In this document: one piece after another, positions 1-64,000 of the stretch
Numbering within the stretch: the first letter of the stretch is position 1
How the letters are laid out: each line of letters starts with the position of its first letter
DNA from: Margaritifera margaritifera
Lineage: Eukaryota; Mollusca; Bivalvia; Unionida; Margaritiferidae
DNA: 64,000 bases
Assembly: GCA_029931535.1 (NCBI GenBank)
Contig: JAQPZY010001664.1
Location: 7,784,001-7,848,000 of the forward strand
Direction of reading: 5' to 3'
Notes under the pieces: generated by a model
Database searches by the model: none
Told to the model about the DNA's origin: nothing
What the model saw: the letters and a program-made list of their open reading frames with translations, nothing else
Program-made: the position numbers and the translations under genes

Positions 1-703
1 CACTGCAGCAAGGGGGAGCATTTTATTTTTTGCACACACTGCCAAGACCATATTGATGTTAGTCATTCTGGAGTGTACGACATTCGTTGACATAGCAACA
101 CCACCCAGCATATTTGACACTCCCTCATATCAATGCAGATGCAGAAATATTGTAAAATTAAATTAAATGGGGTTTTAAATTCAAAGGAAAGATTACAATT
201 TTATAAGATCAGAAATGACATCAGTTGTCACTATTTTATAGATTGTATCAGGTCTTCATATAGTGTTTGCTTACTGTGTATGTTCAGCAATGGAAACTTC
301 CTTATAATGATAAATGTTGGTAAATTTCAAAATACTCCCTGCATTGATAGAATCTCCCATTTTTGTGCCAATATAAAAGAGCAGTCTCATTTTGTTGTTA
401 AATGTCCTAGGTACAGTAATTTCAGAAATGCTTGTTTGCCTTCAAACATTTACAGTAATGCAAATTACATTAAGTTCTATAACTTTATCGAGAGAATTAG
501 TAATAATATTAATCTCCTACATAATTTTGCTCTTTATCTAGCAAAATGTTTAAAAGTTAGGTAGTCAGTGTTTTAGTCCTAGAATTGTTATGTCTCGTGG
601 TTGTACCATATTTTCATGTATGTAATTTGTGTCAGAAACTTATGTTACAAGAATAAAGATTATTATTATTATCATTATTATTGTCATTATCATTATTATT
701 ATC
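1..703 (+). mobile_element. 3' end of a non-LTR retrotransposon (LINE)
   Basis: The reading frame 133-564 ends in a pattern typical of the C-terminal zinc-binding tail of CR1/Jockey-like reverse transcriptases: C-x2-N-x-K-E-Q-S-HF-x3-KCP-x-Y, then a hydrophobic stretch and a terminal K-C-L-K-V-R before the stop. Roughly 100 bases of 3' UTR follow, then AATAAAG and an ATT/ATC-rich microsatellite tail (about 660-703), as many LINEs end. The reverse transcriptase core is not in the window, so this is a 5'-truncated or window-cut copy. The ATG at 133 is not a real protein start. The clade is not assigned. Confidence 0.6.
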
Positions 704-894
704 AGGACCCCACAGTCTCAGGATCGGTGACCAGCAACAGTTCTGCCATAACTGAGAGTAGACCCGAAATGGAGTCAATCAAGGAAGAATCTGAATCCCC
801 TTCCTCGCTGTCCCCTACAGTCCGACAGGCTGCTGAGAAATCAGAATTAGAGGAACCTGTTCATACTGTAGATGAGAACAAAGATAACACATGA
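704..894 (+). CDS. Probable last coding exon of an unidentified host gene
   Basis: A pyrimidine/AT-rich tract ending in TATTATCAG is followed by an open frame rich in Ser, Glu and Pro that runs to TGA at 892-894. The peptide contains S-S-A-I-T-E-S-R-P-E-M-E-S and K-E-E-S-E-S-P-S-S-L-S-P, an acidic, probably disordered tail. The part upstream (601-703) translates the LINE tail microsatellite as a Tyr/His run and is not credible coding sequence, so I start the exon at the AG acceptor. No family is recognised. The long AT-rich stretch after the stop fits a 3' UTR. Confidence 0.5.
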
Positions 895-1604
895 GAGAGA
901 TTGATACAAATGTCTCACTTTTGTTGTACAGTTGTTGATTATCATCTATGGGTGTTTTCCATTTACATGTTCTTGCTGGTGTTTATGGCATTTGAGCTGC
1001 CAGGATATTTAAAATGGCCAATTATTATAAAATGTATTAATATTTTTAAACAGGTATATATATAACCATGAATTCCCATTTCATGGTTGATTATACCCAT
1101 AATTGCAGTGAACAAAATGCCGTTCAGATCTATCATTACAAACAGAAGTTTGACCAGTGTGTGCCATTTTGTTTCTATATCATCAACAAAATAATGTGTG
1201 GTATTGTGATGTCAGTCACTGGTAATGACATATTTATTCAATTGACAATTGCTGCTACACTAATAATTTAGCAAAGTTATGTAAATGGAAAGTGCCCCTT
1301 TTGTTTTTTGTTTTTCTTAATCATATCCTGTCGATTTAATGATTCAAATCCCAGAAAGTGGATAATTCTTCCTGGTATGTGTCATAATTATATTATTATT
1401 TACTTATGACCATTTTGATTGTTATGGCAAGTTTTAAGCATTAAAAAGTCTGGATATCTAGCTGATCCCAAAGTGCATCCCAGTTTTTTTAAATAATTAT
1501 TCAAATTGTATTGTGTGTTTTATTGATATCATCTGTGACATACTCTCGATATGAGATTGTGAACCATCCACTTTGACTTCTATATGTTAATATATATGTC
1601 TAAA
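895..1604. other. Non-coding, possible 3' UTR
   Basis: AT-rich sequence after the stop codon of the putative last exon. The short open frame at 1068-1271 has no recognisable motif. No further gene seen. Confidence 0.4.
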
Positions 1605-1728
1605 CTCACGTATAAGCCGATACCAACTGCAAACTGCACAGACCCAGATCTGCTGTTGCATTATGCGACGGCAGATCAGGGTCTATGTTGTTTGCATTTG
1701 GACTTGGCTTATACGCGAGTATAGACGG
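1605..1728. mobile_element. Fold-back MITE, family A, short copy
   Basis: The ends are inverted repeats (CTCACGTATAAGCC at the left, GGCTTATACGCGAG at the right). The interior holds the palindromic AGATCTG/GCATTATGCG motif flanked by GACCCAGATCTGC and GCAGATCAGGGTC. Longer relatives lie at 11090-11310 and 43757-43978. This copy lacks their middle section. No protein coding capacity, so it would depend on a transposase supplied elsewhere. Confidence 0.75.
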
Positions 1729-2729
1729 TAGTGTCTTTTTGTTCATCTTGCTCAATGTTTATTATACGTCATATCTATCTTCTGATCCCAATTTTACATC
1801 TTTCTAGTATGTTTTAAAGCTCAGTGAAATATGTAATGAAGTGCTGCGTGGATGTGATCACTAAAATTTGTGCTATACCCTGTGCACTCTCCTGTTAAAC
1901 AAACAGTTCATGCACCCTAGATATAAAACAATTTTACATTATGGAAAGCTCTAAGCCGACTAATTTTTGTCAGAAATATATTCCAAGTTCTAAAATTTGT
2001 AATTGTTGAACACTGTATTACATCTGGATAGAAGTTACTAAGGTACTGACAGTAAATATTTGAAGATTATATGTCTTGAAGGATTTGGGACAGTCACATA
2101 AGTTTATCATATTTATAATGTTCATCTCATTCTTCTCTACTCATTAGGAAAATCATGTTGTAATTTATCTTGGTGATGTATTAGTTACCAACAAAATGTA
2201 TTAAAATCTATTCAGATGGAAACATCAGACAAAAGAGTAAGAGATTGTTTTTGACAGCTTCAGCACGTAAGTTCTACCTTGTTACCTTTGCAACAGCTAT
2301 TTTCAGATACTGTACATGAGTGCAGCTGTAATGATATTAGGTCAGTGTTCTTGCTGATGGGACAAGATAGTAAATCTATCATGTATAAAGTGTACTATAA
2401 TTTTAATATAAATAAAAAAACTTGTTAGAGCATACTGTGATGGGCAAGAGGTGTAGATATCCAGTTGTTTAAATATGGTCTGTATGTACCTGTGATTCCA
2501 AACTGTTCCATTTAAATTTACTTGGGAGATGTGGAAATCTGCCTTTTGTATCCTCACAACTGATTGATAAAGTTTCAAGTTAAAGAAAAAGAATTAAAAG
2601 ATCAAATAGATTAAAAAATAGTAACAAAGGTAATAACAAAAGGCTTTTAGATCTCATAATGTTAAGTTCTTGCTTCATCCCTCACCCTCGAAAAAAAAGG
2701 ATAAATAATTGTCAATGTTTATTATTGGG
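1729..2729. other. Host non-coding sequence
   Basis: AT-rich, with no open frame of credible composition on either strand and no repeat structure that I can see. Confidence 0.5.
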
Positions 2730-3505
2730 TATAATGTAAGCCAGATGTGAACACCACAGGCCCAGATCTGTTGACACGTAATACACTGGCAGGTCATACT
2801 GTGTAGCTAGATGTGAAAACCACAGGCCCATATCTGCTGGCAGATAATATGCTAAAAGATCATAATGTGTAGCCAGCTTGAACACCACAGACCCAGATCT
2901 GCTGGCATGTAATAAACTGGCAGATCATAATGTGTAACCAGCTGTGAACACCACAGACTCAGATCTGCAGGCATATAATATGCAGGCAGATTAAAATGTA
3001 TAGCCAGCTGGAAACACACAGACCCAGATCTAATGGCACATAAAACACATAATGTGTAGCCAGCAGTGAACATCATAGACCCAGATCTGCTGACATATCA
3101 TATGCTGTTAGATCATAATGTGTAGACAACTGTGAACACCTCAGACCCAGATATGCTGACACATAATATGCTGGCAGATCATAATGTGTAACCAGCTGTG
3201 AACACCTCAGACAGAGATCTACTGGCACATCATACAATGTTAGATCATATTGTGTAGACAACTGTGAACACCTCAGACCCAGATCTGCTGACATATAATA
3301 TTCTGGCAGATCATACCTCAGACCCAGATCTGCTGACACATTATTTGCTGGCAGATCAAAATGTGTAACCTGCTTTGAACACTACAGAGCCAGATCTGCT
3401 GGCACATAATATGCTGGCAGATCATAATGTGTTGTGATCTATGAATACCACTCACCCACATCTGCTGACACATAATGCGCTGGCAGATCAGGATCTACTC
3501 TTTTC
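2730..3505. repeat. Minisatellite of about 60-64 bp units
   Basis: About a dozen degenerate copies of a unit containing CAGACCCAGATCTGCTGGCA, then CATAATATGCTGGCAGATCA and TAATGTGTAGCCAGCTGTGAAC. The unit contains the same AGATCTG...CATAAT...GGCAGATC core as MITE family A, so the array appears to have expanded from one MITE interior. Reading frames here (minus strand, 2852-3339) are translations of the repeat and not genes. Confidence 0.9.
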
Positions 3506-4196
3506 ACTTAAGGATGATCACTTGTGAAATGTTGGGGTATTTAACCTGTTTACAAATTGATATTTTCACATAGCTAAGGGTCCAAGCAATGTATAATCAC
3601 TGAAAAATGTATAGCTTGTGTGTTTTTTCTTGTGCTACTCCTAGTTGAATATTCATTCCCCAAGTAAGGGTCATTACATAGGAAAGAGTACCCTGCCACA
3701 AATTGGTCCTAAAATAATAGCTGAATGAGTGTTTAAAACTTCATCAAATTTGCACAGATTGAAGATCATAGACAAAAATTTCTCATATCAAATACACAAA
3801 GAAACATTTATGTTGGTAAGGGAATTTGTTCTGTATGACACAATTTTTGAGATTGCTTTGATTTTCCTAAACGACTCATTATGGCAGGTCCCTAAAGATT
3901 TCCCAAGGTCTTGTATACCTTTTGTTGTCTATATCATTTTCTTTCACTGGACTGTTATTGCAATTATTAAAATTGTACACAAAATGTTCTTTTTCATTAA
4001 TTAATAAGAGACAGAAGTAACAACTATGTCATTTTATGTTCAGTCTTGCCTAGAGTTCATAGTGCTTTGATACACCTAGGTAAAAAGTGATGTTATATTG
4101 ATGATATCCTAATCTAAGGACCACATCAACTTGAACTGCACAGTAAGCATTGATTTACAAAAGCCAACTACCTTAAAATCATAACAAGAAAAAACA
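3506..4196. other. Host non-coding sequence
   Basis: AT-rich. A 91-codon frame at 3729-4004 is hydrophobic and low complexity with no family signature. Nothing else seen. Confidence 0.45.
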
Positions 4197-4945
4197 ATAC
4201 AAACCCTGTTCTGCCAGCACATTACTCTTCACAATACAAACCATGTTCTGCCAGCACATTACTCTTCACAATACAAACCATGTTCTGCCAGCACATTACT
4301 CAACACAATACAAACCCTGTTCTGCCAGCACATTACTCTTCACAATACAAACCATGTTCTGCCAGGACATTACTCAACACAATACAAACTCTGTTCTGTC
4401 AGCACATTACTCAACACAATACAAACTCTGTTCTGCCAGCACATTACTCAATATAAACCCTGTTCTGCCAGTACATTACTCTTCACAATACAAACCATGT
4501 TCTGCCAGCACATTACTCAACACAATACAAACTCTGTTCTGCCAGTACATTACTCAACACAATGCAAACCCTGTTCTGCCAGCGCATTACTCGACACAAT
4601 ACAAACCCTGTTCTGCCAGCACACTATTCAACACAATACAAACCCTGTTCTGCCAGTAATCTACTCGATACAAACCCTGTTCTGCCAGCACATTACTCAA
4701 TACAAACCCTGTTTTTCCAGCACATTACTCGATGCAAGCCCTGTTTTGCCAACACATTACTGAATACAAACCCTTTTCTGCCAGCAGATTACTCAATACA
4801 AACCCTGTTCTTCCAGTACATTACTCAATACAATACGAACCCTGTTCTGCCAGCACATTACTCAACAATATAAACCCTGTTCTGCAAGCACATAACTCAA
4901 CACAAGACAAACCCTGTTCTGCCAGTACATTACTCCACAGCAAAT
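4197..4945. repeat. 37-bp minisatellite
   Basis: About 20 copies of a unit built on ACAAACCCTGTTCTGCCAGC followed by ACATTACTCAACACAAT. Most units are 37 bp; some are shortened to about 27 bp by loss of the ACACAAT part. Because 37 is not a multiple of three, one unit appears in all frames and creates several overlapping pseudo-ORFs between 4243 and 4974. Confidence 0.95.
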
Positions 4946-6294
4946 CTGGGTCAGCAGTGTTCACAATTGTGTAGGCTTTATTCAAGGATTAGTACAGTAT
5001 TGCTAGGTCCTAGATCAAACATGTGCAACTTCTTCCAGGGTGTGGGCTGGATAGCAGTATTTAAAGCCACACCATTTGATGTAAATGTAACCTAGATAAA
5101 AGCAGGTCACAGGCCAGATGCAGCCCATAGGCCATAGGTTGCACATGCTTAACCTAGATTCATGGTTCACTTCCCACCCTCAATAGAAAATCATTAGCTA
5201 CCTTGCCATCTCTCCCTGTAAATTAAAATAGGATAGTCCTTGGAGGAGGTTGGATTTTATGATCTCATAGGGCAAAAGTTGCTTTGTTTTTATGTTGCTT
5301 TTGTTGGCTATAGCACACATGTTAAGATTTATTATGTAAACATAAATACATTTACATGGACATACATGCATGGAAATAATAAGCTCTGCAGAAAAATGGT
5401 TATTTTTGCTTTGCTGAAAATTGAAGAAAAAAATGACAAATTGCATTAAAAATTTTTCATATTTTAAAATATGAAAATATTTTTCTTGTAGAATAATCAT
5501 TGTGTTTTTATATCAATATCGACATATCTGTATTGTGTTAATGTGAAGCTGTAGATCTAAATCAAAATATACTCTTCTTCATTTGGGCATTATATTGTGT
5601 CTCATGGTCTTAATTCAGTTCCAGGGAAATATCTTTATGATGCAGTCTTGGTTGAATTTTTTTCAGTTGAAAGTTTTGTTTTATTGAAAGTATTTCTACA
5701 GTCACTCCAACATGAAGCATTTTATGTCAACAGTATACTTTAAAATTGTACTTGTTGATTGATTAGATTCATTTCAGCAATTATTTTTTTCCTTCGGTGA
5801 GATAAGTTGTCCATGAAGTGTGAGGAAATATAAGCAAGCTGTTTTGTCCCAAGATAGTTCTTCCTACTTTAAGGTCCATATTTTTATATACAGTAAACTT
5901 GTTTACTTCCTCAAGGTTGACTCTTCAGAAGTGTTGCACCTTTATTCTATTAGATACAAGATACATTTCTATTCATCTTCCTGAATCTCCAAATCAAGCA
6001 TGATCATTCACATTAAAGTTTGTCATGTATGTTTATCCAATATTACAGTTGCAGACCTAAAAGGTGTACGGGTTTATCTCTGTTCTTTTCCTTGTATTTT
6101 ATTTCAAGGTATAATCTGTGATCTTGGTGGGCTGTTTGCTTAGTCAGTAGCTATAAAAAAAAATACACTGACAAAAGAACAGCCATTTATCAACAAATAT
6201 AATAAATCAGTTTGCATTATTATTGATGAACCTGGTTAAATTGTAATGACATATTACTATCGGTGGTTAATGTATTTTTTCATGTAAAATGTAT
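4946..6294. other. Host non-coding sequence
   Basis: AT-rich with no supported gene. Short frames on both strands around 5198-5500 overlap one another and show no motif. Confidence 0.45.
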
Positions 6295-6785
6295 GCAAGA
6301 TTTGGTCACCCTGCCTTGATTCAGCCTTTCTAGCAGTTTCTAGATAATTCAACAACCAATTAAAATATAATTATTACCTATATGAAACAAATTACTTTCA
6401 AAATATATTTACAGAGGAAGATTTCTTATTTTCTGTCTAATTTGAAATGAAAATGCAACATACACAATGTTACCATTGTTATTTCTGCCTTGTCATTGTA
6501 GGCTGACTGGTTCTTCTTCCTTTTATTAGACCAATTCCTCCCAAAAAAGGAATCAAAAGACTACAGCTAGTAACCAATCAACTTGCTGATATAACTCGGG
6601 TGACCTCTTGTACATTAGATTTGTGTCTGCTAAATGATAAAATCATTAATAAATTTATAAACTTTCCTCTGTAAATATATTCAAATAGTCATTTGTTTAA
6701 GGTAGATAATGATTGTTTTAAAATTGGTTCTTGCATTTTCTAGAAACTTCTAGAAAATCTCAATCATGGTCGGGTGACCATAACT
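6295..6785. mobile_element. Fold-back MITE with ~115-bp terminal inverted repeats
   Basis: The left arm (about 6300-6420) begins TTGGTCACCCTGCC and contains TTTCTAGCAGTTTCTAGA and ATATATTTACAGAGGA. The right arm (about 6662-6783) is its reverse complement, ending in GGTCGGGTGACCATA. The arms are roughly 80% identical by eye. The interior of about 240 bp holds a smaller palindrome and no ORF. The superfamily is undetermined because no target duplication could be fixed by eye. Confidence 0.85.
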
Positions 6786-7684
6786 TTAATGTAGACTCAA
6801 ATCCACTGTTACGGTATATACCAGCAGGTAAGGGTTTACACTGCTTATTCTGTACTCATGATTTAAAGCGAACAACATAAATACTGACTTGCCATAGCAT
6901 TATGCAGTTACAGATTTGGATTGATACTAATGCACAGATGGAGTGCATTATACATGAGTTAATACAATGCAACAAAAATTGCATCATTATGGATTTATCA
7001 AAATCATAATGGAGCATTATGAAGCATGGTTAATTGAATTGTTTTAAACATCAGCATTATAACTGTATTGTTGATTTTATCTTTTCTCAGGATGCTACAT
7101 AAATGATACTATAGTCTATTAAAGGGAGATGCTGTGCACATTGTTGTAATTGAATACTTTCTAGACTTAATTCATATCAAGTTTGCTTTACTTTCATTGC
7201 TACAGAAAAGCTGATATTATACTGTACTTCGAATTTGTTCTTTATTTTTTCAATTTTCATCATAAAATGTGCAGAGTATGTCCCATGAAGTGTAATGTTG
7301 TTATTATAACAAGGTGTCAAGTAATACTCTAATTCACTTTTGTCCATTGTGAACCAATTTTCATGAATTTTGTGGATCCTTCATTCAGGCTTTTAAGATA
7401 GCAGGCACTAAATACTACATTCATGAATTTTAGTGCCTAAAGAGAGGTCATGTTCAACTAAGCCATGAAATTTGAGTCTCATGAAAATAAATTTATACGC
7501 AATAGTTATAATGGAAAACTTAATTGAATATGATATCTCACTGTTACAAAGAACACAAGCTTCAGTAATCTGCTTCAGTTTATTTGGCACAAACAGTTAA
7601 CTAGCAAGTTGAGGCATGGAAAGGTATCGGTACATGAAGAAGATATAAAATCCATATTGAACCTCATTACCTATATATGATGTG
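6786..7684. other. Host non-coding sequence
   Basis: No gene or repeat recognised. Short frames only. Confidence 0.45.
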
Positions 7685-7850
7685 CATCAAGCTGTGAAAA
7701 CACCCAGACCTTCTGGCCCATTGTATAAAAACAGATCTGGATCTACGCTGTGTACACCCAGACCTATAGGTCCATTGTATAAACTGCAGATCTGGATCTA
7801 CACTGTGTACACCCAGACTTTCTGACACAATGGCCTATACGGATCATTCA
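7685..7850. repeat. Degenerate short array related to the AGATCTG repeats
   Basis: About 2.5 units of roughly 60 bp, each containing ACACCCAGACC and AGATCTGGATCTAC. They share the AGATCTG core and the CAGACC flank with the 2.7-3.5 kb minisatellite and MITE family A. Confidence 0.7.
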
Positions 7851-8055
7851 CACATCTCACCTCTGTCCATGTTAGGTCAAGTCTTGGCTCATCCATTGTG
7901 GGTGTATGAGAAAGCTTGCCAGTAGCTTCCCATGCATTGTTGGTTCTTCCTGGGGTCTTTCCAGGTTCTTCCCCCACCAAATATACTGGCTGCTACGTAT
8001 AGCCTATCATGTGCTGAAAAATGGCATTAAACTCCTCAAAACCACACCAAACTGG
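7851..8055. repeat. Possible SINE-like or MITE-like repeat
   Basis: Compositionally distinct, GC-richer block ending in GGCATTAAACTCCTCAAAAC, a tail style common in invertebrate SINEs. It contains a 60-codon minus-strand frame (7798-7980) with no family match. I see no convincing A/B boxes. Confidence 0.3.
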
Positions 8056-8689
8056 TAGATCAAAGTCAACACTGAAGTGTGTTATACAGGATGAAATAAT
8101 AATGTAATGTCAACACTATAGTTTTAAAACAACTGAACTCATGAGTATAGCAAGAGAGAACAGCTCAGAGAAAAGGGGGTTATTTTATCTCTGTCCTCCT
8201 TTCTGTCTTATTTAGTTATATGAGACTGTCAGTGTAGATGAAAAACTTGGTTTTCTGTATATATTATGCTTCCTTCCTGTTCACACATAATGATATGGAA
8301 ATGACCGTATTATGCAAAATGTGATGGTGATGGCATCATTAAGTCATTTACTTAGAAAACCTTTCATATCTCCAAGTCCAATTTTAGTCCAAAGTTTTTT
8401 TCCTCTTTGTTATTGTGTTTTATCTTCTTAGAAGTTAGAATTTTAAGATTGTAATATTGTTTATGTCAAAATAGGTTCTTGATAATATCTTCTTCCATCA
8501 GCTCTTGATTGCATAATAAAATTGATTCATGTCTACCATAGATATGTCAATAGGACTGGCAGGATTTTCCTGTTATTAAGTGGTTGAAAAGTAAGAGATA
8601 CAAGTGGCTGCAGTATATAATAGAATACATGTCATTCTATTGATATAATTTAAATGCTGTTGCAGACTAAATCATCATGTCTGTTCAAA
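8056..8689. other. Host non-coding sequence
   Basis: AT-rich, nothing recognised. Confidence 0.45.
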
Positions 8690-8900
8690 TACTATCAAAG
8701 GTTTGACTAACATGGTAATATCAAACTTTGGTTTGGTTTGGGGTTTAAAGCAGAGCAACACAAAGAGGTTATTTACTGCTGAAGTAAAGTGTATTGCTCA
8801 AAGATACACCATGATAACTGGTCCAGGGAGGTCTCATGGTAGGATTGGAACCTGTACCCTTTCAGTCATGAGTCCAGCATGCTAGTAGCTGGGCCACTAT
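8690..8900 (-). mobile_element. tRNA-derived SINE (minus strand)
   Basis: On the + strand the block ends with AGGATTGGAACCTGTACCC followed by CAGTCATGAGTCCAGCATGC and a GGGCCAC end. Its reverse complement is the layout of a tRNA-like head, with a B-box (GGTTCCAATCC) downstream of an A-box-like CAGC-TACTAGCATGC. It is not a functional tRNA because the cloverleaf is degenerate. The 60-codon frame across it is incidental. Confidence 0.55.
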
Positions 8901-9489
8901 TATGACTATTGCCTCTATTAGTCACCTCTTGCAACATGCAATAGAGCACATTGGACCTATTCTACATCCCAAAGCCCTTGAACTTTCCTTCGAATTTGAG
9001 ATTATAAGTGTCAACTTGCAAACAAAAATGTATCATCACAACAAACTCCTTGTAGTACAGTAACTATAGATCATTTCTTTCTAGTCATTCTTTGTGCTTA
9101 CCCATATATAAACTTTGTATGCAGCTTTTATATCATTAGGCAAGATGAAAAGCATATAATGGCATCAGGCTTCATTGGTTAACTGATAATAATATGCTAT
9201 TCTTTTAGATTGGATAGATTTGTGAATTAAGTGTATGCAGTTCAGGGTCATTCTGGTTGCTTATTTGAATGACAGTAGGTTGTATTGTATTCATTTTCTT
9301 TGGACAATGCACTCCTTATGACAACAGTAAGGAAAAGAGAATACATGCATTTTTTCAGATACTTTAAAGGCAGGGATTCCATTGTAAACAAGGAGCAGAT
9401 ATTACCTAGGCTCAGTCTGAAAATAGCTACCTTTGAGGAATGTTGCTTCCCATTTAAAACTGATATTGGCTGGTTGGCCTTGGTAACTA
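8901..9489. other. Host non-coding sequence
   Basis: Nothing recognised. Opposed overlapping frames at 9248-9541 have no motif. Confidence 0.4.
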
Positions 9490-9765
9490 CAACAGCCTGA
9501 CAAAGTGATTGACAAGTGGAACTTGACACCTGATTGATCACTTTTAAATTTTAATTGACTGAAGAGGGAGGCTAATTAGCCTACAAATTCTTACACCACA
9601 AGATCAGCCAATAAGAGTTAAGTATTCATACCTTTTTTGGTGCAGGTAGATAAGTAAACTCCACCAACATGACCAGTCACAGCTCATGTGTAAACATACA
9701 CTATCTCCTCTTTCTGGCCCAACTGTGTTGTTTACAAACTTTGCTTTTAAGATCTGTCTTCAGGT
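9490..9765. repeat. Unclassified dispersed repeat, copy 1
   Basis: Aligns by eye along about 270 bp to 27345-27628. Shared landmarks are GATTGAC...GAACTTGACACC, GGCTAATTAGCC (AGTCTAATTAGCCC in the other copy), GTAGATAAGTAAA, and a TTTTAA...TGTCTT end. No ORF and no clear inverted ends. Confidence 0.55.
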
Positions 9766-11089
9766 CATAGAATGATTCAGTCTTTATTGGTATGAATTGT
9801 ATGATTATGTTGTTTTACATGCCTTCCACAATTTCACAGAGTGATACTTCTGCCATGTATCAAAAATATTTTCAGTCATCAAGTCATATTACAATTTTTT
9901 TGTTCCACACTTAGTGGTGAAAAATTTTGAATTTCAGGTTTAGTCTTCATAAGTAAACATAATATACCCAGTAGATGATAAAGTGTATATATACATTCTT
10001 TTGTCTGATATTTAATTTTATTTTCATTGCTTCATTATGTTATAGCTCTGTATGTATTATTTGGGTCAATATTTTGCATTTGCCATGTTCAGAAGATCTG
10101 TGATGATAAGAATTATTATATCTTTAAGTTTTTGTTGTACATGGAATGTGGCTTCCTATGAATTTCCAGTTACTTAAGAAAACTGGAAACAATAATTTGT
10201 TGTGCTTATGGTTCATTTATTTACCTCAGTGCAAATTTTGTACAATATAGCATTCTCGTTAAATTGCTTTCAAATATAAGTAGTTTGATTGCATTGGTAA
10301 GCCTTTAAATGAAAATTTGATTCAGCAAATTTTGCTCATTTATTATATACCGTAGTTTTGTCCCATAGGGAGGTAACTGAACAATATTTTCCCATATATT
10401 TCATCATAAAGTGATCTATGTCGTCTCTAAGGTTGCATGTCAAGATATTAACATTTTACATATTGACATAATCCAACTCTCCCAATATATTCTGTGTATC
10501 ATGAATGAAATTATGAATCAGGTTTAGTACGGAACAAAAACAGAATATTTTAATTGAGTATTTGTACATTTTCTTAAAGGTGGTGTTATGGGATCTCATA
10601 ACTGTTGCTAATTTGTAATTTTGAGTATATAATAAACAGGCTATTGTATATGCACTGTCTGATATCACAGGTTGAGTCATTTTGATGTAGCTGACTCGCA
10701 AGCTTGTGGGTCACTGTCAAAACAACTGGTCCATGCTAGATATCGAACTGCATTCCATTGACGTATGTAAACAATGCCACTGCTTGTGCAGATTGTGTGA
10801 CTTTGGGAGTCTGCCTTATTTTGAGTTGTTGTTTTGGTGATTTTTGCACTGAAGTTTTGCTGGGAAAAAAAGATCAAAAGTTAACATTTACAGTGCCAGA
10901 GTTACTGACCCGGGGCTTACAATCTTCTTACATCAATTAATTTTTGTGAATTCAATGAAAAGTGAAGTAAATGCAGGAGCAGTTGTTTCAACCAAAAAGT
11001 TTTAGATATGACCTTTTGGTGGCCGTAGCATTTTGAGAGAAGCAAGAGCACCTAATAGGAAGCAGTTTGCGTAGATATCGGTGAGCACA
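9766..11089. other. Host non-coding sequence
   Basis: AT-rich. Small overlapping frames on both strands at 10456-10940 carry no recognisable domain. Confidence 0.45.
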
Positions 11090-11310
11090 TACCGTATATA
11101 CTCGCGTATAAGCCAATACTAACTGCAAACTTCATAGACCCAGATCTACCATCGCATAATGTGCCGGCAGATCTGGATCTATGCAGTTTGTAAGGACTAA
11201 TCAGTAGAACAAACAATGTAGACACTGATCTGCCGGCGCATTATGCGATGGCAGATCGGGATCTATGTTGTTTGTATTTGGACCTGGATTATATGCGAGT
11301 ACATATGGTA
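11090..11310. mobile_element. Fold-back MITE, family A, long copy
   Basis: Begins ACCGTATATACTCGCGTATA and ends with the inverted ATATGCGAGTACATATGGTA. The interior contains two palindromic modules, each AGATCTG-type with a GCATAATG-type centre, separated by TAAGGACTAATCAGTAGAAC. Closely related to 43757-43978. Confidence 0.85.
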
Positions 11311-11585
11311 TACACTAACCTATAAGTATAACACATAGTTGTGAACAGTGTAGATCCAGATTGGCTGTTACATGATGTGCCAGCAGATCAGGGTCAATGA
11401 TTTTTGTTCTGCTAAATGATTTCAGCATAGACCCTGGTATCTCAGTGCATTATGTGATGTCAGATCTGGTTGTTCCAAATCATTGTTCTATTATTGCCTT
11501 CTCCCAAGGGAACTTTTCTTCTATAGTGTTGTTTGGCTGAGTTTCAGAATCTCTGTACAAATTCAGATTTGAAGAATTTTTATTT
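11311..11585. repeat. Degenerate partial relative of MITE family A
   Basis: Between about 11335 and 11480 the modules GTGAACAGTGTAGATCC, GTGCCAGCAGATCAGGGTCA and GATGTCAGATCTGG recur in the MITE order but without clean ends. The rest of this interval shows nothing. Confidence 0.5.
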
Positions 11586-13110
11586 TTAGCTCTACTGGTC
11601 AGAGGAGCTTATGGGATGGTCTTTCATTCATCATCCATCTGCCCATTAGCACAAATTTGTTATCGCTACTTCTCATTAACTACTTGGAGGATTGCCATAA
11701 AACTTTACACACACATTCATCCCATAGTCTAGTTGGTCCTAAATAAAAATGGTTCTGCTTGGACATCCAATATGGCCACCACATCGACCATCTTGAAACT
11801 CTTGTTATCACTGCTTCTCCTGAATGGATGGTCATATCAACATGGAGTTTTCACTAAAAGACTTCTTTTGATGTTTAATTGGTCCTAGACGAAAATGGTG
11901 CTGATCTGACATCCAATATGGCCAACATGAGGTGTTCACTAAAAGACTTCTGTTGATGGCTAGTTGGTCCTAATTGAAAATGGTGCCAATCTGACATCCA
12001 GTATGGCCACCACAGCAGTCATCTTGAAAATCTTGTTATTACTACTCCTCCTGAATGGAAAGTCAGATTGATATGTAGTTTTCACCAAAAGACTTCTTAT
12101 GATGCCCAGTTGGTCATAAATGAAAATTGTGTTAATCTGACATTCAAAATGGCTGCTACACAGCAGCCATAGTCGTATCAACATGAGGTTCTCACTAAAA
12201 GACTTCTGATGATGTCTAGTTGGTCCTAAATAAAAACAGTGCTGATCTGACATCCGGTATGGTCACCACATCAGCCATCTTGAAAATCTTGTTATTGTTA
12301 TCGCTTCTCCTCCTGAATGGATGGTTGTATGAACATAAGGTATCACTAAAAGACTTCTTATGATGTCTTGTTGGGCCTAAATGAAAATGGTGCCAATCTG
12401 TCCAATATGGCCACCAAAGCAGCCATTTTGACATTCTTGTTGTCGCTACTCCTCCATAATGGAAAGTTATATCAATATGGGGGTTTTCACCAAAAGACTT
12501 CTTATGATCTTTAATGAAAATGGTGCCAATCTGGTTGCAACAATGACCAGCTTGAAAATCTGGTTATTACTACTCCTGAATGAATGGTCATATCAGCATG
12601 GGGTTTTCACCAAAAAGCTTCTTTTAATTTTTTGTTATACTAATAATATGTGCCATTTTGAAATCTTGTTTTCTCTACTCTTAAATGGAAAGACATTTCG
12701 ACATGGGGTTTTCATCAGAAGAGTTCTTGTGGTGTCTACTTGGTCCTAAATGAAAATGACTAACCCTCAATATGGTCATTATGGTGGCTATTTTGAAAAT
12801 ATTGTTATCCCTACTCCTCCCAAATGGATGGCTATATCAACATGGGGTTTTCAGCAAAAGACTTGTTATGATACCTAGTTGGTCCGAAATGAAAATGGTG
12901 CCAGTTGTACATTCCAATATGGCTGACATGACAGCTGTCTTGAAAATCTTGTTGTCACTACTCTCCCTGAATGGATGATCATTATGTTGTCGGGTTTTCA
13001 CTAAAAGACTTCTAATGATGTTTACTTTGTCCTAAATTAAAATGGTGCCAATCTGACATCCAGTATGTTTACCACAGCAGCTAATTTGAAAATCTTGTTA
13101 TCACTGAAGA
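11586..13110. repeat. Mollusc-type dispersed repeat with internal ~145-bp satellite
   Basis: Opens with TTTTTAGCTCTACTGGTCAG and AGGAGCTTATGGGATGG, resembling a repeat family common in mollusc DNA. About nine degenerate units follow, each with CACTAAAAGACTTCT, TAGTTGGTCCTAAAT, GAAAATGGTGCCAATCTG, CCAATATGGCCACCA and ATCTTGAAAATCTTGTTAT. Spacing between successive AAAAGACTTC motifs is often 140-150 bp, with some shortened units of 85-115 bp. Frames translated here (11960-12978) are repeat artefacts. Confidence 0.85.
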
Positions 13111-14034
13111 AGAGCAGAATGGTTTCAACTCTCAGCAGTTAACAGGAAGAAAAGGTCTTATCTTGAATTCCTGGAAATTGTTTTTGCCCAGTAGAGGATC
13201 AAGTCCCTTTGACAGATTCTTGTTTGAACTTCTTTTGTATGGAATTGCAGCCTATAAATATCATTAAACTTTAAGGTATTTGTTATATGCCCTTTCTAAG
13301 TAATCTGAGGCAGTTCTGGTGTACAAAGCCAGCCTTATCAGCTTAACATGTTCTTGCAATATTCCTGAAACATTATTTTGTTCAGGCATTACATGTTTTT
13401 GCTCCTGTTTTTATCTATTGTTGCATATCAGTTTATACAGTGAGAGAAATTCAGATCTGTCTTTGTTCTCAAATTGTTCTTATCCGGTGTTGCATTCAAA
13501 CCTTTAATCCTAAAGTTTATATTAAATGATAGAATTACTTCATTATTATGGTGACAATTAGCACATGGTAACATACTTAATTTTCACCATGAAGGATAGT
13601 TTGACACATTTTCTTTTCCAATATGTTCTTTTTTCCTCACTCTTTTTAATAAATGTGTTAAAATGCTGCTTATTGGTACCTTTGACAGATTTTGTTAAAC
13701 ATAAGTAGCCTTCCAAGCACCTATTTTTTTAGCTGTCTGTGATTCTTTTAACATATTTATTAAGAGTATATATTCCTAATTCAAACTCACATATATTTAA
13801 TTAGCATTAATTTAAACTTGTAATAGCATTTAGTAAAGAATGCTGTGGTAGAATTGTCTGTTAAAATTTTATGTCGGTGGCAACATAAATAATGCTTACC
13901 CAGTGTGCCAAAGAGACTGTAAAACTAAAAAGTAAAAACTTTAAAAGAGGTATAAATTTCAGTTGATAAATACCTGTCTTCAGTCTTTCAATTTTAAATA
14001 ATCCCTGAGCACACCAGCATGAGGTGATTACTAG
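13111..14034. other. Host non-coding sequence
   Basis: Nothing recognised beyond AT-rich DNA. Confidence 0.45.
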
Positions 14035-14367
14035 CCTTGACTTTGCCCTAAGTTTTCAGACACCTGAAGTTTTCAGGCTGCTGTTTTGATGTAGGAATTT
14101 ACCAGCTTGGAAACAACAGCATTTACATAAAAGGTGTCAAAAGCAGTTGATTGACAGACTACAGAGATTTTAATTTTGTCATATCTGCATTGCAACACAG
14201 TTCTTAAGTGACAGACTCGAGAAATGAAAATAGTGATGAATCTTTCCCCAACACAACCCCAATACTAAGTTTTTGGACAGTTGTGTTTGAAATTTCTTTC
14301 TTTTTTTATAGAGTTTGGGACATTAAAAAGCCCTGGAAGGTGTCTGAAAACATAGGGTAAAGATCGT
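14035..14367. mobile_element. MITE with ~30-bp terminal inverted repeats
   Basis: The left end, TTTGCCCTAAGTTTTCAGAC followed by ACCTGAAG, is matched in inverse orientation by GGAAGGTGTCTGAAAACATA followed by GGGTAAAG at the right end. The interior is about 270 bp and non-coding. Confidence 0.7.
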
Positions 14368-16669
14368 ATGTAAAAATTGCAATATGGACAATGGGTATAT
14401 ATAAACTTGTGTGTGAGTATATATATATATATATATATATATAGTGAAATAAATGCCTCTTTTCAAGTATTTATATTTATGCTTACCTGAAAAATAAGCA
14501 AAATTTGGTTATTTACACTTATTGCACACTTGGGACTAGTATGGCGCCACATTAGCATCTTGCTCAAACATTAGCTGCACAATCCTGTGACCTTGTCTCG
14601 ATGTAACATCCTTCCAAAGGTTACTGTTAGTGATATGCACATGCAAAAGAGGGTATCTTTTGAGCAAGATGAATACATTGTTTCCTCCATTTGATGTAAA
14701 GGGGGATTAAATGGGTTCATGTTAGAATACAGCATAATTACTCCCTCTATGATAACAATATCACAGAGGTGAGAAAGTACCAGTAGTCATGTTTACATGT
14801 ATTGATTGGAAAATTCAGTGCATATTTTTCATGAACGTATCTGCCTTGCAGTTCCATTAGTGTATCAGTATACAAAAGACAGAAGTTCACAAAGGAACAT
14901 GAAAGCTCCTTTATGATATGTTGGTCAGTAGGCCAAAGGTTATGGATGAAAGCTCAAAGATCAAGCTTGTTTACAGGTTGTGATGCTCAATACATGCAAG
15001 ACATAAATGATATTTGCATGTTCAAGCTAGTCTAGACACCTAGCTGTTATACAGACTTAAATAAGATACCTGTAAACCTAAGGTCCAAATTACATGATAC
15101 TTTTTCTTACGATGAACTAAGAAGTGGGATATGGATTAAGATGTTCATTTGCAATATGATGATATTGGATTATTTTGAACATTGCAATAGTTTTGGAACT
15201 ATATTTCTATTTCACTATGTGTTTGCTTTTGTGAGTTTATTAATGTACATAGGAAATAAAGTTTCATTTGCATTCTGAAAGTATTTTATAAGGCACAACA
15301 GTCAAATTCAAGATACAAGTCTACCAAAGAAGTAGTATTCTTTACGCTTACATGAAACCCTGAGCTTTATGCGAGTGAATTAAGGTTTAAACAAATGATA
15401 TTATGAAAAAAAATTATGTAATAACCTTGAATATCTCCATTCATTGATGCATGTAACCATATATACAGTATCTGCTTTTTTTGACAGGTATATTTTTCAT
15501 CTTCAGTGTACATGTTTTTAATTATCTTTTTTGTAGCAGGTAGACTTACTATTTAACAAGCTTCTGATATTTAATATCGTAAGATTTACGTCTATTTTGT
15601 AGCTATCAAAATCCTTGTGGTTAATGTGTTATTGAAAAACACTTAATTAGACTTTTTGAGTACAAATTTCTTTGCTGCATACCTGTAGCCAATTCACTCT
15701 GTGCTCTAAGATTTTCTATAGTAATTTCATCAGTATGTAAGTTACATACATACCTCATAAAAAGTAATTTGAATTTTAGACTTATTGAAGCAATCATACA
15801 AACATAACGACTTTAAGCAACCCTAGAATAAGCAAGTTGGATTATATATTTATATTCATTATTTATACCCATTCTGATTTAACCCTAGATCTTTTAATGG
15901 AATTATGGTTGGTCAAGAATTTGTAGATTTTAATAATAGTGAAACCCCTATTTTTATGCAGATATATTATACAGTTCTGAACAAATCATATTGATGCCAT
16001 TCTCATAAGTTATGTTTTGAATAAGAAATTCCTCCTTTTTTCCACATACATATACTTTTATGAGCACACTGTACCGTGTATGAATTAACATTTTAATTTA
16101 CAACTTGTCTATGGAGCCTGAATTTCAGAATATATTGAATGAGTATATTTTAACTTGTCTGTAGAACTTTTCCTATGAGAAATTCAGGACAGCTTCTCAT
16201 TTCATGCTCGAGTCTTTGAAGCAATGTATTCATGTCTCGTACTAATTATAGTCTTTTTGTACTGGTAATGATCAGGATATTTGAACATGTTATATAATAG
16301 TAATTATGTTCTAATCACAACATTTGTCACAGGGTCCGTGTATATTCTTTTTTTCTGGAGCTTTCATATTGTTTCTTCTTTGTTTATTTGTTCCAGTTGA
16401 CATTTCTTTACTGCTTCTAATGGCCTGTAATTTCCTTGCTATTTGTTCTGGCCGCATTCTATGTTGTAGAATTTATTTACATTTAACATACATTTGTAGG
16501 CAATGAAAGAGCTCTTTCAACTGATAATAAATTTATGATAATAAAATTGTGTAGTGTTGTTTTTTACATGGCCTTAAACTGAAGTTGTAATAGCTATCAA
16601 GTAGTTACTAAATAACTTTCTTTTCTAGATATTGAGACCTTACAATGGGTTGTTGGTGAATGCAGTCCC
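14368..16669. other. Host non-coding sequence with a TA microsatellite and a small hairpin
   Basis: Contains (TA)n at about 14418-14443. A hairpin lies at about 14555-14672, its arms being CATCTTGCTCAAA and TTTGAGCAAGATG. The remaining 2 kb is AT-rich. A 60-codon hydrophobic frame at 16324-16506 has no family signature. Confidence 0.45.
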
Positions 16670-16875
16670 TTTTCTATGGAGCCTGGATTGCACTGTGGTA
16701 ACAGGCTTGCATTGCACCTCTGTAGTCCTGGGTTCAACCCTGGCACCAACGTGTGAGGGTAGGTAGTCGCCTATCCAAAATTGGTGGTTTCCTCAGTTTT
16801 CCTTCACCTCAAAGACCACATCCTGCCAACTTTTTAGTGGCCAAGAATGCTTTATAAAGGCTGCTACAACCTTTT
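16670..16875 (+). mobile_element. tRNA-derived SINE (plus strand)
   Basis: A tRNA-like head contains an A-box-like TGTGGTAACAGGCTTGCAT and a B-box GGGTTCAACCCTGG at the correct relative order. A non-tRNA body with CAGTTTTCCTTCACCTC and CTTTATAAAGGCTGCTACAA follows. The tRNA part is too degenerate to be functional. Confidence 0.65.
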
Positions 16876-17439
16876 GCAATTTACCTGAGAACTATTAAGT
16901 AAGATGGCGAAATTTGCTGATTGGGAGGTTACACATTTTTGGAAAGGTGCAACTGTATATTTTAGGGAACAAGTGAAGCAAGAACAATATTTTTAGCAAA
17001 GAAGAGAACACTGACCCCCACAGACTCCTTGATTTGTGATGCCAATCAGTAGCTATTTTGATCCTCGATACGGAGTTCAGGGAATATGTTGAAGAAATTG
17101 ATTGACATATACCCCTGAAAGGCAAACGGGCTGAGAAATGCACAAACACATTTATAGGTTTATTGGTTTCTAATTGTGTGATAAACCTTTAAAACAGACA
17201 TGGGAATAAGAAAAACACAGTACTTTTAACATTTCAAATGTTGATCATGATAATACCAAATAAACTGATTATCTCATCCCCCGATACAAATAAGCTTTTT
17301 TGTGGATACCTTAATTGGGCATAAATCATTTCCCTAACCAAGACATAAGTGTCGTGGTTGTCAAATAGGACTGATGATGATCATTTATATTGTTGATTGT
17401 TTTATTTTTTTAGGAAAAGACCTCTATAATACCTTTAGA
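16876..17439. other. Host non-coding sequence
   Basis: A minus-strand 84-codon frame at 16895-17149 has no recognisable motif. Nothing else seen. Confidence 0.4.
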
Positions 17440-18164
17440 ACATTATTTTAATACCAGTGACACATAACCCATCACGATGGCATAGCTTACTCTCTTTCAT
17501 GGCAATAAACCTCATCTGTTTGATGTGAATACATCCTCCCATAGAGTGAAGAATCACCAATAGGACATGGTCCACTCTTGCACCTCTCATCCCCTTTGCC
17601 AAAACAGTCACCTTTTTTCAAGGAATGGACGTGTGCCGAAGTTGTGACCAGAGAAAATTGCTTGTTGCTAGTGTTTTACTGCAATGCAGTCTTTCATTCA
17701 ACAAATTTTAAAATCTGTGTTATATTTATTCCTCACTGTATTTAATTTCAAATGCCGGTACTACCCCCTTTCAGAATATTGTTCTTTAAGGAACCACTCG
17801 GGTTACCAAACTATATCCCACCCACCCACCACTCATACTTGATATCAAAATTTACAACTGATTAGAGGTAAGACTTGTATGCTAAGAGACCAGACCCTTT
17901 CATTTTAGGAGTCCTGTATTCCTTCACTTACTAAATTGTCTAAACACTAAATTCGGTGTTTTTCATTGTTGTATATATGATATTTGGCATGTTATTGTGT
18001 GTTTGTCTCCAAGATGATAATAATAAAGTTTAACAATGAACGTCTTTCTTTATTACACTAGGGAAGACCAGAGGTTTTCATTGCTTATCTTGTGCATCCA
18101 CTGGGGTACATATAGTACACACTAAATAACAACAGGTGAGTTCACGTGTGATGTAGTATACATA

Positions 18165-19051
18165 TTGTCATACATTGTTTTCTTGCAGGAAATTTTATTT
18201 CAGAGAACAATGTTGGGACAGTCTTTGGGGAAGTGTAGCGACAAGAAAGGTCCATGCGACACTTACCCGACTGCCTCACTTGTTCAAAGTGCACACGGAA
18301 AGACAGCTGTGCATTTTGTAAATTATGGTCAACTGAAAACTAGAATCTTGCTCATCCCAGACACATATATAAAGGACAGAGGAAATGTCCTTCCCCATTT
18401 TCAGAATTTTCAGGGTTCTCTCTTGCAGAGCCCCTAGAGCCTCACTACAAGATCATTAGCTCTTCAGGTCAGATGAGCACTCCTGGGTCCCAGGAGATTA
18501 TGGGACCAGTCTCTTCGGAGACAGTTGAGGCCCCTCTGGAAGGAGAGACTGAACGTTCGAGAAGTTCAATGCCTTCCCCTGCGAGGAAGGAGCAGTTCTA
18601 ACATTCAGAGTAGCGTGTTGCACCCTCCTATGAGGGAGAAGTCACCGCATGTCTTGTGTCTTGGGTAGTATGTCACACCCTTCCACGAGGGAGGAGCTGC
18701 ACTGCACCCGTCACATCCTAAGTATTGTGTTGCACCCTCCCGTAAAGGTGATGGATCGGATGAACAAGGTTCCTTCATATCAATGTCACCCGACTGGTCA
18801 ATGTCTGGTGACCATTCACTGGTCACCAGTCATTTCGTACCGGTGACCAAGCCAGCTCATACCAGTCAGTGGTCACCGGCCCCCAGTCATCACATGTCAA
18901 TCACCGATCACTGTTCACCGGTCATCATACCCCCTCTCCCACTCTACCGTCACATCCTATGCAGGAAAGAGAGTCTGCCCAAGAGGTCCAGGCTAAGGAA
19001 GGAGATCAGATAGGACCCCCCCCCCTTCGTATTATCTATATGAATCTTTAA
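18165..19051 (+). pseudogene. Gag-like or low-complexity region of DIRS D2
   Basis: A broken open region with three related copies of GTTGCACCCTCC-x-ATGAGGGAG (about 18615, 18670 and 18730) and a later run of repeated GTCACCGGT/CAGTCATC modules (18785-18940). The predicted peptides are Pro, Ser and Thr rich with no conserved domain. The position between the left inverted repeat and the recombinase fits a gag remnant, but that is inferred from element layout only. Confidence 0.35.
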
Positions 19052-19249
19052 GGAATATGGGGCCCTCCACCTCAAGGGAATTGGTCCTTCATACCTCCAT
19101 GCGCTACCGGACCCTCGACCCAGAGTAGAGCTTCTATCGACACTGGTTGTCTCCGGTTTAATGGCAATTACAAATCAGTTTCTCTTCTTTGCCAACAGCG
19201 ATTTTTAGCTAAAAAATCAATTACCTTTGGTACTACCACTACTTACAGA

Positions 19250-19680
19250 GAACCCCAGTCTCAGTCGAATCTGTGCTGGGGATGATCAAGATAGGCTTTA
19301 ATGCCCTGTTAGGGCACTACGTTTCTATCTTAACGCCTCAAAAGGGAAAAGGAAGGGTCGAAAATGTCCTTTTCTTCCTATTAAGAGCTCCATTGATATG
19401 TTGGCCTCCACCATTTCATGGTTAATTGTCACTACCATCAAAAGAGCTTATCAGTCCCTTGCTTTCCCTTCTTTTATCAAACTATAAGTCCATAAGGTTC
19501 GAGCCGTCGCTGCCTCATGGGCCTACTTTAATCATTCTTCCTTGGAGGGTGTCATGAAGGTAGCATTTTGGCGATCACACACAACCTTCTCCTCCTTCTA
19601 CCTCCGTACTTTAGCGCAACAGAGCGCATGCATTTTTTCTCTGGGACTTTTAGTTGCGGCACAACATGTGTCCCAGAGAA
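19250..19680 (+). pseudogene. DIRS tyrosine recombinase, C-terminal part (D2)
   Basis: After a frameshifted beginning (PVRALRFYLNAS, the usual C-P-V-R-A-L-R-x-Y-L block), one frame at about 19487-19640 reads VHKVRAVAASWAYFNHSS, then L-E-G-V-M-K, then FWRSHTTFSSFYLRTLA. These match the H-x-x-R block and the W-x-S-x-T-T-F-x-x-F-Y-L block of DIRS/Ngaro recombinases. The Tyr in FYL is the nucleophile. The upstream catalytic Arg block is not recognised. The gene is a pseudogene. Confidence 0.8.
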
Positions 19681-19794
19681 ACAGCAACATACCGTGAAGT
19701 GGATCTATCCGCCAAATGGTAAGTACATTCCATTTTTACGTTTTTGATCAGTTTGTTTTTAGCACTTTGACCAACCCACCTAACAGACAAATTC

Positions 19795-19895
19795 ACCTAT
19801 GCAATGGCGATGGGTTATGTATCAATGCTACTAAAATGTCTATTTTTTAGGGAGGGGGGGTGCTAAATTTAATTATGCAATACTTACCCGCTGCT
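19795..19895. repeat. Internal complementary region of DIRS D2
   Basis: GATGGGTTATGTATCAATGC is the complement of the element's left end (about 17440-17485: ...GACACATAACCCATC). It is followed by a G-run and TGCTAAATTTAATTATGCAATACTT, which is the complement of the right end (20095-20138: AAGTATTACATAATTAAATTAGTGC, then a C-run). Joined copies of both ends are used by DIRS elements to form a circular intermediate. Confidence 0.7.
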
Positions 19896-20138
19896 ATTGC
19901 AGAATGCCCTTCCGCACTCTAGTCTGATGGCGTAATCATCGTCTATGAAAAAAATGACTGTTCTGTGCATGTGCATGCGATGTGCGCGAGTGGACCATGT
20001 CGTGTTGACAATTCTCCACTCTATGGGAGGATGTATTCACATCAAACGGAGAAGATTTTCGACACGAAAAAGAGTACATACGCAATAGCGACAGACAAGT
20101 ATTACATAATTAAATTAGTGCGCTTCCCCCCCCCCCCC

Positions 20139-20891
20139 CAACAAAACAAAAAAACACAAAACAAACAAACAGTGATAAGGTACGGTCATTACTGAAAAAT
20201 AAGGTCCTAAAGATCATGACCGCATGAGTGATAAGGACGGAGTTTTTCACCTCGGCCGAATGAGGGATCACGTCAAAATGCCCGGATGTAAAAACTGTCT
20301 TAATAGGTAAAAAGTAAGTTGCTCTTCTTCATTACAGTTGAATACATACTGACAGAACATTCTCCTTATGTGCAAAACGATAGGCCTAGTTTAGTCCTAC
20401 AATCAGCAACCCGTGAAGACTAAAAACCGCAGTTTTCCTTAATTGAACAGTAGTTATCTACAACGATGTGTATTGTGGGCAATGATTTAAAAGTTCCATG
20501 TAGTTCATTTATAGCAGGCAGCTGGGTCCTTGTAAGTTTAGTTTTGATTTAAAAAAATACATTTATCATGAATGGTAGAAATGAGGCAGATCTGCAAATT
20601 GTTCATAGTGCTTTACAGACTGTAAGTTATAAATATTGTGTGCTTTCCTTTCTGGTTTACTCAATTTGATTGTCGCGTAAAATTCTTCAAAAGGTGCTTT
20701 TTGTTTCAAGATACAAATTTATTATAAAAAATATTTCCGTTCGTTCCCGTTATATTTTCTGGAAGTGGAATGGAGTCGAAAACTCCTTTACTAAGAACAT
20801 TTAGAATTTTCAGTACTACAACAGAACATAAATTTTGGTTTCCAGGGATATAAGCTATGGCGGCCATAACGTGGAATTTAGTGATATTAGA
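20139..20891. other. Host non-coding sequence
   Basis: Between the two DIRS elements. AT-rich, no gene recognised. Confidence 0.45.
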
Positions 20892-21171
20892 AGAAAGCAA
20901 ATTTTTAAGTAAATTATGTTTCTCTGAGAATACTTACCCGATCACATTAACGTTAGGAATATAATAAGCCCGCTACCTCCATAATCCAGCCCTACTTAAA
21001 GACGAAAATTCATCTTTTCTGTCTATATAATATACACAAAGGGCAATAACTCTTGCCCATTACCTCCCCTTTCCACCACTAGGTATCGCTAGCTTTTAAG
21101 CTGAGCGAATACCAATGAGGATGCTCGCTTAGCGGGGTGGTTGGGAGGGTTTTTAAGTAATGTGATCAGGT

Positions 21172-21252
21172 AAGAATTTTCGGAGAAACATAATTTACTT
21201 TAAAAATTTGCTTTCTCCTTCAAATACGTTCCCCGATCACATTAATGTTAGG
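21172..21252. repeat. Internal complementary region of DIRS D1
   Basis: GAGAAACATAATTTACTTTA-AAAATTTGCTTTCT is the reverse complement of the element's left end (20892-20925). It is followed directly by CTTCAAATACGTTCCCCGAT-CACATTAATGTTA, the reverse complement of the right end (25250-25283). This end-to-end junction fixes the element limits at about 20892 and 25283. Confidence 0.85.
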
Positions 21253-21473
21253 AGAATAGGTAATAGGAGGAAGGAATGCTGAGCATCCGACTTCTACCTC
21301 GGGCATCCTCTAGGGAAAATGGATGGATTCCCGATGTGAACGATAACCCGTTCTCCAAATTTGATAAGCAACACAGTCTAGGGTAACGTGATCTGTTACC
21401 CCTATATCCGGTTAAGAAGATGATTACTGAAACCTTCTTACCTACCAGCATTTCACTGGCGAATCCAGTGAAG

Positions 21474-22168
21474 CTAATAAGCTGTGGTGACTTTTAACTG
21501 GGTCTGGTGGTCATCTGAGCCACCTCCACCGGACCCACCAGATTCCAATTTTGTCTCTGCTGAAGCTAAATCTCTCAGATAAAAACCCGAGAAGGTTGAC
21601 TCGGCTTGCCAGCCAACAGCTTCTATTATGTCTCGTATCGAAACGTTACGTTCGAACTCGAGGCTCGCAGAGATCGCTCTAATCTCATGAGCAGAAATCT
21701 TCACGAGGCGACCCTGATCGTATGAGACCTCAGAGTACGCCGAGCATATAACCCACTTAAGCCAAGAAGATAGGGCTTGAGAGGTGATATTCTGCTTCCC
21801 AGCTTTCACCGGGAGAAAGAGTCGCTTGTGTATGCCACGACTTGCCTCTGTGCGCTTCAAATAGTGCCTGAGGGCACGAATATGGTCTTGCATGGCCGCT
21901 GCTCTCGACGTGTCTATGGAAGAGAGCGAGCGTATGACAACTCTTTGGTTGCCGACTGACGGTAACCTATTTTCTGGCTACGGAGTCTGGTTGCGTCAAG
22001 AGGACCAACGAACCATCCGATCAGATGGTTTGGGTCCACGGAAAGGGCATGTAACTCGCTCACCCTGCATGCTGAAGCTACGACTATCAGGAAACATGTT
22101 TTGTAGGATAGTAGCTTAAGCGAAGTGCGGGCTAAAGGCTCGAATTTATTTGAATTGAGCCATGTCAA
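21474..22168 (-). pseudogene. DIRS tyrosine recombinase (D1)
   Basis: Two frames joined by a disruption near 21900. The upstream piece (22168-21914) contains SACRVSELHALSV, the first catalytic Arg block. The downstream piece (21893-21474, 139 codons) contains DHIRALRHYLKRT, then ISAHEIRAISASLEF (H-x-x-R block) and VGWQAESTFSGFYLRDLA with the nucleophilic Tyr. All four R-H-R-Y positions can therefore be pointed to. A Ser/Gly run follows at the C terminus. The enzyme integrates DIRS circles by site-specific recombination without target duplication. Confidence 0.85.
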
Positions 22169-22399
22169 AGCCCAGGACAGACTCCATTTTGGAAACAGGG
22201 TGAGGGATTTTTGGCCGATTCAAATCAAAATTGATTAAAAGATCCGATAGATCTTTATCATGACCGATATCGCGTCTGCTATTATGTCGGAATGTGTCAG
22301 ATATTATGGAGCGGTAGCCTCAAAGGGACGATGTTATTGATTTGGTGCCAGTCCCTGAAAACACGTTACTTTCCCTCGTAAGCCTTCAGAGTGGAGGGC

Positions 22400-23690
22400 C
22401 TTATTGCTCACGAAATTCTTCCACAATCCAAGGTTTACATTCTTTATGTCTCAAGGCTGTCCGGACAAGAGCCAGGCGTGAAGAAGAAGACGGTCCGGGC
22501 AGGGGTGGAACACCCATGACCACGGTGGTTTGAAAAGATTCGGCTATGTCGGAATCTTCCTGGGTAGATATATCGCTACATCGAGTAGATCGGTGACCCA
22601 AGACTTGTCCTATCTGAAAGGGGCTGTCAGAATTATCTTGCAGTTCTGACCCCGCAACTTCTGGATTATTTTAGGTACCAATACCCTGGGAGGGTAGGCG
22701 AAGGCCCACAACCCCTCCCATCTGATTGACAGTGCGTCCACGGCCCAAGCTTCTGGTCTGGAACTGGAGAGACGAAGGTGGCAACTTGTGAGACCACCTT
22801 GTCGCAAAAGGATCGATCACCGGATGCCCCCAAAGTGCGCAAATCCAAAGAAAGACTGATTGATGGAGGGACCATTCCGTGTGAATTACTTGACCCTTTC
22901 TGGATAGAGTGTCGGCCTGGAATGTGTCTGATTTGTACGTTGATACTGAGTTGTCATACTAACGTAGAAACTTCCGGATCAGAACGTACAGGTCGGGTGA
23001 TTTGGTGCCCTCCCCCCCCCCCGCCCTGTTTGAGGAGGTAGGTCACAACTACCGATTTGTCCGACATAATTAGGACAGTTTTGCATGAGTCAATCCTTCC
23101 AGAACTGAAAGGCGCTTTGATGACAACTTTCATTTCTAGAAGGTTGATGTGAAGAGGCCGATTCCCTGGCTCCCACGCGCCGCTGACTGTAGTAAAGTCC
23201 GGCCACGTGTTGGCGCCCCAACCGTACGTACTGGCATCGGTACATAACGCCATTTCCGCTTGGGGCTTCTCCAGAGGGACCCCATCGTCAGTCAACCTGG
23301 GTTGCACCACTGACGCAGGAATGATCATACCTCAGGCGTGATCATGACTTTTGATCGACTTGTAAAAGGGGCGCTATTGGGTTAGCAACATCATCTGTAA
23401 GTGGCGCGTAAAAAGACGGCCAAACGGGATAAGTCCGCAGCCGCATTGAATAATCCGAGGAGTTGCAAGAACTCTCTCACTGAAATCCACGTCCTGTTGG
23501 AAATGTACTCTATGAATTCGACGATCCGTATGACGCGAACATGACGGAAATATTGAGATTGGTTATAAACTCCATACCCAGGTGGACAAAACACTGGGAT
23601 GGGTGAAGGTCAGATTTTTTTTCACAATTCACGAGAAAACCGAGATTATTCAAAAGGGATAGAAGATCATTTCTGCCCTTAAGGAGAATA
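22400..23690 (-). pseudogene. DIRS reverse transcriptase (thumb) and RNase H remnant
   Basis: Minus-strand pieces read in order: a thumb-like NNLGFLVNCEKKSDLHPSQ and FVHLGMEF (about 23690-23560); RNase H with LCTDASTYGWGAN (23250 region), SGAW, HINLLEMK and VLIMSDKSVVVTYLLKQGG; then a connecting domain with VSPVPDQK, DALSIRW-EGLWAFAYPP and LVPKII typical of DIRS and Ngaro. The catalytic Y-x-D-D block of reverse transcriptase is not found, so polymerase activity is lost. Several frameshifts are present. Confidence 0.8.
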
Positions 23691-23749
23691 AAAATGACGG
23701 AAAAGATCCCCTTTTCTTAACTCGCTTATCGTCTCTCGTCCGTCAGCTG

Positions 23750-24657
23750 GGGCAGGGACGACTGGTTTTAAAACGAGGATTCGGGTCTGGTGGCATGTTG
23801 GAGGGGTAGATCTTGAGCTTCCCTCCTCCAAACTTCTTCAATATTTCCGCCAAACAGCAATGGGATGCCAAATGGAATGACCCTTAAAGCCAGAGCGTGA
23901 CGCGTCACGACGTATCAAGTCAACATTGGTAGAGGCAGTCAACGCATTCGCCATTGAAAGGTGAAATGCTCTTTTAATGACCCGAGCAGTTCGGGCCGTC
24001 GACTCACAGGCATGTTGGTTGGCCAATTTTTCCGCTAGTTGTAAAATCGCCAAAGAAACCAAATACAACATCGAAGACGTAGCGACAGTATTCCGAACCC
24101 ACTTCGATGTGACAAGAAGCACATTTGTATTCACTTGATGAAAAGTGGGGCAGACAGGTTAACCGCCGATAAATTTTTATTTAACGCCAGGAGTTCAGTA
24201 TAGTAGGCGGTGGAATTTGTCTTGTACCAGCGCAATGAAAATGTCGCTGGTACTTGACTCCCAGAAAAGTAAACTTTAGCAATCTTCAGGTCACAGATAC
24301 ACCCAGACGGCCTATCGTTAATCTCATTGATTTGTGTTGCATGGGGAAGCAGCCAGAAGGATGGAGACTTTTTCATCGTCGATGTCGACCAACGCTTCGA
24401 CTTTATAATCATGCGTGGCAGTAGGGACAGCGGGCATTCGAAAGCTGCAACACCCGGTATATCTCCTTGACCGCAGCCTTAAAACTCAACTCCGTCCTCT
24501 CCATGGTTGGATCAGAGTAGGGCTGTTGCTCAGGGGTATCTTCACACTCACTGTGTGAAGTCTTCTGTTCATGGTCTGCTTCCATTTCGGTATAAACCAT
24601 TCCCTGTGGCAACGAGTATGCAATGTCATCGTCTTTATATAATTCACGGCAATACAC
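23750..24657 (-). pseudogene. DIRS gag-like ORF remnant (D1)
   Basis: Three minus-strand frames (24657-24409, 24412-24131 and 24134-23838) abut almost end to end, as expected for one frame with stops. The first is acidic and contains a C-x-Y-C-H-A end. The last contains a helical stretch before the sequence runs into the thumb remnant. No conserved domain is recognised; the gag assignment follows from position at the 5' end of the element. Confidence 0.5.
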
Positions 24658-25283
24658 TGCGGTTAAGCAGTGAACCTAGGACAAGCCGGCTCCGCCGGAC
24701 GATTTTGTCGTACGTGTCGAACTTATTGACAGGTTTCACTGAAACGACAAGCTAGAACAAAACACAACAAAATTTTATAAATATATGATGCAGCATGTTA
24801 ATCAGTCGCTAAAACAACACCCGTTACTAACCGTGTGAGCAAGCAAAAGGCAGTGTGCGTGAAACCGTGAATAACAACATGCATCAGCGATAGCGTGTTG
24901 TATGCGGTCTAAAATTGACTAAGTCCGAGGTAAAAGTGAAAAATTTCAAAAAATATTCGCAAAATTTAAAAAAAAAAAAAAATTTATTACCTGTTCAGCA
25001 ATGAATATTAATCCAAATAAATCCAAAATCATGTATGGAAGGTTTGATTTAACACAAATTTGGATTGACGGGAGGTTTCACGTACGAAGTTCAGCAAGGC
25101 AGCGAAGCTTACAAACTAGCGACACAGAGTGTTGGCAAGGGGAGGTAATTGGCAAGAGTTATTGCCCTTTGTCTATATGATGTAGACAGAAAAGACGAAT
25201 TTTCGTCTTTAAGTGTGGCTGGATTCGGAGTTAGCATGCTTATATGCTTATAACGTTAATGTGATCGGGGAAAGTATTTGAAG

Positions 25284-26267
25284 CAGAAAATAAAATGGGA
25301 AAGTTTTTTATTTCCTTAATAAAGTTATGACTTGGAGGGGTGGGGGCTGGGCGTGGGCTTCATCGAAATTCAAATTTTAAAAAAGGCTGAATTTAATATG
25401 GGACTTGGAAAAACGTGTAATTTTTTTAAAAAATGATTTTGTGATTTGTGCGTGAAGATTGAGTCATTACAAACCAAGGAAGACGGGAGATAAATATCTG
25501 TACATGTAACACAAAAATACAGAATCAGACATGTATTTGACGTTGCAGAAGCTTTCTTACGTCCAAATTAAACAATTCACTGAAATCATCACGTTTGTAA
25601 CATTTTGCTTCATAAGATTCCTATCTACCCAATTGTGGTTTCCTATTAGTTTAAAACCTACGTAAATATCTAATTACGCCTTGTATATTTCTGTTTCTTT
25701 TCTTTCTGTCTTTTTTCCCTTCCTTGTCCAAAATGACAGCCATATGCCTTGTATTTTTCTTTTCTTCTTTTTTTTCCGACGTGCAAGCTTTTTAAACTTT
25801 GCAATATATCTTAATAAAATCACACAAATCCTTGGAGTCCTTCAGTTCCAATAATTAATAATACGTTGCTCACGCCCAATAGAATAGCAAGATATTTTAT
25901 TCCCTTCCGAATGGTCGAACATAAGCAGCTTGTCATTATACTTCTTAATTTTGTGTCAAATTTAATAGTAATATATACTGAACTGACTGGTATTTCTGTG
26001 GCAACTCTTGGTGCCAAAATAGTATAATAACCTGATTTGGATTTCATGGGTCTACAATTATTATAAAAGTGTATAATTCTATTCTGAGTTTTCCTGTTTT
26101 AAGTTTCGTTTCCATATTGTGTCATCAGATATCAAAGTTTTACAGAGGTCATTCATGAAGCTATTTCATATTTCCATTGGAAATAAATTGCTGGAATCCA
26201 GTCTAGTTGCATTGGTTTAGTATTTCCAAGAAGTATATATACTGGCAAACATTAACGTATGACGTCA
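25284..26267. other. Host sequence downstream of the phospholipase gene
   Basis: No gene seen. The part nearest 26267 would be 3' UTR of the minus-strand phospholipase A2 gene. Confidence 0.45.
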
Positions 26268-28962
26268 TCAATAGCAGAGCTGTTTGTCATAGCCCTTGTA
26301 GATATGATTGTACTTTGCCCTCAGAAGACATTCGGAGAACTTCAGGTCGCATTGGCATACACTACGGGCACATGGGTCTTTGTCTGGAGAGAAAAAAGGG
26401 TGAAAATGATGAAATGGGGTGTATAACAACACAAATTTCCATATATATATTGAAATGAAAAACAACACAATTGCTGAAAAATGTGTGCGACTAGTTTCGC
26501 ATTTACTGTACGCTTCTTCAAGCACAAAATATTTTGAAAGAAACGGATGACGTCTATATATTTATAAACAATTACATCATTGACATACCGTCATTAAATG
26601 ATATGCATTATCATAACAATCTTATACGTGTAACTGGATTTGAAGGATACACGAGTTTCTAATGAAAACCTTATCAGTGAAATCATATATATATATATGG
26701 AAAAGGGATTTGGGGTTTTTATGACGGTTTGATGGTTTACGACACATCAACACTTTGAATGCTATATCGTACTGAGATAGAGTAAAGTGTCTTTGCCTGA
26801 GGACACACCACGATTAGGGATGATCCAATGGTGTGAACTATACCCTGTTCATGAGTCAAACGCCCTAACCACTGAACCACCGCGGCTCTTCGTGTATAAA
26901 TAAGAGAGAGAGAGAGAGAAATGGAACACTTACACTTTTTCTCCATTTACCGCACACAGTCACACAAACTTTGATGTATCCAAGCAAACTGACTTTGATG
27001 ATCGGTAAATATTTGCACTGTTTCCTTTAATTTACCGCCTTACTATCTGTCTCTGTCTCTGTCTCTCTCTCACACACACACACAAACACACACACACACG
27101 CAAGCAAACACATTTAAAGTTGGACTTTATACGTACGGAATAAAAGTCCAGAATGATTTGCGTTTGAGGAATGGATCATTTTACCAGATATGGAAATGTA
27201 TATGCAGATATGTAAGACGTATAGAATATGCGTATTTTTACCTATCCATCACTATTACTGGCTGAGACTGCACTCTCAAAGAAAGACATATTTTCACCTG
27301 GTTTCAATCTGAAACTTGCTGCGATCGAGAAAAGTTGTTCCTTATCAGCATCTGATCAGGCTAACCACTTGATATAATGATTGACGGGTGAAGCTTAACA
27401 CCTTATAAATCACCTATCAGTATTTATTGGCTGTAGATGGAGTCTAATTAGCCCATGACTCCATGCACCAGGATATCAAGCAATAGGTGTTCGACTTTTT
27501 CACAACATGTTGGATAAATGTAGATAAGTAAAATACACCTACTTGGCAGATCAAACATCATGAGTAACATAACAGGTTACCTACCCTTTCTAGCCTTAAC
27601 GGTCGGTTTTAAAACTCGTCTTTAAATAACACTTACCAGAACATTGGCATTCTCTAGATAATGGATTGCAGTCGTATTGATACCCCACTACAAGACCGCT
27701 CCAGAACCAACAACGTACCTCTCCGTAACAATCGTCGTGTTCTTTACAACATCTACAGTGAAAATAAGATAGTGTAATAACAAATTTAAATTGTAAATTT
27801 TAAGTGCACAAGTAAATATGCAACACCCAACAAGTTTCTTGACATATCTACTTTCGAATGAACTTCATGGCGGACGTTAACAATGGTTCTTGGTCTGAAA
27901 TTGCATAGTAGGTAATTTGTCCTTAATAACCTCTTCAATTGCGACTGATTCTTTTCTCTATTTTACACAAATCTCGAAGCTAATTCAAATTTGAATTATC
28001 GTTTATGTTATCTATTATAATAGTAAGTAAAAATAACCGCAGTATATTATTATATGGATTTCTGTCATTTGCGTAGATAGAGACAAGAACGGCTTGGAAT
28101 AACAAAGTTCTGAAGGAGATGAACCGTTTTCTGCAATTTTCAAATTTAAAAAAAAAATATACCTCTCGATGTGTACTGATTTTAAATTCAGTTAGGTTTG
28201 ATAGGTGTAGAGGGCATATCATATTTTGCTTCGTTATGCCATAACATAACGCCCTATTTTAATCACAAAACATTACTGAGAACAATTTGTTGACAAAATG
28301 ACCAAGGAAATCACCAACGAGTCACACAAAACTTACGCATCAACGTCATCTAGAGGCGTTCTCCCCTCTTGTCCATAGCCACAGAAGCATCCGTAACGAT
28401 CGAAATCCAGACAATTCTGCCCTGTGTAGTAGTTCACCATATTACACATTTGAAAGACATTTCGGCGATGAACACCATGACCTTCAACTTTAAAAACTGT
28501 CAAAAAAAGAAGTTATGTAATATTTAGTTTTATTTGTCTTTAAGTCTGGAAAGATAATGTTAGAAACAGGCGATGGTTCAGCAGTGAATTACATATCTTT
28601 TTTCAGAGTTAAGTTACAATCAAGTTAAGCGGTCACAGGCTATAAACATTAGTGTGTAATGCACTATATATGTCCAGTCCTCCACATGTAACAAATGATA
28701 GTGAGATTAGCTGCAAGTGGCTACATCTGTACTTTCTTAAAAATATTATTTGCAAACATCAATATGTGATATGGTCGCAACTAACTCTTTCTTCTTTTTG
28801 TTATTCTTCTATTCTTCTTATGTGTCAATCTTCGCTAGCTTCGAATTTTGAATTTCCACTTATGGCAGTCCAAAACTGCACGCATCACACCAAATATATT
28901 AAAGCTAAACTTACGAATATAGAGTAATAGTAAATGTTAAGCATATTTTAAACGTTTATTCA

Positions 28963-29046
<84 letters not shown>

Positions 29047-29128
29047 CAGCAATACGTAAAAGCATCGTAATAAACGTACCTGAGATTATGGCTAAAAGCG
29101 TCCAAACTGTGTAGCATACTCTGTGCAT
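26268..29128 (-). CDS. Secreted phospholipase A2, four exons
   Basis: Host gene read on the minus strand. The exons are 29128-29080, 28496-28337, 27752-27637 and 26383-26268. Every intron has GT donors (GTACGT, GTAAGT, GTAAGT) and AG acceptors, and the frame is preserved across all junctions, giving about 146 residues. Exon 1 encodes a short hydrophobic leader (VWTLLAIIS), a likely signal peptide. Exon 2 has the calcium loop YGCFCGYGQEGRTPLDDVD. Exon 3 has the active site CCKEHDDCYGEV with the His-Asp pair. Exon 4 has CARSVCQCDLKFSECL, the Cys-rich helix. This matches the family that hydrolyses the sn-2 ester of phospholipids outside cells. Function could be digestive or immune; nothing here separates these. 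An alternative upstream ATG at 29182 would add 18 residues before the leader. Confidence 0.88.
26780..26900 (-). mobile_element. tRNA-derived SINE in phospholipase intron 3 (minus strand)
   Basis: The reverse complement starts GAGCCGCGGTGGTTCAGTGG and TTAGGGCG (A-box region) and has GGTATAGTTCACACC as a degenerate B-box. An (AG)n run at about 26905-26922 flanks it. Confidence 0.65.
27046..27110. repeat. CT and CA microsatellite
   Basis: (CTCTGT)n and (CT)n followed by (CA)n within intron 3 of the phospholipase gene. Confidence 0.9.
27345..27628. repeat. Unclassified dispersed repeat, copy 2
   Basis: Second copy of the repeat at 9490-9765, lying in intron 3 of the phospholipase gene and ending a few bases from the splice donor of exon 3 (27631-27636). 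Confidence 0.55.
28965..29041. repeat. (TA)n microsatellite
   Basis: About 36 uninterrupted TA units in intron 1 of the phospholipase gene. The Tyr-Ile repeat frames crossing it are artefacts. Confidence 0.97.
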
Positions 29129-29237
29129 AGACGTTGGTAAACACCGATTTTCAGGTCTCCTCGCGATTATATCGTTTACCATTCTGGAACTTCAAAATAG
29201 AATAAAGTATCGTAAATTACATAGCAATTCGCGACTT

Positions 29238-29250
29238 CTCTTTCTTTCTT

Positions 29251-29318
<68 letters not shown>
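29238..29318. repeat. (TC)n microsatellite upstream of the phospholipase gene
   Basis: (TTTC)n changing to about 30 uninterrupted TC units, about 110 bases upstream of the likely start codon on the minus strand. Confidence 0.95.
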
Positions 29319-29322
<4 letters not shown>

Positions 29323-29699
29323 GCATTCGTGCAGAAGGAAGTGTGGCTTCAATTTGAAATTAAGATGACATAGGCTCGTAAGAAAACTTTTTTTTATATT
29401 TTGAGCAAAACATAAAAACATAAAAGTAAACTCGTCCTCAACTTATTCCTATATTATTACTTATTCCTACTGTTAAAACATTCTTGTTTATTAGTGCTGG
29501 TAATTTAAAATCTGCAAATGCAGGGATGCTGAATATTGTTTTGTTACAGTAGTATGATATAATAAGGGTATGAAAACACTTTTTTGTTTTCTCAGCCCAT
29601 GACTTCTCTAACGCACGGTATGGCCTTCTCAAACAAATAAAAGTGTTTTCATAATGATTATTTTAATACTACAGTGAGTATTGTAATGCAAGAAAACAC
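29319..29699. other. Host sequence 5' of Polinton copy 1
   Basis: AT-rich, no gene recognised. Confidence 0.45.
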
Positions 29700-29848
29700 T
29701 TTTGTTGCCGCGCTCACTACCTTTATATAATGTTTTACACAAAAAGATGCTTGAAGACTTTAGATGATATGATTAACCTGCCATTATATAATGATTTTAC
29801 ACAAAAATGATGAATGTCGAATTAGAGAGATAAATTTACTTATATATA

Positions 29849-30355
29849 ATGGCCTGAAGAGATCACCCAGTCCATAATCTCTATGAAGCAAATGAAAATG
29901 GCGACGTTAGACATATTTTACGCCGAAAAATTCTTTCTTAAATTCAGAATAATAATGGCTATATTCTTATTGCAGTATGAAGCAAAGATAAATGTCAAAA
30001 AGTATTGAGTACTCACAAATTTATATTCGAATGTTTTCATGGCTTCATACCAAAAGATCTTGTGATTGGTCATGTAAATGGCGATAAAGCAGACAACAGA
30101 ATATCTAATCTAGAAGCTGTCACGCGGCAAGTAAACAATTTGCATGGCGAAGTTGGTAAACATTAAAAGACAGCGCGCCCAGTGAAAGCAACAGATATTG
30201 AAATCGATGAGCAGGAGATTTTTACATCGATGACTAAGGCAGAAAATGTACTTGGAACTAGCAGACGTTTAATTTTATTTTTGTTGCAGCGGTACAAGAA
30301 GCAAGTCTTATTTGCACATCAAGAGGCTGCAGGTTTTCTTTTCAATTTCCTTTAG
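29849..30355 (+). pseudogene. HNH endonuclease, broken copy 1
   Basis: Starts with TATATATAATG. A stop is in the third codon, with others further on. Between them the frame contains NLYEANENGDVRH (NUMOD4-like), KFIFECFHGFIPKDL and HVNGDKADNRISNLEAVT, the H-N-H core, closely matching the intact gene at 48444. The C-terminal part is longer here (LLQRYKKQVLFAHQEAAG) than in the copy 2 gene, suggesting that copy 2 is truncated. Such enzymes cut DNA and often act as homing or mobility factors. Confidence 0.8.
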
Positions 30356-30480
30356 AACGTCGTGTTTGTAAAATATGGGTTTTTTTATTATTTTTTATTT
30401 TTTAATTTTTTTTTTAATTTATTTTTTTTAATTTTTTTTATTTATTGAACGACCGATTGAAGACGACAATATACTATATA

Positions 30481-30765
30481 ATGGCACTCTGGAGAACCCA
30501 CCCATTGTATAATATATATGAAGCAAACGAGCATGGCGAGACAAGACATGCCAAACTAAAACGTATTGTTTCAAGCCACCCGAAAAAAACGGTTTCGTCC
30601 CAGTCAGAGTATCGGGATTTGATATTGCAGAAAAACAGTGCAAGCACATCGCTTTGTATACGAATGTCATCACCAGCTAATGTTGTAGTGGATCCTAGGA
30701 ACGGAATCAAAACAGACATCAGACTAGAAAACCTTGATGTTGTTACTCAGCAAGAAAACTGCTAA
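30481..30765 (+). pseudogene. Second HNH-endonuclease-like gene, broken
   Basis: Begins at CTATATAATG with ALWRTHPLYNIYEANEHGE and TRH, the same N-terminal NUMOD4-like block as its neighbour, then diverges. A shifted frame shows a weak HRFVYECHHQLM segment where the first family has A-H-I-F-I-F-E-C-H-Y. The H-N-H core is eroded. It is a separate family member and not a direct copy of 29849-30355. Confidence 0.55.
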
Positions 30766-30915
30766 AGAGGTCGCGCAGGAGACTGTAAGCTTCAATAACA
30801 TTAAGAGTACTGTCCAATGCAAACTCAGAGAGTTGCAAGTCTCATGGCTGAGCAATAAGGCAGATGAGATTCAGTCCTATGCAGACAGGAATGACATGAA
30901 GAACTTCTATGATGC
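30765..30915 (+). mobile_element. LINE reverse-transcriptase-ORF fragment
   Basis: The plus frame reads KSTVQCKLRELQVSWLSNKA and DEIQSYADRNDMKNFYDA, the helical segment before the reverse transcriptase domain in Jockey/CR1-type LINEs. It sits exactly where the DNA polymerase gene of copy 1 stops matching copy 2, so it marks the truncation point of that gene. Confidence 0.6.
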
Positions 30916-33501
30916 TTTTTCCATTGTTTTCCCAAAGTCTGTATTGTTCATCAGCTTGAAAAAAATCTTTTTCGAATTTATTTTTTGCTGCGATTTTTTT
31001 TTCAGTATTGAAGTCGATGTAGGGTTTAAGCCAGGCTTCCTGTTTGAATTTTAAAACTCTGTGTACCTGAATAAGATTCAGTCCTAGCTCGATGCATTGT
31101 TTCAGATTTCTATAATGAATCACGTAGCAAGTTTTATCCTGCAGATTTGGAATTAGCTTTGGTACTTTAAAGTTGCCAACACCCAGTTTTTCTTTGAGCT
31201 TTGTAGAATAATCACTTAGCATAGCGTCATCAACGAGCATACTTTCAGCAGCTAAAGGATAATCATTGTGATCATCATGTACTTTAGCAGGGTACTCAAG
31301 ATCGACTTCAAGGTCATCATCGCTGCGTAATAATTCTTCTGTAACGTTTTCTGGTGTCATCCACTTGAAATCAGCAACTGGTAGCTTCTATGACATGACC
31401 CATCGATAAAGATTGTGAGACTCCAGATAGGTAATATATTTTGACTCTTTTTCTGGATCGTATCCTGGCAAAGACTTGTTATTAGCTACAGCATGTCTGT
31501 GTATAATCACTGCAATTCCGCCGCGTATTCCTTTTTCAATAAAATTATGCATATCAACATCTGTGAGAAGCTCGTGCTGAACTCCAATCATTTTGAGAGC
31601 TGCATCCCAAGAAAAACCAGGACAAGAATAATACGAGTCACGGTCCAGCTTGTAATAGGACAAGCAGAGATCTCTAAAGTTTTCAAATACATCAGCAACC
31701 AAAAGCACACCAGTCTTCATATAAAGATTATGATTTTCGCCCATATTTATCATGATGAATTTACTCCAAACATTTTAGCATGATCATAATCAGTATCAAA
31801 AACATTTGTCTCTCTCAGATTGCTGTAAAAGCTTTCTTGCTGTGGCAGGATGTATCATAACATGTTTTCCAGGATGACATGTACTCATAAGGATAAATTC
31901 CTTTGCGCTTGACTAGATCAAGTTTGTCGTCATCAAATTATTGTGCAGTATAATTAAATGCTTTTGTATTTTTAACAAGCTCAACTAGCGACTCATTCAT
32001 AAACTGAAGGTTGTCAATAAAACGCAGGTCACCAAGAGAAAATGAAGTTATTTGGAATAAAAGTAATCCTCTTCTCGAATTTTCCAAAGTGCTTTACAAT
32101 AAGATGTGAATCATAGCCTCTAAGATTATGAAATACTACTGGGATAAATTCAGGTCGTCTTAATTTCAGATTGCATTTATTATGATCAGCGCCACGATAT
32201 TTGCCAGTATAATGACAATGGTCACGAACTATATCTTCGCCAATTTGCTGATTACAAATCCAACACAGCTTGGCCTGTGAAAAGTTTTCTTTGTCCTAAT
32301 GATTAAATATCATCCTTGCTGAGCTAATTTTCTGAATGTAAGTAACCTCGTTAAGGAGACTTTGTATGAACCTCTCGCCAGTTTTCTCCGCGATATAATT
32401 TTATGGGCTTGCTTAGCGCATTGTTGACACAGATTACTTTGAAAGAATATCCACAAGGAACATGCTCCTGATATTTTCGTGTTAAAGATTTATCAGGATT
32501 ACTGTCTGCACCCTCGACAGGAATCAGTAGTGATACAAAATCAGCATAATTATGAAAGGTACCTGGGCCATATTAGAGAATATATAAAATTATGAGGTAT
32601 TATGTTTGTTTATCTGGCATCATACTTTTTGCAACATGAACACAATCTAGTCCGTGAGTCGTAGACAATTCTTCTGTAGAATAGCCATGAAGACCTCTTC
32701 TGAAATAATATAATTTTCCTTTGTACTTGATATATCGGTCATACATTATGCCAGAAAAACTTTTGATCCAGCAGTAGTGACCATGACTGGTGTCGCCATG
32801 AATATAAAGCAAATCAATATTAGCAACATCGCTGCCAAACGAAGAAATATGGAGAGGATATATGTTTGATTTGGCATCTGCACCAAAGACGTTGACAGAG
32901 ATATTATTTTGTCTCCCAAATTTTGAAACATCATTAATCTGAACAGGAAACTTAATGCCAGCAAAATTAACGTATCTTGATGTGGCGCATAATTAAAGAG
33001 CGGATAACACGGACCACATGAAACATTTTTTGTCCTTAATTTTGACATTGACACAGCTCTAGCAATTTTTAATTTTGACTGGTAATTCTAAAAACGAGCT
33101 GCTGCGTAATAGATTGTACTTAGCAGTATTAACATTAGATTTTGAAATATCTTGCAGGATCCAGCCTGACCATTCTCTCTGAAAATTATCAATGCTGTTC
33201 TGAGGAGATGCAAAACGCTTTTGACGTCAAACTTATGATGAAATGCATGAACTGGTTTGGATATGAAATGTGCTTCAGTTTCAGTGTCATCCGCTTGCTG
33301 CAGAAACACGACGCTCATATCCACAAAAAAAGTTTTATGCCGCGATGCAAACGCAACTCCTTAGACAAAATTTGTTTTATGCTTGGCTTTGCTAACCTTC
33401 TAAACTATCAAGCGCTATTAACTTGTCATTTTCTAAAGCAAACATTTTCTCGTGCCGGCAAAGGCCTGCTTGCTCTGTCTAAAGCTCATGTTTGTGCTCA
33501 T
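30916..33501 (-). pseudogene. Polinton DNA polymerase B (copy 1), truncated
   Basis: Starts at TATATATAATGAGC (33501) like copy 2. Recognisable blocks include TETEAHFISKPVHAF near the N terminus, the Exo III region LYMKTGVLLVADVFENF (31690 region), where copy 2 has K-M-D-V, so the catalytic Asp is Gly here, and EDDLEVDLEYPAKVHDDHND downstream. Palm motif B is just reached (NNTDFGKTMEK) before the LINE fragment. Motif C (T-D-T-D-S) is gone. Many frameshifts and stops. Inactive. Confidence 0.88.
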
Positions 33502-33527
33502 TATATATAATAGGGAAGATTATTTCT

Positions 33528-33900
33528 CTAATTGTTAATTTTTAAAGTCTCTAACTGAGTTTCTCGACTGAAGCATGATACGCTATGACGCAGCAGCAAG
33601 TCGCAGTCATAGCAAATGTTGATTGTGCCATGTTTTTTAAGTAGTTGTCTCTGCTCATCCGTAAGCAAAACATGCGTTTTAAACAAATTGTCTGCTCCAG
33701 AAACAGCATTTTATGATATCACATTGAGATCCAAATTAATATATGAATCAGGATTTTCATACAACATCAAAAAGCGATTCTGAATGCTCCATGTAAACGT
33801 CTGTAATATAATTACCATATATTTTACGGCGTTTGCAGACAGCGCAATGGCCAACTCTCTTGTTGACTTGAATACAAACATCATCAGAGCAGGCATGCAT
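33528..33900 (-). pseudogene. PLA2-domain N terminus fused by deletion to a small unknown gene
   Basis: The start is CTGATATATAATGCATGCC. The first ~28 residues (ACSDDVCIQVNKRVGHCAVC...) match the N terminus of the copy 2 PLA2 gene (53680). The sequence then jumps to the equivalent of the 52112-52423 gene (GNYITDVYMEHSES, then VSGADNLFKTHVLLTDEQRQ and LLKKHGTINICYDCDLLLRHS). The deletion removes the rest of PLA2 and the whole integrase. Confidence 0.75.
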
Positions 33901-34186
33901 TATATATCAGCAAAACATAAAAAACCCATAAAAGTATGTACTTAGGACAACAATACCCGGATTTTTTTATTATTATCTTTGGTGCTGCAATTGGCACATA
34001 TTGACTTCATCACAGAACGCCAGTTTTAAGTTTGAGATGAAGTTTCCTCATGACTGTCAGTATTCTTTCTGCATGATAAGCACAACGAATCTGTCATTAT
34101 ATTTGAAATTGACATAAAACACGCTAGCGGTTCACTTTAAATACTAATTTGCTATAGTCATACTAACTTGTTGCAGTTTTCTACCG

Positions 34187-35011
34187 ATTAAGCTTACTAA
34201 AAACTAATTTGTCATTGTCTAATGTTGGTGCCGCTTTAAACTCCAGTAATATATCTAAAGTAGATTTTCTTTGGCAACGTGGTCTGATAAAATAAATACC
34301 GTAAAGTCCATAAGATGAACTATTCATATAGATGAACTATTCATATGCTGAATTTGTGCTGAGTTATAGCGCTAGGAACATATTTTTTGACAGCGTCACA
34401 TGGTGGCAGACCAAACGAATCAAAATATTCTACGTCGCTACTATCTGGCGTGTTTAAAACGGCAAACCAATGTGTTCCAGATTCATGAAAATAATTTTCT
34501 ATGTTTATAACGCAGCTTTCCTTGGCTCTGATTTTTTTCTAGCATTCTATCTTTAGAAAAGACCATTCTATCTTTAGAAAAGACACCTCGAAATGATTTT
34601 ATACCTTTAAGAGTTTTCTCAATGTCAAAATTGCTTACCGGCGCTGGTTCCGGGGTATTGCAATCCTTGCGCTCACTTTTTATACCTTTCATACCACGAC
34701 CAAAAAGCTTGTCAAAAAGTCCAGGCAACACCGCACCAGCAGTACCAGCAGCTAGCAGTGGTAGAAGTGGTAATACTCCGCCTTGTTTTTTAAGTTGTGT
34801 TGCGGATAAATCAAGTACAATACCTTTTTCTGCTACACTTTGGTTTTTTCACTTTGTCATGTTGGCGTTTTGTTAGCATGAGCTTATCGCTGCCAGAAGA
34901 TAAATGTTTTGCTAATAGTCTTATTGACAATGGGCAACCTCTGGAAGCAGCCAGCGCAATGTTTTTACGTTGAGCTTCAGAGAGAGATAAACTAACTTTC
35001 TGATACGACAT
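34187..35011 (-). pseudogene. pX-like core protein joined to adenain-type protease (copy 1)
   Basis: The N-terminal part contains LSLSEAQRKNIALAASRG, LSIRLLAKHL and KLMLTKRQHDKVKK, the L-S-x-x-Q-x-K-K-I-A...L-T-K-x-Q pattern of Polinton and adenovirus-pX-like core proteins. Then come GGVLPLLPLL and LPGLFDKLFGRGMKG. From about 34635 the protease family start appears (SNFDIEKTLKGIKSFRGVFS), followed by ESGTHWFAVLN with the catalytic His and YFDSFGLPP with the acidic residue. The region where the nucleophile Cys is expected reads S-S-Y-G-L-Y-G-I-Y-F-I, so Cys appears replaced by Tyr. Small tandem duplications (34320-34350 and 34540-34580) add damage. The protease would mature capsid proteins. 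Confidence 0.75.
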
Positions 35012-35149
35012 TTCTATGTAAGATGTTTAGACAAAATTTATTGCAGACAAACCAAAACGTATTGCAGCAAACAAAAACTTATTGCAGGAAACAAAAACTT
35101 ATTGCAGGAAAACAAATACATGTCTACAAGTTAAGCAAATATATCTCTA

Positions 35150-35521
35150 CAAGTTAAACGAATACATTTTTTTTTTGCGCCTAAGTTCTCTGCCGCTTGT
35201 TGCGCCAGATATTGTTCCAGAGGCTGCTGCTATTCCTAACGAAACAAGTATTGGTAATATTTTTGGCGCCCATGCTGCAAGAAGTGGTAGGACTGCTGGT
35301 AAAGCGCCGCCCATGTGAGATATTTGTTTGGCCGATAACTTTAGGGTTAAGCCTTTGCCACAGCGTTTTGCTATGCTAAACTTGAGATGCTGATTTTTGT
35401 AAGCTTAAGAATATGTTGACCTTGCTGGAATTGGTTATTTCCAAGCTTCTTATGCGCTGCTGCAAGTGATTGGTGTTGTGATGGCGTAAAAAAAAAAAAC
35501 TTTTACTGAAGTGTAGCTCAT
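35150..35521 (-). pseudogene. Second pX-like core protein (copy 1)
   Basis: Homologous to 54291-54696. It has a start at ATATAATATAAATGAGC. Central hydrophobic LPAVLPLLAAWAP-like residues and the Gly/Ile-rich S-I-G-N-I-F-G segment are visible in shifted frames around 35200-35310. Confidence 0.65.
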
Positions 35522-35536
35522 TTATATTATATCTTT

Positions 35537-36288
35537 TGTTACGACTCTATGGTCTAAGAAAAATGTAACAGAAAGAAAGTGAAACCAACAAATCAAGTAA
35601 AAATCAACAAGCAATTTATTACTAGATAATTAAAATGAAAAATCAAAAAAAGTCACTTACAGTAATGTGTTTTGAAATCCTAATAATCCAATAAGAATGA
35701 TTGTTCTAATCACAAGTCCTAAATATAGAATGTTCCGAATTCACGGCTGTGTCCTTGAATGTTATGATGTGCTAATGGTCTCCAAAGTCCTGATGTACTA
35801 GAAATCTTGATGTGCTGATGTCAAAATGAAGTATTCCAAAATCTCTGAATAAGTTCACCTAAATTCCAAAATTATCAATTAAAAATCCAAAATCCAAAAG
35901 TTTATGAGCACTGTTATAATCCAATGAATATTTAAAATAATTCCTCTCTTAGAATTTGGAATGAATTTTCACAACTGTAATAGCTCTTTACAAGACTGAT
36001 GGTAATGTCAAAACTGAAAAAATGTCCACCAAACATGGTATATATAAAGATTGGTCACATGACAGAATGTTCTAGAATATGAGTCATCTTAATGGAATTC
36101 TAACTGTAAACAAAATTCAACCTTGACCTTCAAATTGAGAAAACATATTGATCAAAACAACCTAATTCAAGGACACTAGTTAAACATGTTTTTCCTGATA
36201 ACATTAAGATTTAAGCAAATATTAAAGTGAAGAAACATTTACAATTTCCTAAAATATTTATAATATTATATAAACATCATACATAACA
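35537..36288. mobile_element. Solo LTR inserted in Polinton copy 1
   Basis: Starts TGTTACGACTCTATGG, ends ATACATAACA, with TG...CA ends in the inverted TGTTA/TAACA form. A 4-bp duplication CTTT flanks it (35533-35536 and 36289-36292); copy 2 has the uninterrupted site near 54710 (TATCGTTGGACAATTC). About 750 bp, no ORF. A relative sits at a different place in copy 2 (57188-57928). Confidence 0.85.
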
Positions 36289-36309
36289 CTTTGGACAATT
36301 CAGCTTCTT

Positions 36310-37170
36310 CTAAACAATAACTGTCATCTTGCCACTAAAAGCATCCAGTGTCAGAAATCTGTCAGCGGTAATTACTGTATAAACATGATAGTTTACGGCT
36401 ACTGCTGGTGCTATAGGTTGAAGAGTCCACTTGACTTCAACATCTGCCATAGAATCTTTTGTTCCGTTCCAAATGCTTAGAAACATCAAAGTGATAAATA
36501 GTATACAGCTTTGCAAATTCATCTAGAGATATTTTGTTCCTGTATCAACGTCCTGATATTTTTGCATAGCTTCCTGAAGCATAAGATACGCTCGCTAATA
36601 ATCTTTCCTAAGCGATGTAAAATTACACTCAAGTTCACGTTCGGGATATTGTCTGCTATTGACTCTGACAGCAATACGAGTCAAATACCTGACTACTTGT
36701 CTCTTGATTTTCATCTCGTGCTGCTGTTTGAAATGCTATAAATATGTGTCTTGGTAGTTCACTGTATGGCAATGTAGCTATTCTCCAGTTCGCAGATAAT
36801 TGCGCTGGTAAATATGTAACACTTTTATAAACGCGCATCTGTTCAAAATAAAGTTTGTTGCTAAACCTGGACAAAAGATGATCCAATTATAGCGTATGCT
36901 AAATAGAAGGCGTTATTTTTTGCATCGACAGCGATAGCTTTGTAAAAACAAATTGTCCGTCACCAACACCAGCTGGACTATGCATGTACGTAATAGGATC
37001 AGATCTTTCCAAAACCAGCGTGTGCTTAACGCCTCTATAAACTGTATCAATGTCGCGACAAAAACCAAAAACGGAAGTTAGTGGCAACATCATGCAAACT
37101 TCAGTGAGAGCACGCCTCATTTCAAAGCCAACATCATAATTTCCGTTTTCTGGATCTACATATCTGAAAA
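36310..37170 (-). pseudogene. Double-jelly-roll major capsid protein, C-terminal two thirds (copy 1)
   Basis: Pieces read FRYVDPENGNYDVGFEMRRA, VFGFCRDIDTVYRGVKHTL, LERSDPITYMHSP, RVYKSVTYLPAQLSANWRIA, SELPRHIFIAFQTAARDENQ and finally the conserved end DRFLTLDAFSGKMTVIV. These match the Polinton capsid family. The N-terminal third, present in copy 2, is missing because of a deletion ending near 37170. Confidence 0.85.
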
Positions 37171-37199
37171 GGTTCCTTATATATTTAGTAAGGACCCAC

Positions 37200-38009
37200 G
37201 GCGAGTAAAAAGCACAAAACTAACATATTATCTGATTACAAGATATTTGATGCGACTGGATGTTGACATTAATTTGCTTGTTGCAGCTATTAAATATTGC
37301 AGAGGTGCACTCAGTTGATGGAACATTTACAGAGCTGTCAGAAAACGTTTTCTTCAAGGATCCACCGCAGGCTGATGCTTAGTTCAGAAAAGTAATAGAA
37401 GACCAAACAATTGACAGTAGCTTTTTCATAGAATTCTTGGAAAGAAACCCAACTCTTTTCAATCCAATTCACAGTATGCTTGCAGTAAAGTGATCTGAAG
37501 CAGAAAAGTCACAACATGAGCTTGAGTCTGAACAAACAGAGGTGAATATTATTCCTGCACCTGATCCCATTCCTGTTGATGAAAAACAACATGAAGCAGA
37601 AAAGTCGCAGACAAAGATTGATGATGAAAAAAAGTTAGCCGAAGGGCTCTACAAGGTTGTTAAGTATTCACAAAGACGGATCAAAAGGCTTTTTCCTGTA
37701 CAGTGCTATATTAAAGAAACGACTAGAGCAGGACTTAGTATGAACGCTCTTCACATTTCAAAAATACCTAGCGGTTACTTTAATAATGAGCCTGAGTTTA
37801 CAAAAGAGCAGATGAGAGAACTTGGACCTTATCGAGAAGTATATATTGATAGTTATCTCAGACAAGTTCAAGAGTCCAATATGATTCCTTACCGAAAAAT
37901 AGTAAACAAGATTGATGCGGAATTTCCACATGATGAACCTTTTGTTCCCAAAGAAGAGATACAACCAGAGGGCGAAGAAATAATTGGCTGGCGTTATCAT
38001 ATAATATAA
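37200..38009 (+). pseudogene. Repeat-domain protein, C-terminal part (copy 1)
   Basis: The segment from about 37240 aligns with 62100-62640 of copy 2 (INLLVAAIKY, FTELSENVFFKDPPQADA). After a stop near 37490 an open frame 37542-38009 continues for 155 codons with IPAPDPIPVDEKQ, a Lys/Glu-rich linker, YKVVKYSQRRIKRLFPVQCY, and an acidic end EEIQPEGEEIIGW. That last part has no counterpart in copy 2. No known family. The A/T-rich TCATATAATATAAAAG after it is the promoter-like element of the next gene. Confidence 0.55.
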
Positions 38010-38017
38010 AAGATATC

Positions 38018-38569
38018 ATGGATTTCAAGCACATTAACAAACATCTTGACAAGCAAACGCGCGATGAACTTATTGCATATTATCGCAGCTATCACAAACG
38101 AGCCTACTGTTTTAATAAGTCTTATAAGAATTACAAGCGCCTATTATTTTTCTTGTCTGCTGTTCCATTGGCGATCACTACGGCCGGAGTTGCCAGTGCA
38201 GGTGCTTTCTTAAATCCTTTTCTACTGATTATATCTGGCGTTGGCATTGCAGCTCAGGCTTCTGCAGAAAGCTAGAACCAAAAATTCAAAATAAAATGGC
38301 TATGTGCAAATACGCTTACATTACGTACACAATAATAATAAATCAGGTTTAACATGGCTGATTTGGTCAAGGAGTTTCGCATGATACATAATATTCTTGC
38401 AGAATTAAGTCATATGTGTGTTGTCAAATACGAAACAATTTATACAAAAAAGAAAAAAAATATCGGCATCGCAGCGTTCGAAATAAACTTGTTGATACTG
38501 GTTATACTAAAGCAGAGGAAAATGGCGGATTTTAAACCTAAATGGAAGGTAAAGGCAGGTGATCACTAA
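38018..38569 (+). pseudogene. Polinton membrane protein (copy 1)
   Basis: Starts MDFKHINKHLDKQ, then DELIAYYRSYHKRAY (identical in copy 2), two hydrophobic segments rich in Thr/Ala/Gly (LLFFLSAVPLAITTAGVASA and NPFLLIISGVGIAAQ) and, past a frameshift at about 38272, QNKMAMCKYAYITY and DLVKEFRMIHNILAEL. The layout of N-terminal helices, a membrane hairpin and a C-terminal helical bundle recurs in other Polintons; the role is unknown, perhaps a virion or host membrane. Confidence 0.6.
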
Positions 38570-38602
38570 AATTTGGTACCATCTATGCTTGTCTTGACAA
38601 AA

Positions 38603-38899
38603 TCATACAAAGGACTTCTTGCCGCCAAGCTTATTGTACTCTTCTCCTAGCGCGCGTATGGATCTTTCTAGTTCTATGGCGATAAATGTGTAAAAATCAA
38701 AGTGTTCTAGATGTTCCTTTGACGTCCGATAAATAATTTTGTGAGCGTCCTTGACAAATTTGTAAGCGCCGTTTAACGTTCTTATTTGTTGTATCATCCA
38801 GCTGACGTGTTCAGATTTCCAACCTAGTGGAAATTTTACATTGGCGACGTATGCGCGCTCATGTGCAGCCGTTATTAATTTTGAATCGTATTCAAACAT
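38603..38899 (-). CDS. Small helical Polinton protein, intact in copy 1
   Basis: 98 codons starting at AGTATATAATG. It contains DSKLITAAHERAYVANVKFP, GWKSEHVSWMIQQIRTLNGA, and the C-terminal ERSIRALGEEYNKLGGKKSF. Predicted mostly helical with no transmembrane segment or known domain. Only its last 30 or so residues survive in copy 2 (63240-63350). It lies between the membrane protein and the YqaJ-type nuclease, with the same relative order in both copies. Confidence 0.6.
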   Translation of the reverse strand: MFEYDSKLITAAHERAYVANVKFPLGWKSEHVSWMIQQIRTLNGAYKFVKDAHKIIYRTSKEHLEHFDFYTFIAIELERSIRALGEEYNKLGGKKSFV

Positions 38900-39143
38900 T
38901 ATATACTACATTTTTTTATTTGTCTCTAATTCGAGTACGAGTTGTTGCAGTTTTGATTAGGCGTGCTTAATCGTCCTGCCATGATCAGGTTCACGAACAA
39001 TATGATTGTATGAAATTTTTTAAAAATTCCAGAGCAACACGGCGACCAGCTTACCGCTAGGATACTTTTTTGTGATACTATCTATGGCGTCAGAAAGGCA
39101 ATCAGGTTGGTCGTGGACGCTTGTGATAATATACTCGTATTCT

Positions 39144-39410
39144 CTATGCAGATCTTTCTATGGGAAAAAAGTGATAATTCTGCTTCAGTAGATTCGACAA
39201 GGTCAACATATTTGCTGCCAGTGATGTTAGCGTGCCAAGTTTTTTTCTGGCTAAATCGTCTGGCGTCGCAAACGGACAGATGCCAAGAACCGTGGCCAAC
39301 TCGGAATCACCAACTGTTACCGACATAATCGAATACCATTCTGGCGACTTCTGCTTCATCTGATGTGATTTCAAAAAACGTTTCCAAGATAGCATTCACG
39401 TCCGTTATTT
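39144..39410 (-). pseudogene. YqaJ-type viral recombinase/exonuclease, N-terminal fragment (copy 1)
   Basis: Contains KSHQMKQKSPEWYSIMSVTV and GDSELATVLGICPFATPDDL-ARKKLG, the S-x-E-W...(G)(G/D)S-E-x-A-x-x-L-G start of the lambda-exonuclease/YqaJ family. The catalytic D-x-E-x-K part is absent. The ATATAA upstream element is present, but the A-T-G expected at its end reads A-C-G (about 39408), so the start is mutated. Such nucleases recombine or process viral DNA ends. Confidence 0.65.
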
Positions 39411-39425
39411 ATATTATAAGATTTC

Positions 39426-39885
39426 TTCAATTCATAAACAATTAGTATACAACAATATGGCTGCATTTTCGAAAATACTAGTAAGAGGCCAAATTTTAAA
39501 AAATATGTTTGTAAAAGCCCTCTCTCAAACTGGGTGCTAGCCCTGCTGAATAATTTAGTCCCTCAGCAGCTAAGGAATATATCGGAATCGCATTACCACT
39601 GCACCTGGTCGCTTGTGTGAACGGTTTCAAACGCGGGTTTTTAGCCCATAACTTTTTAAACTTCCTGCAACTCTTTGGTTGTGTTCACATCGGAAATTAA
39701 AGCAGTCCCCCTAACTGGACTAAAGCCCAAATGCCAATACAAGTGTGGCCGATCCTGTGAGACAACAGACCTTGAACCAGCTAATTATACATAGGATTCA
39801 TTATATATATATAATACTATACTAGGTTTCCAAGTTTATGGTCAGGCAAATTTGCATACTTATGTTACTAATAATAGATCTGCAA
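39426..39885. other. Host sequence after Polinton copy 1
   Basis: No gene recognised. No right terminal repeat of copy 1 can be identified here. Confidence 0.4.
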
Positions 39886-40130
39886 TTAAAGGAAGTAACT
39901 CGTGTATGCCAATATTTCCGTAATCATGGAGGTAATTCGTGTGTGCCAAATATTTCAGTAATCATGGGAGGTAAATCGTGTGCGCCATATTTTCACCAAA
40001 CTGACAAATAAAAAGCTAATTGTAACTATTGGTAGTATGATAAAATAGGGGTACCGGAAACATATACGATTTCCCAGGTTCCGGCCGAGCGATAGCGAGG
40101 ACAAGGACCTGGAAAATCATGTATGTGTTT
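39886..40130. repeat. Short tandem block followed by a hairpin
   Basis: Three copies of an about 50-bp unit (GGAGGTAATTCGTGTGTGCC with TATTTCAGTAATCATGG) at 39890-39990. A hairpin follows at about 40045-40125, with arms ACATATACGATTTCCCAGGT-TCC and its complement around a GAGCGATAGCGAGGAC loop. Confidence 0.65.
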
Positions 40131-42486
40131 TAATACGATTATTATAGCATACTACTTGTTACCAGCCTTCAAAATCGGTTTGTCACAGAGGATGGTTGAA
40201 CCAGTGAGCTAGTGATATACGTTGGACCATATCACCGTCGAATGAGGCCAGCAAGTGGGTATAATTTACGAATATATGAGTGCCCCATAGCCATAAACAC
40301 ACACACACACATACACACATCTGAGAATGCATTCATGCAGACAGATTAATTATTTCTTTTTGTCGCATGTTCAACCCCAATTTTCCATAAATGACTTTTA
40401 ATTTATATCCATGTAAAGATTATTTTTACATGGAATATGTATCTGATCAAGTGTAATATTATATGCTAAGATAACAAAATTATATTGCATTTGTATGATG
40501 CCAAATTGTTTACAAAACTGAGAACAAGTGTGAACTCGAAATCGATTTTCAGCTCAACGGTTTTTCTCATCACCGAATTATGTCCTTCCCCATTACTTGG
40601 TGAAAAGAATACCAGCTCCTAATTCTGACATAGTTTGGCCAGTTTAACAAGAAATCCTTAAAAGGTCGTTTTAACGAATTTGTCTCGTGATAGAAAGTTG
40701 GTTAAAAAAAAAAACAGACTATGTAATTAAAATATTGGCATTGCGATAAAACAGATGGAATGGTCAGTTACTATAGTTTTTTGGAGTTTTGTAGAACTTG
40801 TTCTTCGAAAAAAGACATTTTTCTGTCTTACGCATCGAATCACATTCCTAGCCAAATTCTAAACAGTTTTTGATATTTTAGCTGGAGTTTTATAGCAAAT
40901 CAAAAGAGCTCAGATAGAAACAAACTCATGAAAAAGACACGCTGGCGGTAATCTCTATTTACATTTTCAGTTTGTTGAACAAAAGAAAGCCTGCCATGCA
41001 AGCCCCTGTAGAACAAATTTTATACAGTCGGACAAATGTTGTATACTTGGGTAAACAGACCACTTTCTAGTAATGGCGAAAAGGAAACTGTAAAGTTTGT
41101 ATTACTGTAAATATTTATATTTTTAGAATATTAGTTTTTAGACTGATTCAAGTTAGAAATAAATGAATGAATAGATTGAAAAGTTGTCATCCCAGAAAGA
41201 ACGATATGTTCACTACTCTAACAACTTAATGGAGTCTGGACCAGTCAAACTCCAGGGAACTTTTAATAACATTTAACAATCAATAGACCTGCTAGACTCT
41301 GGAATATTTTGAAATTGTATTACTAAATCAAATGGAGTTGGTAAAGTGCAACAATTGTGGTATTGAAAAGTCACCATACAAAATGGAACAATTGAAAACC
41401 AAATCACCAAACGAAATGGAAGAAATAAAAACCATATACCAACCTTGTAAAGAAGATTGCATATTAAAAGAACAGTTTTACTGGGGAAGACCGAAAGCAT
41501 ATTAACGTGTGCTAAACGATTTTTTTTAATTACAGATTAAAGTGTTTATCCGATAAAATAATTAGATACAGATTTATGCTCATATACAGCACCCACCCAC
41601 CACCCTTCTCCACTCATTACGAATCTACTCGTTCATATACGTGTTATTTTTTACAAGCAAAAAATACCATTCGGTGCATAACTGAATTAGTATCTTTGTT
41701 TCTTCCATATCTGCATATTCTGCTTTTTTTTTTCTGACTCAACTTAGTAACATTTAGTGAGTTTTGGGAACAACTAGTGACATTGTGTGACAATTAGTTG
41801 GTGACACTTGGTGATAATCAATTAGTTAGTACCTAAATAGTTATGCACAAACAGTACAACTATTGTCCTAACTCAACAAAGGACACATGGAAGTTAATGC
41901 AAACTGTTAAAAGCAAATGCCTTAACGAGATGGATGAATTTAACTCACTAAAAGCAGCAAGCAAATTGATATCAATTTCACAATCAGAGAAAAGACAGAA
42001 AGGGGATATACAACAGATGGAATTTTTACAATATTATGGAAGAAAGCCCGGGTGTTAAAAAAAAAGTAACAAAAGAAGAGGTATACAAGCTTCTGAAAGA
42101 AGAACGAAAAATGCAAAAGAAAAATTAGACAATTTATTCGATAAACCACGGACATAAAATCACGTCTGAACAAATTCTTTATTTTACAACGGATTGAGCA
42201 AAGACAATGGTAAGAGATCGACGAGGATCTCAAACAAACGGAAAGAAATTGCGTAGCACCTTAGAAGAAGAATTAGAATCAGAACAAACAGACGATGTAA
42301 AAGAGGAAAAGGTATTATTTTGGACACTGAATATATCCAACTTTCTGTTGCTTATTGATAATGGCTACGTCATTTACATATTGGAGTCATTGCCAAAACC
42401 AAATGTACGACATGAAAACAAAAAGCAGAAAGGCATGCTTTTCTTAAAAAGGAATCAAAGTTGGAGACTTTGCAAATCAAAATAAT
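40131..42486. other. Host non-coding sequence with unassigned short frames
   Basis: Frames at 41843-42058 and 42207-42485 (+) are Lys/Glu rich and could be parts of one unrecognised ORF broken between 42058 and 42207. No domain or splice structure supports them. The remainder is AT-rich. Confidence 0.35.
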
Positions 42487-42860
42487 TGTACAACCATGGC
42501 AGGCCCGACCATATAGGCGAACTAGGCGGTCGCCTAGGGCGCCAGGCTTTAAAGAGGGCCAAATTAAATGCTAAGGGGCGCCAAATTTGTACAACATTAA
42601 AACAACTTTTACAAACCTCCAATCTTGTAGTTTTTGTGCTATTTACATGTCCGAAAAAAAAAAACAAAAAAAAACAACAAACAAAAAAAACAAAAACAGT
42701 AAATATCATTTACGACGCATCGTTGGATACCGTTTTAACAGTATCATGCAGCATGTTGCTGCAACAACTAGTCGGTTACAAAATAGGACCACTTTCTAAA
42801 TTCTCTTTCGATGAGTTGTTTAAACTGTTTCTGCCTTGATCTAAGTCCGAGTTTACCAAG
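42487..42860. repeat. Possible transposon end (GC-rich) and poly-A run
   Basis: CATGGCAGGCCCGACCATAT and GGCGGTCGCCTAGGGCGCC are GC-rich and palindromic in an AT-rich surrounding, recalling ends of hAT-like elements. No partner end is identified. An A/C homopolymer block follows (42655-42700). Confidence 0.25.
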
Positions 42861-43300
42861 GACCACTTAATTGTGTATAGATTGTTACCAGATAAATGTG
42901 TACCTTACGTAAATTCCATGTAGACTAGTGTTTTTGTGTATAGATTGTTACCAGATAAATGTGTACCTTACGTAAATTCCATGTAGACCACTTAATTGTG
43001 CATAGATTGTTACCAGATAAATGTGTACCTTACGTAAATTCCATGTAGACCACTTAATTGTGTATAGATTGTTACCAGATAAATGTGTACCTTACGTAAA
43101 TTCCATGTAGACCACTTAATTGTGTATAGATTGTTACCAGATAAATGTGTACCTTACGTAAATTCCATGTAGACCACTTAATTGTGTATAGATTGTTACC
43201 AGATAAATGTGTACCTTACGTAAATTCCATGTAGACCACTTAATTGTGTATAGATTGTTACCAGATAAATGTGTACCTTACGTAAATTCCATGTAGACTA
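42861..43300. repeat. 62-bp tandem array, seven near-identical units
   Basis: Units start near GACCACTTAATTGTGTATAG and contain ATTGTTACCAGATAAATGTG and TACCTTACGTAAATTCCATG. ATTGTTACC recurs at 42881, 42944, 43006, 43068, 43130, 43192 and 43254, so periods are 63 or 62 bp. The first and last units share a TAGACTAGTGTTTT variant in place of GACCACTTAAT. Recently amplified. Confidence 0.97.
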
Positions 43301-43756
43301 GTGTTTTATTGATCAATGCCTTTTCGTTTCTATAACTCTTTTTCGCAATACGTGCAACGTTTCAAATTTTTGAGAAAGTCCGTAATGTAATCTTTAATTG
43401 TGTAGGATGTTACTAAGATGCCAAATGAGACAATTGCAATTTTTGACCAAAGTTACATTGCTTTGTGCATCGTATCCAGTAAAGCCATTTAAGTGTATGC
43501 AGATTAGTTATTATTGCCATATTGCAGACACGACCATTCTCTTAAATCAGTCAAATTCCAGACATGACACATTTGCCCCCTGTGTCAAGCTCCTTTGCTT
43601 ATGGTGATTGGCTAATATCGTCATAGTATTATCCCTAATATTTTGCTATCATTCTTTCTATTCTCTCTTAGACATAATCTGCAATATTTTCCGTATTTCA
43701 TGTGCATTTTTGTTTTAACATGTTGGTGGAAATATTTGTATCCATGTTATTGTTAT
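43301..43756. other. Host non-coding sequence
   Basis: Nothing recognised. Confidence 0.4.
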
Positions 43757-43978
43757 TACCGTCAATACTCGCGTATAAATCCATACCAACTGCAAACTGC
43801 ATAGACCTAAATCTGCCGTCGCATAATGCGCCGACAGATCTGGGTCTATGCAGTTTGTAAGGACTAATTAGTAGAACAAACAACATTGACCCTGATCTGC
43901 CGGCACATTATGCGACGGCAGATCAGGGTCTATGATGTTTGCGTTTGGACCTGTCTTATACGCGAGTATACACGGTAT
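43757..43978. mobile_element. Fold-back MITE, family A, long copy 2
   Basis: Ends ACCGTCAATACTCGCGTATA and TATACGCGAGTATACACGGT are inverted repeats. The interior has the two AGATCTG modules with CGCATAATGCG and GCACATTATGCGACGGC centres and TAAGGACTAATTAGTAGAAC between them. Very similar to 11090-11310. A (TTA)n microsatellite follows directly (43978-44003). Confidence 0.9.
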
Positions 43979-44003
43979 TATTATTATTATTATTATTATT
44001 ATT

Positions 44004-46727
44004 CCGCATAAACACTTAAATGTGTAATCATCAAATTCTTGTAGCACATACTAATATACATCTTCCCCAGTTGAACTGTTTTGTTTATGTGCAGTCTTTA
44101 CAACGTTGCTATCTAGTGTTCCTCTATTCATTTGCATTTACTGATTTTTTACCACCATAAATATGGTTTTTTAACAATGCCATTTATTTCAGTAGGACGA
44201 TTTCAAACTATTCCTAATGATTCTTTGAAATCTACTGAAAATACCCTTAAGTTCGAATGGTCCAGTAATTTTCTAGAATAGTGAACATATTACTGGAATT
44301 ATAATTTTTCGATGCATTCATTCGTTTTATTTATTATGCACGGGAAAAACCCAATCGAAACAAAATCATACTGCTTTAAATTTTACTATGACCCAGAACT
44401 CCACTATATTCACTACATTATATATTATAAAACCACAAAACACTGCGTATCACAGCATTATTCCAATCAATGAAGAAATTACTGATGATTCAGATTTAAG
44501 CGAGATCTTAACTGAAATGCACGTGTTTTTCACAGTCGTAATACCCGAAAAGAAACTCCATCTCAAAGCCGTATACTTAAAATGATCACAAAATCTTAAA
44601 GTTGTTAATACAATTTTCTTCTCCTGTAAAAATTATAAACAGTATATACTGTCATTAGGTTGAATAACTTTGTTAATTATGACAATAAAATTACCTCTTT
44701 GGTGAACACCTTTTGTTGGCATACGAGGTTCAAGAACTGTCTTCACGCATTCTCCCTGACGTATCCACTGATATTTCAACCTGTCAGCATAACTTGCAAT
44801 ATTGACCTTTTAGATATGAGTGAAGCAGATACCGCGTATGTTAACTTGACAATCGTAGACCCGCGACCAGCGCAGAGTTTATATACAGTGTAGGCCCAGA
44901 CCTAAATACCGTATATGTGGAATTTTATTTAGTTTTATTTTCGAGCCTAATCTCGAGCAAATTAAGGGAGTAAAGTAATTCGTGTCATCAACTTTTAAGA
45001 TCGAGAAAATTAAATGCACGAAATGCTCCTAAATAGTACATTCGCGAAAACTTTAACCTATGCGACACTTAACCCATATATGGTAGTTCAGCTGCTACCC
45101 ATTCATGCCTAATGCCGGATGAAATCTTACCTTGTTTCTGTTTTAGTAAATGATGAAAAATGTTTAAACATGTTGATATTCCTTAAATTGTCTAGATTAT
45201 TTCTAAATGTTAGAACTTTAAAAAGGCGATAGATTTTGAAATTTGGAGATCAGATTTCAAATTCTACCATGCTAATAGTTCTTTGCTTGTTTAAAAAATT
45301 TGTTCAAACGAAAGTTTTTTAAACGTTTTCAGTTGTAAATTATAGTGGACGACGTCTTTGAATTGCATTGCATAATTTTTGTAACACTGAACTTCAGCTC
45401 TGATACAGTACTTTCCTGTTTCTTTCTGAAAATTATTTCCTTTCAAATTAAAAAAAATAATTATTTTGCAACAGCCTTTTCATATTACTTACCAATCTCC
45501 ATATTCTCTTTCTTTAACTGACATCAAACCTCTGGACAACTGGTGTCAATAATCCCACTGCCCAGGACAAAGTTCTTATACCGCGATAATTAAAATCTGT
45601 GAAGTCAACGTTAATGGCGACAAAAACAACAATAATGCTGGTATAACTGATATCGTCATTCCTCCCCAGGTTGCATTATCGCCATCAGGGGAGCAGTTTG
45701 GAATGCAACATGCACTTGCTTTGGTAATATCAACCAAAAGTCAATGCTATTGCACGCGGCTAATTGACCCTTCAGTCGTGCGCGGCACCTGTCAGTCAAC
45801 CATCGCACGTAAGGCATTCAAATGGACCGCTGACCAGTCTGATAACCCAGCTAGCTGTAAATATTTACCTTACAACATCTGAACTCCACGTGTTTGGGTT
45901 GGACAAAAGATCAGTCGGTCATCAGTGCATTTTCCAATATGTAACATGTACAATTTCAAATATTCATAACTTCACCGTGTAGCTAAAGATCCTTTGTGAA
46001 TCTTTTTTTTTTCCCTCAGGGAGAAACATGCAAAATTTAGAGGTTTACAAAAGCATATCAAAGACATGACGATTATGCCGACGGTGCAACGATAATAAAA
46101 TAGAATATATAGTATTAGTATCACTGTTCATCTCACGTTGAATTTAACAGTTGGTTTAGGTTGAAAACATGGTAGTTCATTGTCTGTACTTTCGGTGACC
46201 TTTTCTTGTTGTCTCGTCTGCATACGTTATATATATTTCATTGTAATCAAGTAGACGGCCTACATCGTATGATATGGTACGGAGATAACGATGATTAGAG
46301 TCGCTGAAAGAATGTACATAGTTTCTGTCATATTCGATATCCTCAGCGTAGACTTAATTGTAGTCAGGTCAAAATATCAAGTAAAATGATAAAATGGTAT
46401 TTTTTTTTATTTTTATTTTCTTGTTGTTAAGGAAAAGGTCAATATAAACTATACCGAAGATAAAATGGCTCTTGGTGGATTCTTCAGCCAAGAGCAATAA
46501 TTAAGTGTGAACAGTTATCGATCAAACTAAAGGGAAATTTTGATATTTATTTGTAATTTTACTGTTATACTGTAGCCGCTGTGAAAGTGAAACTGTTTGA
46601 ATTTCTTTCTTATTATGGGTTGAGCACTGATAGTCTGATCAACTGAAGAATTTAAACTTATATTTCTTTCTATTTTGATTACTGAAATAAAGCTGATTTT
46701 CAGACATTGCGTTCTAGATTGTCTGCC
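44004..46727. other. Host non-coding sequence
   Basis: No gene that I can support. A small palindrome at about 46469-46497 (GCTCTTGG...CCAAGAGC) is the only structure noted. Possible splice-like sites near 45480-45600 (minus strand) lack a coherent frame. Confidence 0.4.
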
Positions 46728-46905
46728 CTCAAATGGGGGAGTGGGTCAGTAGTTAGCATGCCTGACCCACAATCATTGGTTTAAAGGTTTCGAATCTTGT
46801 CAAGACCAGCTCAGGACAGGTACCGTTGTGTGTATCTGGCCAAGCGGCACTTTACTTTTTTTGCTTAGGCACTAAATAGTCTTTCATGTGCTGATATGCC
46901 TCTAA
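46728..46905 (+). mobile_element. tRNA-derived SINE (plus strand)
   Basis: Head GGGGGAGTGGGTCAGTAGTT-AGCATGCC (A-box) and GGTTTCGAATC (B-box) with tRNA-like spacing, then a body with GGACAGGTACCGTTGTGTG and CTTTCATGTGCTGATATGC. Confidence 0.65.
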
Positions 46906-48062
46906 AAAAATTAACAGATCTGCCCCTCAAATGAACGACAAAGCCGATAACTTTAAGGACTGACCATTTAATTTCTGACCCCTATATAGCTTGAAAAAGG
47001 ACATTCTTGCTCTGATTTGTAGAAAAAAAGAATTAATTATATCCATTGTATTAGCTGAAAAAATGAATGATCTTCTAGGTGAAGGGAAATAAATTATCTT
47101 GGTTCAAAATAAAAAAAAGCCACTGGCTTTTCTCTCTCTTCCCCGCCCCCCCCCCCCCCGAAAATTTAATGGTCGGTCCCTTACTTCAATGAAGATGGAG
47201 TTAATCATTATATCAATATTACTGACAAAGAACACACACAAAGAAAGGTTGATGGCGAACAATGAATCATCGTTTTAAATGTTCGATTTATAAAGCATAA
47301 GTTGAAATACGCGTAATGCACGCAGTATTTATGGTCACATAGACACAGCTTGTACGGAGTGAAGTCAGATCACTTTACTTTTATAGCAAGCTGATCTCTT
47401 TATTCGGATCAAGGAATAGACAAAGCATGAGACTTGTGCGTGTGTCCGGTTTATCCAGTGTCCTATCAACAATACGGGGTCAATGTTCACCATATTGCAT
47501 CATGACATCGACACTATAGGCTGACTCATGGCGAAAGATACTAAACCCCATATTCTCGAAACTATTTGAGAAAAAAACTCAAGCACAAGCTCAAAACCAC
47601 ACAGTCAGGTATAATACTTGTGGTACTTCTATTTAATTGAAATTTGGAATTGAAAGCTCAAGGGACGGGGGGGGGGGGGAAGATAAATAAATCCTGAAAA
47701 CTACGAGTCAAGCTCCATCCTAATTAAAGTTATAGACTGTCGAAATTGTCGGACTATCAGTTTGATTTTGAGTTCCTTGGTAAAAAAAAAAAAAAAAAAA
47801 AAAAAAAAGCAAAATGTGTTGACAGTCCTGGACTAGAGGTATGTACGGTTTGGTCTGGGTGATTTATTCAGAGATTTAAGTTTTGGTTAAACATCATAAC
47901 TTCCAAAGAATCGCAGTCTAGTTCATTACTGTTTACTACGTAAATATATCACAGTTAAGCTTCGAAAACTTGAAGTGCTCAGGGCTCAAAATTTCTGTTC
48001 GAGTTTTCGGTTGTTTAATTGTTGCAAGTAGTATGTGGAATGGAGAGTTCTGGCTGAACGTT
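46906..48062. other. Host non-coding sequence with homopolymers
   Basis: C-run at 47147-47159, G-run at 47667-47679 and A-run at 47783-47808. No gene recognised. Confidence 0.45.
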
Positions 48063-48203
48063 ATGATTGCTCGAGGGCTCACCTCGCTTTTCAACGATAA
48101 CAGCAGCGATTAGACCATGGGGCCTCGGGCAAAAATGTGCTCCGATTTTCGTCTGCGAATTTTGTTATCTGAAAAGCTTGGTGACCCCTTGAGCAATTAT
48201 GCC
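48063..48203. mobile_element. Short MITE next to Polinton copy 2
   Basis: Left end ATGATTGCTCGAGGGCTCAC and CTCGCTTTTC are matched in inverse order at the right by GAAAAGCTTGGTGACCCCTT and GAGCAATTAT. About 140 bp, non-coding, 25 bp from the Polinton terminal repeat. Confidence 0.7.
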
Positions 48204-48227
48204 GTGTGAGCCAGAGCCTCTCCATGT

Positions 48228-48443
48228 CACATTTTACTAATTAGAGTTGACTGCTTATGATACCCAACCAGTCACCCATTATATATCAGGATTAGATTAA
48301 AACTCAGCCAAACAACCTTCCATTATATTTCAGGATTACACAAAAATTTCAGCCTTTGGTCAGCAGATGATGATTTCTTCTATATCAGGATTACATAAAA
48401 CTGCATGTTTTTTCAATTAGAGATATAAATATACTTATATATT
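48228..48443. repeat. Left terminal inverted repeat of copy 2
   Basis: CACATTTTACTAATTAGAGT at the outer edge matches the complement of 63981-64000 (CACATACTACTAATTAGAAT). CAACCAGTCACCCATTATAT-ATCAGG is common to both ends. Three subrepeats of ~45-57 bp carry TATATxTCAGGATTA and ACACAAAA. The inner edge runs into the promoter element of the HNH gene. Confidence 0.88.
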
Positions 48444-48446
48444 ATG
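48434..48446 (+). promoter_or_regulatory. TATA-ATG start element of the HNH gene
   Basis: TTATATATTATG: the A/T element ends in the start codon. The same sequence occurs, inverted, at the last gene (63835-63848), because both lie at the inner edge of the terminal repeats. Confidence 0.6.
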
Positions 48447-48902
48447 GCTTGGAAAGAACACTCCACCAACAATCTTTATGAAGCCAATGACAATGGCGAC
48501 GTTAGGCATATCTTGCGTCATAAAATTCTTACCAAAAATCCGAATAACAATGGTTACATACTGATCGCAGTATCTAGCACTGGCAAGCGTAAGAAAGTAC
48601 TGAGCGCACATATATTTATTTTCGAATGTCACTATGGTATCATGCCAAAAAATATGATTATAAACCACATTAATGGTGATAGAACTGATAATAGAATTGC
48701 CAACCTGGAAGCTGTCACAAGACAGATTAATAACCTGCGAGGAGAAGTTGGCAAGCACAAAAAAGTAGCGCACCGTGTTGAAGCAACAAATATTGATACT
48801 GACGAGCAAGAAGTATTTGATACTGACGAGCAAGAAGTATTTGGTTCGATGAATCAAGCAGAAAATGCGTTGGGTACCAATCGCCGATCTATTTCATCGT
48901 AG
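48444..48902 (+). CDS. HNH endonuclease (NUMOD4/HNH-type), intact frame
   Basis: 152 codons. Residues 11-23 (NLYEANDNGDVRH) form the NUMOD4-like DNA-binding block. Residues 55-66 (LSAHIFIFECHY) and 74-90 (NHINGDRTDNRIANLEA) form the H-N-H metal and catalytic core. A short Thr-Asp-Glu-Gln repeat (TDEQEVFD, TDEQEVFG) follows. The frame ends about 30 residues earlier than the copy 1 relative, so the C terminus may be truncated. It is one of few genes in this element with an undisturbed frame. It is convergent with the polymerase gene; the two stop codons are 2 bases apart. Confidence 0.85.
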   Translation: MAWKEHSTNNLYEANDNGDVRHILRHKILTKNPNNNGYILIAVSSTGKRKKVLSAHIFIFECHYGIMPKNMIINHINGDRTDNRIANLEAVTRQINNLRGEVGKHKKVAHRVEATNIDTDEQEVFDTDEQEVFGSMNQAENALGTNRRSISS

Positions 48903-48903
48903 C

Positions 48904-50879
48904 CTACTGTTTTGCGTCAGATAACGCTGCTAAGTTGTCGTCCCGCGTAATAACATTTTTACGACATTTTTCTTGATACCCTTTGCTCGTTTTTTTCCAG
49001 ATAGTTTGTCAACCTCAGCATATACATCTTGCTTGCGAGCGCAATTACCTCTTCTATCTCAGCCATATGCTCCTCTTTGAATTTTCCGACCTCCATCATG
49101 TTGCTATCGTCATATAACTTTTTAAGCGAACTGTCGTCATCTTGAGGACAACCAGAAAATCGAATAGATCTTTTGCAGCGAGCGTGTCTTCGTAAACGTC
49201 TGCTGTTTTGATTTCATAGCAAAGAGAGTCCGTATCAGTAAGCAGCAACTTGACTCTGTTTCCATACTTAGCTTTGAAAAAACTGTAATGAATACTGTAC
49301 ATCAGATGCTTTGATATTTCTAACACGGCGAACCCGACGTAGACTGGTGTGTTAAGTTTTATGATTGTTTTCATCAAATATTTTCATCGATGTGAAAGCT
49401 GGATCTGCCACAAACTTGTCTCTGCGGGCATAGTCATTTACAAGCTCAACGTTGAAACTTTCTGATATTTTCCATTGTCTTGCCAAACACTTGGTTACTC
49501 AATAGCTTGAAAAAAATCTTTCTCAAATTTGTTGGTTGCAGCCTCTTTTTTTTCTATATTAAAATCAATGTAAATTTTTAATCAAGCTTCTTGCCTGAAT
49601 TTTTCATTGCTGTGAATTCTAATTAACTTCAAGTTGAGGTCTAAGCATTGCCGTAAGTTTTTGTAATGAATCACATACCGATACTTGTCCATCGGATGTG
49701 GAATAAGCTTTGGTATTCTAAAATTTCCGAAGCCAAGGTTTTCTTTGAGCGCAGTAGCAAACGGACTCAACATGCTGTCGTCTACCGTCATGCTTTCTGG
49801 CGCTAGAGGATAATCATTATGCAGATCATGAAGCTCTGCTGGATATTCAAGATCCACTTCCGGAAAGTAGCCAGTGTCATTGTCGCTATGCAACAATTCT
49901 TCTGTAAAATTTTCTGGCGACGTCCAAGTGAAGTCGCTTGCTGGAAGCTTTTGCGATATGGCATAGGCATACAGACTATTTTCGTCAATATATTTTGTTT
50001 CCTGCGTTTGATCGTAGACAGGTAAATATTTTCTGTTGGCAACTGAATGTCTAATCGTTATGACAGATATTCCGCCCCGTATTCCTTTCTCAATAAAATT
50101 GTGCATGTTAATGTCAGTTAGCAGCTCCATGCTAATTTTTGACATTTTGAGAGCGGCGTCCCATCAAAAACCAGGACAAGAATAATACCACGCAGGATCC
50201 AGATTATAATATGACACTCAGAGATCAGAAAATTTTTCGAATACGTCAGCAAGCAGTAATACGTCCATTTTCAGATATAGGTCGTAATATTCGCCAAGAT
50301 TTTTTAAACCAAATTTATTCCAGACACTTTGTGCATGTTCATAATCCTTGTCAGAAATATTTTCTCCGCCAAGCTTGTTGTAGAAATGTTGTTTGCATGG
50401 CAGGCTAGTTTCATCAAACTTGTCCCACGACGACATGTAGTCATAGGGATAAATTCCTTTACGAGTAACAAGATCAAGTTTGCCATTAAAAAATTCTTCT
50501 GCAGTATATCTGAATATTGTTGTATTCTTGACAAGCGAATATAGCAAGTCGTTCATAAATTGCAGGCTGTCAATAAAGCGCAGCTCGCCAAGTGGTAACG
50601 ACAAATATTTTTCCAGATTATTTGGAATGCAGGTTATCTTCTTTTCAAATTTTCCAAAGTGTTTGACAATCAGATGTCATATACCCTAAGAGTATACACT
50701 CTGGCATCTTTAAACGCAGATTGCATTTGTTGTGAGCAGCGCCAAGATAGCGTCCAGTGAAATGACAATAATCTCGTACTCTGTCATCGCCAAGCGGTTC
50801 TTCACAGATCCAACACGCAGTAGACTTTAAAAAGTTTTCTCTGTCGTGTGCAGTACAAATTATTTTTGCTGGTGGAATG

Positions 50880-50913
<34 letters not shown>

Positions 50914-52088
50914 TACCTCGCCTAGTAAACTCTATATAAAATGCTCGCCACAATTTTCTCCGCGATATAATTTTATTGGCTTACTCAGTTTGTCACTAAC
51001 GCAGATTAGTTTGTACGAGTGGCCGCAAGGAACATGCTCCTGGTATTTTCTGGTAAAGGACCTGTCTGGATCGTTATCTGCGCCAGCAATCGGAACAAGC
51101 AGAGATTCAAAATCAGCATAGATAATAAACGGAACTCTTGTCATATGACAGAGGTTTTTAAATTTTGATACGTTACTTTTTTTGTCTGACATGATAGCAT
51201 TTACGACGTTAGCGCAATTTCTGTCATGCTCTGTTAACAACTCTTCTTTCGAAAACCCATGAAGACATTCTGCAGTAAACATTTTTTGCCATTATGGTTA
51301 TTCTATTGGCCGCACATTATTTTTGAAATTTTTTTAATCCAAACGTAATGCCCGTCTTTTGTGTCATTATGAACATACAGCAAATACACATCAGCAACAA
51401 TTTTATTGTCGTCATCGCATGTTACCGCAGAAATATAAAGAGGAAAAATACTTGCATTATCATTAGCGCCAAATACATTTATCGAAATATTATTTACTCG
51501 CTCAAATTTTGGCGCGTCAATAATCTGAACTGGAAAAGCGATTCCTGAAAATTTAACGTTCTTTGATACGCGACATATTTACTACCTCTATTGGCATTTT
51601 TTACTGCAGGATACAGCGCCGATAGCATCGCCTGCATAAAACACTTGTTGTCATTGTTCTGAACATTGATGCAACCCTTGCTGATTTTTATTTTTGCATG
51701 AAGATCCAAATATGACTTGCCACGCAGAGGATTATATTTTGAAGCGCTTAAGGCGCATCTAGAAACGCCAAGCAAAATCCAGTCAGAACCTTCTCTTTGA
51801 AAATTATCAACCTTGTCTCTAAGCGAACTGAAAACGCTTTTGAGATCAGAATTCATGTCAAAGGCTCGCACTGGCTTCGAAATAAAATGCGCCTCAGTTT
51901 CAGTAGTATTGTCCATCTTTGCAAACACGACGGTAATGCCGACAGAAAACTTTATACTTTATGATAGCTTGTTCCGTTGCCATAGCCAAATCGTCATATT
52001 AAAGCAGCCTGCGCTGACGCATAATAAACGTTTTATCGTAGCAGGCAAAGGCTTGATCACGTAGTACGAACCTCATATTTGTGCTCAT
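48904..52088 (-). pseudogene. Polinton DNA polymerase B (copy 2), frameshifted
   Basis: Family: virus/organelle-type B DNA polymerase. Starts at ATATATATAATGAGC and ends at TAG 48904-48906. Blocks in order: N-terminal IKISKGCINVQNNDNKCFMQ; Exo I FIIYADFESL (51140 region); a Cys/His treble-clef insert CWICEEPLGDD with CHFTGRYLGAAHNKCNLRL (50750); Exo II RFIDSLQFMNDL; Exo III LYLKMDVLLLADVFEKF; motif A YIDENSLYAYAISQKLP; motif B NQVFGKTMENIR (49500); motif C LLLTDTDSLCYEI. All catalytic motifs are still visible, but at least six frameshifts or stops and a TA microsatellite (50881-50911) interrupt the gene. Confidence 0.92.
50881..50911. repeat. (TA)n microsatellite inside the polymerase gene
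   Basis: About 15 TA units between the treble-clef block and the Exo I block. Absent at the corresponding place of copy 1. Confidence 0.9.
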
Positions 52089-52098
52089 TATATATATG
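52086..52098 (-). promoter_or_regulatory. TATA-ATG start element of the polymerase gene
   Basis: On the minus strand CCATATATATAATGAGC. The equivalent place in copy 1 (33499-33511) reads TATTATATATAATGAGC. Confidence 0.6.
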
Positions 52099-52111
52099 GT
52101 AGATTATTTCT

Positions 52112-52423
52112 CTAATTGTTAATTTTTAATATCCCTAACAGAGTATCTCGGCTGAAGCATGATACGCTATGGCGCAGCAGCAAGTCGCAGTCATAGCAAA
52201 TGTTGATTGTGCCATGTTTTTTAAGTAGTTGTCTCTGCTCATCCGTAAGCAAAATATGCGTTTTAAACAAATTGTCTGCTCCAGAAACAGCATTTTCTGA
52301 TATCCCATTGAGATTCAAAGTAATATGTGATTCAGGATCTTTATACAGCCACCTGACATCATCAAAAAGCAATTCTGGAAGATCTATGTAAACGTCTGTA
52401 ATATAAACAATTGTGTCTGACAT
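52112..52423 (-). CDS. Unknown small Polinton protein with a C-x2-C motif
   Basis: 103 codons, intact. Contains IVYITDVYIDLPELLFDDVR, VSGADNLFKTHILLTDEQRQ, LLKKHGTINICYDCDLLLRH and a C-terminal LKINN. Start within TTATATATCATG. A copy 1 relative survives fused to a PLA2 start (33528-33900) with near-identical C-terminal half. The C-Y-D-C pair could bind metal or sit in a beta-hairpin. No known family. It lies 24 bp upstream of the polymerase start and 24 bp from the divergent gene at 52448. Confidence 0.6.
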   Translation of the reverse strand: MSDTIVYITDVYIDLPELLFDDVRWLYKDPESHITLNLNGISENAVSGADNLFKTHILLTDEQRQLLKKHGTINICYDCDLLLRHSVSCFSRDTLLGILKINN

Positions 52424-52447
52424 GATATATAACGTTGTTTGATAAAA

Positions 52448-52824
52448 ATGTATGATTCAGATGAAAACGAAGATCTCATTGTCCACGACTACGACGAGTA
52501 CAGTCAAGTCGAAAACGCTTACCTACACTACAATACAAGGCCGCAAAGATACGCTAGAAAATATCATATCAGAAATAAGCGAGTGCGATTTAATCTGTTA
52601 TACGAAGAAACAGCGCAATTCAACGTGATCTTTGACAGGTTTATCAAGCTGAACTTACCAGGAAGACAGAAATTCATTAAGTTTGATTATGTTTCCACAA
52701 AATATTTCTGCTGCTAGGTCTGCCAGACAAGGCGGCCATGTGCAAGCCTGCTGCTAGCAAATACATATTAGCAGAGTACGACAGAATTATTTCTCAATAC
52801 TTGCCGTTTGTACGCAAGAATTAA
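52448..52824 (+). pseudogene. Unknown acidic-to-basic Polinton protein
   Basis: Starts MYDSDENEDLIVHDYDEYSQ, an acidic stretch, then RPQRYARKYHIRNKRVRFNL, a basic stretch, then FDRFIKLNLPGRQKF. A frameshift near 52715 leads to the end GLPDKAAMCKPAAS and ISQYLPFVRKN, stop at 52822-52824. The 3' end overlaps the integrase 3' end by 38 bp on the opposite strand. I prefer ATG 52448 over 52439 because the acidic block begins there. No family recognised. Confidence 0.5.
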
Positions 52825-53363
52825 AAGCATCAGAGTAGCCGCTCCATTTCACAAGCGACTTGTTTCCGCGAGTTATGATTGCACTCTCTATTCTGAAAAC
52901 ATGTTGCGCCGTTCTTTGTAACTCCTGCTCATAGAAGGCTCCTGAAACAGATTCACCATTAAGGTCTGCGATCGTGTACGTTACAGGAATTGTTTTTAAT
53001 AATTCTATCACGGTAAACACTTCTTCGGTCCAGTTTGCTGTATATCCTTTTTCAAACACTTTTTGTTTATTCTGGAAATCCTGACTTTGTCTCCGACATT
53101 AAACTTTCGTCTATAAAAATAATCACGCTGTCCTGATTTTGCTTGTTGCTAGCTTGTGGTGGCGTCATCCCAATACTTCTATGCTTCGTATTGTTATAAT
53201 TGTCTCCTAGCGGCTGCAGCACATCTACATATTTACTCGTTTTATTTTTTGTAAAGTGTTTCCACATCGCAATACGATTGAATCTTTCAACTGTTTTGCC
53301 CTCATTAAGCATGGAATACTCTCTCATTCCGGATTGTTTTATTGCGGCTAACTCATCAAGCAT
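52787..53363 (-). pseudogene. Retroviral-type integrase C-terminal part with chromodomain (copy 2)
   Basis: Two frames. First (53363-53067): GKTVERFNRIAMWKHFTKN contains the last catalytic Glu region, followed by NNTKHRSIGMTPPQA. Second (53059-52787): KGYTANWTEEVFTVIELL, VSGAFYEQELQR, and SLVKWSGYSDAFNSCV, the chromodomain-like end typical of Polinton integrases. The catalytic core Asp residues and the zinc finger are missing: the gene is joined, by deletion, to the end of the PLA2 gene. It would have integrated linear element DNA. Confidence 0.88.
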
Positions 53364-53680
53364 ACTTTTGTCGCATCGTTTTTTTCCCTACGGTGATCTC
53401 TGTTGCAAATGTCATGCCGCATTGCAGTGGCGTCTGCTTGATTCTATGGTTGTTCACCAGGAAGCGGTTAATCATTCGCGACAAGTTGTTTATCCAAAGG
53501 ATTCCGTGGGCCAGTATATTTATGTCCTGGCAAAGTCAAGCCGCCCTTTGGCCTAGGAAGTTTTACAATAAGCGCATGAAGGTGAAGAGCACTACCACAT
53601 ATTTTACGGAGTTTGCAGCCAGCGCAATGGCCAACTATCTTGTTGCCTTGAATACAAATATTATCAGAGCAGGCATCCAT
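53340..53680 (-). pseudogene. Parvovirus-like phospholipase A2 domain protein
   Basis: Starts GTTGATATATAATGGATGCC (53680). The N-terminal part has Cys pairs (CIQGNKIVGHCAGCKLRKIC), then KGGLTLPGHKYTGPRNPLDK, the calcium-loop block of capsid-associated PLA2, two stops, and ATAMRHDICNRD with the His-Asp catalytic pair near 53410. After a frameshift the D-K-S-M-L-D-E-L helix of the family runs directly into integrase sequence. In virions such a domain helps membrane penetration. This gene is inactivated. Confidence 0.8.
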
Positions 53681-53690
53681 TATATATCAA
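53678..53690 (-). promoter_or_regulatory. TATA-ATG start element of the PLA2 gene
   Basis: TGATATATAATGG on the minus strand, identical over these bases to the outward-facing copies inside the right terminal repeat and nearly identical to the copy 1 PLA2 start at 33898-33910. Confidence 0.6.
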
Positions 53691-53726
53691 CAAAACATAA
53701 CATTATTCAGCTAGGACAACAATAGG

Positions 53727-54266
53727 CTATTTGCTGCAGGGATCATTAGCGAGGCAACCACCAATAGTTGCCTTAACAAACCTGGATTCTTTTTCCTTGG
53801 CTCTGATTGTTTCTGCCATTCTATCTTTAGAAAAGACACCTCGAAATGATTTTATGTCTTTAAGCGCTTTCTTAATGTCAAAATTGCTTACCGGCGCTGT
53901 GTTCCGGGGTATTGCAATCCTTGCGCTCTCTTTTTCTTTACCTTTCATACCACGGCCAAAAAGCTTGTCAAAAAGTCCAGGCAACACCGTACTAGCAGTA
54001 TTATCATCTGGCAGTGGTAAAAGAGGTAAGACTCCGTCTTGTTTTGAAAGTTGTGCTGCGGACAAATCAAGTACAATGCCTGTTCCTGTTGCGCTTTGTT
54101 TTTTCACTTTGTCATGTTGGCCTTTTGTTAACATAACTTTATTGCTACCAGAAGATAACTGTTTTGCTAATAGTCTTATTGACAATGGGCAACCTCTGGA
54201 AGCGGCCAGCGCAATTTTCTTACGTTGAGCTTGAGAGAGAAACAGACTAACTTCCTGATACGACAT
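53727..54266 (-). CDS. pX-like core protein fused to protease N terminus (copy 2)
   Basis: 179 codons, open. Residues 1-60: FLSQAQRKKIALAASRGC, LSIRLLAKQL and KVMLTKGQHDKVKKQS, the pX-like pattern of short DNA-binding core proteins; 70-110: LDLSAAQLSK, GVLPLLPLPDD and LPGLFDKLFGRGMKG. From residue 127 the protease family start follows in frame (SNFDIKKALKDIKSFRGVFS), but the frame ends in an unrelated tail (ATIGGCLANDPCSK), and no protease active site exists here. The same join is present in copy 1, so the fused layout predates their split. Confidence 0.7.
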   Translation of the reverse strand: MSYQEVSLFLSQAQRKKIALAASRGCPLSIRLLAKQLSSGSNKVMLTKGQHDKVKKQSATGTGIVLDLSAAQLSKQDGVLPLLPLPDDNTASTVLPGLFDKLFGRGMKGKEKESARIAIPRNTAPVSNFDIKKALKDIKSFRGVFSKDRMAETIRAKEKESRFVKATIGGCLANDPCSK

Positions 54267-54290
54267 TTCTATGTAAGATATATCTGCAAC

Positions 54291-54696
54291 TTAAGCAAAC
54301 ACATTTTTATTCTTTCTTCGTTTATGTTTTCTGGCGCTTGTTGCCTTTTCCGTAGCGCCAGATACTGTTCCAGAGGCTGCTGGTATTCCTAACGAACCAA
54401 GTATTGGTAATATATTTGGTGCCCATGCTACAAGAAGTGGTAGGACTGCTGGTAAAGCGCCGCCCATGTGAGATATTTGTTTGGCCGATAACTTTTAAGG
54501 TTAAGCCTTTGCCATAGAATTTTGCTATGCTAAGCTTGAGATGCTGATTTTTCATAAACGTAAGAAGATGTTGTCCTTGCTGCAATTGGTTATTTCCTAG
54601 CTTTATGGACACGCCCGCACGCTTCTTATGCGCTGCTGCAAGTGATTGGTGTTGTAATGGCGTAAAAAAAAAATCTTTTACTGAAGTGTAGCTCAT
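54291..54696 (-). pseudogene. Second pX-like core protein (copy 2)
   Basis: Starts ATATAATATAAATGAGC. Residues: FFFTPLQHQSLAAAHKKRAG, VSIKLGNNQLQQGQHLLTFM, KNQHLKLSIAK and GKGLTLKVIGQ, the same pattern as its downstream neighbour. One frameshift near residue 73 moves to QISHMGGALPAVLPLLVAWA and PNILPILGSLGIPAA, then a basic end ARKHKRRKN, stop at 54291. It probably binds and condenses packaged DNA; the hydrophobic centre is usual for the family. Confidence 0.7.
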
Positions 54697-54728
54697 TTAT
54701 ATTATATCGTTGGACAATTCAGCTTCTT

Positions 54729-56153
54729 CTAAACAATAACTGTCATCTTGCCACTAAAAGCATCCAGTGTCAGAAATCTGTCAGCGGTAATTACTGTATA
54801 AACATGATAGTTTACGGCTACTGCTGGTGCTATAGGCTGAAGAGTCCAATTGACTTCAACATCTGCCATAGAATCTTTTCTGCGTTCCAAAATGCTTAGG
54901 AGCATCAAAGTGATAAATAGTATACAGCTTTGCAAATTCATCTAGAGATATTTTGTTCCTGTATCAACGTCCTTATATTTTTTGCATAGCTTCCTGAAGC
55001 AAAAGATACACTCGCTGATAATCTTTACTAAGTGGTGCAAAATTACACTAAAGTTCACGTTCGGGATATTGTCTGCTATTGACTCTGACAGCAATGCGAG
55101 TCAAATCCAAGTTGTCAAATATCTGACTGCTTGTCTCTTGATTTTCATCTCGTGTTGCGGTTTGAAATGCTATAAATATGTGACTAGGTAGTTCACTGTA
55201 TGGCAATGTAACTATTCTCCAGTTCGCAGATAATTGTGCTGGTAAATACTTAACACGTTTATAGACTCGCATTTGCTCAAAATAAAGTTTGTTGCTAAAC
55301 CTGGACAAAAGATTATCCTATCCTAGTACATGATAAATAGAAGGTGTTATTTTTGCAACGACAGCGATAGCTTTGTAAAAACAAATTCTCCGTCATCAAC
55401 ACCAGCTGGACTATGCATTTACGTAATAGGATCAGATCTTTCCAAAGCCAGCGTGTGCTTAACGCCTCTAAAAACTATATCAATGTCGCGACAAAAACAA
55501 AAAATGGAACTTAGTATCAACATCATGCAAACTTCATTGTGGCCATCAGTGAGAGTGCGCCTCGTTGCAAAGCCAACATTATAATTTCCGTTTTCTGGAT
55601 CAACAAAGGCAGTACGGACACCCTAGCAAATTCGACCTGCCACTGCAGCAGTAGCAGCAGCAGTAACAGCATCATCAATCAATTCAGGTGCTTGTTTGTA
55701 CTTTTTGCTAACTGCTACATTGTTAGTATCCTTATACCAGAACACATTTGTTGCTGAACTTCTGCTGTGGTCATCACTCATCGAAATCAAATTCGTGATG
55801 GTGCCGGCAGCAGGCAGATTGTTGCTGATGTCCTCAACTGTTTGATTATTAAGTTGATATCGCGCCGTCTTAAACAAGCTCAAACCATTGTTGACAAGTG
55901 TCACGATTGTTTTAGCAGCAACATTGCCAGGTGGAGCAGCAGTGGTTTGAAAATGACCTCTGACTTCAAGAAAAGCTTTATGAGGCAACAAGTAAACGTC
56001 TTCATCTCGCGTGTCAATAATGCTGGTTCCACGTTTGTTCATTTGATTCGAATCTTTGTCCAAGTATTCAACATATTCGTATTCGGTTGTTGATTCGTCA
56101 ATGGGTGCTTCATCAAAAAGCTTGAAATACTCAGGAGTAAATCTGGACAGCAT
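54729..56153 (-). pseudogene. Double-jelly-roll major capsid protein (copy 2)
   Basis: About 475 codons, normal length for the family, in four frames. N-terminal frame 56153-55623: MLSRFTPEYFKLFDEAP, YLLPHKAFLEVRGHFQT, KTIVTLVNNGLSLFKTARYQ and LISMSDDHSRSSATNVFWYK. Middle: FVDPENGNYNVGF, FCRDIDIVFRGVKHTLALER. Then frame 55308-55048 (LPAQLSANWRIVTLPYSELP, IFIAFQTATRDENQ, NLDLTRIAVRVNSRQYPE) and the end 54941-54729. It would form the trimeric hexon-like capsomer. Frameshifts inactivate it. Confidence 0.88.
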
Positions 56154-56169
56154 GTTTATACATCCAGGT

Positions 56170-56576
56170 TACACAAATAGTCTCTTTAGACTAGATCCTG
56201 CCTTAATATTTGAGAGGTTAGGCAGCGATGTGGACACCAATAACATATTTAGTTCATTCATAATTTCTTGGCCGAGTTTAGACAATATTTTTGGCTGCAC
56301 TAGTATTCACACGCTCAGCTTCTTTTGTTGGTTCGATTTCTTTGATGATTTCTTTTATTGGCCCCATAAAAGCTGTGGCGCTGGCTTTCTCATAATCTTA
56401 GACGCAAATTTTTGTCCAGCTACTGACCCTACTGTTGAAGCAGCACTTTTTGAAGCGCTACTGACAAGTGGAGCGAATCGTTTGACTATGCCTGGGACTA
56501 CCCTAAAAATGTTTGAAAACAGCGATGATAAAAATCCTCCTATGATTTTTCTGCGCTTAATTCGTATTGGCTTCAT
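56170..56576 (-). pseudogene. pVI-like minor capsid protein
   Basis: Starts MKPIRIKRRKIIGGFLSSLF, then SNIFRVVPGIVKRFAPLVSS and TVGSVAGQKFASKIM: an N-terminal basic patch and an amphipathic/hydrophobic helix, like the pVI-type minor capsid proteins of adenovirus and Polintons. Broken after residue 73. It lies between penton and capsid genes. Family assignment is by layout and composition. Confidence 0.55.
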
Positions 56577-56599
56577 TTATACAGCATGGTTACATAGTT

Positions 56600-58004
56600 T
56601 TAGTCTTGCGCTCGCAGATCCAAGTAAAATGTCACGCGCTCGTTATTAAGGCTGACTTTGTTTCCTGATTGGTCCGTGATTTACATTGCGATTTCTGGTA
56701 TGCTGTAGACATTGTTGATGCGATAGTAAATTACTGTCATCAAAGATTCGGGTGGTGCATTAGAACTGACTCTATAGATAACGTGGTTATGGCCTACTCG
56801 CGCGTCAAATGATCCTTCAGCTATGGAACAATTGATGAGTAATATGTTTACGCTGCTAATATTAACAGGAAAGTCGCCATTGTAAACACCATTTTCTTGT
56901 AGAATTTGCGAACTAGGTTTCTTAAGCTGTAGTCAATTGTAAAGTCAACTCGGTAGCCGCCCTTAAGTGTCAATTGGGTACTAGGCGTAGAATAATTCGC
57001 CAACAATCATCCTTTTTATTTCATCAGCTTTGTCAACAATGTTGTACGCACCTGGAATGGTAGTGAGCAATGTTCCTGCATCATTAGCGGAAGTGAGATA
57101 TCTGAACTTGTTATTGCTTGCGGTAACATTATAAAACGAGTTCCATATTTCTGCAGACATTAGCGCGATCTCGTAGCGAGTATCCTCTGATAACTCTAAG
57201 AAAGTGAAACCAACAATGTCAGTTAAATCAACAAGCAATTTATTTCTAGACAATGAAAATGGAATTTAAAAGACACTTACAGTAACGTGAATTAAAGTCC
57301 AAATAATCCAATAATCCCAAGTGTCCTTATCACAAGTCCTAAATATAGAAATTTCCGAATGAATTCCAGTAGCCTTGAATGTCACAATGTGCCAGTAATC
57401 TTGAAAGATCTGGTGTGTCAATAGTATTGAATGTCCTGATATGCCTGAATGATGTAATACAGAATATCTTTGAATGAATTGACATCAATCCCAAAGTAAA
57501 GTATTAACCCAAAATGAGAATGAGCACTCTTAGTAATTTCAATGAATATTTCGAATAAATAATTCCGCTCCCTGAATTTGCTCTGATTTTCACAACTGTA
57601 ACATCTGATTACTAAAATAAATCCCTTAATAGACTGATCTTAATAACATGAAGTTTAGTGTAGCAATGAAATCTTGTTTACCAAACCTGTATAAATATAA
57701 GGATAATTTACCTGACAGAATATTCTAGAATATGAGTAACTCTAATGGAAATTTCAGGTGCGTACGTGACGTTTCTCATATCAAGACATGTAAAACTCCA
57801 GTCTAATTGTTAAATGCTATGTAAACAAGACTGACCTTGAACTCAAATGCTGTCAATATGTTGTTTACAAAATGACTAAAGTACAACTTACCTCATGGAC
57901 ATATATTATAAATTCAATATACATAACAGTGTGCTATATCTGACAGTAATATTACTGCTGCTTCCTTGAGCCAACATAGAATCAAAGATATGAGTTTGCG
58001 ACAT
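56600..58004 (-). pseudogene. Penton-like minor capsid protein, interrupted by an LTR
   Basis: Starts MSQTHIFDSMLAQGSSSNIT (58004); the coding sequence is cut by the LTR 57928-57188 and resumes with EDTRYEIALMSAEIWNSFYN, TIPGAYNIVDKADEIKRMI, LTLKGGYRVDFTIDYSLRN, NISSVNILLINCSIAEGSFD, and the end NERVTFYLDLRAQD. The single-jelly-roll penton family of Polintons shows the same order (x-I-x-L-x-S, I-P-x-G-x-Y-x-I, V-D-F, I-x-C, D-Q-x-G). At least three frameshifts besides the LTR. Confidence 0.75.
57188..57928. mobile_element. Solo LTR inserted in the penton gene of copy 2
   Basis: Aligns along its length with 35537-36288: AAGAAAGTGAAACCAACAA near the start, CACTTACAGTAA, CAAGTCCTAAATATAGAA, GAATGTTATGATGTGC-like segments, and the end ATACATAACA. 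The 5' end is shortened (TGATAACTCTAAG in place of TGTTACGACTC...). No clear target duplication was seen. Confidence 0.75.
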
Positions 58005-58014
58005 TTTGTCTATA

Positions 58015-58838
58015 TCAGATCATTGTACAAAACCATATAATCGCCGTTACTAAGTAAACTTTGCTTTGGCCTAGTATTTCAGATATTTCATTATTAACCT
58101 CTATACCAACGTTTCCTGCTTGTTTACTGGCCACAAGCAACTTTAGTCGTGCGACAAGTTCTGCAGTATTTTTAGAGTTTTATTCCTTCGCCAACCAGCT
58201 CTTTTTCTTCTTTTTCTGCAGATCGCTCTCGTTTTACTGCATATCGTTGTGTAAATGGTAATGATTCTAGTCCATGCTCTTCATCAGAATCTGTGATATC
58301 CCTTCTCATTTGTATTCTCAATTGTTCGCTCATTAAAATCATATCTCTCAATACAGTATGTCTAGAACGATCCAGTCTTTTACTGTAACACGTATTTATC
58401 TCTAGCAGTTTTTCGAAATGGCTTTATAAAGCCTCATAGTCTTTAGAGGTCGAAGATTTCTTATTATCCAGCTCATTATACCTCTTGTGCAATTCATTAA
58501 GCTGTGTTTGAGATAATTTACAGCATAATTTGTTTTCGCTATTTTATCGTAAAACATCTTTTTGGCAGATTTTTTTTTATCCAATCTTTTCAATATTGCA
58601 TAACAGGAAACTTGTATTCTTCTTCAGCAGCTGACTCCAATGCTGCTGCTTGAGCTAATAATTCAGATTGCTGCAGCTCATCAGTAGGTATACTTATCTC
58701 TTTTATAGGTTGTTCTCTAAGCTGCAGTCTCCTCATTTGTCTTGCTCTTTTTGAACGCGTCCGCAGCTCTTGGCTCAGATCTTTTGTTTTTTGCAGCTCG
58801 AGTTCAAACTCTAGAACATCTTTTTTTCGTCTGCCCAT
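58015..58838 (-). pseudogene. Coiled-coil Polinton protein Y
   Basis: Starts MGRRKKDVLEFELELQKTKD, LSQELRTRSKRARQMRRLQL, then QQSELLAQAAALESAAEEEY; later frames show RLDKKKSAKKMFYDKIAK and, near the end, LVGEGIKL, ELVARLKLLVASKQAGNVGI and NEISEIL. Charged, heptad-like, with no known domain. Its start codon overlaps the stop of gene X (TAATG at 58836-58840). Similar proteins occur beside ATPase and penton genes of other Polintons; the role is unknown. Confidence 0.5.
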
Positions 58839-59257
58839 TATCTGTCAAACTCAGTTAACTCTTTTCTTGCTTTTTCTATCTCTTTAACCAAATGAGATGG
58901 TGGTTTATCTTCCCTTGTTCCTAGGAGGTACTCATACTCATCTAATAATAAGTCAACTTCTTGTTTTACCATCAAATAGCGATCTTTTCTAATACATCTT
59001 GCTGACTCCTAACCATTTTTTCTTGTTGCTCAGTTAGCACTATGATACGTTTATCTTGTTTACTATCATGCGCTGCTGCAGTCTGTTCTTCTATTTTAGT
59101 TACAGGCTGAAATAGTTTTTCGGCTAAGTCGCGCTGAAATTCCTGTTCGCCAATTTTTTTCTGCAAGAATAAGACCATGCAATTGCTGCTGATGCTCTAC
59201 GTATTTTCGCATGACAGCAGCTTTTGTTCTTTTGATCTTCTATTTTTACAAACGGCA
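58838..59257 (-). pseudogene. Coiled-coil Polinton protein X
   Basis: Starts MPFVKIEDQKNK (59257), frameshifts, then EQEFQRDLAEKLFQPVTKIE, EQTAAAHDSKQDKRIIVLTE and QQEKMVRSQQDVLEKIAI, a Gln/Lys/Glu-rich helix; a last frame has VKQEVDLLLDEYEYLLGTRE and KARKELTEFDR. Lies directly downstream of the ATPase. No known family. Confidence 0.5.
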
Positions 59258-59318
59258 TTGTACAGAACTTATTTTCTTTAAATTTCAGTCAGCCAGCTAG
59301 CACATCACATATGTTCGT

Positions 59319-59955
59319 CTACATCTGTTCGTCAAATCCGCGGCGGTACATTTCAAGAACGTGTTCTGCATCTCTATGAAAAGCCATAAAATTATGTTTG
59401 TTGCTGCATATAGCTTCTTGATAACACTGCTTAAATTTAGAAGCGTCTATGCCACAACAATGATTGCGCGCAATAGAGTCTATGTCGTGGTTGTCCAGGC
59501 CAGAAAACAAAACAAAGCAGCCGGTGTTGCAACGAATATACTCTGGTACGTCGTAGTAAGATTGCGCCAAGTATATTGGACTGCAGCGCTTGTTTCGTGA
59601 CAGTGAAAAGTATTCTTTGATCTTGTTCATGTTGTCGCGAATTATTTTGATGTCATCAAATACTATGACAGCGTCCTTATCGCCATCAATCTGTTCTCCG
59701 GGATTACTTCTTCTGTCTCTAATATTGTAAAAACTTTTTGCACGGCATCAGAGCTGCTAATGGCTTCATCAAAGTCGCTAAGTGTATTGTACTTACCTTG
59801 TCGTAGTTAAGTCCTTTATTTAGCAGCATATTCATAAGCAAGTTTCTTTTACCACGGCCCGTTGAATCAACGATCATATAGTGGCAACCTGGAAATAAGA
59901 AATTATGTCTAGACTTTTTTTTATATCTTCTGAGTCAAAGTTGATGATACGCAGA
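59319..59955 (-). pseudogene. FtsK/A32-type DNA-packaging ATPase
   Basis: The degenerate Walker A region reads VDSTGRGKRNLLMNMLL (about 59860), where family members have G-x-x-x-x-G-K-(T/S); Walker B is KDAVIVFDDIK (about 59665). The intact frame 59630-59319 gives LSRNKRCSPIYLAQSYYDVP, CNTGCFVLFSGLDNHDI, IARNHCCGI and ICSNKHNFMAFHRDA, the C-terminal half of the family. The protein pumps DNA into capsids. Two frameshifts, the altered Walker A and a missing start codon (C-T-G where A-T-G is expected, near 59950) make it inactive. Divergent from the fibre gene with about 10 bp between them. Confidence 0.85.
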
Positions 59956-59967
59956 GTATATATAATG
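59955..59967 (+). promoter_or_regulatory. TATA-ATG start element of the fibre gene
   Basis: GTATATATAATGAGTC. Because TATATA is nearly palindromic it may also have served the divergent ATPase gene. Confidence 0.55.
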
Positions 59968-60946
59968 AGTCATTATACAGCTTTTGGCAGTTATTGACAG
60001 TGTTGAATCAAGCACAAGGTCAACAGTTTCTAATGCAGAACTTAACAGACGCTTGCTAAAACCTGGCGACACGATGTCTGGACAGCTAAACATGTCTTCG
60101 CAAAAGATTATAAATGTGGCTGCACCAACAAATAATGCAGATGCGGTTGATAAACAGTATGCAGATAAATATGTAAATGCCAAAGTGCTGTTAACAGATA
60201 CCAAAACAAATTTTCCTCGAGGACGCTTACTTTCTCCAGGACAAAACTTGGCATCGGAAATCCTTTGCAATGAAATGTTAGTGTCAGCGCCATATGTTTT
60301 ACCGCCAGCTGACGGAACTATGACAGGCAACAGCGATATGAATTCTAAAAAAATTACAAAATTAGCTGCGCCAGAAACTGAAAAGATGCAGCTAGAAAAT
60401 CATATGCAGCTACGAAATCTAGGTGCTCCTACAGATAATGCAGATGCGACAACAAAACTGTATGTGGATTCCAAACGAATAAAAATATACAATTGTGCAT
60501 ATTCCATCGCTGTCGTCCAATTCTGTTAATCGCGGCGGATTTGTAGCATCCGCATCATCGGAATATTCAGCAGCCTTTAGGAGCACATCTGGTTTTTGCT
60601 GACCACATATCTACTAGCGAATGGGCTACAGCAGGCGTGTATAATAATTTTGGGATCAGAATAGATCGTCGTGTGGATGTTACTATTTTGGCGTATTCAA
60701 CTTAAAGGCAGATCAGTTGCAACTGAATACATCAACAATTGGCATCTAGAAGCGTCCAATGACAGCGCTAATTGGACCACACTTTACACAAGTATGGATA
60801 CATTTTATTCAGCTCTGGATACTTTTGATATTGCAAGCCCTGGCACGATAAAATATCGCCTCTGCATATTGTATTGCGTTTCTGCGATGCCAGGCAATCC
60901 CGGTCTGACTTATTTTCAGATTTTTACGCTAGATGATCTTATGTAA
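59965..60946 (+). pseudogene. Fibre-like protein with phage-type shaft and discoidin-like head
   Basis: Start ATG 59965; a frameshift after about seven codons leads into the long frame 59984-60529. It contains two copies of a shaft unit: LKPGDTMSGQLNMSSQKIIN with VAAPTNNADAVDKQYAD, and DGTMTGNSDMNSKKITKLA with LGAPTDNADATTKLYVD. This is the M-x-G-x-L-x-M-x-x-x-K-I-x-x-x-x-x-P-x-x-x-x-D-A-x-x-K-x-Y-V repeat of tail fibres. Shifted frames after 60529 read FVASASSEYSAAFRS, STSEWATAGVYNNFGIRID and INNWHLEASNDSANWTTLYT, resembling an F5/8-type C (discoidin) fold, ending YFQIFTLDDLM. It would bind a host surface. Confidence 0.72.
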
Positions 60947-60959
60947 ACAAAAATATAAG

Positions 60960-61335
60960 ATGACAGAATTCGTAAGAATTGCACGCGAATTTAGCACGCT
61001 GTTCTTTGAAGAAAAACATGGCCTGGTTTTTCATGACGTTAGAACTTAGACGTATTATGATGAAATTGGGGAAAACAAACAACTGTATAAAAGCTTTTGG
61101 CTGATCCAGAAAGCGTAAAAATAGATATCTTTTTTCGGTAACTCATATGAGAACGCCACAGTTCCGGGACGAGCTAGATAAACATGACAAGCTGAAAAAG
61201 TTCTGCAATGACAAAGAATCGGCCAGCGCTGCTAGAAAAATAGGAGTGCTATTTAAAAACACACTAAACGAGTTGAGTGTTTGTAGCTTACAATTAGTGA
61301 ATCTAACTAAAAAAAATCAAACCCAAACAAATTGA
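60960..61335 (+). pseudogene. Unknown Polinton protein downstream of the fibre
   Basis: Starts MTEFVRIAREFSTLFFEEKH, then GLVFHDVRT and a stop; the same frame goes on with TYYDEIGENKQLYKSFWLIQ. Frame 61147-61335 gives MRTPQFRDELDKHDKLKKFC and ASAARKIGVLFKNTLNELS. No known family. Confidence 0.4.
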
Positions 61336-61405
61336 TCGAAAGAGAAAGGAAAGATCTAGATGCTGACTACGCATGCATGTATGCATGTACAATCAGGTCT
61401 AGCAA

Positions 61406-61444
<39 letters not shown>

Positions 61445-62637
61445 AAAAACCAAGAAAGACTTCAAGATCAAGTTGACCAGCGGTATTTTTTACAGAGAGT
61501 TTGGTTTGGATTATGACGACGTAGAAACAAATCTGGGAGTGATGGCGCTACCTGATATAAAAGATCTTCCTAATGATCCGCAGACACAACCTGAGTAGCC
61601 ACAACCCAAGCCTGAAGTAGTAAAACCACAACCAGAACCAGAGCCGCAGCCACAACCTGAAACAGAAAAGCCGCAACCACAACCTGAAGCGAAAAAGCCG
61701 TTGCAAGATGATGTATCAGAAAAAGATAAAAATAATATGGAAGCATATTATCTTCTTATGAATTATGCAAAACACGACTATTATGCAAATGTACTTTCAT
61801 CAGCAACAGACTACCTCCTATCTCTTCCAGGATTTGGCTCACGTGTTGTTTGTGTACAAGGTCTTGTTGAATTTCCCGAGGGCAACTTTGTAAATTCACC
61901 AGAGGCTAGAAAAATTAAAAGGAGCTATTTGTTGAGCATGATACTGCTATATCACGGATTATTCATAAAGAAGTAAAAGAAGCTGAAAGAAAGGGATTGT
62001 ACAATGCGATACTTAACAGAATTTCTCCAGCGCCACATATTGACAATCCTCAGCTGGTAAGAAGGGAAAAATTGGCCGAAGTATATTATCTGATGACAAA
62101 ATATTTGCTGCTACTGATTGTTCACATTAATTCGCTTTTTGCAGCCATTAAATATGCAAAATTTCATTCTTTCGATTAAATATTTACCGAGTTACCAGAA
62201 AACGTCTACTTTGTAAATTCACCAGAAATTGACACCTAATCCAGAAATAAACATTAGAAGACAGAGAATTTGACAGTAGCTATTTCACAAAATTTTTACG
62301 TGAATCCAACTCTGCTCAATCTAGACAAAACTTTCAGTATCGCCGCCACAACAAGAAGCAAAAACTAGCTGAGGCCTATTACCTGATATTTGATGAGATT
62401 ATATATCAATGTTAATTCACTCCCTGCAGCTATCAAATATGCAGAAGTTCACTCTGAAAACCAACACTTCACGAGCTGTCACACAAAGTTTTTTTCACAG
62501 ATCCTCCAGAGGCTGATGCTAAGCCTAAAACAAAATTGAAGAAAGTGAGCTTGACAGTAGCTTCTTCAGAAGATACCTAGAAGCAAATTCAGAATCGGTC
62601 AAGCTTATCAATGCAAAACTTGCAGCACTTGAAGAGT
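61336..62637 (+). pseudogene. Pro-Gln-rich protein with three related domain repeats
   Basis: After an A-homopolymer (61407-61440) the frame gives KDFKIKLTSGIFYREFGLDY and LGVMALPDIKDLPNDPQTQP, then a linker of PKPE/PQPE units (61590-61690). Three copies of a unit of about 90 residues follow: MEAYYLLMNYAK...FPEGNFVNSPEA (61739-61910), EVYYLMTKY...INSLFAAIKYA and ELPENVYFVNSPE (62075-62230), and AYYLIFDEI...VNSLPAAIKYAEV with FFTDPPEADA (62370-62520). Stops and frameshifts separate them. Copy 1 has the last unit (37240-37390). Function unknown. Confidence 0.55.
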
Positions 62638-62655
62638 AAAAAAATATTATATAGC

Positions 62656-63230
62656 ATGAATAATTCAGTGGATTTCAACCATATCAGCAGCCACATTGAC
62701 CAAGAAATTCGAGATGAGCTTATTGCATATTATCGCAGCTATCACAAACGAGCCTACTATTTTAAACAGTCATACAGGCATTACAGCAATTCCGGTGACA
62801 ATAACAGCGGCCGGAGTTGCCAGCACAGATGATTTCTTAAATTCTTTTCTTCTGATTATATCTGGTGTTGGCATTGCAACTCAAGCTTGTTGTAGAAAGC
62901 TAGAACCAAAAATTCAAAATAAGATGGCTATGTACAAATACTCTTATATCATGTACACAAAAATATTAAATGATATTAAATCTATCTTGCCTGCGTGGTG
63001 CCGCGTTTAACATTGATCATTTGGTGAAGGAGTTTTGCATTATATATAATATTGTTGCAGAATTAAGTCTTATGTGAGTTGCCAAATACGAACAAATTAT
63101 CGAAAAAAATATCAGCATCGCAGCTTTGGAAATAAAAGCGTTGATACTGGTGCTACTAAAGCAGAGGACAATGGCGGATTTTAAAACTAGGAGACTACGG
63201 ATGAAAAGTAAAGGCGGGTGGTCATTGAAA
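62656..63230 (+). pseudogene. Polinton membrane protein (copy 2), frameshifted
   Basis: Starts MNNSVDFNHISSHIDQEI after ATATTATATAGC, then DELIAYYRSYHKRAYYF; a frameshift at about 62790 gives IPVTITAAGVASTDDFLNSF, LLIISGVGIATQA and PKIQNKMAMYKYSYIMYTK. The C-terminal helical part (HLVKEFCIIYNIVAEL) runs to about 63230. Orthologous to 38018-38569. Confidence 0.6.
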
Positions 63231-63239
63231 TTTGGTGCC

Positions 63240-63350
63240 ATCTAAACTTGTCTTGACAAAATCGTACAAGGACTTCTTTCCGCCAAGCTTATTGTACTCT
63301 TCTCCTAACGCGAGTCTGGATCTTTCTAGTTCTAGTTCTATGGCGATATA
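63240..63350 (-). pseudogene. Remnant of the small helical protein (copy 2)
   Basis: The last ~35 residues, including ELERSRLALGEEYNKLGGKK, correspond to the end of 38603-38899. The rest is deleted, joining it to the YqaJ-type remnant. Confidence 0.6.
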
Positions 63351-63526
63351 TACTTACTAAGCTTTCTTTTAGCAATATCATGTGCAGTTGCAAACGGGCA
63401 GATGCCAAGGACTGTAGCCAATTCCGAGCCACCAACTGTTGCAGATAACTAAGAATTCCATTCTGGCGACTTCTGTTTTACCTGATGAGATTTTACGAAC
63501 GTATCCAAGATTGAATTCAGATCCAT
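63350..63526 (-). pseudogene. YqaJ-type nuclease, N-terminal fragment (copy 2)
   Basis: Starts at AATATAATGGATC. Reads MDLNSILDTFVKSHQVKQKS, PEWNS, stop, LSATVGGSELATVLGICPFA and HDIAKRKL, then is cut by the deletion. The G-G-S-E block is canonical here (G-D-S-E in copy 1). Confidence 0.65.
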
Positions 63527-63543
63527 TATATTATATGATATCT

Positions 63544-63837
63544 TCAAATCAGAAAGTCAGCATGCTTGGTGGAAAGACTCCTTGCTTTTTGTTGAAGCTC
63601 TTTTTCTAGTATGTCGTATTCAAAAGACCATTTCGACCCAGTTAAACGTGAAAACGTTTCTTGATGCAACCCTTTGCAACACATACTAAAAATCGTTGGG
63701 GCAGCACCAGTCCATGTCGAAGCAGACTTTGTTGTTTTAAACTTACGTCTGAAATCATTTTCAAGACAGTGCGCTATAACTGGCTGGGCTGTTACCTTGT
63801 ATTGCGCGCAGTTTGCGTTGTAATAAAATCCAGTCAT
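63544..63837 (-). CDS. Unknown Polinton protein next to the right terminal repeat
   Basis: 97 codons from ATG 63837, which sits at the end of CTTATATATTATG. Residues: TGFYYNANCAQYKVTAQPVI, HCLENDFRRKF, STWTGAAPTIFSMCCKGLHQ, TGSKWSFEYDILEKELQQ. An upstream in-frame ATG at 63981 exists, but the extra 48 residues translate terminal-repeat sequence. Mirrors the HNH gene at the other end: same promoter element, same distance from the end. No known family. Intact frame. Confidence 0.55.
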   Translation of the reverse strand: MTGFYYNANCAQYKVTAQPVIAHCLENDFRRKFKTTKSASTWTGAAPTIFSMCCKGLHQETFSRLTGSKWSFEYDILEKELQQKARSLSTKHADFLI

Positions 63838-64000
63838 AATATATAAGTATCTTTTTATCTCTAATTGAAAACACATTGCATTTTTATCTAATCTTGATAT
63901 ATAATGGGAGGCTTGTTGGCTGACGTTTTTGTGTAACCCTGATATATAATGGGTGACTGGTTGGCTATCATAAACAGTCAATTCTAATTAGTAGTATGTG
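63838..64000. repeat. Right terminal inverted repeat of copy 2
   Basis: Complement of the left repeat. It contains two outward-facing TTGATATATAATGGGAGG and CTGATATATAATGGGTGAC motifs in units of about 50 bp. One subrepeat fewer than the left end. May continue past the window. Confidence 0.88.

Follow-up and report, generated by a model that had tools for sequence, protein, structure and literature searches.

The element TATATAATG and its close variants recur at gene starts and in terminal repeats of two Polinton remnants, A and B, in the window analysed here (the whole stretch of DNA, 64 kb in length). It is probably an initiator-type core promoter used by this Polinton family, joined in a subset of genes by a second box, AATTAGAGA, and leaving little or no leader. 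The sequence, enrichment, positions and spacing of these elements, and the points at which the homology around them ends, are direct observations, and they confirm a motif that is broader in occurrence than was first described in a sequence-only reading of the same DNA. To our knowledge, it is not settled how animal Polintons express their genes or whether any depend on a helper virus, and the open-licence literature, surveyed in part, yielded no report of a promoter motif in an animal Polinton. A two-part motif locked to the start codon provides a concrete handle for searching related elements, as well as large DNA viruses that share their hosts.

Distribution of the element in two Polinton remnants

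TATATAATG occurs 17 times in the window, compared with a mean of 1.27 and a maximum of 5 in 100 dinucleotide shuffles. Sixteen copies lie in the two remnants, one lies between them, and none is found in the 28.9-kb left flank, which is alike in AT content. Markov models of order 3, 4 and 5 built on this sequence predicted means of 0.99, 1.9 and 3.1 copies in the elements, with a maximum of 8 (200 runs per model), and TATATAATG heads the list of element-biased 9-mers (16 in the elements versus 1 in the other 37.3 kb); many of these copies and variants are non-independent, since remnants A and B are homologous. The motif stands far above chance, and it lies, as initially described, on both strands, in both copies and ahead of unrelated genes. 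All eight exact sites reported at start codons (ATG at 29849, 30481, 33501, 33900, 38899, 52088, 53680 and 59965) and all five variants (48444, 63837, 52423, 63526 and 54696) were recovered. The description of a start-codon element holds at those eight listed starts; confinement to start codons does not, because six of the 17 exact sites lie in terminal-repeat sequence and three elsewhere (39801, 44418 and 63040, all on the minus strand). With nine of 17 exact sites away from listed gene starts, TATATAATG is not solely a start-codon element.

In remnant A, the element marks the start of an HNH-type gene (29843..29851, +), a second HNH-like gene (30475..30483, +), the polymerase (33499..33507, -), a small Cys-containing gene, where it lies within the longer sequence TGATATATAATG (33898..33906, -), and a gene without assigned function, MFEY... 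(38897..38905, -). Three further copies, at 29724-29732 (+), 29782-29790 (-) and 29785-29793 (+), denoted 29730+, 29784- and 29791+, align with the left terminal repeat of remnant B. Exact copies in B occur at the polymerase start (52086..52094, -), at the small Cys-containing gene, again within TGATATATAATG (53678..53686, -), and at 59959..59967 (+). The last start, 59965, is soft, and its link to the intact fibre-like ORF that begins downstream at 60074 is presumptive, since that ORF lies in a different frame. Variants in B comprise TATATTATG within TATATATTATG at the HNH gene (48438..48446, +); TATATCATG at a 103-aa gene (52421..52429, -), called p114 after its 114-codon stop-to-stop frame, the 103 aa being counted from ATG 52423; ATAATATAAATG at the MSYT gene (54694..54705, -); TATAAACATG at the capsid-like gene (56151..56160, -); TATAAATG at the MKPI gene (56574..56581, -); ATAATATAATG at the gene starting at 63526 (63524..63534, -), which we take to be YqaJ-like; and TATATTATG again, in a terminal-repeat copy, at a gene without assigned function, MTGF... 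(63835..63843, -), whose start at 63837 is also soft, an in-frame ATG lying 39 nt upstream at 63876. Genes in B are tightly packed, with 23 nt ahead of the polymerase and 24 nt between two divergent ATGs.

Both remnants are decayed and their genes broken, and the labels PolB, PLA2, fibre, YqaJ, protease and integrase are presumptive in part, some being taken over from the first reading. Hallmarks of Polinton/Maverick elements are a protein-primed family B DNA polymerase, a double jelly-roll capsid protein, an A32-type ATPase, an adenovirus-type protease, an integrase and terminal inverted repeats. One polymerase piece of remnant B gave a sub-threshold match to DNA_pol_B_2 (E 0.0014, 18 bits; curated cut-off 25.8), and two other polymerase pieces gave no hit in the same domain search. 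The capsid-like ORF has 24 relatives, represented by proteins only, of which the single one scanned (P0016) gave a DJR-like hit below cut-off. A Pox_A32 match (E 0.0023) was likewise under cut-off, a protease piece scored E 0.13, and an integrase piece had no hit. The PLA2 label of the sequence-only reading found no Pfam hit for the piece tested, nor did the YqaJ-like gene for its remnant A piece. The HNH protein has a sub-threshold NUMOD4 match from residue 3 and no homologue at E 0.001. Searches of viral contigs returned no relative of one polymerase piece and no match to the terminal-repeat array pattern, and a capsid alignment of 19 sequences retrieved no relatives from viral contigs or prokaryote genomes.

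Terminal inverted repeats are present in remnant B. The left one spans 48228..48446, as far as it can be matched within the window, with the match stopping at ATG 48444; the right one, 63838..64000, is cut by the window end, and its match stops at ATG 63837. The match between the two repeats takes in the start codon of each outermost gene and goes no farther: 34 of 36 positions are identical at -33..+3, and nothing is alignable past the ATG. The motifs at 48444 and 63837 are the two terminal-repeat copies of one putative promoter and are not independent. Besides these inward-facing copies, the left repeat contains an outward-facing TATATAATG at 48277..48285 (-; 48279-) without a long ORF, and the right repeat contains two, at 63898-63906 and 63943-63951 (+; 63904+ and 63949+), with a 45-nt period. 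TGATATATAATG is exactly common to three sites in these repeats and the gene starting at 33900 in A and 53680 in B. For remnant A, no right repeat was found in 38801-48300 apart from a short inverted repeat that is separate. Near 29548 lies a short inverted repeat, matched at 40124-40155, which is taken for a small element in its own right.

Association with start codons and local conservation

Gene starts were compared by family with other ATGs of the elements, using a list of 18 families drawn up by eye with the motif in view. TATAT[ACT] abuts the ATG in eight of the 18 families (exact TATATA in five, TATATT or TATATC in three more) versus 9 of 972 other element ATGs, and the looser TATAW occurs at -10 to -5 in 14 of 18 versus 44 of 972. 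The homologous A copies at 29849, 33501, 33900 and 35521 were excluded from both groups. Three of the original 27 start rows were dropped, 54941 and 36522 because both lie inside the capsid-like gene and 34541 for want of a clear start; along with the A copies 35011 and 38018, they stand outside the 18 families and were counted in the comparison group. Four families (MSYQ, MGRR, MYDS and MADL) are without even the loose form, as are the A copies of MSYQ and MNNS (MDFK).

A motif-blind test on ORFs gave a weaker signal. Among ORFs of at least 40 aa, TATATA or TATATT abuts the start in 5 of 106 in the elements versus 0 of 115 elsewhere, and TATAW is found in 12 of 106 versus 4 of 115; for TATAW the corresponding figures at 60 aa are 11 of 67 versus 2 of 42, and at 120 aa 3 of 11 versus 0 of 4. 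The loose form, TATAW no more than 12 nt from an ATG, is frequent throughout (65 of 994 ATGs in the elements, 70 of 1304 in the left flank), and every one of the 12 aligned start sites has an A at -3. These two features are what a composition or translation-context explanation would draw on, in which AT-rich DNA simply supplies a favourable start context. We regard that explanation as very unlikely and already disfavoured: exact sites are absent from the AT-alike left flank, the Markov models fall short of the observed count, and translation context leaves AATTAGAGA unexplained.

The position of the motif relative to coding sequence was examined in the HNH gene. Over the first 120 nt from its ATG, 19 of 29 differences between the A and B copies fall at third codon positions, so coding begins at that ATG. 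TATATA or TATATT directly abuts it, a position that excludes a standard TATA box, and in this gene the earlier argument against ordinary TATA-box placement is upheld. The HNH copies are 83% identical at -33..+3, compared with 75% in the 120 nt that follow and 70% across 300 nt. In three of five comparisons the promoter stretch is no better conserved than its surroundings; the stretch is 86% identical in the polymerase versus 92.5% upstream, 78% in the 33900/53680 gene versus 79% across the next 120 nt, and 72% in MSYT versus 78% and 86% in coding sequence.

A second box at fixed spacing

The spacing-locked box AATTAGAGA is a new finding of this analysis. It occurs six times in 64 kb (1.07 expected; maximum 3 in 100 shuffles), and all six copies begin 29 or 32 nt ahead of a motif-bearing ATG. 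The spacing is 29 nt at 29820..29828 (+; ATG 29849), 48415..48423 (+; ATG 48444), 52109..52117 (-; ATG 52088) and 63858..63866 (-; ATG 63837), and 32 nt at 33525..33533 (-; ATG 33501) and 38923..38931 (-; ATG 38899); the copies ahead of 33501 and 52088 overlap the stop codon of the upstream gene. Three independent lineages are represented, namely the terminal repeat, the DNA polymerase and one gene without assigned function. When 22 starts were scanned at -45 to -15, six had AATTAGAGA exactly and the other 16 had no match at fewer than three mismatches. In randomised draws, an exact 9-mer common to three of 13 families at a single offset (to within 3 nt) appeared 12 times in 20,000 sets of ATGs from the elements and 12 times in 20,000 sets from the flank; with the offset rule dropped, a thrice-shared 9-mer also turned up in 79 of 5,000 sets made of random stretches. 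The genes so marked are the polymerase, the HNH gene beside the terminal repeat and two genes without assigned function. The start-codon motif is not late-only, as the original reading suggested might be the case. In viral contigs the two-part pattern matched at least 119 stretches, which we judge to be mostly chance because the pattern carries low information. Another candidate, a TTGAAGA box upstream of HNH2, MNNS and YqaJ, was set aside, there being 18 copies in the window.

Proposed promoter function and competing explanations

From these observations we infer promoter function, the position of the RNA start and a class meaning for AATTAGAGA. TATATA, or TATATT or TATATC, abutting the ATG would act as an initiator, with RNA beginning in or just before it, and messengers would then be almost leaderless. 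AATTAGAGA, 29 or 32 nt upstream, would mark a gene subset and probably set expression class or timing; genes presumed to belong to the virion do without it and in many cases have looser forms, TATAAATG among them. Each terminal repeat of remnant B, which ends at the start codon of its outermost inward-facing gene, would carry the promoter for that gene.

Two alternatives can be taken as refinements compatible with this core-promoter reading. In one, which seems rather unlikely, host RNA polymerase II uses AATTAGAGA near -30 in the role of a TATA box and TATATAATG as initiator. The spacing of 29 or 32 nt is about the distance of a TATA box if RNA starts at the ATG; AATTAGAGA is not itself a TATA box, and only six of 22 starts have it exactly, the remainder lacking any match under three mismatches. 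In the other, which is possible but likewise rather unlikely, the genes were read by an RNA polymerase supplied by a co-infecting large DNA virus, one closer to asfarviruses than to poxviruses, in the manner of virophages and transpovirons. Polintons are commonly assumed to rely on the host nucleus, which counts against a helper, and TATATA is short and AT-rich, so that convergence would be easy. In its favour, the late promoters of asfarviruses depend on TATATA placed at -1 to +5 relative to the RNA start, and in two intermediate genes the conserved stretches are -25 to -15 and -9 to +9 relative to the start codon (PMC5294985), asfarvirus TATATA is found chiefly at 0 to -20 from start codons (PMC5974111), a pacmanvirus transpoviron bears the TATATA late motif of its host virus (PMC11788076), and an asfarvirus-like virus is known from abalone (PMC7067878). 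AATTAGAGA differs from the early motif, AAAATTGA, named in the asfarvirus and transpoviron papers. In a third alternative, which we judge quite improbable, an element protein acting in replication or regulation binds the core, which is repeated in the terminal repeats and also overlaps gene starts. The six terminal-repeat units without a long ORF, four of them outward-facing, and the sharing of TGATATATAATG between repeats and a gene would fit; against it, the copies at genes are fused to the ATG and follow its reading direction, an arrangement unnecessary for a general binding site.

The core-promoter and helper-virus readings might be joined, although we consider the combination unlikely: an animal Polinton family with its own two-class, virus-type promoter code (AATTAGAGA plus start-fused TATATA, with further copies of the core in the terminal repeats), whose expression relied on the RNA polymerase that a co-infecting asfarvirus-like virus brought in, would be an animal virophage. 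Its promoters would mark module edges, because the homology of terminal repeats and polymerase copies breaks at promoter plus start codon, as if genes had been swapped behind shared promoters.

By analogy, the closest described counterpart of the core promoter appears to be the asfarvirus late promoter, with TATATA at the RNA start. The sequence-only reading had named poxvirus TAAATG as the best parallel; TAAATG is found at only two of the 18 families (54696 and 56576). The vaccinia late promoter, TAAAT(G/A), does resemble the present motif in that the RNA start signal overlaps the start codon and leaves no 5' leader (PMC5294985, in part). Late and intermediate asfarvirus promoters have TATATA at or adjoining the start codon (PMC5294985, PMC5974111), and two intermediate genes conserve another block some 25 nt upstream; they differ in that the late promoter has TATTT upstream, -15 to -11 from the RNA start (PMC5294985), in place of AATTAGAGA, and in that asfarviruses encode their own RNA polymerase. 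Virophages, EMALEs and transpovirons similarly repeat a motif before the genes of a Polinton-related or selfish element (PMC8547959, PMC10945749, PMC11788076, each in part), and the pacmanvirus transpoviron has early and late motifs (PMC11788076); unlike the present remnants, which have no known helper, they have protist hosts and, in several cases, a known helper virus. A late motif of the mimivirus type is given in PMC11464507. In the sections used of PMC6211774, no ATG-joined TATATA is described for the linear virus-like elements of yeast, which have their own RNA polymerase and a different box, ATNTGA; their upstream conserved sequence is comparable in that a short box precedes each start codon by 20-40 nt.

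A start-codon-linked motif in two Polinton remnants

The window holds a real candidate for a compact promoter linked to the start codon, with a second box in a subset of genes. It occurs in two decayed, homologous Polintons, remnant A (about 29700-39850) and remnant B (48228 to the window end). Long ORFs are scarce (15 of at least 120 aa across the whole window), so start codons must be inferred. The 9-mer core TATATAATG, which ends in ATG, was found 17 times, counting both strands; 100 shuffles gave 1.27 copies on average and never more than 5. None of the 17 lies at 1-28900, nine are in remnant A, one is between the remnants and seven are in remnant B, AT content being 62 to 65% in all four regions. 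The element count of 16 was never attained by Markov models trained on the elements (200 runs per order; mean and largest count 0.99 and 6 at order 3, 1.9 and 7 at order 4, 3.1 and 8 at order 5), and TATATAATG tops the list of element-biased 9-mers (16 versus 1). As the sample consists of two homologous remnants, these in-window statistics, though strong, cover one family; no related elements were obtained from the viral and prokaryote collections searched.

The eight exact and five variant start-codon sites of the sequence-only reading were all correct on re-reading. Its description of a start-codon element stands at the listed starts, but nine of the 17 exact TATATAATG sites lie elsewhere: six are terminal-repeat units, four of them facing outward and with no long ORF behind the units, and three are in other places. 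The surrounding 12-mer TGATATATAATG occurs exactly five times, in the terminal repeats of remnant B and at the start of a small Cys-containing gene (33900/53680), and with at most one mismatch at 12 sites (1.07 expected). Because of these off-start sites and the TGATATATAATG copies in the terminal repeats, the core is not exclusive to starts; it is a DNA element employed at starts, though also away from them.

In a list of starts picked by inspection, with the motif already known, for which motif-independent support is confined to the capsid-like start (homologues) and the HNH start, TATAT[ACT] abuts the ATG in 8 of 18 families (five exact TATATA) versus 9 of 972 other element ATGs, and TATAW lies at -10 to -5 in 14 of 18 versus 44 of 972. 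The motif is absent in four of the 18 families, and from the remnant A copies of the genes MSYQ and MNNS. A motif-blind test of ATG-initiated ORFs of at least 40 aa, diluted by spurious ORFs, agrees in direction: the abutting form precedes 5 of 106 in the elements versus 0 of 115 elsewhere, and the loose form 12 of 106 versus 4 of 115 (3 of 11 versus 0 of 4 at 120 aa). The capsid-like ORF (55623-56153) has 24 relatives in public assemblies at 45-61% identity, two on contigs longer than 1 Mb; a fibre-like ORF (60074-60529) is similar to head decoration and tail fibre families of phages (PHROGs, best E 4.5e-11).

Upstream box and placement

The upstream box AATTAGAGA occurs six times in the 64 kb (1.07 expected), every copy starting 29 or 32 nt upstream of a motif-bearing ATG: 29849 and 48444 (HNH), 33501 and 52088 (polymerase), 38899 and 63837. 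Once homologous copies are merged, three independent lineages are left, namely the terminal repeat, the polymerase and the gene at 38899. An exact 9-mer common to three of 13 families at one offset (within 3 nt) arose in 12 of 20,000 random draws of element ATGs and likewise in 12 of 20,000 draws of flank ATGs; with the offset rule dropped, three-fold sharing turned up in 79 of 5,000 random-stretch sets. Between -45 and -15, the 16 of 22 scanned starts that lack exact AATTAGAGA have no match under three mismatches. The box overlaps the preceding gene's stop codon in both polymerase copies and is therefore partly under coding constraint there.

The placement argument against an ordinary TATA box, put forward in the sequence-only reading, holds for the HNH gene. 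Between the remnants, 19 of 29 differences in its first 120 nt fall at third codon positions, and the protein has a firm Pfam match to HNH_3 (E 1.6e-16) and a sub-threshold match to NUMOD4 from residue 3; its coding thus begins at the motif-touching ATG, a position that excludes a standard TATA box. RNA beginning 25-30 nt downstream of a standard TATA box would miss this start codon. Neighbouring genes of remnant B lie close together: the gap ahead of the polymerase is 23 nt, and two ATGs in divergent orientation are 24 nt apart.

Conservation around the candidate promoter

At -33 to +3 of the outermost genes of remnant B (48444, forward; 63837, reverse), 34 of 36 positions are the same in the left and right repeats; past these ATGs nothing is alignable between the two ends, and further outward (-130 to -34) identity is 66%. 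For the polymerase, identity between remnants falls from 92.5% upstream to 86% across the promoter and to 59% in the first 300 nt past the ATG, rising again to 72-75% in pieces deeper in the gene. Because of this drop (33480-33560 in A, 52070-52140 in B), the remnants resemble mosaics whose breakpoint lies at the promoter; the pattern, at two junctions only, suggests that genes may have been swapped behind shared promoters. Only the terminal repeats and HNH have a promoter stretch that clearly exceeds its surroundings in conservation (HNH: 83% versus 75% and 70% in coding); by A/B identity, the polymerase, MSYT and the 33900/53680 gene show no such excess. Beside the left end of remnant A lies a short inverted-repeat stretch (29548-29673), one arm of which is matched again at 40124-40155, and between the remnants a 62-bp unit is repeated seven times head-to-tail (42861-43298; 96% matches).

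Comparison with known systems

The candidate is built like an initiator promoter of the asfarvirus or poxvirus type, a likeness of build that does not by itself establish membership in either class. According to the available part of one source, asfarvirus late promoters need TATATA around the RNA start (-1 to +5), and in two intermediate genes the blocks -25 to -15 and -9 to +9, counted from the start codon, are conserved (PMC5294985). Judged from that part, this layout matches the anatomy here more closely than vaccinia TAAAT(G/A), and displaces the poxvirus late promoter as the best parallel. No promoter analysis was found in the accessible portion of a vertebrate Maverick paper (PMC8097293), and the word "promoter" is absent from a cryptophyte Polinton-like-virus paper (PMC12220804). 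In the sections available of the respective papers, a pacmanvirus transpoviron bears its host virus's TATATA late motif (PMC11788076), promoter motifs of EMALE virophages are type-specific (PMC8547959), and CroV elicits a response only from the EMALE type that bears the CroV motif (PMC10945749). An asfarvirus-like virus has been described from abalone, as the accessible text of its report states (PMC7067878), and would be relevant if the host is a mollusc.
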